A stretch of DNA of 64,000 nt from Flavobacteriales bacterium 34_180_T64. Its GTDB lineage: Bacteria > Bacteroidota > Bacteroidia > Flavobacteriales > Flavobacteriaceae. The position numbers and the translations under genes were made by a program. Positions 1 to 64,000 of this stretch are shown in pieces (within the stretch, counting starts at the first letter, position 1; each line of letters starts with the position of its first letter). The stretch covers positions 62,001-126,000 of the forward strand of contig MAAR01000004.1 of the NCBI GenBank assembly GCA_002162765.1. Direction: 5' to 3'. Below the pieces are notes generated by a model. The model saw only the letters and a program-made list of their open reading frames with translations, ran no database searches and had not been told where the DNA came from.

Positions 1-1
1 A

Positions 2-484
2 AAAACCGAATGGGCTGATGTTGAAAGTGCGTATCAACGTCGTGCAGATTTAATTCCAAATCTTGTAGCAACTGTAAAAGGCTATGCTGAGCATGAAAGA
101 GAAACTTTAGAAGGCGTGATAAATGCTAGATCTCAGGCTACCAAAACGACTATAGACGCTAGTAATTTAACAGCGGAAAATATGGCACAGTTTCAACAAG
201 CACAGCAAGGTTTGAGTGGTGCTTTGTCTAGATTATTAGTTACCGTTGAACGCTATCCTGATTTAAAAGCAGATCAAAGCTTCCTTGAATTACAATCTCA
301 ACTAGAAGGTACAGAAAATAGAATCAATGTGTCTAGAGACAGATTTAATGATGCTGTAAATATTTATGATAAGCATATAAAAAGATTCCCAGGAAATATG
401 TTCGCTGGTATGTTAGGATTTGATGAAATGCCTAGATATAAAAGTGCGGCTGGTAGTGAAAATGCACCTGACGTAGAATTCTAA
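2..484 (+). CDS. lemA: LemA family protein, 5'-truncated by window edge
   Basis: The reading frame is open from the first bases of the window, so the N-terminal membrane anchor lies outside it. The visible part begins KTEWADVESAYQRRADLIPN, which is the conserved LemA signature just after the N-terminal transmembrane helix, followed by a long helical region containing GYAEHERETLEGVINAR. LemA proteins are small inner-membrane proteins with a helical-bundle domain; their biochemical role is poorly defined. The stop is 10 nt before the first TPM gene, and LemA followed by two TPM-domain proteins is a common Bacteroidota gene order, so these three are probably one operon. A GTG at 116 could be mistaken for the start, but homology clearly extends upstream of it. 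Confidence 0.93.
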   Translation, partial: KTEWADVESAYQRRADLIPNLVATVKGYAEHERETLEGVINARSQATKTTIDASNLTAENMAQFQQAQQGLSGALSRLLVTVERYPDLKADQSFLELQSQLEGTENRINVSRDRFNDAVNIYDKHIKRFPGNMFAGMLGFDEMPRYKSAAGSENAPDVEF

Positions 485-494
485 AACTTAATCA

Positions 495-932
495 ATGTCA
501 AAATTAGAGGATTTCCTTTCGCAAAACGATGAAATGGAAATAGTTGAGGCAATTCGTATAGCCGAAGGCAAAACTTCTGGCGAAATACGTGTTCATATTG
601 AATCTTCAAATCAAGGGAACATAGAACAACATGTTCTTGAAGTTTTTCATTTGTTAAAAATGGACAATACAAAATTACTAAATGGCGTACTTATTTATGT
701 GGCGGTAAAGGACAAATCTTTTGCTATTTATGGCGATAAAGGTATAAATGATGTTGTTTCAAATGACTTTTGGGACGTCACAAAAGATGTCATGTTATCA
801 TATTTCAAAGATGGAAAGTTTAAACAAGGACTTATAGAAGGAATCTTAAAAACTGGAGAGCAACTTGAAACATATTTTCCTTGTTTACATGATGATATCG
901 ATGAATTATCAAATGAAATATCTAAAAGCTAA
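495..932 (+). CDS. TPM domain protein (soluble, short)
   Basis: The 145-residue product consists almost entirely of one TPM domain (TLP18.3/Psb32/MOLO-1 fold), with the typical SGEIRVHIE strand near residue 30 and a YGDKGIND segment near residue 78. It has no signal peptide or membrane segment, so it is predicted to be cytoplasmic or to associate with the membrane through LemA or the next gene product. The stop codon overlaps the start of the following TPM gene as TAATG, which indicates translational coupling. Function is unknown beyond the family; some TPM proteins have been described as phosphatases or in photosystem repair, which should not be carried over here. Confidence 0.85.
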   Translation: MSKLEDFLSQNDEMEIVEAIRIAEGKTSGEIRVHIESSNQGNIEQHVLEVFHLLKMDNTKLLNGVLIYVAVKDKSFAIYGDKGINDVVSNDFWDVTKDVMLSYFKDGKFKQGLIEGILKTGEQLETYFPCLHDDIDELSNEISKS

Positions 933-1726
933 TGTACAGATATAAACACCTTATAATGGCATTGTTTCTGTACATATGCTATACACAATCAGCCATTGCT
1001 CAATTTAATATTCCTGAAACTCCAAAAGTTCAAACGAGTGTTTACGACTATATCAATTTATTATCAAGTGCTGAAAAACTTAATTTAGAACAGAAATTAA
1101 TTCGGTATTCGGATTCAACATCGACCCAAATTGTTGTTGCTATTATCGGTTCTACAAAAGGTGAAAACATAAACTACTTAGGAGCTCAATGGGGTGAAAA
1201 ATGGGAAATTGGCCAAGAAAAAGAGGACAATGGTATTTTAATACTATTAGCTAAAGACGACAGAAGGATTGCTATTAATACAGGTATAGGAATAGAACAT
1301 TTACTTACTGATGCTTTGTCAAAACGCATTATTGAACGTGACATAATTCCTTATTTTAAAAGCAATGACTATCCTGGCGGCTTAAATCGTGGTATTGATG
1401 CTATTTTTGAGGTGCTATCTGGAGAATATCAAAGTTCAGGAAGATCTAACTCTGGAGGGTTTCCTATACTCATTTTGATTTTCTTAATTGTCATGTTTAT
1501 AATTATTGTTATTGCTATTTCCAAACGTAGTGGTGGCAAAGGCGGAAATAGAGGCAATAAATCTGGTAGCCCTAGTATTTTAGATGCCATCATATTGAGC
1601 AATATAGGACGAAGTAGCTCTGGTGGATTCGGTGGTAGTTCAGGTGGCGGCTTCTCAGGAGGTAGTTTTGGAGGTGGTTTCGGCGGAGGCAGCTTTGGTG
1701 GTGGTGGTGCCTCCGGTGGCTGGTAA
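932..1726 (+). CDS. TPM domain protein with signal peptide and Gly/Ser-rich tail (YgcG-like)
   Basis: The 264-residue protein has an N-terminal signal peptide (about residues 1-23, ending SAIAQ), a TPM domain (about 35-165, with VYDYINLLS, TQIVVAI and NTGIGIEHLLTD), one transmembrane helix (about 178-196), a short basic stretch, and a C-terminal tail of Gly, Ser and Phe repeats ending GGASGGW. This is the standard YgcG/TPM architecture: an extracytoplasmic TPM domain with a membrane anchor and a low-complexity cytoplasmic tail. The ATG overlaps the preceding stop (TAATG). It is the last gene of the lemA operon and converges on der with a 9-nt gap. Confidence 0.88.
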   Translation: MYRYKHLIMALFLYICYTQSAIAQFNIPETPKVQTSVYDYINLLSSAEKLNLEQKLIRYSDSTSTQIVVAIIGSTKGENINYLGAQWGEKWEIGQEKEDNGILILLAKDDRRIAINTGIGIEHLLTDALSKRIIERDIIPYFKSNDYPGGLNRGIDAIFEVLSGEYQSSGRSNSGGFPILILIFLIVMFIIIVIAISKRSGGKGGNRGNKSGSPSILDAIILSNIGRSSSGGFGGSSGGGFSGGSFGGGFGGGSFGGGGASGGW

Positions 1727-1735
1727 AATCAATAC

Positions 1736-3049
1736 TTATTTCTTACGCATATATATACTAATTGGCACTCCTTTAAAGTCGAAATGTTCTCGTAACTTAT
1801 TTTCTAAGAATCGTTTATAAGGGTCCTTCACATATTGTGGCAAATTGCAGAAAAAAGCAAATTGCGGCTGAGGTGTTGGCAATTGCATCACGTATTTAAT
1901 CTTAACAAATTTACCCTTTAAAGCTGGTGGTGAGTAATGCTCAATAATTGGAAGCATCACCTCATTAAGCTTGCTTGTTTTTATTTTTTTAGAGCGGTTT
2001 TGATAGACTTCTACCGCAGTTTCTATCGCTTTAAAAATACGTTGCTTATTCAAGACTGAAATAAAAATAATTGGCACATCTGTAAAAGGCTCAATTTCTT
2101 TTCTAATTTGTTGTTCGTATTCTTTTAATGAATTGGTTTCTTTTTCAACCAAATCCCATTTATTAACCAAAATGACAATTCCTTTTCTATTACGTTCGGC
2201 TAACCAGAAAATATTTTGAACCTGACCATCAAATCCTCTAGTCGCATCTAAAATCACAATACAAACATCTGAATGTTCGATAGCTCTAACACTACGCATT
2301 ACAGAATAAAATTCTAAATCTTCTTTTACTTTCGTTTTACGTCTTATTCCTGCAGTATCAACGAGGTTAAACTCAAACCCAAAGCGATTATATTTTGTAT
2401 CTATAGAATCTCTGGTAGTTCCAGCAATGTCAGTAACTATATATCGATCTTCACCTATAAGTGCGTTAATGAAAGATGATTTTCCAGCGTTTGGACGACC
2501 GACAACCGCAAATCGTGGAAGTGCATCTTCTTCTTCCTCTTCAACATGTTCAGGAAATGTTTCCACCAAAGCATCTAACAATTCTCCTGTACCACTACCA
2601 TTAATACTTGCAATGGTATAATAATCGCCTAGTCCCAAAGCATAAAATTCAACGGCATCTTCAGCGCGCTTACCATTATCTACTTTATTGATAGCAAGAA
2701 ATACAGGCTTATCAATTTTACGAAGCAATTTGGCAACATCTTCATCCATTCCAGTTACGCCAGATTCGACATCAACCATGAATATAATAGCATCGGCTTC
2801 ATCAATCGCCAATTCTACCTGCTTATCAATTTCAGATTCAAAAACATCATCACTCCCTTTAACATAACCTCCAGTGTCTATTAAAGAAAATTCTTTACCA
2901 TTCCAATCACTCTTTCCATAATGACGATCTCTAGTAACGCCACTTACGGCATCAACAATGGCTTCTCTTCGTTGAATTAAACGATTAAAAAACGTTGATT
3001 TGCCAACATTTGGACGTCCTACTATAGCTACTATATTACTCATACTCAT
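1736..3049 (-). CDS. der: Ribosome biogenesis GTPase Der (EngA)
   Basis: Der is a double GTPase that acts in maturation of the 50S ribosomal subunit. Both G domains are visible: the first has GRPNVGKS at about residues 11-18, DTGG and NKVD; the second has GRPNAGKS near 186, DTAG and NKWD. A C-terminal KH-like domain follows (about 350-437), ending YMRKK. The length of 437 aa is normal for the family. Two in-frame Met codons lie at residues 1 and 3 (3049 and 3043), and either could start translation. It lies on the minus strand downstream of era in transcription direction, with one opposite-strand gene between them. Confidence 0.97.
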
Positions 3050-3212
3050 TAAATTATGTGTAACAGTCTAAGACTGTTATAATTATACCTCCTTAGGAAA
3101 TATTTTGCAAAAATAGGAAATATAAACCATGGGCAGCACTTTTTTACCAAAGATTAGTGTGGCTTTAATCTTAAAAGAAAAATATGTATTTTCATCGATC
3201 AAAATAAACAGC

Positions 3213-3725
3213 ATGTCAATAACCAATGAAATCGTTTTAAGGCCTCGTTTCAAATTTGATATTGAGCAAGATAATGAGACGCTTTTAAAATTATTTGAAG
3301 ATTCAAAAACCAATCAATCTGATTTTATAGTCTCGCGTGTAGATGATCATGTGTTTATTAAATTCCCAAAGGAAAAACAGCATTTTTGGTCGCCTCAATT
3401 GCATTTGGAGATTAACAAGAATGATACTAATGATCAGAGCAGCACGCTATTTGGTTTGTTCGGGCCCAATCCTACTGTGTGGACCATGTTTATGTTTTTC
3501 CATTTTATAGTCATTTGTCTTTTTTTAGGATTTGGCGTTTGGGCCTATACGAATTGGTCTTTGAATACAAGTTTTGCCATTCAATTATTTTTGACTGGCC
3601 TCATGGTTATCATCTGGGTTGTACTCTATTTTGCGGGGCGCATAGGCAAGAAATCTGGTATGAATGAAATGCATGAATTACATCATTTCATGAGAGACAC
3701 CTTGAGAGGAGAGATTTCAACATAG
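3213..3725 (+). CDS. Conserved membrane protein of unknown function (flavobacterial)
   Basis: The chosen start at 3213 gives MSITNEIVLRPRFKFDI and about 170 aa. An upstream in-frame ATG at 3129 would add 28 residues that look like non-coding translation. The protein has an N-terminal soluble part of about 85 residues with alternating polar and hydrophobic strands, then two membrane helices (around residues 90-115 and 121-140), then a short basic C-terminus. Small proteins of this shape near der/era are sometimes labelled GTP-binding protein in Bacteroidota, but there is no P-loop here, so that label would be wrong. Function unknown. It converges on era. Confidence 0.75.
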   Translation: MSITNEIVLRPRFKFDIEQDNETLLKLFEDSKTNQSDFIVSRVDDHVFIKFPKEKQHFWSPQLHLEINKNDTNDQSSTLFGLFGPNPTVWTMFMFFHFIVICLFLGFGVWAYTNWSLNTSFAIQLFLTGLMVIIWVVLYFAGRIGKKSGMNEMHELHHFMRDTLRGEIST

Positions 3726-3749
3726 TTGTTTTTATCTCAACTATTTTTG
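3722..3749. terminator. Short bidirectional terminator over two stop codons
   Basis: A 7-bp stem (ATAGTTG at 3722-3728, CAACTAT at 3738-3744) with a 9-nt T-rich loop is followed by a T run. It overlaps the stop codons of the small membrane protein (plus strand) and of era (minus strand). The stem is weak, so efficiency is uncertain. Confidence 0.45.
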
Positions 3750-4622
3750 ATTATACCCAAACCGTCTTAATTGATTGGCATTAGATCTCCAGTTTTTATT
3801 CACTTTAACGTATAATTCTAAATGGACTTGTTTACCAAAAAACTTTTCTAAATCTTTTCGGGCTTCAATACCAACACGTTTTAAAGCAGATCCTTTATGA
3901 CCAATGATAATTCCTTTTTGGGTTTCACGTTCCACCATGATTACGGAGCGCATTCTTATGATTTTTTCTTCTTCATAAAATTCTTCAGTATCAATTTCTA
4001 CCGCATAAGGAATTTCCTTTTTATAATGCATCAGGATTTTCTCTCTGATAGTTTCGTTACAAAAAAAACGCTCAGGCTTATCAGTTAGTTGATCTTTAGG
4101 ATAAAACGCCGGCGATTCAGGTAAGAGTTCAATAATCTTATCAAACACCTCTTTCACTTGAAACCCTTCTAGTGCTGAGATCGCTAAGATTTCTGCATTA
4201 GGCACTTTTTGAGCCCAAAGCTGAACTTGAGACTCCAACTGTTCTTGATCGGATTTATCAATCTTATTTAATAACAATAACACAGGAATCTTAGAATTGG
4301 TAATCTTCTTAAAAAAAGCTTCGTCCTTTAATTCTTGTTCACCAATTTCAACCATATAAATTAAAATATCGGCATCTTCAAAAGCAGATTTCACAAAATC
4401 CATCATAGATTCTTGCAATTCATATGCAGGTTTAATAATTCCAGGTGTATCTGAAAGGATGACTTGAAAATTTTCACCATTCACAATACCTAAAATTCGA
4501 TGACGCGTTGTTTGCGCCTTAGAAGTGATAATGGATAATTTTTCACCTATAAACGCATTCATAAGTGTTGATTTACCAACATTAGGATTTCCTATAATAT
4601 TTACAAAACCAGCTTTGTGCAT
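3741..4622 (-). CDS. era: GTPase Era
   Basis: Era is an essential GTPase that binds the 3' end of 16S rRNA and assists 30S assembly. The G1 motif GNPNVGKS is at about residues 11-18, with the switch region TTRHRILGI, G3 DTPG and G4 NKID, followed by a C-terminal KH domain (about 200-290) containing the signature IGHKGSALKRVG. The start is set at the ATG at 4622 (MHKAGFVNIIG, 293 aa), which fits the family length; an in-frame TTG at 4643 would add seven residues with no support. The product ends FGYNQK. Confidence 0.96.
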   Translation of the reverse strand: MHKAGFVNIIGNPNVGKSTLMNAFIGEKLSIITSKAQTTRHRILGIVNGENFQVILSDTPGIIKPAYELQESMMDFVKSAFEDADILIYMVEIGEQELKDEAFFKKITNSKIPVLLLLNKIDKSDQEQLESQVQLWAQKVPNAEILAISALEGFQVKEVFDKIIELLPESPAFYPKDQLTDKPERFFCNETIREKILMHYKKEIPYAVEIDTEEFYEEEKIIRMRSVIMVERETQKGIIIGHKGSALKRVGIEARKDLEKFFGKQVHLELYVKVNKNWRSNANQLRRFGYNQK

Positions 4623-4680
4623 TCCTATTAAATTTGACTGCAAAGGTAATACTTAATTTTCGATACTATTTTTAAACTCG

Positions 4681-4712
4681 TAAATAAAAAACCTCGAGTA
4701 AATCTCGAGGTT
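4681..4712 (-). terminator. Rho-independent terminator upstream of era
   Basis: A perfect 9-bp stem (AACCTCGAG at 4690-4698, CTCGAGGTT at 4704-4712) with a 5-nt loop is followed, on the minus strand, by TTTTATTTA. It is the second of two tandem minus-strand terminators after the giant gene and isolates era from it. Confidence 0.75.
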
Positions 4713-4760
4713 CTCATGAGTAAAAAATTAGTTAGCTATTAATCTTTTATCTGTTCTATT

Positions 4761-4797
4761 AAAAAAAACTTGTCATATAGTATGACAAGCTTTTTTG
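4761..4797. terminator. Terminator of the 3778-aa giant gene (bidirectional)
   Basis: A perfect 9-bp stem (CTTGTCATA at 4769-4777, TATGACAAG at 4781-4789) with a 3-nt loop is flanked by an A run on the left and a T run on the right, so it can act in both directions. It sits just after the stop codon of the giant minus-strand gene at 4802. Confidence 0.85.
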
Positions 4798-4801
4798 AGA
4801 A

Positions 4802-7800
4802 TTAATATTTAACCAGTCTTACGGACTTAACATTTTTATTCTGAGTTATTTTCACAATATAAACTCCACCTTCTAATTCTTTTCCAAACTTATAAGTCTT
4901 GTCAAAATCAAATTTACCTGAATGGACCAGTTTATTACTCATATCAAACACATCTATTTGAATTGTTTGAATTTCAGATGTATTCACCTTCACATTAAAT
5001 TCTGTATCTGAAGGGTTTGGCCATGCGTCGACTTCAAAGGCAATTCTGAAATTCGGATTTGCAATCGGATTTACTGGAGGTCCAGAAATAGAACACGGAT
5101 CACATAGAGGATCTGCATTCCAAATCACATTCTTATTTCCATGCACTTTATTCGCAATAAACAGTCCTGTCATATACGTTGGTTCTCCCATATTATTACC
5201 GTTTCCATTTTCTCCTTTGACAAGAATCTCATTTCCATTAGAATGAATACGTGCTCTTACATCCGATCCTTTTTCTATCTGTACATCTTCATTTACATAG
5301 AACACAACATTATTACCATTAGAATTAATAACACCATTCTGAGCTAACATAAATTTATCATTGATGAATACATTAGCACAACCAGAGAATTCAATTGTTG
5401 CATTAGAGAATGTTTTTAACTCATCGATATATACATTAGATTGGCTAAAGGTTACAGTCGCGCCACTCTTAACAGTCACGGTTCCATAAACAGATCCATT
5501 TAATGTAACAGTTTGATTATTATTAATCGTCTCGTTTGGACTTCCTGCATTGGAATACGTATTGGTAATAAATGCTGGAATTGTAGGATTGGCTGCCGCA
5601 TTTACCTGATTAAAAATAGTACTTCCTTGTTGAAGGTTAAAACTTACTGCTTGTCCAAATCCTACAATATGACTAGCCTGATGCAACTTGATATTTCCAG
5701 TGCTAGGATTCATAGCTCCTACACCTCCAGTTTGCACAGTATTTGCTCCATGTAAGAACACTTCATCTTCAGCTAGTATGGTATAGGCTGAAACTAATGA
5801 TCCTAGATCAAATCCGCTTATTACATGTTCTGCATTGGTTGTACAATTGGTCGCAGAAGTTACATTAACTCCATAAGTACCATCTTGAGAAACTTCTATA
5901 GTTTCTGTTGTATCTCCTGTTGGCACACCATCAAGGTACCATTCATAAGCTATTCCTAATGCGCTATTGGCTGTTAATAATATGAAATCGCCTTGGCATA
6001 ATTCAGGTAAATCACTTTGACTAAAAGTAACTACTGGAATATCTCCTTCTATAGTTATTACTGTACTGCATGCACTTACATTATTATTGACATCAGTAAC
6101 GGTTAAAACAACAGTATGATTTCCAATATCATTACATCCAAAGCTCGTCCTTGAAACCTCCATAGATGCTATTCCACAATTATCGAATGAACCATTATCA
6201 ATATCATTACCATCAATTGTTACAGAACCTGTTGCATCTAGTACAAACGTTAAATTCTGGCCACAAATAGCAGTTGGATTTGTATTGTCTTCTACTGTTA
6301 CAGTAGCTTCACAGGTAGATTGATTATTATTATTATCTGTAACTGTTAATGTGACTACGTTTGCTCCAACATCTGCACATGTAAAGCTTGAGTTATCTAA
6401 AGTCATGTTTGCAATTCCGCAAGCATCATTTGAACCATCATTAACATCTGTCACAGTAATACTTGCATTACCAGAAGCATCTAATGCAACCGTTACAGGC
6501 TTACATAATGCTGTTGGGTTTACATTATCTTCAACAGTTATTGAAGCAGTACACGTTGATTCATTCATATAAGTATCGGTTACCGTTAATGTTACAGTAA
6601 AGGTTTGTCCTACATCAGCACAAGAGAAATCTGTTCTATCAATTGACAGTGATTTGATATTACTACACTCATCATAAGAACCATTATCTACTTCAGCAGC
6701 CGTTAAAAGACCAACACCTAAATTATTTAATTGAACAACTACGGCATTTTGACATTGAGCAATTGGTGGTATATCATCATGAACTATCACATTAGCGATA
6801 CACGTATTTGTATTACCGCTTGGATCTGTTACTAAGATTTCGACATTATTTACATTGGTAGTAATATCGATCGTATGGCTACCTAAATTGGCAATATATG
6901 TATTAGGATGCTGAGTCCATCCGTCAGACCCTCCACTACCTAAGGTACCAGCATTAATATCTGGATTTCTGATCAATGTTGTTCCATTCAATGAAACGCC
7001 CGTACTATAAACTGGCAATCTATCTACTACTGTACCATTATGTTTTAGTTCAATAGCATCATTACCATCAAAATCTAAACCGAATGTATTATTAGAAATA
7101 CCTTGAAGGGTTGGATTAGACAAAGTATGTGCAAATACTGCTGGAATCCCATCAGCCACAGAACCCCCTAAATCAATCTCTGTTGAACCGCCACCATCAT
7201 AGAAAATCTCCAGAGTATATTCTGATAAGTCTATAGTGACACCAGTTCCATTATAAATCTCAATAGCATTATCAAAGCCTGCACCATCTAAATATTCAGA
7301 GATAATAAGATTACTTAAATCTCCACCAACATCTGCACAACTAAAATCCTCTTGAGATAAGGTCGCTGTATATACATCACAATTATCACCAATGAAACTA
7401 GTGATTTGATCTTCCGTAATAGTAAAATTAGCCGCATCACTTAAATACAAATTCAGTTCTGCACATGCAATGTCTGGCATTTCATCATCATTTACCGTTA
7501 CTAATTGATCACACTGCGATTCATTACCACATTCGTCAGTTACAATCCAAGTTACTGTTGTATCTCCAGTTTCAAATTCATAGGTTACAGGATCTATATT
7601 GGCTCCATTTATTTGAGCAACCACAGTTGTTCCTCCACAAATATCATCTATGGCCGGTGTTCCTAAGTCTACTGTAGTAAAGCAATTACCTGTTCCATCA
7701 TGAGATGTTACCTCTACAACATCTACTGGACAAACTATTGTTGGCGCCGTAGTATCAGAGATTACAAAGGTCTGTGATTTACTCGTCGTTAAACCACACT

Positions 7801-10800
7801 CATCTGTTCCTGTGAATAATACTATCATCGTATCTGTACATCCATTTGATGTCCATGTACCTTCTGTATAACTCATAGTTGATGCGCCACAAATATCATC
7901 TGTAGTAATTCCTGCATAATCTTCTCTCCATGCTTGGTACGCTGCATTGTCTCCAGGGTTTGACCCTGTACACTCAGCCGTATCATCTGCTCCATTATAT
8001 AAAGCAGGTGCTGTAGTATCAGAGATTATAAAGGTTTGATCTTTACTTGTTGTTAGACCACATTCATCGGTTCCTGTGAAGGTCACTATCATCGTATCTG
8101 TACATCCATTTGATGTCCATGTTCCTTCTGTATAGCTCATTGAAGATTCACCACAAAGATCATCTGTAGTAATCCCTGCAAAGCCATCTCTCCATGTTTG
8201 GTAAGCCGCATTGTCGCCAGGATTTGATCCGGTACATTCTGCTGCATCATCTGTACCATTATATAAAGCGGGTGCTGTGGTATCAACTATTGTAATGATT
8301 TGATCTGCTGATGTTGTGTTTCCACATGCATCTGTAGCGGTCCATGTTCTTATTATTGTTTTTGTGTTTCCACATGATGCTCCGCCTCCACTTGGTGGAT
8401 TATATGTTCCTATTGGCATTGGTGAATTAGTAGTAGCATTTGTTGTTCCTCCTTCGAGTTGATTAGTTCCACTATATGTCCAATTACCAGGTGCAAATTC
8501 ATCACCATCAGGTCCTGTATTATCGTTTCTATATGCCCAACCATCTAAATAATCCCATACAGAATTACTGCCATCGATGGCTACGTCACCATAGACATCT
8601 ATTACCGCATTATTTTGATATAATTCAAAAGCATCATCGCCATTAACACTAACAATAGCGTTAATGTATGTAGGAGGGAATCCGAAGAAAGCCTGAAATT
8701 GAGCTGAATCCGTAGTTACATAAATGAAATCACCGGCATCAGCAGAATCTGCTGGGAATGTGTATTCTTGACCATCAGAACCACCACCATTATTCGCCAC
8801 ACCAATTCCAAATATTGATAAATCGAGTATATCGGATACTACATAGAATTCAAAAACTTTTGGTGTACCACCAGTAAGAGGCCCATCTGCAACTCCCGAT
8901 ATAATCATTGGAGAAGCTCCACCTCCTGCAATCACATCATTTTCAGTTATTGTCACAGTTCCACAAGTATCTGTTGCGGTAGCTACTCCGTTAGAAGCAC
9001 TACTATCATCTTCAGAACATTCAACTGTAGCATCTGCTGGTAGTGTTAAAACTGGTGGGGTTGAATCAACAATTGTAAACGTAGCCTCTTTAGAAATAGA
9101 ATTACCACATTCATCTGTTAATGTAAAGGTTACGGTTTCAGTCCCTGTTGCTCCGCAAAGATTACTCAATCCAGTACTATCGTCTGATACTGTAACTGAA
9201 CCACAAGAATCTGTTCCAGAGAAACTTGATAACCAAGCTGCAAAAGCTCCATTAGGATCTGCACTACCATCACATTCAACAGTCAACATATCAGAAGGGG
9301 CATTCGTCCAAGTTGGATCTGTTAAATCTATAATGGTTATAATTTGATCTGCCGATGTCGAGTTACCACATGCATCTGTAGCCGTCCATGTTCTTGTAAT
9401 TATTTTAGTATATCCACAAGAATCTGGTCCAGTAGATTCCCCTGTTAATTCTATATTATCTATAGCGATATCTTCATCACCAGCATCTAAATTTGACATC
9501 AATATTCTAACATCAATTGTTGATCCTATTCCTCCAATATTTGAGCTAAATTGTGCAAAAGTATCTGTGATTTCTGCACCATCTCCTATTCCATCAAAAT
9601 TAGTATCAACAAGAGGTCTATTATTAGACGTGTCTCCTCCTGGTTCTTCTGCTTCTACAGCAAAAATTGTGTTATAGCCTCCACCATCAATTTGAACTTG
9701 TACTTGTAAACTAGATGTACTATCCCAATCTTGATTACTTCCGTCATCATCTTCAGCAACGAATAAGGATAAATTTAGATTCGTCTTTCCTGAAATGTCT
9801 ATTCCAGTCCAATCTAATAGAATATCATCATTACTACTGTTTGCATAATCCGAATCCTGTACACCATAAAACCCTTGACCTAATTGGCTAGAGTAAGAAA
9901 CGTTTCCAGGTAATCCAGAAGTATTATCAATACGACCATAGTAGTCATTATTTCCTATAGCATTTAAGTTGTCTGTTGGAGATGACACATACGTTATCGT
10001 ACCATCTTCAAAATCTTCAAATAATAATCTTGATGTACCTCCATCGCCTGATACCACATCGCTTTGTGTTATTACCACATCTCCACAAGTGTCAAATCCA
10101 GTGGCTACACCATTAGAAGCACTTGATTCATCGTCTGTACATTCAACAGTAATATTTGCTGGTACAATATCTAATGTTGGCGCTGTTGTATCAACTACTG
10201 TTATGATTTGATCAGCAGATGTTGTGTTTCCACATTCATCGGTTGCTGTCCATGTTCTAGTAATTGTATAGGTATCACCACACGAAGCTGCACTGCCAGT
10301 TGATGTTCCAGTAATTTCAATATCATCTATGGCTATATCCTCATCATTATTGTCTAGTTCTGTAAATGAAATTCGTAGGTCCATTAAAGAACCTGCACCT
10401 GAAATATTTGCCATAAATTGTGCAAAATCATCAGTTACTTCTGCTCCTTCTCCTAAATCTTCATCAAGATCTGTATCCTCTCTTGGAATACTATTAAAGC
10501 CAGCTCCTTCAGATTGAACCCCGAAAATTGTTACATAATCTGAACCATCAATACTAACTTCTATCTTCATTCCTGATCCAGAATCCCAATCTTCATTACT
10601 TCCATCATCATCTTCTGCTAAAAATATGGTTAACTCTAAGTCTGTTTTACCAGAAATATCTATTCCAGTCCAATTTAAGTTAAGGTCATTATCAACATCT
10701 TGCAATCCATAAAAACTTAATCCTTGTTGATTAGTGAAACTCGTAGGACCTGGAAGGCTTGAGAACAATATGCGTCCATTATAGTTTTCACTAGCCAAAC

Positions 10801-13800
10801 CACTTAAGTTATCTGCGATATTGGTAGTGTAATTCTGAGCACCTTCAAAGTCTTCAATAAACAATGTAGAGGTTACTCCGCCGCCGCCAGTGGAAACAAC
10901 ATCGTTTTCTGATATCGTCACAGTTCCACAAGTATCTGTTGCTGTTGCAACACCTGTTGCTGCACTAGTGTCATCTCCTGTACATTCTAAATCTGTAATA
11001 TCTGCTGGGATTGTTAGAACTGGTGATTTTGTATCTACTACAGTAATTGTTTGTGTTGCCGATGTACTTTTGTTATTAATGTCGGTAGCTGTCCATGTTC
11101 TGGTAATCACTTTCGTGTTGCCACATCCGCCAACTTCTGTTGAGTTTTCTGTAATCACTACATTTCCACAATTATCTGACCCCGTTGCAACGCCTGTATT
11201 GGCACTACTCTCATCTGATGCACATTCTATAGTTATATCTACTGGCACAATCAGTGTTGGATTTTCGTCATCAACAACTGTTATTGTAAATGTACATTGA
11301 GTGCTACCCACCGCATTAGTTGCTGTAGCTGTTACTGTTGTTGTTCCCACTTGGAATTCACTTCCAGAAGCATGGCTATATGTGATTGTTGAAGCAGGAA
11401 TACCTACGGTCTCTGAAGCAGCAAAAGTTACGTTTGCGCCACATTGGCCTGCATCATTGTTTTGTGAAATATTGCTAGGGCACTGAACGTTTGGTGCAAC
11501 ACCAATAACTTCAACATTAAATGAACAATTCACCGGTGGATTTGTACCATCTGTTACTTGGTAGGTTACTTCTGTAATTCCTATAGGGAAAATAGCACCA
11601 TTGGCAAAGCCAGCAACTAAAGTGGTCGTTGGAGAACAGTTATCTGTACCTGTAGGCACTGTATAATTTACTATTGCACCTCCTGCTTCTGTTGCTTCTA
11701 CACCTAAAACATCACCAGGACATGTTATTGTTGGAGCTTCTTCATCGGTTACTGTTACGGTTTGAGTACAACTTGTTGTATTTCCAAAATCATCTGTTGC
11801 TGTCCAAGTTACTGTTGTATTTCCTATACTAAAAGCTGCAGGAGCATCGCTAGTAAGTGTTCCGCTTACTGTTTGCCCTTCAACCCAATTTGATGTTGTA
11901 CCATTTAATGAAAAATCAGTTAATGTTCCATTATATCCATTTCCAGAATCATCCGTAACCGCAGTCAAACCTGTATTGTCGCCTCCAGCAATTCCTTGAT
12001 TAAAATGATAGGATACAACTAAGCCTGTTTGAGCATTTAGTTCATGGTTCATGTTAGCTTGAATCTGTGCTTGTGAACGGGCAGAATCCCAAATGCGAAA
12101 TTCGTCCAATGATCCTAAAAGCTTTTCTCCCCAATTAGATCCGATATTGCCAGGAGTCCAATCAAGACCTTGATTAGCACTAACTACAGATCCATCATTA
12201 TTTCCATCTAAATACGCTGTAAGAGTCGTTCCATCATAAGTTATAGCAATATGATGCCATGAATTAAATGGAACTTCAGTCGATCCAGTAAGAATATCGC
12301 CACCATTATACCAGGTTATCTCTTTACCATGGATCCAAAATCCTTTGCTTCCATCATTCTTAGAATATATAGTGGAATAAGTCGTTGCAGTAGCAACAGC
12401 TCGATAATTTACCCATGTCTCAATTGTCCAGTTTGAAAGCATTGGAGCATTGGTAACATTTATCAAACTATTGGTGTTACCATCAAAATTTATTGCATTA
12501 CCAAAGTTATTAAAGAGACTACAATTATCAATTAATGTTGGTGGTGTTAGGGTAATATCCGCTGTACATAATCCTGCATCGGTATTTACGTTAACATCTG
12601 CTGCACAATTTATTGTTGGTGCTTCAGTATCCGTAATAGTAACATCAAAACTACAGGTTGTTGTTAATCCTGAAGTATCTGTAGCTGTATATTCTAAAGT
12701 TGTTGTTCCTACAGGGAATGTTGAGCCTGAAGACAATCCAGTAGCATCTGTTTGTGCAACAACAATTTCTGCATCCCAAGTAATTGTTACCATGCCATTA
12801 CCGCTTCGTACTCCTCCAGTAGTAGATCCACCAGAAACTCCTCCAATGTATGACGAACCTCCACCGCCACCACCAGAACTATGTTGACCTCCACCACCAC
12901 CGTAGTAACCACCACCGCCTCCAGTACCATGCCCTTGAGATAGATTATTGTATCCATCACCACCAATGCCTAGTGCGCCTGGGAAGCTACTTCCATCTCC
13001 TGCTGTTCCTCCGGCCACTTGTGTGCCTCCACTGGCAGTACCACCACCGTTGGCTCCTGAAAGTCCACCACCATGTCCACCTGTTCTTGATGAGCTCCAA
13101 CTATCTGATCCGCCGCCGCCGCCGGCTACAATCACTCTGTTGGCTAAGGCTGTACCTCCAACTCGAATATCAGAGGCTCCACCTCCACCACCAGAAGTTC
13201 CATTTCCTACATTAAAATTACCTGACCATCCACCGATGCCATCTCCTCCTCCATTAAATCCTCCTTGACTAAGTCCTTGGTATACAGTGTTTGTATCTCC
13301 TTGTCCACCAATATATAAGTTCAATACCTGACCAGGTGTTACTGATAAGTTACCTTCTGCAAATCCACCTAGACCTGCAGGAACAATACCATGAGTTCCT
13401 GAACCATCAGACTCACCACCTTGTGCTCCCCAACTTTCAATAAATATTTCAGTTACACCATTAGGTACTGTCCAATTTTGAGAACCTCCTGTATAATTAA
13501 AAGTTTGAATACCTAAAGATCCACAATTATCAAATGCCGTTGGGTCTGCAAAAGTCACAACAGCACCACATTCTCCTGGCGTATTATTAACAGCTATATT
13601 AGAAGGACAAATAATTTCAGGTGGAGTTGTATCATTAATAATTACATTTTGCGTTTGTGTTGTTGTTATAAAGCCTCCTCCTTCATAGGTCCAAGTTACC
13701 ACAGTAGTACCTTGTGTAGTTATTGGGAAACTCACAGTTGTAGTAGCCGTAATTGCACCCCCATTTCCTGTTGGTGGTACTAATGATGCTACTTCACATT

Positions 13801-16138
13801 CTGCTTCAACATCTAGTAAGTTTGCAAGGTCTAAGGCAACAGCCACTGGTGGAACAAAATTAAACTTATTGAGTACAGGAAACATCGCACCGCCAGTTGC
13901 ATTTGTTTGATAGGCACCAGAAGATACTATCCATGCCGGGTTATTAGAATTTATTTGGGTAACAAAGCCACAGTATAAATTTCCGGAATCATAGGCTAAG
14001 CCTCCAACTTCAGGCATATCATAGCTATTAGTTCCTAAATAGGTGCCATAGAGCAAGCTACTACCATCAGCACTCAATTGTGCTATGTGTTTATCCCAAG
14101 TACCTGCAGAAGTCAATTGATGTGCATCTGTTGTAGTCGGTAGACCATTCCCACTTGTACCTGTTAAAATAAAGACATTATCGGCTTCATCGACTTCAAC
14201 ATCTAATAACCAATCATAACTATTTCCTCCCCAGTTGGTTCCCCAAATTCGATTACCTGTGTTATTGAATTTAAGTATAAAAGAATCATGATTTCCTCCA
14301 GGAGTATTACTATAAGCACCAGTTGTATACGCCCATATTGCATTGTTTGAGCCATTCCATGTAACACCTCCTACAATAACGCTGTTATCTGAGCAAATTG
14401 CAAGTGCGTGCCATGATTGATCACCACTTTCCGATGTAGTTGGATAGCCTTGACCATTATTATCACCAATATAAGTACAATAATTTAAGGATTGGCCATC
14501 ACTAGATATTGAAGCTAAATATAAGTCCCAACCTCCATTGTAGGTTTCATCAAAAGCACCAGGGGTTACTGGTAAATTTGAACTTGATGTTGTTCGTCCC
14601 AGAATTACAACATTGCCAGCATGGTCAAATTCAATACCATGTCTATTTCCTATGTCATTATTATTTCCTCCAAAATACGTAGACCAAACCAAATTACCTG
14701 AACTATCAAATTTGGCAACAATATTTTCTAATCCACCATTAAAAGAAGAATCATACGCATTTAATAGCGGCATTGTACCTTGAATTGTGCCATAAAAAGC
14801 AATATCTCCGGTATCACTAACATCAACACCTTGAGAACCACGATCGTAACCAGTACTCCCAAAATAGGTAGACCAATTTAAAGTCCCATCGCTTCCATTC
14901 CATTTTGAGATAAAATAGTCTTGGCCTCCATTTACGCTAGCATTATGCGCTCCGGAAGTGGTAGGGAAATCAGTGCTAAATGTTGTTCCTGAAAGCACAA
15001 ATGTATTGTTTGGACCAGTTGAAAGTGCAGGGTGATTATCTCTATTATTACCACCCATATAGGTACCCCAAACTAGATTTCCATTGGTATCAAAATGTAC
15101 AATACGAATATCATAACTACCATTAAATGAGTCATCAAATACACCTGAAGTCACTGGATAATTAGATGCAGTTGTAGTTAGTGCAAAAAACACACCATTT
15201 GCGTTGGCAGCTTCATCCATCCCATAACCCCAGTTATGAGACCCATTGGATGCCGTATAATAGGTCCCCCAATCTCTAGTAGGGTCTATAATAAGTGTTT
15301 CGTTTGGGTTATAATCCTCTAGCTTAAAACTTAATGTATTATCATCTAATTGATATGCCGATGTTATTTCTTTACTATTCTGTAATACTAATGGTGCGCC
15401 TTCATTGATCTTACCAAGATGTGAGTGAATTATTAAATCCCCACGTGTATCAATCTCAACCTTAGAGTCGCCATCAATTTTAAATTGAATGACATTAGGA
15501 TCGCCACCAGGATGTACAATGAAATCGTATTTCATTCCACCATCTTTGGTATATAATACCATATCAATATTTGGATAAATATTTTCGTAGATGACTTCTT
15601 CATAGCCATAGACTTTTTCAACCTGAACATGTCCCAAGTAATAATTGTCAAATGCTTTATCTTGACCATAAGTGATAATTTCAAAATCTTCGGATGCCCC
15701 AATAAGATTTAAATCGATACGATGCATTTCTACTGTAAAATCATCTTGTTCTTCATTTATTCCAGAATCAAGAAATGATTCTGGATCGTCACCGTAAGTT
15801 ACTTCTTTGGCATCTATATTATGCTTTTCAAATACATAAGAAATCCCGTCTTTCTTAAAATACGTACGTACACCATTGGTGTAAGATGTGAATAAGATCT
15901 CTGGACGCTGATTGCCGTCGGTATCAACAATTTGACCTTTGTTTTCTTGATATAAAACTTTATTGTTCAACCTCTCTAAAAGACTCAATTGTGAGGTATC
16001 ACAATCTTCAGTGTCAACATAAGCTGTTTCAGCACCAGGCATATTAATTGCCATTTGTGTAGTTTGCACTTGCGCATTTAAAGCGGTAGAAAATAAAAAA
16101 ATAAGGGCAACAGAAAATTTAAAGTAAAGACTTTTCAT
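4802..16138 (-). CDS. Giant T9SS-exported SBBP/HYR/LamG mosaic surface protein
   Basis: The 3778-aa protein starts with a signal peptide (residues 1-22, STALNA|Q). Residues about 50-290 match the NKGQ-type N-terminal domain found with SBBP repeats; about 290-770 is an SBBP beta-propeller (repeated motifs such as WGTYMGG and WSTYFGG). After this come more than a dozen HYR (hyalin) domains marked by CPxxI near the start and a DNC/DTCG loop. Six HYR units are interrupted by other modules: a Gly-rich domain (about 880-1124), LamG (about 1210-1435), two related roughly 190-aa FEDFE modules (about 1760-1950 and 2040-2235), and two lamin-tail-like modules (about 2410-2585 and 2940-3090). An Ig-like segment and a beta-helix-like stretch precede a T9SS type A sorting domain (about 3700-3778, WPNPSDTEFNV to SVRLVKY). 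Known for these families: HYR and LamG domains serve adhesion or glycan binding. Specific ligand unknown. It is divergent from the next giant gene. Confidence 0.92.
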   Translation of the reverse strand: MKSLYFKFSVALIFLFSTALNAQVQTTQMAINMPGAETAYVDTEDCDTSQLSLLERLNNKVLYQENKGQIVDTDGNQRPEILFTSYTNGVRTYFKKDGISYVFEKHNIDAKEVTYGDDPESFLDSGINEEQDDFTVEMHRIDLNLIGASEDFEIITYGQDKAFDNYYLGHVQVEKVYGYEEVIYENIYPNIDMVLYTKDGGMKYDFIVHPGGDPNVIQFKIDGDSKVEIDTRGDLIIHSHLGKINEGAPLVLQNSKEITSAYQLDDNTLSFKLEDYNPNETLIIDPTRDWGTYYTASNGSHNWGYGMDEAANANGVFFALTTTASNYPVTSGVFDDSFNGSYDIRIVHFDTNGNLVWGTYMGGNNRDNHPALSTGPNNTFVLSGTTFSTDFPTTSGAHNASVNGGQDYFISKWNGSDGTLNWSTYFGSTGYDRGSQGVDVSDTGDIAFYGTIQGTMPLLNAYDSSFNGGLENIVAKFDSSGNLVWSTYFGGNNNDIGNRHGIEFDHAGNVVILGRTTSSSNLPVTPGAFDETYNGGWDLYLASISSDGQSLNYCTYIGDNNGQGYPTTSESGDQSWHALAICSDNSVIVGGVTWNGSNNAIWAYTTGAYSNTPGGNHDSFILKFNNTGNRIWGTNWGGNSYDWLLDVEVDEADNVFILTGTSGNGLPTTTDAHQLTSAGTWDKHIAQLSADGSSLLYGTYLGTNSYDMPEVGGLAYDSGNLYCGFVTQINSNNPAWIVSSGAYQTNATGGAMFPVLNKFNFVPPVAVALDLANLLDVEAECEVASLVPPTGNGGAITATTTVSFPITTQGTTVVTWTYEGGGFITTTQTQNVIINDTTPPEIICPSNIAVNNTPGECGAVVTFADPTAFDNCGSLGIQTFNYTGGSQNWTVPNGVTEIFIESWGAQGGESDGSGTHGIVPAGLGGFAEGNLSVTPGQVLNLYIGGQGDTNTVYQGLSQGGFNGGGDGIGGWSGNFNVGNGTSGGGGGASDIRVGGTALANRVIVAGGGGGSDSWSSSRTGGHGGGLSGANGGGTASGGTQVAGGTAGDGSSFPGALGIGGDGYNNLSQGHGTGGGGGYYGGGGGQHSSGGGGGGSSYIGGVSGGSTTGGVRSGNGMVTITWDAEIVVAQTDATGLSSGSTFPVGTTTLEYTATDTSGLTTTCSFDVTITDTEAPTINCAADVNVNTDAGLCTADITLTPPTLIDNCSLFNNFGNAINFDGNTNSLINVTNAPMLSNWTIETWVNYRAVATATTYSTIYSKNDGSKGFWIHGKEITWYNGGDILTGSTEVPFNSWHHIAITYDGTTLTAYLDGNNDGSVVSANQGLDWTPGNIGSNWGEKLLGSLDEFRIWDSARSQAQIQANMNHELNAQTGLVVSYHFNQGIAGGDNTGLTAVTDDSGNGYNGTLTDFSLNGTTSNWVEGQTVSGTLTSDAPAAFSIGNTTVTWTATDDFGNTTSCTQTVTVTDEEAPTITCPGDVLGVEATEAGGAIVNYTVPTGTDNCSPTTTLVAGFANGAIFPIGITEVTYQVTDGTNPPVNCSFNVEVIGVAPNVQCPSNISQNNDAGQCGANVTFAASETVGIPASTITYSHASGSEFQVGTTTVTATATNAVGSTQCTFTITVVDDENPTLIVPVDITIECASDESSANTGVATGSDNCGNVVITENSTEVGGCGNTKVITRTWTATDINNKSTSATQTITVVDTKSPVLTIPADITDLECTGDDTSAATGVATATDTCGTVTISENDVVSTGGGGVTSTLFIEDFEGAQNYTTNIADNLSGLASENYNGRILFSSLPGPTSFTNQQGLSFYGLQDVDNDLNLNWTGIDISGKTDLELTIFLAEDDDGSNEDWDSGSGMKIEVSIDGSDYVTIFGVQSEGAGFNSIPREDTDLDEDLGEGAEVTDDFAQFMANISGAGSLMDLRISFTELDNNDEDIAIDDIEITGTSTGSAASCGDTYTITRTWTATDECGNTTSADQIITVVDTTAPTLDIVPANITVECTDDESSASNGVATGFDTCGDVVITQSDVVSGDGGTSRLLFEDFEDGTITYVSSPTDNLNAIGNNDYYGRIDNTSGLPGNVSYSSQLGQGFYGVQDSDYANSSNDDILLDWTGIDISGKTNLNLSLFVAEDDDGSNQDWDSTSSLQVQVQIDGGGYNTIFAVEAEEPGGDTSNNRPLVDTNFDGIGDGAEITDTFAQFSSNIGGIGSTIDVRILMSNLDAGDEDIAIDNIELTGESTGPDSCGYTKIITRTWTATDACGNSTSADQIITIIDLTDPTWTNAPSDMLTVECDGSADPNGAFAAWLSSFSGTDSCGSVTVSDDSTGLSNLCGATGTETVTFTLTDECGNSISKEATFTIVDSTPPVLTLPADATVECSEDDSSASNGVATATDTCGTVTITENDVIAGGGASPMIISGVADGPLTGGTPKVFEFYVVSDILDLSIFGIGVANNGGGSDGQEYTFPADSADAGDFIYVTTDSAQFQAFFGFPPTYINAIVSVNGDDAFELYQNNAVIDVYGDVAIDGSNSVWDYLDGWAYRNDNTGPDGDEFAPGNWTYSGTNQLEGGTTNATTNSPMPIGTYNPPSGGGASCGNTKTIIRTWTATDACGNTTSADQIITIVDTTAPALYNGTDDAAECTGSNPGDNAAYQTWRDGFAGITTDDLCGESSMSYTEGTWTSNGCTDTMIVTFTGTDECGLTTSKDQTFIISDTTAPALYNGADDTAECTGSNPGDNAAYQAWREDYAGITTDDICGASTMSYTEGTWTSNGCTDTMIVLFTGTDECGLTTSKSQTFVISDTTAPTIVCPVDVVEVTSHDGTGNCFTTVDLGTPAIDDICGGTTVVAQINGANIDPVTYEFETGDTTVTWIVTDECGNESQCDQLVTVNDDEMPDIACAELNLYLSDAANFTITEDQITSFIGDNCDVYTATLSQEDFSCADVGGDLSNLIISEYLDGAGFDNAIEIYNGTGVTIDLSEYTLEIFYDGGGSTEIDLGGSVADGIPAVFAHTLSNPTLQGISNNTFGLDFDGNDAIELKHNGTVVDRLPVYSTGVSLNGTTLIRNPDINAGTLGSGGSDGWTQHPNTYIANLGSHTIDITTNVNNVEILVTDPSGNTNTCIANVIVHDDIPPIAQCQNAVVVQLNNLGVGLLTAAEVDNGSYDECSNIKSLSIDRTDFSCADVGQTFTVTLTVTDTYMNESTCTASITVEDNVNPTALCKPVTVALDASGNASITVTDVNDGSNDACGIANMTLDNSSFTCADVGANVVTLTVTDNNNNQSTCEATVTVEDNTNPTAICGQNLTFVLDATGSVTIDGNDIDNGSFDNCGIASMEVSRTSFGCNDIGNHTVVLTVTDVNNNVSACSTVITIEGDIPVVTFSQSDLPELCQGDFILLTANSALGIAYEWYLDGVPTGDTTETIEVSQDGTYGVNVTSATNCTTNAEHVISGFDLGSLVSAYTILAEDEVFLHGANTVQTGGVGAMNPSTGNIKLHQASHIVGFGQAVSFNLQQGSTIFNQVNAAANPTIPAFITNTYSNAGSPNETINNNQTVTLNGSVYGTVTVKSGATVTFSQSNVYIDELKTFSNATIEFSGCANVFINDKFMLAQNGVINSNGNNVVFYVNEDVQIEKGSDVRARIHSNGNEILVKGENGNGNNMGEPTYMTGLFIANKVHGNKNVIWNADPLCDPCSISGPPVNPIANPNFRIAFEVDAWPNPSDTEFNVKVNTSEIQTIQIDVFDMSNKLVHSGKFDFDKTYKFGKELEGGVYIVKITQNKNVKSVRLVKY

Positions 16139-16650
16139 CGTGTTTTGTTGTTAGTTAGTTAATAACATAACCAAAACAAAAGCGCACGCAAAGGCACAGT
16201 AATAAACAGAAACTGCTTAAAAAGGAATAAAAATTTAGTGTAGACTTTGGCAGTCACAACGTATCTAAAAAGGTAAGACGTGTTGAATTAATAGCAATGT
16301 GAATTTCTAATTTTAATTTTAATAAACCAAATTTTACTTTTTTTGTTATCCATATTTGTACGATTTTTCGATAAAGGGTAATTTTAATTAGTTGAACTGT
16401 TAAAAAAATGTTACTTTTTTGTCATCTGAGGTTTGCTCCTATAAAAACGGTTTTTTGCTCGTAATGTGATTTGCATGAGAAAGTTACCGTTGGTCGATTT
16501 ATTTTGATTTGCAAATTACATCAGAGTACATTTAACTACCCTTTTCTTTCCAAATAGATTTTAGCACTTTTTCTGAACCACATTTTTGTTACATTAACGA
16601 CGATGGCATTATGAATGGTAAATTGTGTTTTAAGAAGTTCAATTGATATA
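16139..16650. other. Divergent intergenic region between two giant genes
   Basis: This 512-bp AT-rich stretch must carry promoters for both giant genes. No convincing ORF, RNA gene or strong hairpin is seen. Two copies of an ATTTGCA element occur: one in GATTTGCAT at 16468-16476, and one in the perfect 10-bp palindrome ATTTGCAAAT at 16507-16516. These could be operator half-sites, but the signal is weak. No clear match to the Bacteroidota TAnnTTTG promoter element was found by eye. Confidence 0.4.
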
Positions 16651-19600
16651 ATGACTAAAAGTTACGTTAGCGTATTACTATTTTTATTTTCGACCATATA
16701 TGCCTTTGGTCAGTGTTCGCCAGATGTGACTATCCCAACTATAACCTGTCCAGGAAACATTACCGTGGCATGTCCGCATCTTATTGGAAATATTTTTGCT
16801 TTTCAAACGCCTTTAACACCTACCACTTCTGATAATTGTGGCGTCATAGTATTACAAACATTTGCGTTTACTGGCGCAACAACTTTTTCTAGTCCAGCCA
16901 CGGGAATTAACGACGCGAGTAATGAGATATTCTTAGCCGGAACTACGACAGTAAACTATTATATTGAGGATGCTTCGGGTAACAGTGCTAGTTGTAGTTT
17001 TACGGTAACGGTTAACGATTTTACAGCACCGACGGTAACTTGTCCTTCAAATCTGTCTATAGATAATACTACTGGGAATTGTTATGCACAAGTCACTCAA
17101 ACAGAATTAGGTTTTCCAACAGCTTTTGATAATTGCAATGGGCTATCAACAGTTCCAAACGGTATCACGCTAATTGATCAACCAGATCCTTTACCCGATT
17201 ATTATGAATTTCCTGTTGGTACAACTACAGTAACGTGGACCGTTACCGATTTAGCAGGGAATTTTGATACCTGCATACAAGAAGTAACGGTTATAGATAA
17301 TGAACCTCCTAATATAGTCTGCCCTAGTAATATTGCGGTTAACGCGACAGGAGGGCAATGTGATGCAATTGTAGCAATACCGATAGTAACTGCTACCGAC
17401 AATTGTACTGTGGTGTCTATCACTAATGATTATAATAGTAATGGTGCAGACGCTAGTGATACGTATCCAATAGGCGTTACTACGGTTACTTTTACGGTTA
17501 CAGATTCGGCGAATTTAACTTCAACGTGTTCGGTGGATATCACGGTCACTAATTCGCAGAGCCCAGTTATTACTTTAAACGGTTCTAATCCTCAAACAAT
17601 TGAAGCTTGTGATCCATATATTGAACTCGGTGCTACTGCAACAGATAATTGCCTTGGAGATATTTCAGCCGATTTAGTTATTGATACTTCAAATATTGAT
17701 CTTAGTACACCTGGATCATATTCTGTTACTTATAATGTTACAAATGCTGCTGGTATCCCAGCAACGGAAATCACACGAACAATTAATGTCATTGATACAA
17801 CGCCTCCAGTTCTATCATTTGTTGGACCAAACCCATTAACGATTGGTGATTGTTCGACCTATATAGAACTTGGTGTAAATGCTACAGACTGTACAGGTGA
17901 TCTTTCAGGTAGTGTAGTCATTACTTCAAATGTAGATACGAGTATGTTAGGTACATATACAGTTACTTATAATGTTTCTGATGCAAGTGGAAATGCAGCC
18001 ACTCAAATAATACGAACCGTACATGTTGTTGATATTAATGAACCCCTTATTACACTTGTTGGTGCAAATCCTCAAATTATTGAAGCATGCACGCCTTATG
18101 TAGAATTGGGAGCAAATGCTATTGATCCTTGTAACAATACTGATTATACTGGAGATATTGTGATAGATGCAACTGGTGTAAATACCAATGTTGTTGGAAT
18201 TTATACAGTCACTTATAATGTTGTAGACATCTATGGCAATATTGCCATTGAAGTCATTAGAGATGTTGAAGTCATTGACACCACAGCACCTACAATAACT
18301 TGTCCAAGTAACATAGTAATTGGTAATGATTCAGGGTTCTGCTCAGCTACTGTAAACTATACTACTCCAGTAGGTTCTGATTTATGTTTAAGCGCAACAA
18401 CGATTCAAACTGCTGGATTACCTTCAGGAAGCGTTTTCCCGATTGGTACTACATCTAACACCTTTGAAGTCACAGATGACCAAGGCCTTTCGGCTACTTG
18501 TAGTTTTGATATTACAGTAACTGATTCGGAAGCACCTACAATTACATGTCCTACTGATATTGCTATTAATACAGACACTGGATTATGTACTTCTTTAGTT
18601 AATTACAATATACCTGTAGGCGCAGATAATTGCACAGGGTCAGTAACAATTCAGACTGCTGGATTAGCATCTGGAAGTAATTTCCCAATTGGAACTACAG
18701 TAAATACATTTGAAGTTACAGATACTTCTGGAAATACGGCAACCTGTTCTTTTGATGTCACAGTTTCTGATTCTGAATTTCCAGAAATTACATGTCCAAC
18801 AGATATTACTGTGAATAATGATTTAGGATTGTGCTCAGCAATTGTAAACTATACGGCACCAACAGGTACTGATAATTGTACTGGAGCGATTACAGTTCAA
18901 ATAGCCGGATTACCTTCTGGGAGCGTTTTTCCATTGGGATCAACTACGAACACATTTGAAGTTACCGACGCAGCAAACAATGTTACCGTTTGTTCATTTG
19001 ACGTTTCTGTAAATGACACTGAATTACCAAATGCACTTTGTCAAAATATTTCTGTACAATTAGATCCATCAACAGGATTAGCGAATATTTTACCAGCTGA
19101 TATAGATAATGGATCATCTGATAATTGTGCTTACACCTTATCTCTATCTACAAGCTCTTTTGATTGTGATGACATTGGTAGTAATACCGTGACTCTTACA
19201 GTTACAGATGATGCCGGAAATTCGGCCAGTTGCGATGCAACCGTGTTGGTCACAGATTTAAGCGAAAGTGCTACTGTAATTATAACAGCGACTACCACTG
19301 AATTATGTATAAATGAATCTGTCACATTTACGGCAACACCAACAAATGGTGGTGCAACGCCATTGTATCAATGGCAGGTTAATGGTGCAGATGTACCAGG
19401 AGAAACAGCTTCTACTTTTACAACAACAACATTAACAGGTGGAGATCAAGTGACCGTTTTAATGACATCAAGTATATCTGTATGTGCTCAAAATGTAACG
19501 AGCAATAGTATTACTATGACCATAAATAATTTTGATGTTGCAGACGCCGGTGCTGATTTTATTAATACAGTATGTACAAGTACAACATACACTTTAGCTG

Positions 19601-22353
19601 GGAATATAATAACCGCTGCTGGATCTAATGGATTATGGACTGTAACATCTGGGCAAGTTTCTGGATTTAGCTTTTCTGATGATACAAGTCCAACTTCAAC
19701 CTTTACCGGAGATATAGGAGAAACTTACACCTTACAATGGAGTATTGATAACCCATCAACCTGTCCAGATTCTAGTGATGATATGACTATTACATTCATT
19801 GGTTGTAATGCTTTAGATTTTGATGGCGTTGATGACAATATCACATTTAGAAACAACTATAACTTTACAGGAAATTTCTCTATTGAAACATGGATAAAAT
19901 CTGAAACTACTAATGGAACTGTTCAAACTATATTTTCCAAACGTGAATCCAATAATCAAATTGATGGTTATGATTTAAGATTAGTAAATAATGTTATTTC
20001 ATTTCATTGGAATAATGGTCAGTTCATATCAGCTTCTCCTATTCAAATAAATTCAAATCAATGGCATCATATTGCCGTTACCTTTAAAAGTGGCACCTAC
20101 AAACTCTATATCGATGGTATTGAGGTTGCTAGTGGTTCGGGGGTTATACCTATTAGTAACACAGTGGACTGTATTGTTGGAGCCATGGATCAGACCTTAT
20201 CTTCTCCATTTAAACCTTTAAATTATTTTGATGGAGGCATGGATGAATTACGGATTTGGGATACGCCTTTAACGGAAGTAGAAATTCGAAAAATGATGAA
20301 TCAAGAGATAGAAACCAATTCAGGTAATATCAGTGGATCTATTATACCTCTGAATATCAATGGTCTATCTTGGAGTGATTTGACAGGCTATTATCAAATG
20401 AATCAAAATGTAGATATTGTTAGTGGAACGCTTAGTTCGAATAATGCGTCTGTTGATGGAGTTTTAAGATATATGACCACCTTTCAACCTGAAACAGCCC
20501 CTATTCCTTATCAATCTAATACCAATGGAAATTGGAATTCAGCGACCACTTGGTTACATGGTAGCTCTCAAGCCATCCCGAATAGTATGGGTGTAGATGG
20601 AAGCACAAACATAGACTGGAATATTGTTCGGACGTCTCACAACATATCCTCTGAAAATCAAAACATCACTTTACAAGGACTAGATGTCAATACAAATATG
20701 CTAAGCATTGAAAACTCGAACCCTTTAGATGGTCAAAGTTTAAGAATTACAGATTACTTAATTATTAGTGATACTGACGCTATTTTAAAATTAGTCGGAG
20801 AATCGCAATTATTGCAAGACCCAAATAGTATTGTCGATTATAGCGGAAATGGTAATTTACATCGCGATCAGCAAGGCACAAATAACTATTATAATTATAA
20901 TTACTGGGGATCACCTGTTAGTTCAGATGGATCTTCTTTTAGTGTTGGTGCTGTTTTACATGATGGATTACAACCTGTTCTTTGGACGACTGCTCATAAT
21001 GCCGATGCGAGTACTACTCCAATTACGATGAGTAGTCGTTGGCTCTATTTATATGAAAATTATCCTGAAAACTCCTATGCCGATTGGAATGCCATTAATG
21101 AAAATTCTACTGTTAATGTTGGTTTAGGGTTTCTTATGAAAGGTAGCGGAACAACAGACCCAAATCAAAACTACAGATTTATTGGCAAACCAAATAACGG
21201 CACTATAACTAGTCCAATTACAGCGGCATATGAAGCTCTAGTAGGAAACCCATATCCTTCTGCAATTGATGCTAACGAATTTATAAACGATAACAGTGGA
21301 AGTATTCAAGGCGCACTATATTTCTGGGAACACTTTAGCACAAATTCGTCCCATATTTTAGTTGACTACCAGGGCGGTTATGCTGCCTATAATTTAACAG
21401 GTGGAAATGCTGCCGTATCACCTCCAGAAATTAGTTCTTTAGGTACACCTTCAAAAATCCCTGAGCGTTTTATTCCAATTGCACAAGGATTTAATGTGAC
21501 CGCAAATGCAACAGGTGGAACTGTCACTTTTGAAAATGATCAGCGCATTTTTGTAAAAGAGGCGGTCACAGGCGCTGCCAATAGCGGCTCTGTTTTTATG
21601 AGAGTTCAAAATGATGGTTCTGAATTAATCGTCAATTCAATACAAGACAGTCCTCCTATAAAACGCGTACGATTAGATTTTAGATCCTCCGATGGCACAT
21701 TAAGACCATTGCTTTTAGGTTTTGTTCCTAACAATTTAGCAACCGATAATTTTGACTTTGCATATGACGCCATAAATACGGAAACTTTACCAAATGATTT
21801 ATCTTGGAGGATTAATAACGCGTCATATATTATTCAAGGCGTAGGGAATTTTGATGCCACAAAACAATATCCTCTTAATTTGTATATATCCGATTCTGGT
21901 GATATAGAAATTTCATTAAACACTTTAGAAAATTTTGATGTAGACATTGATGTATTTGTATTTGACTCCTTATTAGGTGATTACACAAGAATCAATGACA
22001 GTAGCTTTGAAATAAACCTAGAGGCTAACGATTATGAAGACCGTTTTTATATTACATTTAGTGAAGAAGATGAAGCGCTTTCAAATCCAGACTTAGAGAC
22101 TCACAAAACTATTGTAAACTATTTGAATGATTCGGATGAAATCTATATTAAAACCGTAAATATTAGTACTATCGAAAGTGTGCGATTGATTAATTTAATC
22201 GGGCAAACTGTTGTAAACTGGGCATCAAACAGTTTTATAACCTCAGCAAACACAATCCGAATTCCTGTGGATAAGATTTCTGATGGCAGCTATATCATCA
22301 AAGTGTATTCAGACTCAAATACCATAAACAAAAAAGTAATTATCAAGCAATAA
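16651..22353 (+). CDS. Giant T9SS-exported HYR/DUF5011/LamG surface protein
   Basis: The start is set at 16651, where the product begins MTKSYVSVLLFLFSTIYAFG and has a standard signal peptide; an in-frame ATG at 16615 would add 12 residues without support. The roughly 1900-aa protein has HYR domains to about residue 300, three DUF5011-like Ig repeats (about 303-546, each with IEACxPYxELGxxAxD and a YTVTYNV strand), three or four HYR domains (about 547-790), further Ig-like domains, a LamG domain (about 1052-1220, LDFDGVDDNITF and QWHHIAVTF), a large C-terminal region with no recognised domain, and a T9SS type A sorting domain (about 1825-1900, ending NKKVIIKQ). It is likely surface-exposed and adhesive. 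It converges on the third giant gene. Confidence 0.9.
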   Translation: MTKSYVSVLLFLFSTIYAFGQCSPDVTIPTITCPGNITVACPHLIGNIFAFQTPLTPTTSDNCGVIVLQTFAFTGATTFSSPATGINDASNEIFLAGTTTVNYYIEDASGNSASCSFTVTVNDFTAPTVTCPSNLSIDNTTGNCYAQVTQTELGFPTAFDNCNGLSTVPNGITLIDQPDPLPDYYEFPVGTTTVTWTVTDLAGNFDTCIQEVTVIDNEPPNIVCPSNIAVNATGGQCDAIVAIPIVTATDNCTVVSITNDYNSNGADASDTYPIGVTTVTFTVTDSANLTSTCSVDITVTNSQSPVITLNGSNPQTIEACDPYIELGATATDNCLGDISADLVIDTSNIDLSTPGSYSVTYNVTNAAGIPATEITRTINVIDTTPPVLSFVGPNPLTIGDCSTYIELGVNATDCTGDLSGSVVITSNVDTSMLGTYTVTYNVSDASGNAATQIIRTVHVVDINEPLITLVGANPQIIEACTPYVELGANAIDPCNNTDYTGDIVIDATGVNTNVVGIYTVTYNVVDIYGNIAIEVIRDVEVIDTTAPTITCPSNIVIGNDSGFCSATVNYTTPVGSDLCLSATTIQTAGLPSGSVFPIGTTSNTFEVTDDQGLSATCSFDITVTDSEAPTITCPTDIAINTDTGLCTSLVNYNIPVGADNCTGSVTIQTAGLASGSNFPIGTTVNTFEVTDTSGNTATCSFDVTVSDSEFPEITCPTDITVNNDLGLCSAIVNYTAPTGTDNCTGAITVQIAGLPSGSVFPLGSTTNTFEVTDAANNVTVCSFDVSVNDTELPNALCQNISVQLDPSTGLANILPADIDNGSSDNCAYTLSLSTSSFDCDDIGSNTVTLTVTDDAGNSASCDATVLVTDLSESATVIITATTTELCINESVTFTATPTNGGATPLYQWQVNGADVPGETASTFTTTTLTGGDQVTVLMTSSISVCAQNVTSNSITMTINNFDVADAGADFINTVCTSTTYTLAGNIITAAGSNGLWTVTSGQVSGFSFSDDTSPTSTFTGDIGETYTLQWSIDNPSTCPDSSDDMTITFIGCNALDFDGVDDNITFRNNYNFTGNFSIETWIKSETTNGTVQTIFSKRESNNQIDGYDLRLVNNVISFHWNNGQFISASPIQINSNQWHHIAVTFKSGTYKLYIDGIEVASGSGVIPISNTVDCIVGAMDQTLSSPFKPLNYFDGGMDELRIWDTPLTEVEIRKMMNQEIETNSGNISGSIIPLNINGLSWSDLTGYYQMNQNVDIVSGTLSSNNASVDGVLRYMTTFQPETAPIPYQSNTNGNWNSATTWLHGSSQAIPNSMGVDGSTNIDWNIVRTSHNISSENQNITLQGLDVNTNMLSIENSNPLDGQSLRITDYLIISDTDAILKLVGESQLLQDPNSIVDYSGNGNLHRDQQGTNNYYNYNYWGSPVSSDGSSFSVGAVLHDGLQPVLWTTAHNADASTTPITMSSRWLYLYENYPENSYADWNAINENSTVNVGLGFLMKGSGTTDPNQNYRFIGKPNNGTITSPITAAYEALVGNPYPSAIDANEFINDNSGSIQGALYFWEHFSTNSSHILVDYQGGYAAYNLTGGNAAVSPPEISSLGTPSKIPERFIPIAQGFNVTANATGGTVTFENDQRIFVKEAVTGAANSGSVFMRVQNDGSELIVNSIQDSPPIKRVRLDFRSSDGTLRPLLLGFVPNNLATDNFDFAYDAINTETLPNDLSWRINNASYIIQGVGNFDATKQYPLNLYISDSGDIEISLNTLENFDVDIDVFVFDSLLGDYTRINDSSFEINLEANDYEDRFYITFSEEDEALSNPDLETHKTIVNYLNDSDEIYIKTVNISTIESVRLINLIGQTVVNWASNSFITSANTIRIPVDKISDGSYIIKVYSDSNTINKKVIIKQ

Positions 22354-22416
22354 TAAATAATATTTCATGATTACGGTGAACTAATTTTTGTTCAATTATG
22401 AAGATAGACTAGTCCA

Positions 22417-22458
22417 ATGTTAAACTCTGTTAATTTTAAGTCCATATATTTTAAGTCT
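22417..22458. repeat. 42-bp dispersed repeat, copy A
   Basis: A 42-bp AT-rich sequence starting ATGTTAAACTCTGTTAA and ending AAGTCT occurs here and again at 31974-32015, with 41 of 42 positions identical by eye. This copy lies in the convergent gap between two giant genes, and its last bases form the left arm of the adjacent terminator. No coding potential is seen. Confidence 0.85.
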
Positions 22459-22490
22459 AGAGCCTCATTAAATAATGAGGCTTTAGACTA
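22454..22490. terminator. Long inverted repeat, bidirectional terminator
   Basis: Arms of 17 nt (AGTCTAGAGCCTCATTA at 22454-22470; right arm 22473-22489) pair with a single mismatch around a 2-nt loop. It is placed between two converging giant genes (stops at 22353 and 22504), so it most likely terminates both. There is no long T run, so it could also be a repeat-associated hairpin. Confidence 0.65.
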
Positions 22491-22503
22491 GAATACAATA
22501 TAA

Positions 22504-25500
22504 TTAATACTTTATTAGTCTTATGGTTTCAATATTACTTCCTTGACGTACTTGAACAAAGTACAATCCAGATTGAAGCTTAGATCCAAATTCATATTCC
22601 TTTTTTGGATTAAACTCATCTGTATGTACTATTTTATTATTGACATCAAAAACAACCACATGCACCAATGCATCACTAGATGATTTCACTTTTAAATTAA
22701 ATACATTGTCTGAAGGATTTGGCTGAGAATCGACTTCAAACATTTCAAATAATCGTGCATTACTAAATCCGCTATGTACAACTAGATTTCCTCCTGTTAG
22801 TGTTAATTCTTCTGTAGAAATTCCTGTCCAATTGCTTGAGAATAATAAGGTACTACTATTATTAATCAAATTGAAAGCAATAGAATCTTCAATTCCAGGT
22901 TCACCTCTATCCGTCAGATCAACTTTCAGTGTAAGATTTCCACCTAAACTAATTATATCTGACGGGTCTGTAATATCTTTTAAATTGGACTTCGCAATAA
23001 AGGTGGCTATTTTATTATCTTCGTCGGCTATATTAACACCCAAAGACTGTATTGCGTTACTTTTAATTTGATACACATGAATAATGCCATCCAATTCTAA
23101 TCGTCTAAAAATGATATTCATCTTTCCTTTCACTTTTGTACCTCTTCTGTTATATTTTACATTAAATCCAAAATTAGTTTTCAGACCAGGTGTAGAAGCA
23201 TAAATGCCATCAGAGGCATCAGGAATGATATGACCACCTCCTGTGATGAAGTCGCCAGTTGGTTTATAAACAGTTACTACTGTATTATCCTCAGAACTAT
23301 TTCTATAATAATATCCTCCACCATCAACAATAATTCCCACAGTATGAGATTCTGAGTTTGCATTTCCAATATCAACTAACCAATCGAAAGTGACTGTTCC
23401 TGTTCTATTATCAGCAGGATTAACAAGATCTACAACCGGAATCCAACCTGAGATATCAGTATTCGTATCTCTATTTACAAATTTCACAATAGCATTTCTA
23501 ATATCGCCTGCATTTGAATCGTTCGCGAAATCACTAACCGTTATATCTTGAATATTAGCAGAAAGTACAACTAAAGCTTCCGACGCATTTGAAGAAGGCG
23601 TTGCCTGCAAGGATTGACCGGTATAATCAACAATAGCATCCTCCTGTATTATCGTTAAATCGGTCGTAGGATCAGCTACACTAAAATTAGGGTTAACACC
23701 TATAAACTCTGCAGTAACTATATAATTACCAGGTGCCATTTGCCCATTGGAAGGATAAGATGGAAATTCGACTAAAGGCACTGTAAGCGTTCCTACTTGA
23801 ACTCCGCCAATTACACTTAAAATTACTGTTCCCATAATCTGTGTACCTACCGAAAACTTAACTCTATCGGCAGCAACACCAGCATTCACACATTCTCCCG
23901 GGTCTATGGTCGCTTCAAAAGTAACCATATCACTGTACTGTTGTGTACTTGGATTAACCGTTACACTCGTAATCGTATTGATCTTATTAACCGTTACAAT
24001 TTGAATACAATGGGCTGTATTGCCTGAAGCATCAGTTGCTGTCCATGTGACCGAAGTCACGCCAAATGGGAATGATGCTGGTGCATCATTTAATACAGTT
24101 GTACCTGGGCAATTATCATTAAACGTTGGTGTTCCTAAAACTACAGGTGTATTACATTCACCTGGAACGCTTGTAATAACAACATCAGCCGGACAACTAA
24201 TTGTTGGATCTTCGTCATCACCAACGGTTACGTCGAAGCTACAGATCTTGGTGTTGTTTGATGCATCTGTTACTGTCCACACTACTGTAGTAGTTCCTAC
24301 GGGAAATACCGAGCCATCTAATGAATCTGTATTGTCATAATCATTCTCTATTGTCGAACCGGGACAGTTGTCATCAAACCCTGTCGGATCGAACTCTGTT
24401 CCCACAACAGTATAATCACACTGACCCGGGTCTGTATCTTTAAATTGATTGCTCACACAACTAATTGATGGCTCCGTATTATCCCTAACGGTCACATCGA
24501 AAGTGCATTCGGCATAGTTACCACTGGCGTCTGTAGAGCGTAAAGTAACCGTCTGCACGGTTCCGGCTCCACTAATTGTTGTTCCAGGAATAGGCAATTG
24601 GCTTACCACAGGTGAGCCATCACAATTATCGCTTGTTGTGGCAAATCCCGTATAATCCGGTAAGGACACATCACAGTTCGCATCAGCGGTCTCATCTTGA
24701 TTTCCAGGACAGCTAATCGATGGTGCTGTGTTATCTTTTACCGTTACATCGAAGCTACACTCAGCCCAATTTCCACTGGCATCCGTAGAGCGTAAAGTAA
24801 CCGTCTGCACGGTTTCGGCGCCACTAATTGTTGTTCCAGGTATTGGCAATTGGCTTACCACTGGTGAGCCATCACAATTATCGTCTGTTGTGGCAGAGCC
24901 GGTATAATCCGGTAAGGACACATCACAATTCGCATCAGCGGTCTCGTCTTGATTTCCAGGACAGCTAATCGATGGTGCCGAATTATCCTGAACCTCCACA
25001 TCGAAGGTACATTCGGCCCAGTTTCCATTGGCATCCGTAGAGCGTAAAGTAACCGTCTGCATGGTACCAACTCCACTAATTGTTGTTCCAGGTATTGGCA
25101 ATTGACTTACCACAGGTGAGCCATCACAATTATCGCTTGTTGTGGCTAATCCCGTATAATCCGGTAAGGACACATCACAGTTCGCATCAGCGGTCTCGTC
25201 TTGATTTCCAGGACAGCTAATCGATGGTGCCGAATTATCCTGAACCTCCACATCGAAGGTACATTCCACCCAATTTCCACTGGCATCCGTAGAGCGCAAA
25301 GTAACCGTCTGCACGGTTCCGGCGCCACTAATTGTTGTTCCAGATATTGGCAATTGGCTTACCACTGGTGAACCATCACAATTATCGTCTGTTGTCGCAA
25401 ATCCGGTATAATCAGGTAAGGACACATCACAATTCGCATCAGCGGTCTCACCTTGATTTCCAGGACAGCTAATCGATGGTGCTGTGTTATCTTTTACCGT

Positions 25501-28500
25501 TACATCGAAGCTACACTCAGCCCAATTTCCACTGGCATCCGTAGCGCGTAAAGTAACGGTTTGCGTACCACTAATTATTGTTCCAGGTATTGGCAATTGA
25601 CTTACCACTGGTGAGCCATCACAATTATCGCCTGTTGTGGCAGAGCCGGTATAATCCGGTAAGGACACATCACAATTCGCATCGGCGGTCTCGTCTTGAT
25701 TTCCAGGACAGCTTATCGATGGTGCTGTGTTATCTATTACCGTTACATCGAAGGTACATTCGGCCCAATTTCCACTGGCATCCGTAGCGCGTAAAGTAAC
25801 GGTTTGCGTACCACTAATTGTTGTTCCTGGTATTGGTAATTGACTTACTGCAGGTGAGCCATCACAATTATCGCTTGTTGTGGCAGAGCCAGTATAATCC
25901 GGTAAGGACACATCACAGTTCGCATCGGCGGTCTCGCCTTGATTTCCAGGACAGCTTATCGATGGTGCTGAATTATCATGAACCTCAACATCAAAGGTAC
26001 ATTCGGCCCAGTTTCCACTGGCATCCGTAGCCCGTAAAGTAACCGTTTGCACAGTACCAACTCCACTAATTGTTGTTCCAGGTATTGGCAATTGACTTAC
26101 CACTGGTGAGCCATCACAATTATCGCCAGTAATAGCAGAGCCGGTATAATCCGGTAAGGACACAACACAATTTGCATCGGCGGATTCATTCTGATTTCCG
26201 GGACAAGTTATACTTGGGCTCAGACTATCCTCCACAGTAATATCCGCTGTACAGGTAGCTGTATTTCCTGCCGCATCGGCCACCGTTAAAATAACCGTTA
26301 CCGAGGCAATATCAGTACAGTCAAAGGTATCGGGAGATACGCTTAAGGAGGCAATCCCTATATTATCATTGGATCCATTATCCACATCGGCTCCCACGAT
26401 AGTGGCGCTACCTGTGCCGTCCAATTGAACAGTAATGTTTTTACACATTGCTACTGGAGGAATTGCATCGATAATACTCAATATGGCAAAAGGAATTGGA
26501 GATAAGTCAGCATTGGTTTCTGCATGCAACCAATTATTAGTTGTATCTTCAAAATCGGCTTGACTCACAGGTATTGCTCGTTCGCCTAAGGCAAATCTGT
26601 ATTCAGTTCTACCAGGAGCCGTTGCCGAGAATCCGTCTATTACTAAGGCACTTAAATAGATTCCTGAAGGATCTTCGCCTGCAGGAATATTACCTCCTGA
26701 ACTAGAGGATGTTCCAGTAAACATAACTGCATAAATATCGACGACTCCATTGGAGGGATCATTATCGCTATCTTCATAAGCATAAAGTGATTCTCCTAAG
26801 GTGTCGTGCGCAAGGTTAGCACTCACTAATACTATAGAACCACATGGAGCTCCGGTATTCCCGTTACAGGTTAGTGAGAAAACATCTGGCGTAGTTTCTT
26901 TTATAACAATCACATCTCCTGCAGGGATCACGGCACCTGGAGACGTATACATAAACACACCTTCTCCTGTTGTAAACATCAACGTGGTATTATCAAATTC
27001 GTTTTCAGTAAAATATATTGTTGTACCCGCTGGAATATCTTTAGCCGCTACAAATGAGAAGCCATCAGGAGTAACGTGATTCATACCAGTAATTGCCACT
27101 AAGGGATCTGAATTACTTGTATCATCATTGGTAATGCTACCAGTGGCATCGTTTGGCGAACCGCCATTGTATCCCGTACCTGAAGCCAAGGCAAGAATAA
27201 CGGTCTCCAAAGGTTCTACATCACTATCTATAACTGGGGTAATTGTTACTGAAGCACTGAGGTTTCCATTAAGAATTATTACGGTTCCTATCGAACCATC
27301 AAAAGTATCAGCTCCTGTCTCAACATAATCACCTGAGTAAGTAGCTGTTCCTCCCACGGTAAAGTTTATGGTAACATCAGTTGTAGGCGCTGTGGAAAGT
27401 GAGAAGGTATATACCATTCCGGTTCCACTGTCTTCAGCAACGCTATTTGGTGTTATGGCAACGGTAGCTATTGGATTCACAGTTCCCGTGGTTATTATAA
27501 TGTTATTAAAGGGCACAGCTGACAAAGTTGCATTAGCATTGGCGTGTAACCAGTTGCTAGGATTTTGAAAATCTGCTAGACCAACATCAATAGCGCGTTC
27601 ACCTCCAGCAAATTTATATTCTGTTCTGTTAGGAGGCGCATTAATAAATCCGTCCACAACAACAGCATTAGAATAAATGCTCGCTGGATCTTGAGTTACA
27701 GGAACATTACTTCCTGAAGGCCCACCGCTTTCTCCTGTATATAATAAGGAGTAGATCGCAGTTACTCCGTTATTTGGATTACTATCTGTATCTGAATAGG
27801 CATAAAATGACTCACCTAAAGTATCTATTGAAAAATTTCCACTAACTACTGCTACAGTTCCACATGCAGCACCTGAAGTGCCGTTACATGTTAGATCGAA
27901 CACATTTGTTGATGTTCCTGTTTCTGTCGCCACAACCACATCACCACGCAATAATCCTAAAGGTGGGGTTGTATATGAAACAACACCTTCAGCTCCTGAA
28001 AAGGCTAATGTTGTATTATTATATTTGTTCTCAGTGAAATATATAGTTGTTGTACCAGGTATATCGTCTAACGCCACAAATGAAAACCCATCGACTGCAG
28101 GAGCCGTAGAGACATGATTTAGACCTGTAACCGCTACCAATGGTATGGTAGCATCGTTGTCATCATTAGCAATTGTACTTGTTGAACTGCTAGGTGAACC
28201 GGGGTCGTAGCCCGATCCATTAATCACAGTTAATACAATAGTTTCATCGGGTTCTAAATCTGTATCACCAGTTGGATCGATTGTAAATGAAACGGTAGTA
28301 TTTCCGTTAAGGATAATTACAGATCCACTAGACGCATTGATGGTGTTAGCACCACTAGCAGTATAATCTGTATTGAAAGTTGCAGTCCCTCCCACCGAAA
28401 AATCTACAGTTAGATCGCTCGTTGCTGCAGCACCTAAAGTAAATGTATATGTATAAGTTCCTGCTGCATTTTCTAAAATGGATGCAGGATTGCTAGTTAA

Positions 28501-29253
28501 GGTTAACAAAGGATCTGCACCTGTAAGATTTATATTGGTAAACTCTATTATTGAAAGTGCTTGATTAGTTTGTGCATGAAGATAATTGATTGGATTCTCA
28601 AGTCCAACCTGACTCACTCCATCTCTCAATGAGGTGGGACTGAACTTAAATTCAGTTCTATCTGGATTTGAAGCAGGAAACCCATCTACTATAATCGCGT
28701 TTGGAAAATCACTTATCGGACTTTCATTTGCAGGTATATTTCCTCCACCTGTAGTGTACATTACCGAATAAATGACACCAATAGCGTCTCTCACATTTTC
28801 ATTTGTATCCGAATAGGCATATAAACCATCTCCACTTGTTCCTAAACTAAAACCTCCATTTCCATTCGACCCTCCCAATGGGGCTATAATTGCAGTTCCA
28901 CATGCACCACCACTAGTACAACTTACCGTAAAAATGTTTGTAGAAGTTCCTGTTTCATTAACAAAAATAACTGTACCAGTACTTATTGCAGAAGTAGCTG
29001 TGAATTTGACTACTCCTTCTCCTGTCGTTCCAATGCCAAAAGTAAAAACATTTGAAGCCGCATCGTATTCATTTTCTGTAAAATAAATGACCTCTCCATT
29101 GGTTATAATTTCAGTAGCAACAAAGCTAAACCCATCTGTGTTTGGGGACGATGAATTATGGTTCATTCCTATAATGGCTACTTTTTGAGCATAACCTGAA
29201 GAAATAATAAGTAAAGTAAATATGAGGGTTAGGAATTGTGTGATTTTTTTCAT
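22504..29253 (-). CDS. Giant T9SS-exported Calx-beta/HYR repeat surface protein
   Basis: The 2249-aa protein has a signal peptide (residues 1-22, SSGYA|Q). A roughly 220-aa module is present three times (about 23-245, 366-585, 711-930), each with DGFSFVA, IYFTEN, a GEGV strand and a conserved C..CG pair; it resembles lamin-tail-like modules. Calx-beta domains (about 248-365 and 588-710, ending IANDD and ITNDD) lie between the copies. After one Ig/HYR-like unit come seven near-identical HYR repeats (about 1013-1590, CPGNQ.E.ADANC..SLPDYTG), then further HYR and Ig-like units, a GDFITGGG-containing domain near 1970-2160, and a T9SS type A sorting domain (about 2175-2249, ending TIRLIKY). Calx-beta domains often bind calcium. 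The protein is likely a surface adhesin or matrix component. The C-terminal sorting domain closely resembles that of the 3778-aa protein. Confidence 0.92.
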   Translation of the reverse strand: MKKITQFLTLIFTLLIISSGYAQKVAIIGMNHNSSSPNTDGFSFVATEIITNGEVIYFTENEYDAASNVFTFGIGTTGEGVVKFTATSAISTGTVIFVNETGTSTNIFTVSCTSGGACGTAIIAPLGGSNGNGGFSLGTSGDGLYAYSDTNENVRDAIGVIYSVMYTTGGGNIPANESPISDFPNAIIVDGFPASNPDRTEFKFSPTSLRDGVSQVGLENPINYLHAQTNQALSIIEFTNINLTGADPLLTLTSNPASILENAAGTYTYTFTLGAAATSDLTVDFSVGGTATFNTDYTASGANTINASSGSVIILNGNTTVSFTIDPTGDTDLEPDETIVLTVINGSGYDPGSPSSSTSTIANDDNDATIPLVAVTGLNHVSTAPAVDGFSFVALDDIPGTTTIYFTENKYNNTTLAFSGAEGVVSYTTPPLGLLRGDVVVATETGTSTNVFDLTCNGTSGAACGTVAVVSGNFSIDTLGESFYAYSDTDSNPNNGVTAIYSLLYTGESGGPSGSNVPVTQDPASIYSNAVVVDGFINAPPNRTEYKFAGGERAIDVGLADFQNPSNWLHANANATLSAVPFNNIIITTGTVNPIATVAITPNSVAEDSGTGMVYTFSLSTAPTTDVTINFTVGGTATYSGDYVETGADTFDGSIGTVIILNGNLSASVTITPVIDSDVEPLETVILALASGTGYNGGSPNDATGSITNDDTSNSDPLVAITGMNHVTPDGFSFVAAKDIPAGTTIYFTENEFDNTTLMFTTGEGVFMYTSPGAVIPAGDVIVIKETTPDVFSLTCNGNTGAPCGSIVLVSANLAHDTLGESLYAYEDSDNDPSNGVVDIYAVMFTGTSSSSGGNIPAGEDPSGIYLSALVIDGFSATAPGRTEYRFALGERAIPVSQADFEDTTNNWLHAETNADLSPIPFAILSIIDAIPPVAMCKNITVQLDGTGSATIVGADVDNGSNDNIGIASLSVSPDTFDCTDIASVTVILTVADAAGNTATCTADITVEDSLSPSITCPGNQNESADANCVVSLPDYTGSAITGDNCDGSPVVSQLPIPGTTISGVGTVQTVTLRATDASGNWAECTFDVEVHDNSAPSISCPGNQGETADANCDVSLPDYTGSATTSDNCDGSPAVSQLPIPGTTISGTQTVTLRATDASGNWAECTFDVTVIDNTAPSISCPGNQDETADANCDVSLPDYTGSATTGDNCDGSPVVSQLPIPGTIISGTQTVTLRATDASGNWAECSFDVTVKDNTAPSISCPGNQGETADANCDVSLPDYTGFATTDDNCDGSPVVSQLPISGTTISGAGTVQTVTLRSTDASGNWVECTFDVEVQDNSAPSISCPGNQDETADANCDVSLPDYTGLATTSDNCDGSPVVSQLPIPGTTISGVGTMQTVTLRSTDANGNWAECTFDVEVQDNSAPSISCPGNQDETADANCDVSLPDYTGSATTDDNCDGSPVVSQLPIPGTTISGAETVQTVTLRSTDASGNWAECSFDVTVKDNTAPSISCPGNQDETADANCDVSLPDYTGFATTSDNCDGSPVVSQLPIPGTTISGAGTVQTVTLRSTDASGNYAECTFDVTVRDNTEPSISCVSNQFKDTDPGQCDYTVVGTEFDPTGFDDNCPGSTIENDYDNTDSLDGSVFPVGTTTVVWTVTDASNNTKICSFDVTVGDDEDPTISCPADVVITSVPGECNTPVVLGTPTFNDNCPGTTVLNDAPASFPFGVTSVTWTATDASGNTAHCIQIVTVNKINTITSVTVNPSTQQYSDMVTFEATIDPGECVNAGVAADRVKFSVGTQIMGTVILSVIGGVQVGTLTVPLVEFPSYPSNGQMAPGNYIVTAEFIGVNPNFSVADPTTDLTIIQEDAIVDYTGQSLQATPSSNASEALVVLSANIQDITVSDFANDSNAGDIRNAIVKFVNRDTNTDISGWIPVVDLVNPADNRTGTVTFDWLVDIGNANSESHTVGIIVDGGGYYYRNSSEDNTVVTVYKPTGDFITGGGHIIPDASDGIYASTPGLKTNFGFNVKYNRRGTKVKGKMNIIFRRLELDGIIHVYQIKSNAIQSLGVNIADEDNKIATFIAKSNLKDITDPSDIISLGGNLTLKVDLTDRGEPGIEDSIAFNLINNSSTLLFSSNWTGISTEELTLTGGNLVVHSGFSNARLFEMFEVDSQPNPSDNVFNLKVKSSSDALVHVVVFDVNNKIVHTDEFNPKKEYEFGSKLQSGLYFVQVRQGSNIETIRLIKY
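24485..26220 (-). repeat. Seven tandem HYR-encoding DNA repeats, 240-252 bp units
   Basis: Within the 2249-aa gene, seven consecutive units share long near-identical stretches, for example the segment coding CPGNQ-E-ADANC. Unit length switches between about 252 and 240 bp because four residues (VGTVQ versus TQ in the TTISG loop) are present or absent. The high DNA identity implies recent expansion or ongoing gene conversion, and copy number may vary between strains. Confidence 0.9.
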
Positions 29254-29430
29254 GAGATTGGTTTTAAGTTCATAAATTAATATGAGGTTGCGTTCTAGGG
29301 TCTATATATTCTATACGACGGTTTTTTATTTTGATTCATATTAGGCATTCGTTTCAATTCTCGACATTCACATCTAAATCCTATATGGATTAGCATAATT
29401 GCAAATTAAAGAATGATTAACATCTTTTAT

Positions 29431-29946
29431 TTAGCTTCTAGAAGGATATATTCCTTGTAAGGCTATACAATAATTTATCACTAAAAATGGGCTTCTATGA
29501 TTTATAGGATTATTAGAACCCACACTAGTTTGTGTCAGGCCTCCTAAAACTTTTCCAGATGTAGGGTCCTCGCTAAAGCCTCCTGCATGACTCGCAATTA
29601 TTCCTGTTGAAACTGGGTCATCCCCAGCGCCAGTGTTTACAGCGACTTTTACATCGTGATCATGACTCGGCATAGTTGCTGGAGTGATAGTAAATTGTGT
29701 ATTTCCTGATTTTTGCCCTATTACAACTGAAGGAAGTCCAGGACCATTTCCCACATGTACCCCAGATCTACCACGAAGATCAGGTAAGGCAAAAGTAACC
29801 CTACCATCACCTCCATATTGGGTTCCTAATAGTGAAAACAACGCTGTGTTTGAAGAAATATTTAATAATTGCCCATCGCATTTAGCCCAGCCCTGTGGTG
29901 CAAAATTAAATCCGAATGCTAGAATTTGACCTAAAAATGTTTCCAT
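29431..29946 (-). CDS. Phage tail-collar domain protein (microcystin-dependent-protein family)
   Basis: The 171-aa protein has a tail-collar domain at residues 1-60 (FLGQILAFGFNFAPQGWAKC, then LLGTQYGGDGRVTFALPDLR) and a C-terminal half with MPSHDHDVKV and RSPFLVINYCIALQGIYPS. This is the MdpB-like family, which is widespread in bacterial chromosomes as well as phage tail fibres. No signal peptide is visible. There are no other phage genes around it, so it is not part of a prophage. It is downstream of and co-oriented with the dioxygenase-fold gene (28-nt gap), so the two are probably co-transcribed. The cellular role of this family is unknown. Confidence 0.88.
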   Translation of the reverse strand: METFLGQILAFGFNFAPQGWAKCDGQLLNISSNTALFSLLGTQYGGDGRVTFALPDLRGRSGVHVGNGPGLPSVVIGQKSGNTQFTITPATMPSHDHDVKVAVNTGAGDDPVSTGIIASHAGGFSEDPTSGKVLGGLTQTSVGSNNPINHRSPFLVINYCIALQGIYPSRS

Positions 29947-29974
29947 AGTTAATTGATTTTAATTAATGTTTGTA

Positions 29975-30529
29975 TTAGATACTTATGTTAAATGTAATTT
30001 GTGAATGACTTAAAAGATTTTTCTTTTTAGGAAATAATTTCGTTCCAAGTTGTTTGTGATGCTCCCAATGCTTTCCAGTAATAAAAGCTCCCGAATTCGA
30101 AATTAGCAATTCCGTGAAACAGGATTTATTATCTGAAGATACCTTAAAGAAGATTCTTGACATCTTACCTTTTTCACGGTTAGGGAAATCTGTAATAAAC
30201 TGGTAGTTGCCAGAGGCATCCGTCTTAAATTTACCCCGATGCCTATATTTTTTTGAACGTGGGGACAAATGCCAAACTTCAAATGTTGCTCCTGAAACGG
30301 GAATTGTTCCATTATGGCTATACAGTGTTCCTTTAATAACAATTGGCCTGGAAAAATTTAAAGGGCTTCGTAAATCGGTTTTTGAATCTACATACGGATT
30401 ATAGCCTTCAAAAACATGCTCTTCCTCATTGAATGCATTCGCCAGCGATATTGACGATACAAGCGCAATTCCTGTTGCCGCCATTGTCATGTTCTCCAAA
30501 AACCAGCGTCGTGAAATAGAATTTTTCAT
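29975..30529 (-). CDS. Tat-signal protein with intradiol dioxygenase-like fold, probably non-catalytic
   Basis: The start at 30529 gives MKNSISRRWFLENMTMAATG, an N-terminus with twin arginines and a hydrophobic stretch ending NAF, so Tat export is likely; an upstream Met at 30574 adds 15 unsupported residues. The mature part (about 184 aa in total) carries the intradiol dioxygenase beta-sandwich pattern: GATFEVWHLSPRSKKYRHRG, then a DASGNYQF strand. True intradiol enzymes bind Fe(III) with two Tyr and two His. Here one Tyr (in KKYRHRG) is at the expected place, but the RPxHIH segment is replaced by SRIFFKV, so iron binding and ring cleavage are unlikely. It may be a structural or ligand-binding domain linked to the tail-collar gene. 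Confidence 0.75.
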   Translation of the reverse strand: MKNSISRRWFLENMTMAATGIALVSSISLANAFNEEEHVFEGYNPYVDSKTDLRSPLNFSRPIVIKGTLYSHNGTIPVSGATFEVWHLSPRSKKYRHRGKFKTDASGNYQFITDFPNREKGKMSRIFFKVSSDNKSCFTELLISNSGAFITGKHWEHHKQLGTKLFPKKKNLLSHSQITFNISI

Positions 30530-30874
30530 ATAGTTTAAATTATAATGCGATTTATTTAATTCAAAATGCATCATATTATAGATGCATCTCTATTGAACGC
30601 ATCGCAATAATGCATAACAAAACAATCTAGAATAGGTTTATGTATATCTAGGGCTACTATTTATATGTGGGGAATAATTAATGACCAACCAACATTTGTT
30701 AGTACAATCATTTTTTAGGGAGAGGACACGAAATATTTCGTGCTTAAAACAAGAAACTAAATCTTCTTATAAGATTGATATTAAATCAAAATCCATACAA
30801 TATAATGATTTCTTTTTATTTTTTTTTAAATTGTTAATAATTAATATACTGGTTTACACTAATTAACCCTACAA
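30530..30874. other. Divergent intergenic region upstream of methyltransferase gene
   Basis: About 345 bp separate the Tat-signal protein gene from the methyltransferase gene. No convincing ORF or RNA gene is seen; a 61-codon frame at 30681 has no support. The main structure is a perfect 16-bp palindrome at 30727-30742, annotated separately. Confidence 0.4.
30727..30742. promoter_or_regulatory. 16-bp perfect palindrome, candidate operator
   Basis: CACGAAATATTTCGTG is a perfect dyad in a divergent intergenic region, 130 nt upstream of the methyltransferase start and 200 nt upstream of the Tat-signal gene start. Such dyads often bind dimeric regulators. No regulator is identified for it; the assignment is inference. 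Confidence 0.4.
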
Positions 30875-31906
30875 ATGAATCACAGCGGAACATTCGATCA
30901 ACTTTCAAATTGCACTCAAATTTTCATAAAGGAGGACATTGACTTTTTAGAGCTTAAGAATGCACTCGAAGCCTATAAATCCCTCTTATTACAAACTTCA
31001 AAATTAGAAGAAACTCCGGTAAACAAAGAGCACCTGTATCTAGACTCAGGAAAGGCTATTGGACCAGAATGGGCGGCGCGATGCATTGATGATATTTTGA
31101 GAACCAAACGATTTATATCTGGAGTTTATAAAGCAGTATTACAAATTAGGAAACGAAAAAAGAACGAGCCTGTAATTTTATTATATGCCGGTACCGGGCC
31201 ATTTGCAACTCTCGTTTTACCTCTTATTACTCTATTCAAACCAAGTAAATTACAATTTGTATTCTTAGAAATAAACTCCATAAGTTTAGAGAGTTTAAAG
31301 AGAACCCTCACAGAATTTAATGCGGAAGCATATGTGCAACATATCTATCAATGCGATGCTTCAAAATTCAAGTTACCTGATTCAAACACGATAGACATCG
31401 TATTGACTGAATGCCTTCAGCATGCCTTAGCAAGAGAACCTCAGGTTGCTATTACTTATAATTTAATACCACAATTAAGGAAGGATGTCATTCTTATTCC
31501 AGAGCAAATAAATTTACACATAGGGCTCATAAATTCTAAATTGAGACAGGAAAATGCCTTAACACCTGCTAATAAGAAACCCGTATCCTTTTATAAAAAC
31601 TATCCATCAGTATTCAATTTAAGCAAAGAAAGTATTTTAAGTCGATCTTCTGATTTACTGGAAAACGAACTACAGTTTCCTGAAACGAAGACTATTTTTA
31701 ATCCTGAGGACGTCCAATTATATGACGAAATTGCAATTACTACCGAGATTACTATTTTTGATAACGAAACATTATCTATGAATGACAGCGGACTTTCTAT
31801 TCCCAAACTGCTAGGCTATTTTAATAAAAACCAAAGAATTAGAGGTGTTGTTTCTAAATATATTTCAAACAATGATCCTGAGTTATCAACTAAATTCATT
31901 CCTTAA
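30875..31906 (+). CDS. SAM-dependent methyltransferase-like protein (PRMT-type fold)
   Basis: The 343-aa protein has a Rossmann-type SAM-binding region: motif I LYAGTGPFA near residue 105, the acidic post-I segment FLEIN near 132, CDASKF near 164, and TECLQHALAREP near 180, which takes the place of the double-E loop of protein arginine methyltransferases. The C-terminal half is a beta-rich domain, as in PRMTs. The N-terminal 90 residues are helical (LELKNALEAYKSLLLQ). It has no signal peptide, so it acts in the cytoplasm. The substrate is unknown; the neighbouring tail-collar and dioxygenase-fold genes hint at a joint pathway but prove nothing. Confidence 0.75.
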   Translation: MNHSGTFDQLSNCTQIFIKEDIDFLELKNALEAYKSLLLQTSKLEETPVNKEHLYLDSGKAIGPEWAARCIDDILRTKRFISGVYKAVLQIRKRKKNEPVILLYAGTGPFATLVLPLITLFKPSKLQFVFLEINSISLESLKRTLTEFNAEAYVQHIYQCDASKFKLPDSNTIDIVLTECLQHALAREPQVAITYNLIPQLRKDVILIPEQINLHIGLINSKLRQENALTPANKKPVSFYKNYPSVFNLSKESILSRSSDLLENELQFPETKTIFNPEDVQLYDEIAITTEITIFDNETLSMNDSGLSIPKLLGYFNKNQRIRGVVSKYISNNDPELSTKFIP

Positions 31907-31973
31907 TACATTTCTCATTTTGTAACTTATTATTTAACACAAAGACCATATCTATCGGAAGATGCTATAAGTC

Positions 31974-32015
31974 ATGTTAAACTCTGTTAATTTTAAGTCC
32001 ATATATTTAAAGTCT
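31974..32015. repeat. 42-bp dispersed repeat, copy B
   Basis: This is the second copy of the sequence at 22417-22458, in the same orientation, differing at one position. It ends 27 nt before the ATG of the AraC-type regulator gene, so it occupies that gene's promoter or leader region. Unlike copy A, it is not followed by the long hairpin. Confidence 0.85.
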
Positions 32016-32042
32016 TGAATTGAACACTTATTTTAGTTGCCT

Positions 32043-33038
32043 ATGAATCTCAACATTGCACTTTTAGGTATAATCTCTGGAATTGCCGTTGCAACCAGTT
32101 TTTTTCTAGCCTCCTATTTCTTATTTTTAAAAAAGAAGGATCGGTTTAAGAATAATTTATTAGGACTACTATTTGTTGCAATTGGTTTCCGAATTGCTAA
32201 ATCTATTGCCTATTTTATTTTTATTGATATTATATCCATAGGACTGGCCATTGGTTTTTTAGGCCTCTCTACAATTGGACCTTTGTTTTATATTTATATG
32301 CGTTCGACTGGAACCAAAGAGACACAATTTCGTAAGACAGATGTTCTACATTTTGCAATTCCTTTTCTAGGTTTTTTCGCATGCCTATTTACGCATTTGG
32401 GACCTATCACAACATTATACAAAAGTGTAACTGCTTTACTTTTTGTGTATTTATTAGTTACCGTTCGCATCCATCTGCAAAACAATTATGAGAACACGAA
32501 TCTTAAATTATGGAATACAAATCTCTTCGTTGTAATTGGTCTAATTTGGATGTCATTTGTTTCACAACATCTCACATCTGAAATTATCAACTATGCTTTT
32601 GGAACTGGTATAGCCTCATTGGCTATTTATTATATTTTTATTTTTGCGTTAAAATCGCCAGTGGTTTTCAACACAGCTAAAAAAACGATTCCTAGAGCTA
32701 TTATTGAAAAAGTAAAGCATGCATTCGAATCTGATAAAATATATTTAACGCAAGCCTATACACTTACTAAATTTGCTGAAAATCACAACATTCCGACCTA
32801 CCTCGTAACAGAATCGGTAAAACAACTTTATGGTAAGAGGTTTCCTGAAGCTATTAACCATTTTCGTATTAAAGATATCAAGAGCACACTTATTTTAAAT
32901 TCAGAAAACAACTCTAAAATTGAAGCGCTTGCCTATGAAGTAGGATTTAATACACCTTCAACATTTTATGCCGCTTTCAAAAAGGAAACCAATATGAGTC
33001 CTAAAGAATTTCAGAAAAAACATCTTGTTCAAGTCTGA
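32043..33038 (+). CDS. Membrane-bound AraC-family transcriptional regulator
   Basis: The start at 32043 (MNLNIALLGIISGIAVATSF) is preferred over an in-frame TTG two codons upstream. Residues 1-205 form about seven hydrophobic helices. A C-terminal AraC-type helix-turn-helix domain follows (about 225-331), with IEALAYEVGFNTPSTFYAAF and the terminal NMSPKEFQKKHL typical of HTH_18. Proteins of this 7TM-plus-AraC design are common in Flavobacteriaceae and probably sense a signal in the membrane. A plausible target is a neighbouring gene, but none is shown. The 42-bp repeat lies directly upstream. Confidence 0.9.
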   Translation: MNLNIALLGIISGIAVATSFFLASYFLFLKKKDRFKNNLLGLLFVAIGFRIAKSIAYFIFIDIISIGLAIGFLGLSTIGPLFYIYMRSTGTKETQFRKTDVLHFAIPFLGFFACLFTHLGPITTLYKSVTALLFVYLLVTVRIHLQNNYENTNLKLWNTNLFVVIGLIWMSFVSQHLTSEIINYAFGTGIASLAIYYIFIFALKSPVVFNTAKKTIPRAIIEKVKHAFESDKIYLTQAYTLTKFAENHNIPTYLVTESVKQLYGKRFPEAINHFRIKDIKSTLILNSENNSKIEALAYEVGFNTPSTFYAAFKKETNMSPKEFQKKHLVQV

Positions 33039-33099
33039 TTTTCATTCAGAAATTCCAAAAACACGCTAATTAAACATTCGCATTAAATTCGACAAGAAT

Positions 33100-34203
33100 C
33101 TAACTTGGTAGCTTATAGATTCCAGACTTCATATCGTTTGCAACTTGCTGAAAGCGCTCATGATAAGATTGAGGTGCAAGTTCTAGGGCCCTTTCAATTG
33201 CTTTAATAGCATCTTCTGGTTGATTTAAGAAATACATTGAAATGCCTTCATTTACAATTAGAAACCAAGTGTCGGGATATTTTATATTCGCTTTTAAAGT
33301 AAATTCTAAAGCTTCTGAATAATCTCCAAACCCAATGAGCATCCTAGAGAATTGATAGGCTTCACCAGTAGAATATTGTATAGATTCTATGTCATTCAAG
33401 GTTGATTTAAATTCATCTTCTTTCTTTAATTTTTTAAGCAATTGTAACTTCGTCGATACATTTGTGAAATTTTTATTCGCAGCAAATCCGTTGAACCCTC
33501 CATTTATTGATCGCTCTGCCCATAGTAAAGCTTCTTCGAGATTTGTATTATGATTTAAACACCAACTAGCAGCGTCATTCCAAGCTTGCCAATGATATGT
33601 GTTTATGCCTCTTAATTCACTTCTAAAACTATCTGTTACCGTTTTATTTAGATCTACAGAAACACTAAAAGGAAGTCTTTTATCAGCCCATTCCAATCCT
33701 ATTACCACAGAATTCTCTTTCCAGTTTAAAAATTCATAATCTAACTTTTCTGAAAATGATGCGGATTGTGCAGACACATCAACACTTAAGGTCACATCTG
33801 CTTCTATATTTAAATAATAACTTCCCCATTGTTCATGATTATGAGCAAAAAGCAATGTATATGCCTCTCCTTTAGGGATGACATGAAAGCCATAAACTCC
33901 AGCTTTTAATTCGTGTCCTTCTATCGATACATCCGTTGAAAATTTTATGGTCGTATTCATATTGGCACCTGCGCGCCACGGAATAGGATTTCCATTTTGA
34001 GGAATAACATGGGTATCATTCCAAACATCTCTTCCATTAGCCGATGGACTATGATAGGTTACTGTAATGTCGGTAACTCCAAGACGTTGGGTTTCGGTAA
34101 CGGCGTTACTCGCATGTGGAATATTTAAGGTGTGAAATTGTGCAAATGCCATTGTAGTAAATAGCATTCCAATTGCTGATAATAAGAGTTTAATTCTAAG
34201 CAT
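33100..34203 (-). CDS. DUF2911 domain protein with C-terminal TPR region
   Basis: The 367-aa protein has a signal peptide (residues 1-22, TMAFAQ). A DUF2911 domain follows (about 30-175), recognisable by YHSPSANGRDVWND, PWRAGANMNTTIKFS and the AGVYGFHVIPKGEAYTL strand. The C-terminal half (about 200-367) contains helical TPR-like repeats such as YSEALEFTLKANIKYPDTWF and PEDAIKAIERALELAP. It is probably periplasmic. DUF2911 is a Bacteroidota-enriched family with no assigned activity. It converges on the AraC-type gene and lies 97 nt downstream of the PAP2 gene on the same strand. Confidence 0.88.
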   Translation of the reverse strand: MLRIKLLLSAIGMLFTTMAFAQFHTLNIPHASNAVTETQRLGVTDITVTYHSPSANGRDVWNDTHVIPQNGNPIPWRAGANMNTTIKFSTDVSIEGHELKAGVYGFHVIPKGEAYTLLFAHNHEQWGSYYLNIEADVTLSVDVSAQSASFSEKLDYEFLNWKENSVVIGLEWADKRLPFSVSVDLNKTVTDSFRSELRGINTYHWQAWNDAASWCLNHNTNLEEALLWAERSINGGFNGFAANKNFTNVSTKLQLLKKLKKEDEFKSTLNDIESIQYSTGEAYQFSRMLIGFGDYSEALEFTLKANIKYPDTWFLIVNEGISMYFLNQPEDAIKAIERALELAPQSYHERFQQVANDMKSGIYKLPS

Positions 34204-34300
34204 GTTCTAGGTTTTAATTTAGATTACAAAACTAGATACGATTTAACTTAAAAAACTCCTGATTTCAGAAAATCGGATATTAAACTTCCAAAAATTAAAT

Positions 34301-35143
34301 CTAAAATTGATATGCAAATCTTAGTCCATGATATTCTCCTGAAACTGGAAGTACACTTATCCCTTTTTCTCCATATTCTTTATTTTTATGAAGCATTGGG
34401 ACTAAAAACCCAGTGGCTGCTCCAACAATTCCTCCAACAAGAACGTCAGAAGGGAAATGTTGACCTGCCCGCATTCTGAAATGTCCTGTAAATACAGTCG
34501 CCAGGGTTGCTCCACCATAGAACACCCATTTCATGTCTGAATCTGGATGATAGTCGTCCCATGTTCGGGCCAAGAAAAATGTTGACGTTGCTACTAAAGA
34601 TGTATGTCCTGAAAAAAACGAGTTCTTAGCACCTCCCTTTGTACGTTCATCCAAAGGCAAATCATGATTATAGGTAAAGGGTCTTAATCGGTCATTAAAT
34701 TGTTGTGAGGAACTATAAGCAACTCCTGTTATTGACATAGCTTCCAGATACAACAGTGTTAATCTCATATAATCATCTCGCATAGCATCATCAAAGGCAT
34801 ACATAATCAGCGGTAATGGAATAGACGCATTAAAAAAGAAGTCACTAGTCGTTTTTGCCTTTTCGTTATAATTACCAGCAGCTCTTATATCAAATTTATT
34901 TACGTCGTTTCTATCTAAGGCTAGAATATCCGATTCAGGTGAACGGTCTTTGGAGTAAATTTGTGTGAAATTAAATATCGAAATTGCTGCAGTAATACTT
35001 GTGAGTGGAATGTCTAATTTCTTATTATAATTATAAACTTGTGGATAATTTTGATTTTTAATTTGGGTGGAATCCATTTGTGCGTTGAGATTAAAACATA
35101 TTCCAATAAGTAAATAAGAAATCAAGTGTTTAAAGTATTTCAT
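34301..35143 (-). CDS. PAP2-family phosphatase
   Basis: The 280-aa protein has a signal peptide (about 1-21, CFNLNA|Q) and the three PAP2 acid phosphatase motifs: DRLRP near residue 151, SFFSGHT near 173-179, and R-RAGQHFPSDV near 223-233 with the catalytic His. Hydrophobic helices flank the motifs, so it is probably an inner-membrane or envelope enzyme acting on lipid phosphates or pyrophosphates (such as undecaprenyl pyrophosphate or phosphatidic acid); the exact substrate cannot be told from sequence. Confidence 0.9.
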   Translation of the reverse strand: MKYFKHLISYLLIGICFNLNAQMDSTQIKNQNYPQVYNYNKKLDIPLTSITAAISIFNFTQIYSKDRSPESDILALDRNDVNKFDIRAAGNYNEKAKTTSDFFFNASIPLPLIMYAFDDAMRDDYMRLTLLYLEAMSITGVAYSSSQQFNDRLRPFTYNHDLPLDERTKGGAKNSFFSGHTSLVATSTFFLARTWDDYHPDSDMKWVFYGGATLATVFTGHFRMRAGQHFPSDVLVGGIVGAATGFLVPMLHKNKEYGEKGISVLPVSGEYHGLRFAYQF

Positions 35144-35314
35144 AGTGTTGATATATAGTTAAATATACAATATTTTTATATGCTATACTGAGATTAAAAG
35201 TCAATTAATCAAATACATATCGGTAAATTATATATGTAGCTCAATGGCGGCTTTCAAGCAATTTTGAATAAGTTAAATATAAAAGAGTAATTCAGAATAT
35301 AAGATTAAATACAT

Positions 35315-35358
35315 AAAAATCATCCCTTTTTCCTTATCTAAAATAGGGATGATTTTTT
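35315..35358. terminator. Strong hairpin with T run between divergent genes
   Basis: A perfect 13-bp stem (AAAAATCATCCCT at 35315-35327 and AGGGATGATTTTT at 35345-35357) with a 17-nt loop ends in a T run, so it looks like a bidirectional intrinsic terminator. It is in an unusual place: the genes on both sides (PAP2 at 35143 and lipoprotein at 35419) point away from it. It may end an unannotated short transcript or act as an attenuator for the lipoprotein gene 60 nt downstream. Confidence 0.7.
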
Positions 35359-35418
35359 ATGATTACTGGAAATAATTCGTAAATTTAGATAAAAATAATA
35401 TTGTTAATTAATTAAACT

Positions 35419-36057
35419 ATGAAATCAAAAATTACAATGTTAGGAGTTGTGTCCCTTTTTTTATTTGGATGTGCTAGTACCTATTTAAAGGAATCCTCGG
35501 TGGTGGACGCTACCAAAAAATCGTATGAAAACATCTTAGTCATTGCACGAGCTAAAGACAAGATATCCCGAATAACTTTCGAAAATCAAGTGGTTGATGA
35601 TTTAGCAATATATGGCGTAAATGCATCCGCCTCATCTTCAATAATTCCAACGGAAAGTTTTTCTAATGAGCTCTCCGAATCAGAAATTTCTGAATTAAAG
35701 AAAACAATTATTGAAAAAGGTTATGATGGGATTATCATTACTAATTTAGTAAATCAACGAGAATACCAAGATGTACAAAGTGGTAATTCGAGCACTGCGT
35801 TTTATCCAACACGTTATGGTAGATTTGGGAGATACTATGGTTATTATCCTGTAACGTATTGGGAAGGCGATAGCGTTGTTACGGGCGTAGAGTATACCTT
35901 AGAAAGTTGTTTATATAATATTGTGGCGGATAAAGATAAAAATTTACAATGGGTCGGTCGGTTTAAAGTGAAAGACCCTAGCTCACTTATTAATACCATT
36001 ACTAAATATTCGAAGGAATTAACTTCAGCGCTCATCGAAAATAATATTTCAAATTAA
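35419..36057 (+). CDS. Lipoprotein of unknown function, paralogue of the two CSTxVVD lipoproteins
   Basis: The 212-aa protein has a lipoprotein signal peptide (VVSLFLFGC at residues 8-16). The mature part has a LVIARAKDKISRITFENQVV segment, a helix with SELKKTIIEKGYDGIIITNL, a Tyr/Arg-rich segment (TRYGRFGRYYGYYPV), and a final helical region. The same pattern (an IARxxxxxxRxxFENEIxxxL segment, a GYD/GFDAVV strand, a Tyr/Gly loop) occurs in the lipoproteins at 36073 and 60418, so these are paralogues; they recall DUF4136-like envelope lipoproteins. It probably begins the long co-oriented gene block. Function unknown. Confidence 0.8.
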   Translation: MKSKITMLGVVSLFLFGCASTYLKESSVVDATKKSYENILVIARAKDKISRITFENQVVDDLAIYGVNASASSSIIPTESFSNELSESEISELKKTIIEKGYDGIIITNLVNQREYQDVQSGNSSTAFYPTRYGRFGRYYGYYPVTYWEGDSVVTGVEYTLESCLYNIVADKDKNLQWVGRFKVKDPSSLINTITKYSKELTSALIENNISN

Positions 36058-36072
36058 TCTTTTTAAAAACAT

Positions 36073-36750
36073 ATGAATACACCAACTGCTAAATTAGTTA
36101 CATTACTCTTATTTGTCGTATTGTATAATTGTTCAACGGTTCAAGTTGTAGACAGTTATACGTCTGATAATGTTGAAACGATGAAAACAAAAAAAACATT
36201 AGTCATCGTCAGGTCAGCTAATGAACCTATACGAACTGCTTTTGAAAATGAGATTGCGAAACAATTACGATCCAAAAATCTAGACGTGACAGAAAGCTAT
36301 AAGAAGTTTCCTAAAATTGATCCAACTGAAGAATTAGATGAAGCTAAAATTAAAGCGATAAAAAAAATGCTTCAGGATGAAGGCTATAATGCTGTCGTGG
36401 TAAGTGTTTTAAAAGATATTGAAGAAGTTTCCGAAACAAGAATCGAAGGAGGGTATGAAGCTGGAGCTTCTTTTGCATCGGCATTTTACATAAACAATAT
36501 TGGTTTCTATGGCTATTATGTAGATCCTATTTCATATCCAAGTTATGATGGTGTATATGTGCCACAAACTATGAACACCAGGACTGGGAAGATTTATGTG
36601 GTTGAAACATCTGCCTATAATTTGGATCTTCCTGTGAAAGAGCAATTAATGGCAATGGTCACCTCTAAAATAGAAGAGACAGAACACATGAAATATCTAG
36701 CAGACGATTATGCAAAAGCTATTTTGAAAGCACTAAAAAAGAAGAAATAG
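36073..36750 (+). CDS. Lipoprotein of unknown function (STVQVVD type)
   Basis: The 225-aa product has a lipoprotein signal (LLFVVLYNC, Cys near residue 20), followed by STVQVVDSYTSDN. The body has LVIVRSANEPIRTAFENEIA, then GYNAVVVSVLKD and a Tyr/Gly-rich loop (NNIGFYGYYVDP). It is closely related to the gene product at 60418 (STQVVDAWKAE, FENEIADALRERG) and more distantly to its upstream neighbour, from which it is separated by 15 nt. Likely anchored in the outer membrane, facing the periplasm; role unknown. Confidence 0.82.
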   Translation: MNTPTAKLVTLLLFVVLYNCSTVQVVDSYTSDNVETMKTKKTLVIVRSANEPIRTAFENEIAKQLRSKNLDVTESYKKFPKIDPTEELDEAKIKAIKKMLQDEGYNAVVVSVLKDIEEVSETRIEGGYEAGASFASAFYINNIGFYGYYVDPISYPSYDGVYVPQTMNTRTGKIYVVETSAYNLDLPVKEQLMAMVTSKIEETEHMKYLADDYAKAILKALKKKK

Positions 36751-36809
36751 AATTCATGCCTCAAGTTTGATATTAAACAAATAACCTTGTAACAATTGAA
36801 CTAATCAAT

Positions 36810-37535
36810 ATGAAAAAAGCAACAACCAGCCTCATAATCCTTTTTCTTTGTTTCAACCTTTTTGGTCAAGAAAATGAGGAGAAAAACTCATTTAAGAATC
36901 AATTTGGACTCGAAGTCTCTGATTTAATTAATGGTGCATACCAGTTTAAATACGAACGTATTTTGGGCGAGCATACATCGTTAAGTCTTGGTATAGCATA
37001 TAAAGGCGAAAATGGAATCATTCGTTTATCTGGACTGGATACGGAGCAAATTAAAACAGGCGAGATTGCCTATTCAGGATTTAAAATTATTCCCGAATTT
37101 CGATATTATTTAAAAAAAACAAGCCAATATGGGATGGATGGCTTTTATTTTGGTGCCTATTTAAAATACAGTAATTATCAATCTGATCTTGATGGCACTT
37201 ATATAAATGATGCCGATGAATCGTTTACGATTGCATTTGACGCTGATATCAAGGTAGTTTCTGTTGGACTTATGGTTGGTTATAAATTACCCCTTTCTGA
37301 ACGATTTTCTATAGACTTCCTAATTGCGGGGCCAGGAGCTGGACGTTATGATTTTTCATTCGTAAACAAAGAGGATTTGCCAGATGAATTTTATGATGAC
37401 TTTAACGAGGCTCTTGAAAATTATAGTTTGTTTGATTTGTTAGATGGCGAATTTAGATTTAAAGAAACAGATTCAAATTCAAAATTTACATTACCATCCT
37501 TTAGATATGGAATCTCTCTAGGGTATTCATTTTAG
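36810..37535 (+). CDS. Outer-membrane beta-barrel protein (DUF3575-like)
   Basis: The 241-aa protein has a signal peptide (residues 1-19, CFNLFG|Q) and an N-terminal strand NQFGLEVSDLINGAYQFKYE, typical of small flavobacterial outer-membrane barrels, with alternating strands through to a C-terminal aromatic (SYGISLGYSF-like ending YGISLGYSF). The fold is an eight-stranded type barrel by pattern. No pore or enzymatic function can be assigned. It sits 59 nt after the lipoprotein gene in the same orientation. Confidence 0.75.
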   Translation: MKKATTSLIILFLCFNLFGQENEEKNSFKNQFGLEVSDLINGAYQFKYERILGEHTSLSLGIAYKGENGIIRLSGLDTEQIKTGEIAYSGFKIIPEFRYYLKKTSQYGMDGFYFGAYLKYSNYQSDLDGTYINDADESFTIAFDADIKVVSVGLMVGYKLPLSERFSIDFLIAGPGAGRYDFSFVNKEDLPDEFYDDFNEALENYSLFDLLDGEFRFKETDSNSKFTLPSFRYGISLGYSF

Positions 37536-37611
37536 TATTATCATCAAACTTGTATTGAAAACTCGAGAGATGAGTTGTTCAATCGTTTTAACTAATTTAA
37601 ACACTATTCAC

Positions 37612-38217
37612 ATGAAAAAAGTAATTACTATTTGTTGCTGTTTAGCGATTTCATTTTTAAGCTCGGCTTTTAATTATGAAACAATATCCACTATTAATTC
37701 ACACACAACGCTGGTTCAAGATGAAGTTAAAGAATCTCCGGAATTACCGATTGGGACTATCCTTTTTCTTAAATCTACCAAAGCTATCGTCTCAAAGAAC
37801 TTTAAAGCCGGAGATCATTTTTTTGTTGAACTGGCAAAAGATGTAACAAGCAAAGGCAAGGTGCTTATCCCAAAAGGAACTTTGGTGCAGATGGAAGTTT
37901 TAGTGTCAGAAAATAAAAAGCGTAGATCAAGCACATTTGCAGTAACTGTTGGTGGGTTTATTATCGATAATTACCTTCAGCAAGTTAAAACTGAAACTAA
38001 AGTAATTACCACCGAAGATATGGCAGGTAACACCGTTAAAAAAGCAGCCATTGGCGCCGGAGTTGGAGCTGCCTTTGATGGAAGTAAAGGCGCTGGACGT
38101 GGGGCTGCGATTGGCGGTGCAGTGGGATTATTGAAACCAGGACAAGTGATTCAATTCCCTGCTGGAACTGAAGCCACTTTTCAATTAGCACTACCGCTAA
38201 AAGTAGATTGGTTATAA
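37612..38217 (+). CDS. Exported glycine-zipper protein
   Basis: The start at 37612 gives MKKVITICCCLAISFLSSAF, a proper signal peptide; an upstream in-frame TTG at 37555 adds 19 residues with no support. The roughly 201-aa product has a beta-rich part (GTILFLKSTKAIVSKNFKAG, VLIPKGTLVQMEVLV) similar to the fold seen in TrbI-like envelope proteins, then a glycine zipper (IGAGVGAAFDGSKGAGRGAA at about 145-165, GAVGLLKPG), then a final strand pair with FPAGTEATFQLALPL. Such proteins are probably periplasmic or outer-membrane associated. Function unknown. The next gene overlaps its end by 10 nt. Confidence 0.8.
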   Translation: MKKVITICCCLAISFLSSAFNYETISTINSHTTLVQDEVKESPELPIGTILFLKSTKAIVSKNFKAGDHFFVELAKDVTSKGKVLIPKGTLVQMEVLVSENKKRRSSTFAVTVGGFIIDNYLQQVKTETKVITTEDMAGNTVKKAAIGAGVGAAFDGSKGAGRGAAIGGAVGLLKPGQVIQFPAGTEATFQLALPLKVDWL

Positions 38218-38918
38218 AAAAGCTCATTATTATAACGCTAATACTTTCTGGAATGAATTGTCATTCTCAAGTATTGCTATCGGTCATTTTTGGAGATAAG
38301 CTAAATTCGGAAGGATTAGAGTTTGGTCTTGAGGGTGCTATGAATTGGTCAAACATTTCAACACTAGACGCAAATAAAAGTTTATCATCTTTTAATCTAG
38401 GATTCTACTTTGATTTTAAATTAAAGAATCAATGGAATGTGTATACCGGAGTTCTTGTAAAATCAAAACTTGGAGCCGATGAATTAACCACGCGTGATTT
38501 AAATTTGTTAGGCATAGAATTACAGGACGAAGATGGGATTTACAGTCAGAAAATTAATTATTTTGTTGTCCCTATTCTTTTAAAATATAATTTTAAAAAT
38601 AGGATTTACTTCGAAGCTGGCCCCCAATTGTCGTTAATGCATAATGCCTGGGTAGAGTTTAATTCAAATGAAGATCACAGAAAGATACGAATAAGAGATA
38701 TTAATAAAGATCAAATTAATACGATTGATGCCGGAGTAGCAATTGGAACTGGATATAAATTAATGGCAGATACTAGTATGACTATAGGACTGAGATATTA
38801 CCTTGGACTTACCAATGTTTATAAAGAAATTTCAGGCTCTAATAACAGCTCTCTGTTTTTAAAACTAAACATTCCAATTGGAGCCGCTAAGGCTAAAGAG
38901 AATGCTCCAACCCAATAA
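38208..38918 (+). CDS. Outer-membrane beta-barrel protein, TTG start
   Basis: The 236-aa protein begins at a TTG (38208) that overlaps the upstream stop by 10 nt; the resulting MVIKKLIIITLILSGMNCHS is a good signal peptide, and the next Met is inside it, so the TTG is the best start. The rest is a beta-barrel pattern (GLEGAMNWSNIS, NLGFYFDFKL, YFEAGPQLSLMHNAW, LMADTSMTIGLRYYLGL) as in the outer-membrane PorT-like families. Coupled translation with the upstream gene is likely. No specific function. Confidence 0.78.
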   Translation: MVIKKLIIITLILSGMNCHSQVLLSVIFGDKLNSEGLEFGLEGAMNWSNISTLDANKSLSSFNLGFYFDFKLKNQWNVYTGVLVKSKLGADELTTRDLNLLGIELQDEDGIYSQKINYFVVPILLKYNFKNRIYFEAGPQLSLMHNAWVEFNSNEDHRKIRIRDINKDQINTIDAGVAIGTGYKLMADTSMTIGLRYYLGLTNVYKEISGSNNSSLFLKLNIPIGAAKAKENAPTQ

Positions 38919-38929
38919 AAAAAGTCTAA

Positions 38930-39964
38930 ATGACAAGATCGACCTTAATAACACTAATCGGAGCATTACTATTTATTCAGAATGTCAATGCACAATACGC
39001 AAGCACTAAAATAAAGGATAGGCACCAAGCATATACCGATAGCCTCAAACAAGTAAAATATGATAATATATTTCCAATCTGGGGACAAAAAGCCTATGAA
39101 AAGGGGTTTGATATTCCCTACCCAACTGGAGTGATGGTAAATTATGTGTATGTAAAGCAAGGTCTTATAATTGATAATATACGACTAGGTATTCAAACAG
39201 ACAATTTGGATATCCCTCTTTCTGAAGTCAATTTTATAGAGTTTGGAAATAATTATACTACAGCTAACACGGTAATGGTTAGACCAGACATATGGATATT
39301 TCCATTTTTAAATGTTTATGGGTTATTTGGAAGAGGCAAATCTACAACTGAAGTAAATCTTAAGTTTCCAATTGAGTTAAAATCTATTGTTGAGCAAGAT
39401 GTGAATACCACAGGCGTTGGTGTTACCGTTGCTGGAGGTTTAGGTCCAGTTTGGCTTGCCTTGGATGGAAATATTACTTGGAATAAACCCGAATTACTCG
39501 ATGATGCTGTAAAGGTCAAAACATTTGGAATTAGGTTAGGTCATAATTTTGTTAACAAAGCAAAGCCATACAGAAATTTTGGTTTTTGGGCTGGGGCAAT
39601 GAGTATTTCTTTAGGATCTAATACTGTTGGAGAATTAAAACTTAATGAAGCACTTCCTCCAGAAACATGGGAACGTGCAGATCAAATTGTTTCGACTTAT
39701 AATGATTGGTATGATAACACAGCTACAATACCTCAAAAATTAGCTGCTGATCAAACATTAGGGCCATTAGTAGAAGCTATAGATGCCGCAGACGGAGAAG
39801 CCATTATTCGATATGGATTAGATAAACGAACAAAGCAAAAATGGAATGGAATAATTGGCGCGCAATACCAGCCTAATAAGAACTGGATGTTTAGAACTGA
39901 GGCAGGCGTTATTGGTGATAGAAAGATGTTTCTACTTTCTGTAAACTATAGGATTTTACTATAA
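38930..39964 (+). CDS. Putative outer-membrane protein of unknown function
   Basis: The 344-aa protein has a signal peptide (residues 1-21, QNVNA|Q). It has beta-strand patterns throughout (VMVRPDIWIFPFLNVYGLFG, VGVTVAGGLGPVWLALDGN, YRNFGFWAGAMSISLG) and ends in FLLSVNYRILL, consistent with an outer-membrane barrel with one helical excursion at about 245-290. It is 11 nt after the upstream barrel gene. Family not recognised; a transporter-like role is only a guess. Confidence 0.72.
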   Translation: MTRSTLITLIGALLFIQNVNAQYASTKIKDRHQAYTDSLKQVKYDNIFPIWGQKAYEKGFDIPYPTGVMVNYVYVKQGLIIDNIRLGIQTDNLDIPLSEVNFIEFGNNYTTANTVMVRPDIWIFPFLNVYGLFGRGKSTTEVNLKFPIELKSIVEQDVNTTGVGVTVAGGLGPVWLALDGNITWNKPELLDDAVKVKTFGIRLGHNFVNKAKPYRNFGFWAGAMSISLGSNTVGELKLNEALPPETWERADQIVSTYNDWYDNTATIPQKLAADQTLGPLVEAIDAADGEAIIRYGLDKRTKQKWNGIIGAQYQPNKNWMFRTEAGVIGDRKMFLLSVNYRILL

Positions 39965-39993
39965 GAATGAAATTGAATTTTTAAAACGATCGT

Positions 39994-40452
39994 ATGAAAT
40001 TATTTATAAGCGTTTTTATCTCAATCCTATGTGGAATCAGTAGTTTGTTTGTTGATGAGATTTCGAATAATGCCGAAGTGAACAACACAAATGTGAAAAT
40101 TATCATTAAAGGAATACGATCAGACAAAGGGAAAATAGTTTTAGCAGTGTTTAAAGATCAAGAAGGTTTTAAATCTAGAAAACCTGTGAAAAGAATAGAA
40201 CTAAATAAAGACGAATTAGAAAAGAATGAAATTCAATTGAATTTGGATATGGGAATATATGGTATTTCGGTATTTGATGATGAAAATGATAACAATAAAA
40301 TGGACTATAATTTTTTTGGGATACCAAAAGAAGGGTTTGGCTTTTCAAACTATTATCATAAAGGCTATTCAAAACCTCACTTTGACAAATTTAAATTCGT
40401 AGTTATTAAAGACAATTTAATTTTAATTGAGATTCAATTAAGATATATGTAA
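39994..40452 (+). CDS. DUF2141 domain protein
   Basis: The 152-aa product has a signal peptide (about residues 1-20) and one DUF2141 domain: KIIIKGIRSDKGKIVLAVFK, FKSRKPVKRIEL, and the signature GIYGISVFDDENDNNKMDYN followed by FFGIPKEGFGFSN. This family is exported and common near outer-membrane genes in Bacteroidota and Proteobacteria; the DDENDNNKMD segment resembles a metal-binding loop. Activity unknown. It is 9 nt upstream of the FGE-like gene, so it is probably co-transcribed with it. Confidence 0.88.
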   Translation: MKLFISVFISILCGISSLFVDEISNNAEVNNTNVKIIIKGIRSDKGKIVLAVFKDQEGFKSRKPVKRIELNKDELEKNEIQLNLDMGIYGISVFDDENDNNKMDYNFFGIPKEGFGFSNYYHKGYSKPHFDKFKFVVIKDNLILIEIQLRYM

Positions 40453-40461
40453 TTTTATAAT

Positions 40462-41520
40462 ATGAAAAGAAGCGTATTCGTAATAAGTATGGCACTATCG
40501 ATAATGGCCTGTAAAGAGGGTTCAGTTAAAGATGTTACGGTAGATAAAAACCTCATAATAAAATCTGAAACCATAATATCTTCCGAATCAAATTTGGATA
40601 TGGTGTGGATAGAAGGTGGTTCGTTTCAAATGGGAGCGGTAGCTGAAGGACTTTACAAACGAGAATACCCTGCACATCAGGTGGAAGTTGATGGCTTTTG
40701 GATGGATATCCATGAAGTCACAAATGCGCAATATCAAGAATTTGTAGATGCTACCGGTTATAAAACAGTAGCAGAACGCCCTGTTGATTGGGAACAAATT
40801 AAAAAGGAGCTCCCGCCAAATACGCCGAAACCCCACGACAGTATTTTACGACCTGGTGCTCTCGTATTTAAATCGTCTCAGCAACCTGTGAGACTAGATA
40901 ATCCTGCAAATTGGTGGCAATGGACAATAGATGCAAATTGGAAACAGCCACAAGGACCAAACAGCACGATTTCTGACAAAATGGATCATCCAGTAGTACA
41001 TATTGCCTATGAAGATGCTGTAGCATATTGTGACTGGGCAGGTAAACGATTGCCAACAGAAGCGGAATGGGAGTTTGCTGCTAGAGGTGGTTTAGATGAG
41101 AAAAAATATACTTGGGGCGATGAAGATCCAAAGGATAGAGGAGATTTAGCGAATATTTATCATGGCGATTTTCCATATAACAATACTACCATAGATAAGT
41201 ATGCTGGTACAGCTCCAGTGATGCAATTTAAATCTAATGGCTATAAATTATATGACATGTCTGGGAATGTCTGGGAATGGTGTTCAGATTTTTATGATGA
41301 AAACTATTATAAAGAAGTCGCTGGAAAAATTTGTAAAAACCCTGAAGGATCAACAAAAGTCTATAACCCAAGAGATCCTTATGCCACAGAACGTGTCACG
41401 AAAGGCGGTTCTTATTTATGTCATGTTTCCTATTGTTATAATTATCGCCCAAGTGCAAGAGAAGGTTCCTCAGTAGATACTGGAATGTCTCATCTTGGAT
41501 TTAGATGTGTAAAAAAATAA
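40462..41520 (+). CDS. Formylglycine-generating enzyme, predicted lipoprotein
   Basis: Formylglycine-generating enzymes (FGE/SUMF1) convert the active-site Cys of type I sulfatases to formylglycine using O2 and copper. The 352-aa protein has a lipoprotein signal (LSIMAC, Cys 17) and an FGE domain from about residue 45: MVWIEGGSFQMGA, VTNAQYQEFVDATGY, VAYCDWAGKRLPTEAEWEFA, GNVWEWCSDFY. The catalytic region reads KGGSYLCHVSYCYNYRPSA; Cys320 and Cys325 match in spacing the two catalytic cysteines of human FGE, so this is probably a true FGE rather than a SUMF1-fold relative. A membrane-anchored, exported FGE implies maturation of the exported sulfatase encoded three genes downstream. Confidence 0.9.
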   Translation: MKRSVFVISMALSIMACKEGSVKDVTVDKNLIIKSETIISSESNLDMVWIEGGSFQMGAVAEGLYKREYPAHQVEVDGFWMDIHEVTNAQYQEFVDATGYKTVAERPVDWEQIKKELPPNTPKPHDSILRPGALVFKSSQQPVRLDNPANWWQWTIDANWKQPQGPNSTISDKMDHPVVHIAYEDAVAYCDWAGKRLPTEAEWEFAARGGLDEKKYTWGDEDPKDRGDLANIYHGDFPYNNTTIDKYAGTAPVMQFKSNGYKLYDMSGNVWEWCSDFYDENYYKEVAGKICKNPEGSTKVYNPRDPYATERVTKGGSYLCHVSYCYNYRPSAREGSSVDTGMSHLGFRCVKK

Positions 41521-41531
41521 TATAAAATACT

Positions 41532-42278
41532 ATGAAAAAGCAACTTATATTTTTGGCATTAACGCTATTATCTATCTCAGTTTTAGGACAGGATAATACA
41601 CAAAATGAAGATCAAACACCTACCGGATGGAAATTTGATATTGCACCCTACATATGGACGGCTAGTCTCTCGGCTGATATTTCTTTTTTAAACCAATCGG
41701 TGCCTGTAGAAGCAAATTTCAAAGATGTATTAGAGAATTTAAAAATGGGGTTTTTGATGCATGCTGAGGCTAGAAAGGACCGCTTTTTTATTGCTGGTGA
41801 CATCGTGTATTTAAAAATTGGAAAAGACGGCACTATAGATGCACTGTCTTTAAATACAGATTTAACGATTAAAGAAACCGTCGCCGAATTAACTGGTGGA
41901 TACACGCTGTTAGAATCTCATAATGCCCTTTATTTAGATGGCTTTGTAGGGTTTAGGTATTTCGGAATTAAAACAGAAATTAATGCGGATTCTCAAAATA
42001 TTTTAGACAAATCCATAAATGCCACTGACCCAATTTTAGGTCTGCGGTTAAGAACCGACTCTAATAAATGGACAAATAGTTTGCGCGCCGATATTGGAGG
42101 CTTTGGAATTGGATCCGAATTTAGTTGGAAAACCAACCTTTTATTTGGTTATAAATTTTCAGATTCATTTTCTTTGCACGCCGGATTTCAAGCCTACGGT
42201 ATTGATTATGAAAAAGACGCATTCGGTTTGGACATGACCAGCGCAGGATTCTTGTTAGGAGGTAATTTTAAATTATAA
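41532..42278 (+). CDS. Outer-membrane beta-barrel protein
   Basis: The 248-aa protein has a signal peptide (about 1-19, SISVLG|Q) and a barrel pattern starting GWKFDIAPYIWTASLSADIS, with paired strands and a final LGGNFKL. The start of the mature part (APYIW) is typical of a large family of bacterial outer-membrane barrels with no assigned role. It is 11 nt after the FGE gene, so the two are probably co-transcribed. Confidence 0.78.
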   Translation: MKKQLIFLALTLLSISVLGQDNTQNEDQTPTGWKFDIAPYIWTASLSADISFLNQSVPVEANFKDVLENLKMGFLMHAEARKDRFFIAGDIVYLKIGKDGTIDALSLNTDLTIKETVAELTGGYTLLESHNALYLDGFVGFRYFGIKTEINADSQNILDKSINATDPILGLRLRTDSNKWTNSLRADIGGFGIGSEFSWKTNLLFGYKFSDSFSLHAGFQAYGIDYEKDAFGLDMTSAGFLLGGNFKL

Positions 42279-42376
42279 TTAAAAAAAGGAAGACTAAGTT
42301 AAAATATAAATAAATAAAATTTAAATCGCACATAACTATTACTAGGTGTCTAGTATTAATTGCCTCACAAAAGCCT

Positions 42377-43270
42377 TTGTGTTTAGGGATTTTTATGCTT
42401 TTTTCCAGTTTTAGTTTTGCTCAAGATCTCGAACCAAGAAGATGGACACCTTTACCACTAAGTACTCAAATTTTTGGTATTGGTTATGGGCATACTCATG
42501 GTACAATTCATTTCGATCCTTTATTAAATATAAGAGATGCAAGTGTTACTGTTAATTCGTTCGTGTTACAATATTTACGCCCATTTAAAATTGGAAAAAA
42601 ATTAGCCCGATTTGATGTGCTAATCCCTTTTAGTATTGCACATTGGGAAGGCTATTTAAATGACACATATACCACTGTAAATCGTAATGGTTTTGCAGAT
42701 CCAAGGTTACGGGTTTCAATTAATTTTATTGGACCCGATGCCATGAACCCAAAAGAGTTTCAAAATTGTTTATCCGAGCACAAAGTTTTTACGGTTGTCG
42801 GAGCTTCCTTGGCCGTTACACTGCCTTTAGGACAATACTTTAATGAAAAAATATTGAATCTCGGTCAGAATCAATTTGTATTTCGCCCTCAAATTGGTTT
42901 CGTCCATCATTGGAAATCGTGGTCATATGAACTTACAGGATCAGTATTCATCTATAATAAAAACGAAAATTTTTCAGATGGAAATAGTAAAAAACAAAAT
43001 GCAACATTTGCAACGCAAACCCATCTAACAAAACGATTTAAGAACAAAACATGGGCATCTTTAAGTGCTGGTTATGGCTTAGTAGGGCAGTCTATCGTGA
43101 ATAAACAACCCAATCATGACGATCGAGCCGATTTTTTAGCTGCTGCTTCACTTGGTTTCGTACTCGCTAAAAAACAATCCATAAAACTTTCGTATATACG
43201 AACGGAAACCTTAAAGGATATTGGAGCCGATTTGAATTCGTTCATTTTAGGTTGGTCAGTGCTCTTTTAA
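42377..43270 (+). CDS. Outer-membrane transporter-like barrel (MetA-pathway phenol-degradation type)
   Basis: The 297-aa or longer protein has the features of PF13557-type outer-membrane proteins: TQIFGIGYGHTHGTIHFDP, FVLQYLRPFKIGKKLARFDV, FADPRLRVSINFIG, VVGASLAVTLPLGQY and a C-terminal SFILGWSVLF. This family is thought to pass small hydrophobic substrates. The start is uncertain. The TTG at 42377 gives a very short signal peptide (MCLGIFMLFSSFSFAQ). Upstream, the frame stays open to a stop at 42311, with no ATG or GTG; ATT at 42359 or ATA at 42314 would give a more normal, positively charged signal peptide. So a non-canonical start or a mutated start codon is possible. Confidence 0.72.
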   Translation: MCLGIFMLFSSFSFAQDLEPRRWTPLPLSTQIFGIGYGHTHGTIHFDPLLNIRDASVTVNSFVLQYLRPFKIGKKLARFDVLIPFSIAHWEGYLNDTYTTVNRNGFADPRLRVSINFIGPDAMNPKEFQNCLSEHKVFTVVGASLAVTLPLGQYFNEKILNLGQNQFVFRPQIGFVHHWKSWSYELTGSVFIYNKNENFSDGNSKKQNATFATQTHLTKRFKNKTWASLSAGYGLVGQSIVNKQPNHDDRADFLAAASLGFVLAKKQSIKLSYIRTETLKDIGADLNSFILGWSVLF

Positions 43271-43468
43271 TCAAATTATTCTGATAAATCGGCTAGGGAG
43301 CAGATTCCTAGATTCTCAATTATAAATGTTTGTATTATTGATAAAGGCGATGCCTAACGATATCATTAATTGCAGTCACAGTTAATGAAATATAATCTCT
43401 ATTACCGTTAAAATATTAAAATATATTTATTAAATTAACAATAGGCTTGTCATCTTTTTCTTATTTTT

Positions 43469-43477
43469 ATAGTCTTG
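43469..43477 (+). promoter_or_regulatory. Possible Bacteroidota-type promoter of the sulfatase gene
   Basis: TAGTCTTG at 43470-43477 differs at one base from the Bacteroidota -7 consensus TAnnTTTG, and a CTTG sits about 20 nt upstream (43446-43449), near the expected -33 TTTG position. It lies about 80 nt before the sulfatase start in a 286-bp gap that otherwise shows no structure. This is a weak by-eye match. Confidence 0.3.
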
Positions 43478-43556
43478 ACAAATAAAGTAAACAGTTCAGA
43501 TTTAACTCGCCCTGAGGAAATTCTATTAACCGCAATAAACTTTTAAAACCACTAAA

Positions 43557-45905
43557 ATGAAAAATTACTATTTTATTGTGCTATTATGCCTATTTTTTAT
43601 TGGCTGTCAGCAAACCAGTAATAAGGAAAACTCAAACGATCAAGTCACTGAAAACTTTGAAAAATACGGACAAGAGTTCGAGGGTAAAATAGCAGAGTCT
43701 TATGCTGACTCTGAAGAATGGTGGCCGAAAAAGAAACGGCCAGCTAAAGACTCACCTAATGTTATAATTTTTCTTTTAGATGATGTAGGCTATGCTCAAG
43801 TAGGCTCCTTTGGTGGATTGATTGAAACACCAAATATCGATAATCTAGCTGCTAACGGATTACGTTATAATAATTTCCATACAACGGCTCTTTGTTCACC
43901 ATCTCGTGCCACTTTAATGGCTGGACGTAATCCGCATAAAATCGGATTGGGTAGTCATGCTTTAACGGCCATGGGATTCCCTGGTTATAATGCAGTTGTA
44001 CCACCATCAGCAAAGTCTGTTGCAAATTATTTGCAAGAAGAAGGTTATGTGAATTATGCTTTAGGAAAGTGGGATCATACACCTTTATACGAGGTCTCAC
44101 AAGTAGGGCCTTTTGATAGATGGCCGAGTGATGAAGGGTTTGATCATGGCTATAACTTTATGGCGGCCGATGTCCATCAATTCGTCCCTGTAATGTGGAA
44201 TGATCACTCTCCGGAACCATACCGAAAATCGAAACATTTAGATGCCGATCTTGCCGATAGAGCAATCGATTGGATCACTGGTCATAAATCTTTAGATGAT
44301 GAGTTGCCATTTATGATGCTTTGGGCTTCGGGCTCCATGCACTCACCACATCATGCCCCCGATGAATATATTGCAAAATACAAAGGTAAATTTGATATGG
44401 GTTGGGATGTTGCCAGAGAGCAAATTATTACCAACCAAAAGGCACTGGGGATAGTTCCTGAAAGTACAGATCTGTCTGGAAGAATTGATGTCATTCCAGC
44501 CTGGGAAAGCCTAGATGCTGACCACAAAAGAATGTATGCGCGACAAATGGAAGTTTTTGCGGCACAAATGGAGCACGTAGATTATCAAATTGGAAGAGTG
44601 GTTGAAACACTTAGACGTATTGGGGAATTAGACAATACGCTTATTATTGTTACAGCTGATAATGGTGCTTCAGGTGAGGGTGGACTAGCTGGTACTTTTA
44701 ATGAAACTTATGTATTAAATGGTTTGCAAACCCCATTCGATGCAAATCTTAGAAATTACGACAATTGGGGACAAGCAGACTCGTATCCACATTATCATGC
44801 AGGTTGGGCCATGGCTGGGAACACCCCTTTCAAATATTTCAAACAATCAGAACATCGCGGTGGGCAAGCCGATCATTTAGTTGTGCATTGGCCAGCAGGA
44901 ATTAAGGCTAAAGGCGAAATTAGAGGACAATACCACCATATTAGTGATATTGCACCTACAATTCTGGAAGCAGCAAACATTGAGCGTCCTGATGTGTACC
45001 ATGGCATTGTACAGCAACCTTTTACGGGTGTACCAATGAATTATTCATTCGATAATGCGAGCGCACCAAATGCTAAAGACAACCAATATTATGAAATGTT
45101 TGGTAATCGTGCCATCTGGGAAGATGGATGGAAAGCGGTGACCTTACATGCTAATCGCATGCCATGGGATATAAATGTAAGGGGTGATTTTGCTGATGAT
45201 GTCTGGGAACTTTATAATGTAGCCGAAGATTTCTCTGAAAGCCATGATTTGGCAGCAGAAAATCCTGAAAAATTAGAAGAGCTTAAAAAGCTATTCGAGG
45301 AAGTGGCTTGGGAGAATAATGTATATCCAATGTATGATGATATGTTAGCCCGTTTAAATGGGGTTAATTATGTACTCTTTGGTGATCAAAAAGAATTCAC
45401 ATATTACGCTCCAGGAGCAATTCGAATTGCAGAAAAAGCTTCTGCTCCAGTAAAAGGGCGTTCCCATATGATAGAAACCACTATCGATTTGAAAGGTGAT
45501 GAAGAAGGTGTTATTGTAGCCTGCGGGGGAATGACCGGGGGTTATTCAATGTACATTAAAGACAATAAACTTCATTTCGATTATAACTTTTTAGATGGTG
45601 TACATCACCACTTGACTTCTGGGGAATTACCAAGAGGTAAAACCGATCTGAAGTTTAATTTTATTTTAGACCGCTCAATAATCGATGGCACATTAAAACC
45701 TTGGGCTGGTGATGGCGAATTGTATGTAAATGGTGAAAAGGTCGACGAAAAATATTTCGATTCCATGCATATAAGTACGTATTCTTTAGCCGAGACTTTT
45801 GATGTTGGAATGGATACCGGAACTCAGGTGGACCCAGACTATGAAGGTGGAACATTTGCATTCACAGGTGTATTAGATCGAGTAAAAATTACATTAACAG
45901 ATTAA
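43557..45905 (+). CDS. Type I sulfatase (arylsulfatase family), lipoprotein, Cys-type
   Basis: The 782-aa protein hydrolyses sulfate esters by family. It has a lipoprotein signal (CLFFIGC, Cys near residue 17). The sulfatase core starts with VIIFLLDDVGYAQVGSFGG (metal-binding Asp pair, near residue 72) and has TTALCSPSRATLMAGR, where the Cys near residue 113 in the C-x-P-S-R motif is the site of formylglycine formation. LGKWDHTP and the later VTADNGASGEGGLAGTF complete the metal site. The last 200 residues form a beta-rich C-terminal domain (KGRSHMIETTIDLK, LHFDYNFLDG). It resembles the S1_4 arylsulfatases. Substrate not predictable. It is the gene before the DUF3604 array and depends, by inference, on the FGE lipoprotein at 40462. 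Confidence 0.95.
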   Translation: MKNYYFIVLLCLFFIGCQQTSNKENSNDQVTENFEKYGQEFEGKIAESYADSEEWWPKKKRPAKDSPNVIIFLLDDVGYAQVGSFGGLIETPNIDNLAANGLRYNNFHTTALCSPSRATLMAGRNPHKIGLGSHALTAMGFPGYNAVVPPSAKSVANYLQEEGYVNYALGKWDHTPLYEVSQVGPFDRWPSDEGFDHGYNFMAADVHQFVPVMWNDHSPEPYRKSKHLDADLADRAIDWITGHKSLDDELPFMMLWASGSMHSPHHAPDEYIAKYKGKFDMGWDVAREQIITNQKALGIVPESTDLSGRIDVIPAWESLDADHKRMYARQMEVFAAQMEHVDYQIGRVVETLRRIGELDNTLIIVTADNGASGEGGLAGTFNETYVLNGLQTPFDANLRNYDNWGQADSYPHYHAGWAMAGNTPFKYFKQSEHRGGQADHLVVHWPAGIKAKGEIRGQYHHISDIAPTILEAANIERPDVYHGIVQQPFTGVPMNYSFDNASAPNAKDNQYYEMFGNRAIWEDGWKAVTLHANRMPWDINVRGDFADDVWELYNVAEDFSESHDLAAENPEKLEELKKLFEEVAWENNVYPMYDDMLARLNGVNYVLFGDQKEFTYYAPGAIRIAEKASAPVKGRSHMIETTIDLKGDEEGVIVACGGMTGGYSMYIKDNKLHFDYNFLDGVHHHLTSGELPRGKTDLKFNFILDRSIIDGTLKPWAGDGELYVNGEKVDEKYFDSMHISTYSLAETFDVGMDTGTQVDPDYEGGTFAFTGVLDRVKITLTD

Positions 45906-45987
45906 CATAGTTTCAATTTTAATATTAATAAGCTGGATCAGATTATTTTTTGGTTCAGCTTAATTATAAATAATTTAAATACACATT

Positions 45988-47901
45988 ATGAAAGTGAAAA
46001 CCACCATGTTATTTATAATCCCAGCACTTTTATTAGTGGCTTGTGGAGGACCAGTAGAAAAGACATCTGATATAACTTCAGATGAAAAAGCGACAACAAT
46101 AGACAAACAAAAACAATACTCTCCCTATGCTGGGAATGACATTCCAAGAAACGTATATTGGGGGGATACCCATTTGCACACTAAATTGTCTCCTGATGCT
46201 AATTTAACTGGTAACGGAAAACTGGGGCCTGAAGATGCGTTTAGATTTGCATCTGGTTATGAAGTTACTACCAACAAAGGAATGCAAGCCAAATTGCAAC
46301 GCCCTTTAGACTTTTTAGTGGTAACAGACCATGCAGAATACATGGGATTACTACCTGGAATTGCAGAAGGGAATGAAATATTGATGGCATCGGATTATGG
46401 AAAGGACTTGGCAAAACAACTTCAAGGAACTGAAGAAGATAAATTTAACGCAACACTTGCTGTTGTTGCAGACATAGGTAATGCTGATGCAAAATTTAGA
46501 TCAAAAGAATTTGAACAAACGGTATGGCAAACGGTAACTGCTGCTGCAGACAAGTACAATGACCCAGGGAAATTTACAGCTTTTATTGGTTACGAATTTA
46601 CTTCAATGCCTAAAGTGAACAATTTACACCGTTGTGTCATCTTTAAAGATGATGCTTCTTATGCAGATCAAATTGTTCCATTCTCAGCTTTTGACAGTGA
46701 AAACCCAGAAGATTTATGGGTCTTTTTACAAGGGTATGAGGATAAAACTGGTGGTAACGTATTGGCTATAGCGCACAACGGAAATGTTAGTAATGGACTT
46801 ATGTTTATGGACGAGGATTATGCAGGAAAACCGTTGACTAAAGAATATGCAGAAACGAGAATGAAATGGGAGCCATTGTATGAGGTAACTCAAATTAAAG
46901 GTGATGGAGAAACTCACCCTATGCTATCTCCTAAAGATGAGTTTGCAGATTTTGAAACTTGGGATTGGGGGAATTTAGATGCTACCATCAAAAAGGAAGA
47001 GGCCATGTTAAAACATGAGTACGCAAGGTCAGCACTAAAATTAGGATTACAATTAGAAACGAAATTGGGAGTAAATCCTTATAAATTTGGACTTCAAGGA
47101 GCTTCAGATGCACACTCATCACTTGCTGGAGAAGCCGAAAATAATTATTGGGGAAAGCTTTCTATGTATGAGCCGGGCCCCGAAAGAGCAGAGCATGATT
47201 TTTTAGAAAAATCAAATGGTAGAGTTGTAGATAAAAAAGCTGATGTAATGGGTGCCGCTGGTTATACAGGAGTTTGGGCAAAAGAAAATACCAGAGCAGC
47301 AATTTTTGAGGCGATGGAAAGAAAAGAGGTGTATGCTACCACAGGACCAAGAATGACAGTACGTCTTTTTGGTGGATGGGATTTTACAAAAGCAGATGTA
47401 TACAGTGCTTCCATGTCTGACATTGGTTACCAAAAAGGCGTGCCAATGGGAGGAAATTTAGTAGGATCTGAAAGTGATGCGCCAACATTTATGGTAGTCG
47501 CTACCAAAGATGTTACTGGAGCTAACTTAGATAGAGTTCAAATTGTAAAAGGTTGGGAAGATGCCAATGGAGAAGTACACGAAAAAGTATACAATGTGGC
47601 ATTATCTGACGACAGAAAATTAAGCGACAACCCTAAACCAGTAGGCAATACAGTTGACCTAAAAAATGCAACTTACAGCAACAGCATAGGAGATGCAGAA
47701 TTAACTGCACTTTGGGTAGACCCCAACTTTGATGCTTCACAAGATGCTTTTTATTATGTAAGAGTATTAGAAATTCCAACTCCACGTTGGACAGCTTATG
47801 ATGCTAAGTTTTTTGGAACTGAATTAAGTGAGGATGGACCACCAAATATAATTCAAGAAAGAGCATATACTTCACCAATTTGGTATACACCTAAAAACTA
47901 A
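45988..47901 (+). CDS. DUF3604 lipoprotein, copy 1 (PHP-like metal motifs)
   Basis: The 637-aa protein has a lipoprotein signal (IPALLLVACG). DUF3604 proteins resemble the PHP metallohydrolase superfamily, and four PHP-like metal-ligand motifs are visible: YWGDTHLHT (about 58-66), LDFLVVTDHAEY (about 108-119), AIAHNGNVSNG (about 260-270) and ASDAHSSLAGE (about 372-382). A shared C-terminal region contains KEVYATTGPRMTVRLFGGWD, LDRVQIVKGW and the terminal AYTSPIWYTPK. So it is predicted to be an exported metal-dependent hydrolase, perhaps a phosphoesterase or amidohydrolase; no activity is established for the family to my knowledge. It is the first of four tandem paralogues, about 80 nt after the sulfatase gene. 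Confidence 0.9.
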   Translation: MKVKTTMLFIIPALLLVACGGPVEKTSDITSDEKATTIDKQKQYSPYAGNDIPRNVYWGDTHLHTKLSPDANLTGNGKLGPEDAFRFASGYEVTTNKGMQAKLQRPLDFLVVTDHAEYMGLLPGIAEGNEILMASDYGKDLAKQLQGTEEDKFNATLAVVADIGNADAKFRSKEFEQTVWQTVTAAADKYNDPGKFTAFIGYEFTSMPKVNNLHRCVIFKDDASYADQIVPFSAFDSENPEDLWVFLQGYEDKTGGNVLAIAHNGNVSNGLMFMDEDYAGKPLTKEYAETRMKWEPLYEVTQIKGDGETHPMLSPKDEFADFETWDWGNLDATIKKEEAMLKHEYARSALKLGLQLETKLGVNPYKFGLQGASDAHSSLAGEAENNYWGKLSMYEPGPERAEHDFLEKSNGRVVDKKADVMGAAGYTGVWAKENTRAAIFEAMERKEVYATTGPRMTVRLFGGWDFTKADVYSASMSDIGYQKGVPMGGNLVGSESDAPTFMVVATKDVTGANLDRVQIVKGWEDANGEVHEKVYNVALSDDRKLSDNPKPVGNTVDLKNATYSNSIGDAELTALWVDPNFDASQDAFYYVRVLEIPTPRWTAYDAKFFGTELSEDGPPNIIQERAYTSPIWYTPKN

Positions 47902-47912
47902 AAATGATAAAA

Positions 47913-49826
47913 ATGAAACATACTTATTTATTAGCCATTCCAGCACTATTATTAGCTGCTTGTGGAGGTTCAGAAGAAAAAGTAACTAATTTAACTTCAA
48001 ATTCTGAAGCCACTGTAACAAGTATAACCTCAGAAAAACGAGACAATTACTCTCCTTTTGTAGGTGATGATTATCCACAAGATGTTTATTTCGGTGATTT
48101 GCACTTGCACACCTCTTTTTCAGTAGATGCAGGATTGGTTGGATGTAAGTTAGGACCAGAAGATGCTTATCGTTTTGCAAGTGGAGAAGAAGTTGTTACA
48201 AGCACAGGACTAAAGGCAAAACTGAATAGACCACTCGATTTTTTAATGGTATCAGACCACGGAACCAATTTAGGTATTCCACCAATGCTATGGGAAGCCG
48301 ATCCAGATTTATTAGCTAATGAAATAGGGAAGAAATGGTACGATTTAGTTCAAGAAGGAAAGGGAAAGGAAGGTGTTTATCTACCATGGTTGCAAACTAC
48401 AATGAAGGGAATCGACCAAATCAAAAGTGAGAAGATTATGCGGAATGCGTGGACCAGAGAAATGGATGCCGCAGAAAAATACAACCAACCAGGAGTGTTT
48501 ACTGCAATTATTGGATATGAATGGACATCAATGCCAGGCGGTAATAATTTACATAGAGTAGTTGTATTTAAAGACGGTAAAGAAAAAGTGAATAATATTC
48601 TTCCATTTACTGCATTTGATTCACAAGACCCAGAAGATTTATGGAAGTACATGTCTAATTATGAGCAAAAGTATGGTGGTAGCGTTTTGGCAATACCTCA
48701 CAATGGTAATATGTCCGATGGATTAATGTTCTCTGTAGAACGGATGAATGGGGAACCTATAGATGCAGAATATGCTACCAATAGAATGAAATGGGAACCT
48801 TTGTATGAGGTTACTCAAATAAAAGGAGATGGTGAAACGCATCCCAAATTATCAACTACAGATGAATTTGCAGATTATGGCACATGGGACATCAATCCAT
48901 TCAAAGGACCGGCAGAGAATACGAAAAGATATGAAACTGAATATGCACGTACAGCTCTCCAAATAGGGTTGCAGCAAAAGCAAAAAATTGGTGTAAATCC
49001 ATTTAAGTTTGGGATGATAGGAAGTACTGACGCTCACACTGGGTTGACTGGATGGCAAGAAAATAATTACATGGGTAAATTTCCTTCATCAGAACCAAGT
49101 GCTGAAAGATATGAGGAAGTACTCATACCTTCCCCACTTGATAAAAAATATGATATTATGACATGGATGGAGGTAGCCGGAGGACTTACTGCAGTTTGGG
49201 CTAAAGAAAATACGCGTGAAGCATTGTTTGATGCCATGCAACAAAAAGAAACCTATGCGACTACCGGAACGCGACTGCGAGTACGATTTTTTGCGGGTTG
49301 GGAGTATACCAAGCAAGATGCAACAAGATCTGATTTTGCGAAAAATGCTTACGCCAATGGAGTACCAATGGGTAGTGATTTAACTGATGGAAATGGCAAA
49401 AGCCCTAACTTCTTAATCCAAGCCATGAAAGATCCAGATGGTGCTAATTTGGATAGAGTTCAAGTAATAAAAGGATGGGTAGATGCCAATGGTGAGAGAC
49501 AAGAACGAATTTATGATGTTGCTGTATCTGATGGAAGAGTTATTGATAAAACTGGTAGATGTAAAACATCTGTAGGATCTACAGTGAATGTAAAAGAAGC
49601 AACCTATGATAACAGCATAGGAAGTACTTCAATGACAACATATTGGTCAGACCCTGATTTTGATGCTGCATTAGATGCCGTTTATTATGTACGGGTATTG
49701 GAAATTCCTACACCTACATGGCTAGCTTATGATGCAAACTTCTATAAGTTGTCCATGCCAAAAGAATATCCAATGACACATCAAGAAAGAGCTTATACTT
49801 CACCAATTTGGTATGCACCTAAATAA
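47913..49826 (+). CDS. DUF3604 lipoprotein, copy 2 (divergent second motif)
   Basis: The 637-aa product (MKHTYLLAIPALLLAACGG; an ATG nine bases upstream at 47904 adds three residues) is a lipoprotein DUF3604 paralogue. Motifs: YFGDLHLHTSFSVDAG, AIPHNGNMSDG and STDAHTGLTGWQENN. The second motif reads LMVSDHGTNLGIPP, where the other three copies have T/A-DHAEY, so Ala-Glu-Tyr is replaced by Gly-Thr-Asn after the metal His. This may shift substrate specificity. The signal peptide DNA is almost identical to that of copy 3. The gap to copy 1 is 11 nt from the preferred start. Confidence 0.9.
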   Translation: MKHTYLLAIPALLLAACGGSEEKVTNLTSNSEATVTSITSEKRDNYSPFVGDDYPQDVYFGDLHLHTSFSVDAGLVGCKLGPEDAYRFASGEEVVTSTGLKAKLNRPLDFLMVSDHGTNLGIPPMLWEADPDLLANEIGKKWYDLVQEGKGKEGVYLPWLQTTMKGIDQIKSEKIMRNAWTREMDAAEKYNQPGVFTAIIGYEWTSMPGGNNLHRVVVFKDGKEKVNNILPFTAFDSQDPEDLWKYMSNYEQKYGGSVLAIPHNGNMSDGLMFSVERMNGEPIDAEYATNRMKWEPLYEVTQIKGDGETHPKLSTTDEFADYGTWDINPFKGPAENTKRYETEYARTALQIGLQQKQKIGVNPFKFGMIGSTDAHTGLTGWQENNYMGKFPSSEPSAERYEEVLIPSPLDKKYDIMTWMEVAGGLTAVWAKENTREALFDAMQQKETYATTGTRLRVRFFAGWEYTKQDATRSDFAKNAYANGVPMGSDLTDGNGKSPNFLIQAMKDPDGANLDRVQVIKGWVDANGERQERIYDVAVSDGRVIDKTGRCKTSVGSTVNVKEATYDNSIGSTSMTTYWSDPDFDAALDAVYYVRVLEIPTPTWLAYDANFYKLSMPKEYPMTHQERAYTSPIWYAPK

Positions 49827-49837
49827 AAATGATAAAA

Positions 49838-51751
49838 ATGAAACATACTTATTTATTAGCCATTCCAGCGCTATTATTAGCTGCTTGTGGAGGCTCAGAA
49901 GAAAAAACTGCAGGTGAAGCTTCAAGTTCTGAAGATACTTTTAAAAGTATAACCTCAGAAAAACGAGACAGTTATTCGCCCTATGCCGAGGATAAATTCC
50001 CTAAGGATGTTTATTTCGGAGATACCCACCTACACACATCCTATTCGCCAGATGCGGGTTTGATGGGGAATCGAAATATTGACCCAACAGAGGCATTTCG
50101 TTTTGCGATGGGTAAAGTGGTAGAGGCACACAATGGAATGAAAGTGAAGCTTAATCGACCACTTGATTTTTTGGTGGTTACTGATCACGCAGAATACTTT
50201 GGTATTGCTCCAGGTCTGTACGATTCTGATGCTGACCTGATGGCTACTAAAAAGGGAAAAGAGTGGATTGGGTTGTTACAGGAAGGAACTGACGAATCGA
50301 TCATCAAGGCAGCCTACGAGATCATGACGGGAAAATCCTGGGAAATCAAGGACAAAACTTTCTTTAATAAGGCATGGTTGAGGGCCACAGATGCGGCCGA
50401 AAAAAACAATCAGCCGGGCAAGTTCACCGCGTTTATAGGTTACGAATGGACCTCGGCACCCAGTGGAGACAATCTTCATCGTGTTGTCATCTTTAAAGAC
50501 GACACCACCAAAGCTAATCAGGTCCAGCCGTTCTCGGCCCTCGACAGTGAGGATCCGGAGGATCTTTGGGCATGGATGGACAACTACGAGAAGAAGACTG
50601 GGGGAGAAATTCTGGCGATTCCACATAACGGCAATGTGTCCAATGGTCTGATGTTTTTGGACAAGGACATGAAAGGTAAGCCATTGACCCCGGATTACGC
50701 CAAGGAACGCGCACGTTGGGAGCCCTTAATTGAAGTTTCGCAGATGAAGGGGGATGGAGAAGCACATCCTTTCCTTTCGCCTGAGGATGAGTTTGCCGAC
50801 TTTGAAACTTGGGACAAAGGGAATGTTCAAGCGTCAGCTCCCAAGAAAAAAAGCATGCTGAAATATGAGTACGCACGGGAAGCGCTGAAAAGAGGACTCA
50901 TGCACGAGAAAGATCTGGGAACCAACCCTTTCAAATTTGGCATGGTTGGGAGCACTGATTCACACACAGGGCTGTCAACAGCCGAGGAAGACAATCAATG
51001 GGGAAAATTGTCGATCTATGAACCCAGTAGCGACCGAACAGAACACCCCATTATCCCAGCCCAAGGGGAAGATAAGAGTACGGAAATCATGGGCTACGGT
51101 TCAGCTGCTTCCGGCTATGCAGCCGTATGGGCGACCGAGAACACTCGGGAAGCGATCTTCGAGGCCATGCAGCGCAAAGAAGTTTATGCCACCACTGGTC
51201 CGCGAATCACTGTTCGGTTCTTCGGTGGCTGGGATTACGAGAACGATGATGTCTATGATCCCCGATACGCGAAAATAGGTTATGAAAAGGGTGTCCCTAT
51301 GGGGGGTGACTTATCTAGTGCGCCCAAAGGAAAATCGCCAGTTTTCATGGTACTGGCGACCAAGGACCCAGATGGAGCTAACCTCGACCGTGTACAGATT
51401 GTAAAAGGGTGGCAAGATAAAGAGGGTAAGCTCCACGAAAAGGTTATTGACATAGACCTATCAGACGACCGAAAACCCGGAGCGAAAGCAGCTTCGATTG
51501 GCTCTACCGTAGATGTCAAGAATGCGTCCTATAAGAATACCATCGGAGATGTCCAATTGAGTGGTGTTTGGACCGATCCGAATTTCGATTCCAAACAACG
51601 GGCGTTCTATTATGTTCGCGTGATCGAAATCCCTAAACCTCGATGGACTGCTTATGACGCCAATTTCTTTAATATAGAAATGCCGAAAGAGGCAAAAATG
51701 ACTGTTCAGGATAGAGCTTATACTTCTCCAATTTGGTATACGCCAAAATAA
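49838..51751 (+). CDS. DUF3604 lipoprotein, copy 3 (GC-richer mosaic)
   Basis: The 637-aa product (preferred start MKHTYLLAIPALLLAACGG; ATG at 49829 also possible) has all four motifs: YFGDTHLHTSYSPDAG, FLVVTDHAEYFGIAP, AIPHNGNVSNG and STDSHTGLSTAEED. The protein aligns with its neighbours throughout, but the DNA from roughly 50.25 to 51.65 kb has clearly higher GC and uses codons such as CGC, ACC, CTG and GAG that are rare elsewhere in the window, while both ends are AT-rich and nearly identical to copy 2 or 4. This points to recombination with a foreign or older homologue. Confidence 0.9.
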   Translation: MKHTYLLAIPALLLAACGGSEEKTAGEASSSEDTFKSITSEKRDSYSPYAEDKFPKDVYFGDTHLHTSYSPDAGLMGNRNIDPTEAFRFAMGKVVEAHNGMKVKLNRPLDFLVVTDHAEYFGIAPGLYDSDADLMATKKGKEWIGLLQEGTDESIIKAAYEIMTGKSWEIKDKTFFNKAWLRATDAAEKNNQPGKFTAFIGYEWTSAPSGDNLHRVVIFKDDTTKANQVQPFSALDSEDPEDLWAWMDNYEKKTGGEILAIPHNGNVSNGLMFLDKDMKGKPLTPDYAKERARWEPLIEVSQMKGDGEAHPFLSPEDEFADFETWDKGNVQASAPKKKSMLKYEYAREALKRGLMHEKDLGTNPFKFGMVGSTDSHTGLSTAEEDNQWGKLSIYEPSSDRTEHPIIPAQGEDKSTEIMGYGSAASGYAAVWATENTREAIFEAMQRKEVYATTGPRITVRFFGGWDYENDDVYDPRYAKIGYEKGVPMGGDLSSAPKGKSPVFMVLATKDPDGANLDRVQIVKGWQDKEGKLHEKVIDIDLSDDRKPGAKAASIGSTVDVKNASYKNTIGDVQLSGVWTDPNFDSKQRAFYYVRVIEIPKPRWTAYDANFFNIEMPKEAKMTVQDRAYTSPIWYTPK

Positions 51752-51762
51752 AAATAATAAAA

Positions 51763-53691
51763 ATGAAACATACCTATTTAATTGCTATCCCAGCACTTTT
51801 ACTAGCTGCTTGTGGAGCACCAGAAGAAAAAACGGAAAATACAACAACATCATCTGATGCTACGGTAACAACTTTAACTTCAGAAAAAAGAGACAATTAC
51901 TCTCCTAATGTAGGTGATAATTATCCTCAGGATGTCTATTTTGGGGATACCCATTTACATACTTCTAATTCTCCTGATGCTGGTTTTTTTGGTACTACGC
52001 TTGGGCCAGAAGATGCTTATCGTTATGCTACTGGAGAAGAAGTGGTTTCAAGTACTGGACTTAAAACAAAATTAATTCGCCCATTAGACTTCTTAGTAAT
52101 CGCAGATCATGCTGAGTATTTTGGTATTGTTCCGAACTTGTTAGTTGGTAACCCAGAATTGTTAAAAGATCCTGTTGGAAAAAGGTGGTACGACACTTAC
52201 AAAGCTGACCCTAAAACGGGTGGAATGACAATATTTCAAGAAATAGTTCAATCCTCTACTGGTGAAACCAATGAGGAGATGATTAAAAACCCAAGACTAA
52301 AGAGATCAACATGGTTAGCTGCAAATGCAGTTGCAGAAAAATACAATGTTCCTGGGAAATTTACGGCTTTTTTAGGTTATGAGTGGAGTTCAGTAATAAA
52401 AGGAAATAACTTACACCGAGTTGTTGTCTTTAAAGATGGTTCTGATAAGGCAAATCAAATTGTACCCATTTCATCTATGGATGGACTAGATCCAGAAACA
52501 CTATGGGAAGGTATGGCTGCTTATGAAGAAAAAACGGGTGGTCAAGTTTTAGCTATTCCACATAACGGAAATTGGAGTAATGGAATGATGTTTCAGATGG
52601 AAACAGTTGAAGGAAAACCATTTGATAAAGCTTACGCTGAAAATCGTGCAAGATGGGAACCCATTTATGAGGTAACCCAAATGAAAGGAGACGGTGAAGC
52701 ACATCCAATTTTATCACCTACCGATGAATTTGCTGATTTTGAAACTTGGGATAAAACGAATATTACAGCTCGAGTTCCAAAAACGAACGAAATGATACAA
52801 ACGGAATATGCCCGTGAAGCATTAAAAGATGGATTACTGTTAGAAGCCAGTTTAGGGATCAACCCGTTTAAGTTTGGATTAATTGGTTCAACAGATGCAC
52901 ATACTGGATTGGCAAGTACTAGGGAAGACAACAATATGTCTAAAATGCCACATATGGAACCTAGCAATCACCGAGCAACAGAACCTTTAATAAAATCACC
53001 AGTACATGATAGCTTGACATATTTCGGAGCAGATATTAGTGCAGCAGGTTTAGCTGCAGTTTGGGCAACAGAAAATTCACGTGAAGCAATTTGGGATGCC
53101 ATGAAAAGAAAAGAAGTGTATGCAACAACTGGCAACCGATTAAAAGTAAGAGTTTTTGGTGGTTGGGATTTTAAATCTTCAGATTTAACAAGACCCGATT
53201 TTGCAAAAAATGGATACAACAATGGAGTGCCAATGGGTGGAGATTTATCCGCTGCTGATGGTAATTCTCCTTCATTCCTAGTGAAAGCCTGGAAAGATGT
53301 TGATGGACCAAATTTAGATCGTGTTCAGATGATTAAAGGTTGGGTTGGTACTGAAGGCAAAAAACACGAAAAAATTTATGATCTGTCTGTTTCAGATGGC
53401 CGAACAATTGGCAAAGATGGAAGATGTAAATTATCTGTTGGGTCAACAGTTAATATTAAAGAAGCAACTTATGACAATACTATTGGTGACCCAATAATGT
53501 CTGTACAATGGACAGACCCAGAATTCGATGCAGGACAAAGAGCCTTTTATTATGTAAGAGTTATTGAAATACCAACTCCAAGATGGACAGCTTACGATGC
53601 TAAATTTTATAACATCGAGATGCCAGAAGGTACTGCAATGACTGTTCAAGATAGAGCGTACACATCACCAATTTGGTATACGCCAAAATAA
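51763..53691 (+). CDS. DUF3604 lipoprotein, copy 4
   Basis: The start at 51763 gives MKHTYLIAIPALLLAACGAP; an upstream ATG at 51733 lies inside copy 3 and is not supported. The 642-aa lipoprotein has YFGDTHLHTSNSPDAG, FLVIADHAEYFGIVP, AIPHNGNWSNG and STDAHTGLASTRED, and the shared C-terminus RAYTSPIWYTPK. Base composition is normal for the window. It ends the tandem array and is 12 nt upstream of the haem-type membrane gene, which suggests one transcript through the array into the downstream genes. Confidence 0.9.
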   Translation: MKHTYLIAIPALLLAACGAPEEKTENTTTSSDATVTTLTSEKRDNYSPNVGDNYPQDVYFGDTHLHTSNSPDAGFFGTTLGPEDAYRYATGEEVVSSTGLKTKLIRPLDFLVIADHAEYFGIVPNLLVGNPELLKDPVGKRWYDTYKADPKTGGMTIFQEIVQSSTGETNEEMIKNPRLKRSTWLAANAVAEKYNVPGKFTAFLGYEWSSVIKGNNLHRVVVFKDGSDKANQIVPISSMDGLDPETLWEGMAAYEEKTGGQVLAIPHNGNWSNGMMFQMETVEGKPFDKAYAENRARWEPIYEVTQMKGDGEAHPILSPTDEFADFETWDKTNITARVPKTNEMIQTEYAREALKDGLLLEASLGINPFKFGLIGSTDAHTGLASTREDNNMSKMPHMEPSNHRATEPLIKSPVHDSLTYFGADISAAGLAAVWATENSREAIWDAMKRKEVYATTGNRLKVRVFGGWDFKSSDLTRPDFAKNGYNNGVPMGGDLSAADGNSPSFLVKAWKDVDGPNLDRVQMIKGWVGTEGKKHEKIYDLSVSDGRTIGKDGRCKLSVGSTVNIKEATYDNTIGDPIMSVQWTDPEFDAGQRAFYYVRVIEIPTPRWTAYDAKFYNIEMPEGTAMTVQDRAYTSPIWYTPK

Positions 53692-53703
53692 ATACAATAG
53701 TTA

Positions 53704-54357
53704 ATGACGAATTCAGAATCACACATTAAAAATGCTGCCGGTAGTATCATTGCCGTTACCAGTATACTTTCAATTGGTTATGCAATCTTGCGTTACCACA
53801 TTGTGGGTCCAGTTCCGTGGAGTGAGTTTCCTTTTTTCATTCTGAACAAAGGAATTTCTTTAGCAGCGTTTATACTACTCACCTTTAATTTTGCATTGGG
53901 TCCACTGAATAATCTGGGAGTCAAAGTTTCGGAACAATGGCTCAACGCACGTGCTGCACTAGGAATGACCGGCTTTCTGTTAGTGTTCATTCATGCACTC
54001 ATCAGCTTCATGCTTTTTAACCCTGAAGTGTTTGGGAAATTTTTTGAAGAAAATGGGCACCTCACTTTAATGGCTGGGTTAAGTATGTTAGGAGGTATTG
54101 TATCCTTTGTAGTGCTTTGGGTTATGAACCTGTCTTTTAAAACTGATCTAAAAGAAGATAAAGCATTCATTCGGTTTATTACGTCTCGAAAATTTTTACT
54201 TGTGGCCATGCTATTTGCCATTGCACATATATTTTTTATGGGATATAAGGGTTGGATGGAACCCTCTGACTGGCATGGAGGTTTACCACCCATCAGTCTG
54301 GTGGCATTTTCTTTTTGTACAGTTGGATATGTCATTAATTTAATAGGTAGAAAATAA
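53704..54357 (+). CDS. Ferric-reductase-like haem membrane protein
   Basis: The 217-aa protein has five or six membrane helices and His residues in positions expected for haem ligands (VFIHALISF, AIAHIFFMG), with an overall arrangement like ferric-reductase-type membrane domains (YedZ/MsrQ-like, PF01794). No NAD or flavin domain is attached. In the YedZ family, this type of protein passes electrons from quinol or flavin to a periplasmic partner. Here it could supply electrons to an envelope reaction linked to the sulfatase/DUF3604 genes. The assignment rests on helix pattern and His placement, not on a long motif. Confidence 0.7.
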   Translation: MTNSESHIKNAAGSIIAVTSILSIGYAILRYHIVGPVPWSEFPFFILNKGISLAAFILLTFNFALGPLNNLGVKVSEQWLNARAALGMTGFLLVFIHALISFMLFNPEVFGKFFEENGHLTLMAGLSMLGGIVSFVVLWVMNLSFKTDLKEDKAFIRFITSRKFLLVAMLFAIAHIFFMGYKGWMEPSDWHGGLPPISLVAFSFCTVGYVINLIGRK

Positions 54358-54407
54358 AACTGTGTTTAATATAACAAAACCCTAATTTGCCCTAAATAAT
54401 TTTATTC

Positions 54408-55247
54408 ATGAAAAAAATAGTTAAAGAACCCCTATTCCATTTTTTATTGATTGGCGCCATAATATTCCTGGTGTACATGATGGTTAATACAGAACAAAAT
54501 ACACAAGAGATAGTTATAGACGATAATTTAGTTAATGAGCTTGCTTCAAAATGGGAGTTAAAAAGAAATAGACGTCCTACTTTAGAAGAAATGGAAGGCA
54601 TGATCAATCAGTATGTAGAACAAGAAGTATTATATCAGGAAGCTTTAACCATGAACCTCGATCATAACGATGAAATTGTAAAACGTAGATTGGCTCAAAA
54701 GATGGAATTCATTTCTGATAACATGGCCGAATCATTACAACCAACTTTGGAGATGCTGGAATCCTATTACGAGGAGCATAAAGATAATTATGCAAAGGCT
54801 CCGATTTATAGTATGCAGGTCCTTTATTTTAGCGAAGACAAACGAGAAAATGCAAGTGCCGATGCACTTGCCGCTCTTAACCATGAAAACCCCTTGGAGT
54901 TGGGAGACAACATTTCGCTACCAAGTAACTACAAGGATGAAAGTGCTTTTAAAATAACTAGAGATTATGGACGTGTTTTTACCAACGCATTAGATTCCTT
55001 AGAAACAGGAAAATGGGTAGGCCCGGTACAATCAGGTTTCGGTATTCATTTAGTGAATATTTTAGAAAAAAAAGCGGCTGGTTATTATGAATTTGATGAC
55101 ATAGCAGAAAAAGTAAGTACGGATTACAATTTTGATGCAAGCAATGATTTTAAACAAGAATTGATTGCAACTTTATTGAAGAATTACAGTATTCAAATTG
55201 ATGTAGAAGACCCTTCATTAAAAAAGGAATTGGATGAAAAATATTAG
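54408..55247 (+). CDS. Membrane-anchored parvulin-type peptidyl-prolyl isomerase
   Basis: The 279-aa protein has one N-terminal membrane helix (about residues 9-26) that anchors it with the rest in the periplasm. A helical segment (RPTLEEMEGMINQYVEQEVL, as in SurA/PpiD N-domains) leads to a parvulin-like domain in which the last part is clear: SLETGKWVGPVQSGFGIHLV near residues 198-220. Such proteins help fold exported proteins, here possibly the sulfatase or DUF3604 lipoproteins. It overlaps the HupE gene by 14 nt, so the two are translationally coupled. Parvulin plus HupE pairs recur next to DUF3604 genes in marine bacteria to my recollection. Confidence 0.85.
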   Translation: MKKIVKEPLFHFLLIGAIIFLVYMMVNTEQNTQEIVIDDNLVNELASKWELKRNRRPTLEEMEGMINQYVEQEVLYQEALTMNLDHNDEIVKRRLAQKMEFISDNMAESLQPTLEMLESYYEEHKDNYAKAPIYSMQVLYFSEDKRENASADALAALNHENPLELGDNISLPSNYKDESAFKITRDYGRVFTNALDSLETGKWVGPVQSGFGIHLVNILEKKAAGYYEFDDIAEKVSTDYNFDASNDFKQELIATLLKNYSIQIDVEDPSLKKELDEKY

Positions 55248-56208
55248 CACTCTTATAATTTTTATTTTAATGTCTGTTTCGCTTTTTGCGCATGAAGTTA
55301 GACCTGCATATTTTAGTGTTACACAATTAAATGACTCCACATATCAGGTAGTATGGAAAATCCCTGCACTAGGAACGGCCATTCCAAAAATTTATCCAGT
55401 TCTTCCAGCAAACTGGGAGATTATTGATGAGCAATCTAATTTGCTTCCAGGTAATTTACGTAGAACTTACATTGTACAAATTAACAATGGAATTGAGGGA
55501 AATGTGTTATTCTTTGATGGCCAGAATAAAACGCTTATCGACGTATTGGTTGCCATTAAAAAAAGTAATGGTGTTCAATATTCTGCCATGATTAAACCTT
55601 CAAATCCGCGTTATTTAATTCCCGTCACACCAGATAGGTTTAGTGTCATTAAAACATATTCACAATTAGGTGTTGAACATATTTTACTTGGGATTGATCA
55701 TCTTTTATTCGTACTAGCACTATTGCTACTTACCAAAGGTTTTAAAATGATCTTGAAAACCATAACAGCTTTTACCATAGCACATAGTATTACACTGTCT
55801 TTGGCCGCTTTAGGTTTTGTTGGGCTTCCTGCTGCTCCAGTTGAAGCTGTAATTGCCTTAAGCATTGTATTTCTGGCTGTCGAACTAATACATTATATGA
55901 ATGGCCGTCAAGGATTAACAGCGCGTTTTCCATGGATTGTTGCGTTTACTTTTGGCTTATTACATGGTTTTGGGTTCGCACGTGCCCTAGTTGATCTAGG
56001 CTTACCTCAAATAGATATCCCTTGGGCATTATTATTTTTTAATGTAGGAGTTGAACTCGGGCAATTGGCTTTTGTGATTATTACATTAGGTATGATTTGG
56101 CTACTTAGGAAAATAAATTGGCCAGATTGGATTAAAAAAGTACCACCTTACGCTATTGGAAGCTTAGCATCGTTTTGGATGATTGAACGTGTATTGGCCT
56201 TTTTTTAA
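55234..56208 (+). CDS. HupE/UreJ-family membrane permease with N-terminal periplasmic domain
   Basis: The 324-aa protein has a signal peptide (about 1-19, SLFA|H), a beta-rich periplasmic domain of about 110 residues (EVRPAYFSVTQLNDSTYQVV), and six or more membrane helices carrying the HupE/UreJ_2 signature GVEHILLGIDHLLFVLALLL (His-x4-Asp-His), FTIAHSITLSLA, FGLLHGFGFA and FNVGVELGQL. Relatives in hydrogenase and urease gene sets carry nickel or cobalt; the substrate of this subfamily is not established. A role in metal supply for the predicted DUF3604 or phosphatase metalloenzymes would fit its location. Its start overlaps the parvulin gene. Confidence 0.9.
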   Translation: MKNISTLIIFILMSVSLFAHEVRPAYFSVTQLNDSTYQVVWKIPALGTAIPKIYPVLPANWEIIDEQSNLLPGNLRRTYIVQINNGIEGNVLFFDGQNKTLIDVLVAIKKSNGVQYSAMIKPSNPRYLIPVTPDRFSVIKTYSQLGVEHILLGIDHLLFVLALLLLTKGFKMILKTITAFTIAHSITLSLAALGFVGLPAAPVEAVIALSIVFLAVELIHYMNGRQGLTARFPWIVAFTFGLLHGFGFARALVDLGLPQIDIPWALLFFNVGVELGQLAFVIITLGMIWLLRKINWPDWIKKVPPYAIGSLASFWMIERVLAFF

Positions 56209-56231
56209 TCAAAAATAAGTATCTTAATATT

Positions 56232-57902
56232 ATGAAATACAAATTAGTGACATTACTATTAATTACTGCGTTTGGTTTTAGCCATGCCCAGGACTCAGAA
56301 TCTATTAGACCAAAATTGGTGTTGCAAATTACTGTTGATCAGTTTCGAGGTGATTTGCCAACACGATTTTTAGACCGTTTGGGTGAAGGGGGTTTACGAT
56401 ATCTTATAGAAAACGGCACCTATTACTCAAATGCACATTATAGACATGCAAATACAGAAACAGCTGTAGGACATGCCACACTCTTTACAGGAGCAGACCC
56501 TTCACGGCATGGTTTAGTCGGTAACAATTGGATTGATCCTTCAACAGGCGATGTGGTTTATAACACAGAGGATGCTCGTTATCATATAATAGGTAAGGAC
56601 CAAAAACCACATAATGGTGTCTCGCCAAACAATATTTTATCAACTACAATTGGCGATGAATTAGTAATTTCAAATGCAGGGCAATCTCGTGTGTTTAGTG
56701 TGTCAGTCAAAGACCGAGGAGCCATCATCCCAGGAGGACATGCGGGAAAAGCATTTTGGTATTCTAAAAGTTCAGGTAAATTTGTTACGAGCACCTATTA
56801 TTATGATGAATACCCACAATGGGCTCAGGACTGGAATGATTCGGGCCCAGCCGATCAATATAGAGGAAAGACATGGGATTTAATTCAAGATCCTTCCACA
56901 TACTATGCAAAAGATTTAGATGATCGTCCTTATGAAGCCGATTTTCAACCCTTAGGTAAAACCTTTCCACATCAATACGGTGACGATAAATATCTATATA
57001 CGAGATTGTCACTTTCACCAGCTGGTGATGAGTTGACCCTGGATTTTGCAAAAACGCTTATGAAAAATGAGAATGTTGGCCATGGGGTTAATACTGATTT
57101 CCTAGCGATTAGTTTTTCTTCAACCGACTATATCGGTCACCTATTCGGACCATCCAGTCTAGAAACTGAGGATAATATTTTAAGACTTGACAGAAATTTA
57201 GCTGATCTTTTTTCGTACGTAGATAAAACCGTTGGATTGAAAAATACACTAATCGTTTTATCCGCCGATCATGGTGCTCCAGAAGCTCCCGAATACATGA
57301 CAGAAATCGGCATGGAAGCGGGACGATTCGATTTCACTTATTTCAGAGAACAAGGACCTTTAAATGAGATATTAATGGAGCGATATGGTCGTGATGACTT
57401 GATTGCCACGCATAGTCATCCTTACCTCTATTTAAATATGGCTGCTATTGCAGAAGCAAAACTAGATTTAGAAGAAGTTGAAAATTTTATTGCCGATGAA
57501 GTCATGAAAATCCCGGGAATAGCATATGCGCAAACCAAGAGTGATCTACTAGAAGGGCGGATTTCAAACGCACCTTTGCAAGTCCAAATAAGACGAAATT
57601 TTCACCCGGTTCGTTCCGGTAATATCCATATGATTCAAGAACAATATTGGTTTTTACACTCAACAGATGAGGGACAAAAAATGGGGCTTGAAGGCATTGC
57701 AGCAATCCATGGATCGCCATGGGCGTATGACACCTATGTTCCTATATTTTTTGCAGGAAATGGAATCAAGGCACAAACAATTACAAGGCGTGTTTCACCA
57801 ACTGATATCGCACCAACGATTTCGAATTATTTAAATATTAAATTTCCATCTGGTTCTATTGGAAATCCGTTGAAAGAAGTCTTTATAAAAGAAAATAATT
57901 AA
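56232..57902 (+). CDS. PafA-like alkaline phosphatase superfamily enzyme
   Basis: The 556-aa protein is an alkaline phosphatase superfamily member (phosphate monoester hydrolase type). It has a signal peptide (about 1-19, FGFSHA|Q). VLQITVDQFRGD holds a metal-binding Asp; the nucleophile loop is NTETAVGHATLFTG (Thr in place of Ser, as in flavobacterial PafA, near residue 77); SVKDRGAIIPGGHAGKA carries the Lys-x-Arg pair (about 160 and 162) that marks PafA-type phosphomonoesterases. SSTDYIGH and LSADHGAPEAPEY give further metal ligands, and AAIHGSPWAYDTYVP the last His. It is likely periplasmic and zinc-dependent. It lies 24 nt after HupE in the same block, next to a second hydrolase class (sulfatase). 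Confidence 0.92.
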   Translation: MKYKLVTLLLITAFGFSHAQDSESIRPKLVLQITVDQFRGDLPTRFLDRLGEGGLRYLIENGTYYSNAHYRHANTETAVGHATLFTGADPSRHGLVGNNWIDPSTGDVVYNTEDARYHIIGKDQKPHNGVSPNNILSTTIGDELVISNAGQSRVFSVSVKDRGAIIPGGHAGKAFWYSKSSGKFVTSTYYYDEYPQWAQDWNDSGPADQYRGKTWDLIQDPSTYYAKDLDDRPYEADFQPLGKTFPHQYGDDKYLYTRLSLSPAGDELTLDFAKTLMKNENVGHGVNTDFLAISFSSTDYIGHLFGPSSLETEDNILRLDRNLADLFSYVDKTVGLKNTLIVLSADHGAPEAPEYMTEIGMEAGRFDFTYFREQGPLNEILMERYGRDDLIATHSHPYLYLNMAAIAEAKLDLEEVENFIADEVMKIPGIAYAQTKSDLLEGRISNAPLQVQIRRNFHPVRSGNIHMIQEQYWFLHSTDEGQKMGLEGIAAIHGSPWAYDTYVPIFFAGNGIKAQTITRRVSPTDIAPTISNYLNIKFPSGSIGNPLKEVFIKENN

Positions 57903-57933
57903 ATTTTATACTATTTAAAAATTCTACCAAAAA

Positions 57934-58758
57934 ATGAAAAAAATTAAATTTGCAATAATAACCACTTTAGTATTTATATTATTTTCATCAATTCCAGGAT
58001 TTGCACAGACCGAAAATGAAAGTGAACAGGCACCTGATGCCGAAAAACTTGCTAAACAACTGGCAAACCCAGTTGCTGCACTAATTAGCTTGCCATTACA
58101 AAATAATTTTGAATTTGGAGTTGGGCCATTTGATGGATTTAGATATAACTTAAACATCCAACCCGTCATTCCTATATCACTTAGTGAAAATTGGAATATG
58201 ATTTCTAGAACTATCATTCCTGTAATCACCCAAAGTGATGTTTCAGGTCCTGGAACTAATGAAACAGGACTTGGAGATATTGCACAAAGTATTTTCTTTT
58301 CTCCCAAAGAAGTTAAAAATGGCTTGGTTTGGGGTGTAGGTCCCGTATTATTATTTCCTACTGCAACCAATACTGTTTTAGGTGCTAAAAAATGGGGTGT
58401 TGGACCCAATGTTTTGGTTTTAAAATTAGATGGTCAATGGACCTATGGCGCACTTACAAATCATATCTGGTCTTATGCCGGCGAGGGGAGCAATAAAATA
58501 AACGCCACTTTTTTTCAACCCTTTATGACCTATGCTAACAAAACTGGTGCTTCTTATACCATAGCCTCTGAAAACACCCAAAGCTGGAATACTAATATTT
58601 TTGGTGGTTTTGTTGGAGCATATTACAGTAAAGTGACAAAATTCGGTAAGCAAATGATTCAACTTGGTGGCGGACCAAAAGTATATTATGGCAACAATCC
58701 TTTTAATCCAGATTGGGGAATTAGAGCAAATATCATTCTATTATTTCCAAAAAAATAG
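57934..58758 (+). CDS. Outer-membrane transporter-like protein (often mislabelled neuromedin U)
   Basis: The 274-aa protein has a signal peptide (about residues 1-25, SSIPGFAQ) and the LAKQLANPVAALISLPLQNN segment that opens a common family of bacterial outer-membrane barrels (the neuromedin U label found in databases is an error by name). Later strands include GFRYNLNIQPVIPISLSENW, GLVWGVGPVLLFPTATN and a C-terminal WGIRANIILLFP. No substrate is known. It ends the co-oriented block. Confidence 0.82.
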   Translation: MKKIKFAIITTLVFILFSSIPGFAQTENESEQAPDAEKLAKQLANPVAALISLPLQNNFEFGVGPFDGFRYNLNIQPVIPISLSENWNMISRTIIPVITQSDVSGPGTNETGLGDIAQSIFFSPKEVKNGLVWGVGPVLLFPTATNTVLGAKKWGVGPNVLVLKLDGQWTYGALTNHIWSYAGEGSNKINATFFQPFMTYANKTGASYTIASENTQSWNTNIFGGFVGAYYSKVTKFGKQMIQLGGGPKVYYGNNPFNPDWGIRANIILLFPKK

Positions 58759-58783
58759 AGTATTGATTTAAAATTAAATTATT

Positions 58784-59064
58784 AAGACGCCTTTTGAAGC
58801 CAATACCAAAGTAAAAATGAACTACTTATCGATGCAGCAAAGGCTGCAAAAAATATTGAATTATCACCACCACCTTTTGTAATGCAAAAGAAGCTTGATA
58901 ATTTTTATGTGGTCTATGAGCTTAATGCATATACTTCAGCTGTAACTCAAATGTTTAGTGTTTATTCAGAAATGCATAAAAATATACTTATTTGTTTTAA
59001 CAGAGAAGGAATCGATATTTTGTCGCCTCACTACGAAAATCGTCCAAATAAAAAAAAGGACTGA
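58784..59064 (+). pseudogene. MscS-family channel remnant (C-terminal fragment, frameshifted)
   Basis: Translation from 58784 gives KTPFEANTKVK, then one frame shift at the A5 run at 58813-58817 leads to NELLIDAAKAAKNIELSPPP, followed by LDNFYVVYELNAYT and EGIDILSPHYENR. These are characteristic of the C-terminal cytoplasmic domain of small mechanosensitive channels (MscS). The membrane part and the conserved pore helix are missing, the fragment starts 8 nt after an in-frame stop, and a single-base deletion in the A run breaks the frame. So it is a decayed gene. What removed the 5' part is not visible. Confidence 0.75.
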
Positions 59065-59242
59065 ATAAAAACAATTGGAAAATAATCCTATATCTAGAGT
59101 TGTCTATATTTTGATTAAATTGCATATGAATTGTTAGTGTGGTACTATATATTGTTTTTTGCGTTCGTGACATATCTAGACTTCGTATCTCTTAGACATA
59201 GTCACTACACATGTATAACTAGTTCAATTAAATAGAACAATC

Positions 59243-60358
59243 ATAAATAAACATATTTTAATACTATTAGTTCTTCTTCCCATCCTAGGTTATTCCCAGG
59301 ATGGAACGGCTGTTATTGATTCTATTCTCGTGCGTAATAAAGACACGACTAAAGTTAGAAAAGTAGTATTTAGTGGCTACCCTTATGCGTTTTATTCTCC
59401 GGAAACGCAAGCCGCGATCGGCGCAGGAGGTATCTTTCTGTTTTATACAAAAAGAAATGAAAATTTGAGACCCTCTAAAGTTGGTTTTGGTGCACATTAT
59501 ACAACAAATAAACAATACAAGTTTTCTCTAAATCCAAGTGTTTATTTCAACTCAAATAATCTTGTTGTCAACATGCCTGTTTCTTTTGGTTATACCTTGG
59601 ATAAATTTTGGGGAATCGGTAATACATCATCAGACACTGGTAATGAAGAATATTTCAGGGAAGATTTTAAATTTCAGTTAGAAGTTCAAGTGCCTCCTGT
59701 ACTATTTTTTGCCGATCGTACTGGTTTTATTATAGACTATAAAAACACATCTATTGTTGATGTTAAAGACAATCAATATCTAATCGATGAATCGGTAAAT
59801 GGTTTTAACGGAGGCGATATATTTGGTTTAGGGATTAATTTAGTTTGGGATCGGCGAGATAATTTGTTTTATCCTACAGAAGGCCATTACCAATACATCA
59901 AGTTTATTGTGTATCCAGAACCTAGTGATTTTGTCTTTTCTACATTTGAGTTAGATGTAAGGCATTATAAGAAATTATTAAAAAACCAAGTATTAGCCAC
60001 TAACCTGTATCTAAAAAGTGTTGGCAGCAATGCGCCTTTCTATGAGTTACCTGCATTGGGTGGTCAAAATAGGATGCGCGGTTATTTTCAAGGACGATAT
60101 AGAGATCGAAATTATGTGGCCTTTCAAACGGAATTTCGTCAGTATTTCACAAAGCGTCTAGGTTTTGTTGCTTTTGCAGGTATAGGAGATGTTGGTGAAG
60201 AAATAACGGATTTAAGCTTAAGAGAGATAAAATATAGTTTTGGAGGTGGCTTACGATTTTTGTTCAATAAAAAAGAAAATGTAAATTTAAGAATGGATAT
60301 TGGTGTCGGAAAAGATGGCAATACCGGTATTTATTTTGGCATTGAGGAGGCTTTTTAA
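59243..60358 (+). CDS. Omp85/BamA-type outer-membrane barrel, no ATG start
   Basis: The barrel part shows the surface-antigen (Omp85 C-terminal) pattern: GLGINLVWDRRDNLFYPTEG, LGGQNRMRGYFQGRYRDRNY (RMRGY corresponds to the VRGF motif) and AFQTEFRQYF, ending IYFGIEEAF. There are no POTRA domains. A GTG at 59330 could start the gene, but the frame upstream encodes NKHILILLVLLPILGYSQ, a full signal peptide, preceded by an ATA codon at 59243 and no ATG, GTG or TTG. So the natural start is probably that ATA, or an ATG changed to ATA. Length about 371 aa from there. Confidence 0.82.
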   Translation: MNKHILILLVLLPILGYSQDGTAVIDSILVRNKDTTKVRKVVFSGYPYAFYSPETQAAIGAGGIFLFYTKRNENLRPSKVGFGAHYTTNKQYKFSLNPSVYFNSNNLVVNMPVSFGYTLDKFWGIGNTSSDTGNEEYFREDFKFQLEVQVPPVLFFADRTGFIIDYKNTSIVDVKDNQYLIDESVNGFNGGDIFGLGINLVWDRRDNLFYPTEGHYQYIKFIVYPEPSDFVFSTFELDVRHYKKLLKNQVLATNLYLKSVGSNAPFYELPALGGQNRMRGYFQGRYRDRNYVAFQTEFRQYFTKRLGFVAFAGIGDVGEEITDLSLREIKYSFGGGLRFLFNKKENVNLRMDIGVGKDGNTGIYFGIEEAF

Positions 60359-60417
60359 TGAATTATATTTATATCTTGATATACCATTATTTTTAATAAA
60401 TCACAAAATTCGATAAC

Positions 60418-61104
60418 ATGAAAAACAACTATTATTTAATTCTACTATTTTTCACATTTTTCCTATTTCAAAATTGTGCGAGCACTCAAGTTGTAGACGC
60501 CTGGAAAGCAGAACCTTCTGTTGTAGAACTTTTTAAACAAAAAAATGTATTGGTAATAGCACGTACAGCAAACACGCAAGCGCGTTTAGCCTTTGAAAAT
60601 GAAATTGCAGATGCCTTGCGTGAGCGTGGTATAAAAGCTACAGTTAGTTATAGCAAAGCACCGAAGATATATCCAAATAGAGAGATTACAGAAGAGCGTA
60701 TGGAGATGATTAGAAGTCTAATGGCTAGCGAAGGTTTTGATGCCGTCGTCTTAACGGTAATAAAAGATAAAAGTCAAACAGAGAGAACGTCAACTAACGG
60801 CGTCTATTTTGGTGCTTCATATTCTAACTATTATCCTGGATATTATGGTGGTTTTTACAATTATTATAGTTATCCGTATGCCTATGGGTCGTATTATAAT
60901 TCTTTTGGCGGGTACATACCAACTTCAACATCGACTTATGTGGATACAAAATATGTGTTAGAAACTGTGGCTTACAATTTAAATGAAGCTACTGAGAATC
61001 AATTGGTGGCGGTGGTGACAACCAATATAGACAATCCTAAAGATTCCTATAAAACGGCCGATAAATATGTGGCACTTTTAATTAAACATCTCGAAACGAA
61101 ATAA
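60418..61104 (+). CDS. Lipoprotein of unknown function, paralogue of 36073 product
   Basis: The 228-aa protein has a lipoprotein signal (FFLFQNC, Cys near residue 20), then ASTQVVDAWKAEPSV. The body has LVIARTANTQARLAFENEIA, GFDAVVLTVIKDKS and a long Tyr/Gly segment (YYPGYYGGFYNYYSYPYAYG, about 138-158). It matches the product at 36073 along nearly its full length. Probably an outer-membrane lipoprotein; role unknown. The Tyr/Gly loop is longer than in the paralogues and may be exposed. Confidence 0.83.
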   Translation: MKNNYYLILLFFTFFLFQNCASTQVVDAWKAEPSVVELFKQKNVLVIARTANTQARLAFENEIADALRERGIKATVSYSKAPKIYPNREITEERMEMIRSLMASEGFDAVVLTVIKDKSQTERTSTNGVYFGASYSNYYPGYYGGFYNYYSYPYAYGSYYNSFGGYIPTSTSTYVDTKYVLETVAYNLNEATENQLVAVVTTNIDNPKDSYKTADKYVALLIKHLETK

Positions 61105-61317
61105 TATTGATAGCGTAATCCAATTAACATTTTTGTGATTCTATTAAATTACAATTTATTTGTCCGTTTGGGAATCCATTTCGGAGAGAAACAACTGTTG
61201 AATTTATTTTTTATGCCCAAAATAGGTCAAAAATAAAAGTGGTTCTCGACATTTAAAATTATCAGAATATTGAATTTAACACAATAATTAACATAGAATT
61301 AGAGAGGAAAAAAAATT

Positions 61318-61989
61318 ATGAATAAATTATATTATTTCACTAGAAACATCAATCGATCAATACTTCTATTAATTTTTGTTTTTGCAAGTTCAATTACTCA
61401 TAAAGGTATGGCACAATCTGTAGAGATAACGACGTCGTATGGGTATCAATTTGGAAGTAAACTTAGTTATGGTCCGAATTATTTAAAAATTGATGATAGT
61501 GGTCAATGGGGAGTCACAATTGGTTTCGAAACTTTTGATGATACTATGATTGAAATATCGTATACACATCAAGGAACAACATTGAATATACGTGACGTTG
61601 TTTTAAGTCCATCAGAAGGTCGATTAGCGGATGTTTCAGGAGATTGGATTATGCTGGGTGGAACACGTTATTTTCCGAATGGTAAAATAAGACCATTTGC
61701 TGGAGGCGCTTTAGGTATTGTTATTTTAAGTCCAAGTAATGAAAATAGAAATATTATTAACGGATCGTTTAGTAACGAGACTAAGTTTGCGTTTTCATTC
61801 AAAGCTGGTGTAAACTTTATGTTTTCTGAAACTATAGGTCTTAACCTTCAAGGGAATTTAATGTTTCCTGTTAATTGGGGAGGCGTGTATGTTGGTGGAG
61901 GATCTGGTGGAATTTCAGCAGGTGCTGGTTTTTCTAGTACAACTCTTATTGGTGGTTTTAGTGGCGGATTGGTGTTTAAAATTAAATAA
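61318..61989 (+). CDS. Outer-membrane beta-barrel protein (OmpA/OmpW-type small barrel)
   Basis: The 223-aa protein has an N-terminal signal region (about residues 12-33, KGMAQ) followed by barrel strands: ITTSYGYQFGSKLSYG, QWGVTIGFETFDDTMIEISY, WIMLGGTRYFPNGKIRPFAG and the final GGFSGGLVFKIK. The pattern is that of a small outer-membrane barrel (outer-membrane protein beta-barrel domain). The 213-bp gap before it has no recognisable element. Function unknown. Confidence 0.8.
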   Translation: MNKLYYFTRNINRSILLLIFVFASSITHKGMAQSVEITTSYGYQFGSKLSYGPNYLKIDDSGQWGVTIGFETFDDTMIEISYTHQGTTLNIRDVVLSPSEGRLADVSGDWIMLGGTRYFPNGKIRPFAGGALGIVILSPSNENRNIINGSFSNETKFAFSFKAGVNFMFSETIGLNLQGNLMFPVNWGGVYVGGGSGGISAGAGFSSTTLIGGFSGGLVFKIK

Positions 61990-62123
61990 AGTGACTTGTT
62001 ATATAATTAAGAGAATGGTTAAAATGAATTAAACTAAAAACATTTTTGGATGGAAATAAATTGCCGTTTTTATATTACTTTTAGCATATTAATAAAATCA
62101 ATTTTTTTTAAATGAAGATAATT

Positions 62124-62612
62124 ATGAAAAACATGTTTGTAAAAGGAATAGTATTTGGTTGTCTATTTTTATTAATGGCTTCTTGTAATACGAATGCTGA
62201 AAAATCAACTTCTGTAGTGATTGATATAGAACAAGTAAAAATAGATATTCAAACTAGGGAGAATCAATTTGCTGAAGTACTAAATAGTGGAGAGCTTAAG
62301 AAGATTGGCTATTATGCCGATGACGCCGTTACTTTTTATCAAAATATGGCTCCTATAAGAGGTAAAGAAGAAAGATATGAATTTTATAAAACAGATGTAG
62401 CACCAAATAATAAAAACAAAATTTCATTTACAACTACTGAAGTATTTCCATCTAAAGATGGGGTTCAAGTGTTGGAAATAGGGTATTATACGGTGGTTGA
62501 TTCTACTAATACTGCTATTAACACAGGGAATTATATGAGTTTGTTTGAAAAAAGAGACGGACAATATGTGTGTCTTAGAGATATGAGCGCCTCAGATATG
62601 CTTCTGGATTAA
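62124..62612 (+). CDS. SnoaL/DUF4440-like lipoprotein
   Basis: The start is set at 62124 (MKNMFVKGIVFGCLFLLMAS), as an upstream in-frame ATG at 62112 adds four residues. A lipoprotein signal (LLMASC) is followed by a single cone-shaped alpha+beta domain as in the SnoaL/DUF4440 (NTF2-like) group: a helix with IDIQTRENQFAEVLNSGELK, YYADDAVTFYQNMAPIRGKE, and C-terminal strands with YMSLFEKRDGQYVCLRD. Proteins of this group include hydratases, isomerases and non-enzymatic binding domains, and no specific role can be given. A strong terminator follows. Confidence 0.8.
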   Translation: MKNMFVKGIVFGCLFLLMASCNTNAEKSTSVVIDIEQVKIDIQTRENQFAEVLNSGELKKIGYYADDAVTFYQNMAPIRGKEERYEFYKTDVAPNNKNKISFTTTEVFPSKDGVQVLEIGYYTVVDSTNTAINTGNYMSLFEKRDGQYVCLRDMSASDMLLD

Positions 62613-62630
62613 AAGTATAAAGTAATATTA

Positions 62631-62670
62631 AAAAAGGAGGCCATTTCAAATGAAATGGCCTCCTTTTTTT
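62631..62670. terminator. Strong bidirectional terminator
   Basis: An exact inverted repeat of about 19 bp per arm (62631-62649 and 62652-62670) includes GGAGGCCATTTCA and TGAAATGGCCTCC around a 2-nt loop, with A and T runs on the outside. It terminates the SnoaL-like gene (plus) and the repeat-tail gene (minus), which converge here. Confidence 0.95.
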
Positions 62671-62690
62671 GTCAGAATATGATTCAAATT

Positions 62691-63740
62691 TTAACGTCTT
62701 CGACCTCCTCCTCTGCTTGCACGACCTGCACTGGAAGAAGAACGCGATCCCATTGATCTGGATGCAGAGGGCCTAGATGTTGATCGACTCTTTGACGCTC
62801 TATTTGTAGTTGCTCTATTCGTAGTTGCTCTATTCGTAGTTGCTCTATTCGTAGTTGCTCTATTTGTAGTTGCTCTATTTGAACCGTTTCTGCTGCGCGA
62901 AACTGAAGGGCGTGACCCTCTTTGTCCTGACGTTTTGAAATTCCCATTATTAATATTTCTATTTACGGTATTTGAGGTTTTTCTTTTGTTGATATTGTAA
63001 TTGTTGTAGCTGTTATGACTATGAATATTGACAGTTGTATGACCATAACCACGGTAACCACCATGATAACCATGATGATGATGATAATGATGATGCCTAT
63101 AAACACCAATACTTATTATGGCAACGGCACTCCAATAGGGAGGGTAGTATCCATAATAATAAGGTGGATAGTAAGGTGCGTAAAATGGTGAATATACGTA
63201 TTGAACTATTGGTGCAGATTGAACTACTATAACTTCTGTCGTTGCCTGAACATTTACTGTAACCGGATCATCGCCGACATATGCCGGATTAGACGTTACT
63301 GACTCTGTAGCTTCAGTACGGGGTTCAACAACATAATCTTTTCCATATAATTTTTCATCTCCTATAATCTGCATGGAAACTTTACCTGCAGCATCTTTGG
63401 ATACTATCATAATGGCAATGTCCTGAGTTTCATTTTTACTTATTGGGTCCTGAAGAATAAATAAGAAATCATCTCCGTCTTTTTCCGTTACAACATTAAT
63501 AAAATCAACTTTACCATCATTATTCAGGTCTAAATTGACAATTCCCGGTTTATCACCATTTAGCGCCTTTTCAAAATCTTCAATTGTTTTTGACTGTTGA
63601 AAAAGATTTAATACCGCATAAAGATCTAGGTCATCACCTGGCAAGCCTAACAGCGGTTCTTCATTCTCTGTTTGAGAAAAAGCCGAAAAGCCAATTAAAC
63701 ACATCGCTAGTAGTAGAATTGATAAACATTTATTTTTCAT
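62691..63740 (-). CDS. Exported protein with His/Tyr-rich region and Arg/Ser-rich repeat tail
   Basis: The start is at 63740 (MKNKCLSILLLAMCLIGFSA, signal peptide ending AFSQ); an upstream in-frame Met adds 30 residues without support. The first half (about 30-170 of 349 aa) has a folded domain with PGIVNLDLNNDGKVDFINVV, which resembles an EF-hand-like D-N-D-G-K loop, and DFLFILQDP. A Pro/Tyr-rich stretch (YPPYYYGYYPPYW) follows, then a His-rich segment (HHHYHHHHGYH), then a basic tail with five NRATT units and many Ser/Arg residues, ending GGGRRR. The His-rich part could bind metal. Function unknown. Confidence 0.8.
   Translation of the reverse strand: MKNKCLSILLLAMCLIGFSAFSQTENEEPLLGLPGDDLDLYAVLNLFQQSKTIEDFEKALNGDKPGIVNLDLNNDGKVDFINVVTEKDGDDFLFILQDPISKNETQDIAIMIVSKDAAGKVSMQIIGDEKLYGKDYVVEPRTEATESVTSNPAYVGDDPVTVNVQATTEVIVVQSAPIVQYVYSPFYAPYYPPYYYGYYPPYWSAVAIISIGVYRHHHYHHHHGYHGGYRGYGHTTVNIHSHNSYNNYNINKRKTSNTVNRNINNGNFKTSGQRGSRPSVSRSRNGSNRATTNRATTNRATTNRATTNRATTNRASKSRSTSRPSASRSMGSRSSSSAGRASRGGGRRR
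62806..62880 (-). repeat. 15-bp minisatellite, five units (NRATT)
   Basis: Five exact or near-exact copies of a 15-bp unit (GTAGTTGCTCTATTC, with T for the final C in two copies) lie head to tail at 62806-62880 and encode NRATT five times on the minus strand. A partial unit precedes them. The unit length is a multiple of three, so changes in copy number keep the frame. Confidence 0.95.
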
Positions 63741-64000
63741 AACATTTTTTTTAATTTTCTCCTTATCAAAATTGGAGAGTGAAAATTTGATGCCGCTTGA
63801 ATTATAGTACGTTATATAAATCGCAAACATTCATACGATAACAAAATTTTAAAATGATTATTATATATTTACGAAGATATAGGATTTCAAATTGTAATTC
63901 GTTTATTTAGGATTATAATTGTACGAACATCTACTTTAGATCAGACCTCTTTGATATAAATTTATTCGATAGTTGAGTTTTGCTTTTTTTTATGCGCTAT
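63741..64000. other. Intergenic region at right window edge
   Basis: This 260-bp AT-rich stretch upstream of the repeat-tail gene shows no supported ORF, RNA gene or strong hairpin. It probably carries that gene's promoter. Confidence 0.3.

Follow-up and report, generated by a model that had tools for sequence, protein, structure and literature searches.

The locus described here raises the question of whether a run of co-oriented genes, four of them encoding DUF3604 proteins, forms one conserved system, and what such a system might do. The run lies in a stretch of 64,000 nucleotides from Flavobacteriales bacterium 34_180_T64, which we refer to as the window. The original prediction had treated everything from an FGE to a PafA-like phosphatase as a single exported hydrolase system. 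We found every listed ORF at its coordinates and on one strand (Table 1). The FGE was confirmed by a PF03781 match of 275.7 bits, by FGEs as its best solved relatives, and by an alignment to FGE 6s07 that places both active-site cysteines in SYLCHVSYC, which makes it a member of that family. The sulfatase is of the Cys type, as predicted, with CSPSR in its PF00884 match and an arylsulfatase as its nearest solved relative. The four DUF3604 proteins (637-652 residues, 786-799 bits each) are equally clear; three copies are 52-58% identical to the first copy, and the four are the only DUF3604 proteins found in the genome (3.16 Mb, 91% complete). The parvulin (Rotamase_2), the HupE_UreJ_2 protein and the PafA-like phosphatase are also real, the last having PafA 5tj3 as its best solved relative but scoring below the cut-off of 650 bits for the PafA equivalog NF042991. 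The gene said to encode a haem protein has no Pfam match, and haem is unproven. Lipobox- or signal-peptide-like N-termini, judged by eye, are consistent with the export signals claimed for the enzymes.

Table 1. Genes of the locus, with positions counted from the first nucleotide of the window.
Feature	Coordinates	Strand	Matches and remarks
FGE, lipoprotein-like N-terminus	40462..41520	+	PF03781; outside conserved module
Gene between FGE and sulfatase	starts 41532		no Pfam match
Gene between FGE and sulfatase	starts 42377		PF13557
Cys-type sulfatase lipoprotein	43557..45905	+	PF00884, 1hdh; frequent but optional neighbour
DUF3604 copy a, exported lipoprotein (by eye), predicted PHP metallohydrolase	45988..47901	+	PF12228 795.9 bits
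DUF3604 copy b	47904..49826	+	PF12228 786.5 bits
DUF3604 copy c	49829..51751	+	PF12228 799.1 bits; AlphaFold2 model
DUF3604 copy d	51733..53691	+	PF12228 797 bits; TTG start as listed
Membrane protein (originally called a haem protein)	53704..54357	+	no Pfam match; optional neighbour
PpiC-type parvulin, N-terminal membrane anchor (by eye)	54408..55247	+	PF13145 58.9 bits
Long HupE/UreJ-2: signal peptide, beta-sandwich front domain, membrane permease domain	55234..56208	+	PF13795 163.4 bits
PafA-like alkaline phosphatase	56232..57902	+	513.7 bits; outside conserved module
Probable outer-membrane protein (by eye), family unknown	57934..58758	+	no Pfam match

The gaps had been described as mostly under 100 nt. 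This holds for the genes from 43557 to 58758, where no gap exceeds 82 nt, but 98 nt precede the gene at 42377 and 286 nt precede the sulfatase, so the tight run spans 43557-58758, with the FGE in another run upstream of it. The overlap of copies c and d stands with the listed TTG start and would disappear with an internal ATG, which is the likely start of copy d. Scanning for the Bacteroidota-type -33/-7 promoter pattern gave one match, inside a gene (56755); sigma-70-like sites were fewer than expected (52 versus 67.5 in shuffles) and terminator-like sites more numerous (22 versus 13.8), many of them inside genes. The operon boundaries are therefore set by the gaps only.

To define which genes travel with DUF3604, we compared 82 DUF3604 loci, which include the best 80 of 540 confirmed matches and so lean towards window-like DUF3604; loci rather than genomes are counted (L033 and L036, for example, come from one genome), many contigs are short, and start codons were set by rule. 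A parvulin was present in 39/82 loci and HupE in 35/82, and both partners were present in 35/82. Each of these 35 loci has exactly one parvulin and one HupE, alongside one, two or three DUF3604 copies (17, 16 and 2 loci, respectively). The pair is on the strand of DUF3604 in 33 of the 35, and its two genes lie within 300 nt of each other, again in 33. More than half of the loci (47/82) do not show the complete pair, nor do 19 of the 39 loci that have 4 kb or more on each side. As a control, we hand-picked 20 HupE loci (7-12.5 kb) from genomes without a DUF3604 match, and a parvulin was found in none of them. The DUF3604-parvulin-HupE order recurred in all four annotated plasmid records among the five examined out of 78, and in the fifth, which has no gene annotation, our own scan found genes for all three. 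A laboratory strain of Sinorhizobium meliloti carries DUF3604-DUF3604-parvulin-HupE. The linked HupE clade spans Pseudomonadota, Bacteroidota, Planctomycetota and Acidobacteriota. The linkage of DUF3604, parvulin and HupE across several bacterial phyla is thus well shown, and there is strong support for a conserved module of one to four DUF3604 copies, one membrane-anchored PpiC-type parvulin and one long HupE/UreJ-2 protein.

The other genes of the locus fared differently in the same 82 loci (including the best 80 of 540 matches). A sulfatase-like gene occurred in 16, relatives of the membrane protein at 53704 in six, relatives of the protein at 57934-58758 in six, an FGE in one and a PafA-like enzyme in none. 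FGE relatives (E up to 1e-50) were present in 26/198 genomes of the phylum sample, including two of the three that have DUF3604, and we rejected the FGE as a module member on these counts. The co-occurrence proposed originally is therefore strong for DUF3604, parvulin and HupE, modest for the sulfatase and wanting for the FGE and the PafA-like enzyme. The genes from FGE to PafA-like phosphatase thus do not make up one conserved system but are a strong conserved module mixed with local additions, and the original interpretation is partly supported.

These counts bear on the idea of a catabolic operon, in which FGE, sulfatase, DUF3604 and PafA-like enzymes act in sequence to strip sulfate and phosphate from an external, perhaps algal, compound. 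Removal of both groups from such a compound is possible, and the genes between 43557 and 58758 fit it in being co-oriented and closely spaced. Sulfatases are modestly enriched beside DUF3604, making up 14 of 287 genes within two positions versus 7 of 632 farther off, and in a gammaproteobacterial MAG (L033) a sulfatase with 72% identity shares a single stretch with the membrane protein, DUF3604, parvulin and HupE. Set against this, FGE (1/82) and PafA-like (0/82) genes are all but missing from the loci, 286 nt separate the FGE run from the sulfatase run, and none of the genes scanned between 39994 and 58758 matches a glycoside hydrolase or SusCD. We consider a sequential pathway of this kind unlikely.

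We next asked how the partners are distributed among whole genomes, using a class sample of 274 genomes. This sample (Gammaproteobacteria) and the phylum sample (Bacteroidota), both identified from their centre genomes, include those centres (G224 and G000), each selected for having DUF3604. The HupE clade was called in 15/18 genomes with strong DUF3604 versus 1/256 others (Fisher 7e-21), and the parvulin clade in 14/18 versus 1/256 (4e-19), all Fisher values being optimistic since genomes share ancestry. Leaving out the centre genome gives 14/17 and 13/17. The 18 strong genomes were chosen by judgement, and eight more with weak or fragmentary matches (26 in total) were counted as lacking DUF3604; among these, G336 shows weak matches to DUF3604, parvulin and HupE side by side. 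For each genome at most eight or nine candidates were scored. The cut-offs, fixed once the scores had been viewed, required 188 bits or more and coverage of the front domain for HupE, and 90 bits or more for parvulin. A HupE at a contig end in G410 (380 bits, positions 78-328) was counted as present, and one in G437, a genome with no DUF3604 (203 bits, positions 101-314), was excluded; counting it would give 2/256. The sole exception among the 256, G488, has both partners and no detected DUF3604. Calls for both partners are missing in G235, G317 and G402, and that for the parvulin also in G410. In G317 a HupE fragment is present, and the contigs concerned measure 3.5 kb in G235 (DUF3604) and 7.1 kb in G410 (HupE); G402 has no pair around DUF3604 on a 126-kb contig and is a real exception as far as its assembly goes. 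Within this class sample, the parvulin clade is nearly confined to DUF3604 genomes.

Linkage of this kind could also arise if the genes were simply carried together on mobile DNA such as plasmids and islands, with no functional coupling. The module is present on conjugative rhizobial plasmids, and the DUF3604 tree shows subfamilies mixed between phyla, as hitch-hiking would allow. We looked at 27 DUF3604 genomes, hand-picked mostly from long contigs. All 27 have a PF13795 match; by our own reading the pair lies in the DUF3604 locus in 19, on the opposite strand in two of these (G202 and G219), and elsewhere in the genome in eight, while HupE is divergent in G200, G209 and G211. Thus all eight genomes without the pair at the first-seen DUF3604 locus have it elsewhere. 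This, together with the near absence of the pair from genomes without DUF3604, makes hitch-hiking by itself very improbable.

Phylogeny further separates the linked HupE proteins from their relatives. One clade holds 42/44 DUF3604-linked HupE proteins and none of the 21 unlinked ones. The HupE tree keeps Bacteroidota together, unlike the phylum-mixed DUF3604 tree, and DUF3604 subfamilies diverge and multiply while HupE stays single per locus. Among the window copies, a groups with c and a Colwellia protein, and the nearest row to b by path is d; copy c stands out in its base composition (GC3 0.466). A scan of five HupE ORFs of 713-895 residues, taken as candidate parvulin-HupE fusions, gave a HupE match only, with no parvulin or DUF3604 part.

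To gain insight into what DUF3604 proteins are, we turned to structure prediction. Searching PDB sequences with DUF3604, as a single sequence and as a profile, found nothing. The AlphaFold2 model of copy c (pLDDT 90.4) matched PHP-fold chains, including 3e38 (Z 15.6 over 230 residues), 2anu (Z 14.9 over 206) and several more; families absent from the structure listings were not treated as excluded. PHP enzymes follow a scheme of four metal motifs, HxH, DH, H and DxH. In an alignment of 54 DUF3604 sequences all four are present, as H67/H69, D119/H120, H266 and D377/H379, and these residues are invariant, as are E206 and H217. DUF3604 is accordingly best described as a predicted PHP-fold metallohydrolase. 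In the open literature, with most subscription journals outside the search, we found no described function for DUF3604, a name met in one paper, as an annotation; nor did we find an open paper linking HupE with a parvulin or metallohydrolase, UreJ with an isomerase, or DUF3604 with its partners.

The structure model of the window HupE places a beta-sandwich front domain ahead of the PF13795 membrane domain, the anglerase-type architecture. Searches by sequence found no similarity of this front domain to solved ones. By fold it matched zinc-bound ZrgA (Z 10.0), PA4063 (Z 9.9) and Ang-1 of a HupE/UreJ-2 protein with Cu (9gce, Z 8.0); a Z of 8 is common by the tool's scale and equals that of ion-channel rows, with ZrgA and PA4063 slightly above these. 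The modelled front domain thus resembles Zn/Cu-binding domains. The candidate N-terminal metal residue (cleavage site by eye) is His in 18 of 27 HupE sequences, the window HupE among them, and Asp in the other 9. As the first residue is not an invariant His, we dropped a His-brace at this position.

Together, these features suggest that parvulin and HupE form a service pair that folds and metal-loads interchangeable exported PHP hydrolases, a reading to which we give about an even chance. DUF3604 proteins would be exported PHP-superfamily hydrolases that have a multinuclear metal centre; their predicted reaction is the cleavage of extracytoplasmic esters or phosphodiesters. The membrane-anchored parvulin may fold them as they emerge from the Sec pathway, and HupE/UreJ-2, with its periplasmic domain of metal-binding type, may capture or move the metal destined for their active sites. 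The hydrolases would be interchangeable and multiply, as in the window, while the pair stays single and shared. In the window genome the sulfatase, membrane protein and PafA-like phosphatase join the module and may share its substrates or use released ones. Several observations count against the service-pair reading, among them the loci without a complete pair, the DUF3604 genomes with a missing partner call, the lack of sequence matches to solved domains for the HupE front domain and its modest fold scores. A lipoprotein exported through Sec should acquire its metal in the periplasm, whereas Ang-HupE is a proposed importer, with metal capture and uptake into the cell put forward in the work describing it (PMC12537917). 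The candidate N-terminal metal residue is also variable.

Alternatively, DUF3604 enzymes could cleave metal-holding organic ligands or esters outside the cell, with HupE importing the freed metal and the parvulin folding either protein. Related Ang-1-HupE proteins are reported to bind Cu (74 nM) and Ni (220 nM) as proposed feeders of the permease (passages of PMC12537917), and the window HupE front domain is modelled with a fold similar to Ang-1. That DUF3604 copies multiply and diverge while HupE is single per locus is easier to reconcile with enzymes sharing a service than with a single transporter that requires many hydrolases, and a TonB-receptor-like family (by eye) occurred in only six clustered loci (among those including the best 80 of 540 matches). 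Metal acquisition therefore seems to us improbable. A bolder form of the service-pair reading, which we offer tentatively and hold to be doubtful, is that DUF3604 proteins form a class of envelope metallohydrolases that is widespread, moves horizontally and depends on its own maturation platform of one foldase and one periplasm-facing metal permease. HupE would then deliver metal to the periplasmic side rather than import it, and the platform would be the first apparatus dedicated to loading exported PHP enzymes with metal.

The co-travel of DUF3604, parvulin and HupE offers a first handle on what these hydrolases need to work. Near-obligate partners make DUF3604 a testable system, with genes to co-express and a predicted metal dependence, and the module is a place to test folding and metallation of exported multinuclear metalloenzymes. 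As the linked HupE clade spans four phyla, the function of DUF3604, once known, would annotate many genomes.

Several known systems resemble parts of the module. ZrgA and PA4063 (8f1b, 7aly, 7ahw), periplasmic zinc-binding proteins, share the fold of the HupE front domain (Z about 10) but are stand-alone proteins with 7-15% identity to it. The nickel permease HupE of Rhizobium leguminosarum, which serves hydrogenase, shares the HupE/UreJ superfamily membrane domain and to our knowledge has no extracytoplasmic domain of the window-HupE kind. Among hydrolases, Sb-PDE of Sphingobium sp. TCM1 is, like DUF3604, a member of the PHP superfamily with a signal peptide, a phosphodiesterase with 2.1 equivalents of zinc; it differs in its 45.8 kDa subunit and PF02811 assignment, and the passages at hand mention neither DUF3604 nor a parvulin-HupE partner (PMC5460133). 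CehA/McbA carbamate hydrolases (NF038032), in which His residues matter according to passages of PMC8292978, are matched weakly by 22/54 DUF3604 proteins (best E 1.6e-5), but copies a and c score 21.6 and 20.6 bits against a cut-off of 80 and b and d do not match, so the window copies are not members. Closest to the window HupE are the Ang-1-HupE/UreJ-2 "anglerases" (PDB 9gce), which share the signal peptide, beta-sandwich front domain and PF13795 membrane domain. Their reported neighbours include PfkB, DUF4198 and indigoidine A-like proteins; the words DUF3604 and isomerase do not occur in the main text of that report (PMC12537917). According to the same work, the first mature residue is His in 100% of anglerases, whereas it is His or Asp in DUF3604-linked HupE, and the module provides a context for one HupE clade related to these recently described metal-fishing proteins.

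The gene observation of the original prediction stands: the described genes from 40462 to 58758 are present, and all lie on the plus strand in a genome of 3.16 Mb, which its closest HupE rows and its type IX secretion tails assign to Bacteroidota. The gene at 40462 encodes a formylglycine-generating enzyme (FGE), as supported by its family score and both cysteines. Judged by eye, its N-terminus is lipoprotein-like, and sulfatase maturation would therefore take place outside the cytoplasm. The sulfatase is of the Cys type, with arylsulfatase 1hdh its closest relative among solved structures. It is separated from its preceding gene by 286 nt, and intergenic gaps from the sulfatase through 58758 are at most 82 nt. 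Four DUF3604 genes come next, placed nearly end to end. They are followed by genes for a membrane protein, the PpiC-type parvulin, the HupE/UreJ-2 protein and the PafA-like phosphatase, and then by a probable outer-membrane gene. The GC3 of DUF3604 copy c is 0.466, compared with 0.217–0.339 in the other genes listed between 38930 and 61104, and this copy may have been imported into the tandem recently. Small lipoprotein-like genes, alike by eye, flank the region on both sides; a Pfam scan gave no match for those at 35419 and 60418. In the giant-protein region, GC is 0.464 in the 24–26 kb part of the window.

Coordinates of features in the window and in DUF3604 or HupE loci of other genomes (L033, L034, L038, L212)
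Feature	Source	Position	Residues	Remarks
Giant protein	window	4802-16138	3778	HYR domains, type IX secretion sorting tail
Giant protein	window	16615-22353	1912	as above
Giant protein	window	22504-29253	2249	as above
Small lipoprotein-like	window	35419-36057		
Small lipoprotein-like	window	36073-36750		
FGE	window	40462-41520		
Sulfatase	window	43557-45905		
DUF3604 copy c	window	49829-51751		
Gene 57934	window	57934-58758		probable outer-membrane
Small lipoprotein-like	window	60418-61104		
Sulfatase	L033	14460-16880		gammaproteobacterial MAG
Divergent HupE-like	L034	12388-14580	~730 or more	long C-terminal extension
Divergent HupE-like	L038	6228-8417	~730 or more	long C-terminal extension
Divergent HupE-like	L212	3513-6197	~730 or more	long C-terminal extension

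We compared 82 DUF3604 loci, 80 from named genomes (the best 80 of 540 confirmed matches) and 2 from genomes of the window's phylum. Among these 82, relatives of the window's parvulin were present in 39, of its HupE in 35, and both together in 35. Each two-partner locus had exactly one parvulin and one HupE, with one (17 loci), two (16) or three (2) DUF3604 genes; the DUF3604 strand was shared in 33/35, and parvulin and HupE lay within 300 nt of each other in 33/35. Both partners were found in 20 of the 39 loci having 4 kb on each side. Within the best 80 of 540 matches, parvulin occupied 31/287 positions up to two genes from DUF3604 versus 5/632 further away, HupE 28/287 versus 5/632, and sulfatase 14/287 versus 7/632. 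A sulfatase-like gene was present in 16 of the 82 loci, relatives of the membrane protein and of gene 57934 in 6 each, FGE in only 1 and the PafA-like gene in none. Gene clustering across loci recovered sulfatases in 12 loci and, besides DUF3604, parvulin, HupE and sulfatase, every family in 6 or fewer. The co-occurring set originally proposed thus narrows to DUF3604, parvulin and HupE, with the sulfatase weakly supported and FGE and the PafA-like enzyme dropped as fixed parts. The DUF3604-parvulin-HupE order also occurs on plasmids (Sinorhizobium meliloti accessoryA, R. leguminosarum pR132504, Rhodobacter sp. CZR27 and S. meliloti RCAM1115; 4 annotated of 5 records). The L033 sulfatase is 72% identical to the window's across 785 residues, in a stretch that also has the membrane protein, DUF3604, parvulin and HupE; inter-phylum transfer, or else misbinning of the MAG, is likely. 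The divergent HupE-like genes of L034 and L038 adjoin DUF3604 and parvulin genes.

The linkage was also apparent at the level of genomes. In the window's phylum, 198 genomes were covered, the window's own among them; DUF3604 was found in 3, and in all three (window, L148, L150) a long HupE and a parvulin adjoin it. PF13795 occurred in 53/198, chiefly in short ORFs; one further ORF exceeding 300 residues, in genome G064, falls outside the DUF3604-linked HupE clade, and its neighbourhood contains neither DUF3604 nor parvulin. FGE relatives (E up to 1e-50) were present in 26/198. A second sample comprised 274 genomes from the class to which a Colwellia genome belongs, that genome included; DUF3604 had some match in 26 and a strong match in 18. 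With cut-offs set after seeing the scores, DUF3604-type HupE was present in 15/18 strong-DUF3604 genomes versus 1/256 others, and the associated parvulin in 14/18 versus 1/256. The sole exception for both, G488, carries the two next to each other, close to the end of a contig. PF13795 overall was present in 79/274, and the DUF3604 link therefore concerns one HupE clade. No DUF3604-type parvulin was found at 20 HupE loci from genomes lacking a DUF3604 match. We are highly confident in the DUF3604-parvulin-HupE linkage, of which the open literature searched, with most subscription journals outside its scope, yielded no earlier report.

All 27 genomes reached through DUF3604 loci contain PF13795. 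In 8 of them (G201, G203, G204, G206, G217, G218, G220 and G222) the first DUF3604 locus lacks the parvulin-HupE pair, and in all 8 the pair was found in other HupE regions, adjoining another DUF3604 gene in four (G204, G217, G218 and G222). A tree of 66 HupE membrane domains places 42 of the 44 DUF3604-linked rows in one clade that includes none of the 21 unlinked rows; the two outside adjoin very divergent DUF3604 genes. Bacteroidota rows of this clade, the window's included, stay together, whereas those of the DUF3604 tree (67 rows) do not: window copies a and c cluster with a protein from Colwellia, and b and d belong to a different large group. The Maribacter DUF3604 groups with an Acidobacteriota enzyme, yet the Maribacter HupE is the closest to the window's (83% identity). 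A stable pair that serves interchangeable enzymes would be expected to give this pattern, although the pattern is not proof.

Structure prediction for DUF3604 reached high confidence (pLDDT 90.4, pTM 0.89), and among solved structures the model best matches PHP proteins: 3e38 (Z 15.6, rmsd 3.5 over 230 residues), TM0559 (Z 14.9), endonuclease Q (Z 12.6) and PsfC (Z 12.3). The residues predicted to form the PHP metal sites are invariant in 54 DUF3604 sequences. The C-terminal beta-sandwich (~459–640) gave weak matches only (Z ~4), and sequence matches to the CehA/McbA family were weak, far below cut-off for the window proteins. PHP-type enzymes that are exported or carry a signal, and whose activity is known, are Sb-PDE, a zinc phosphodiesterase (PMC5460133), and, by family name, the CehA carbamate hydrolases (PMC8292978). 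Given these activities, we consider ester or phosphodiester cleavage the most likely chemistry for DUF3604.

That the pair matures DUF3604 enzymes, folding them and loading them with metal, we consider evenly balanced. In the window HupE model a beta-sandwich precedes the membrane helices, and the matches to this front domain are ZrgA with bound zinc (Z 10.0), PA4063 (9.9) and, from a HupE/UreJ-2 protein, the Ang-1 domain with bound copper (8.0), followed by ion-channel domains (8.0 and lower). Cu and Ni binding has been reported for Ang-1, with metal capture and uptake proposed (PMC12537917). The words DUF3604 and isomerase are absent from the main text of that paper, which names other neighbours for its HupE/UreJ-2. 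The DUF3604-linked clade also differs from the Ang-1 protein in its first mature residue, which is His or Asp.
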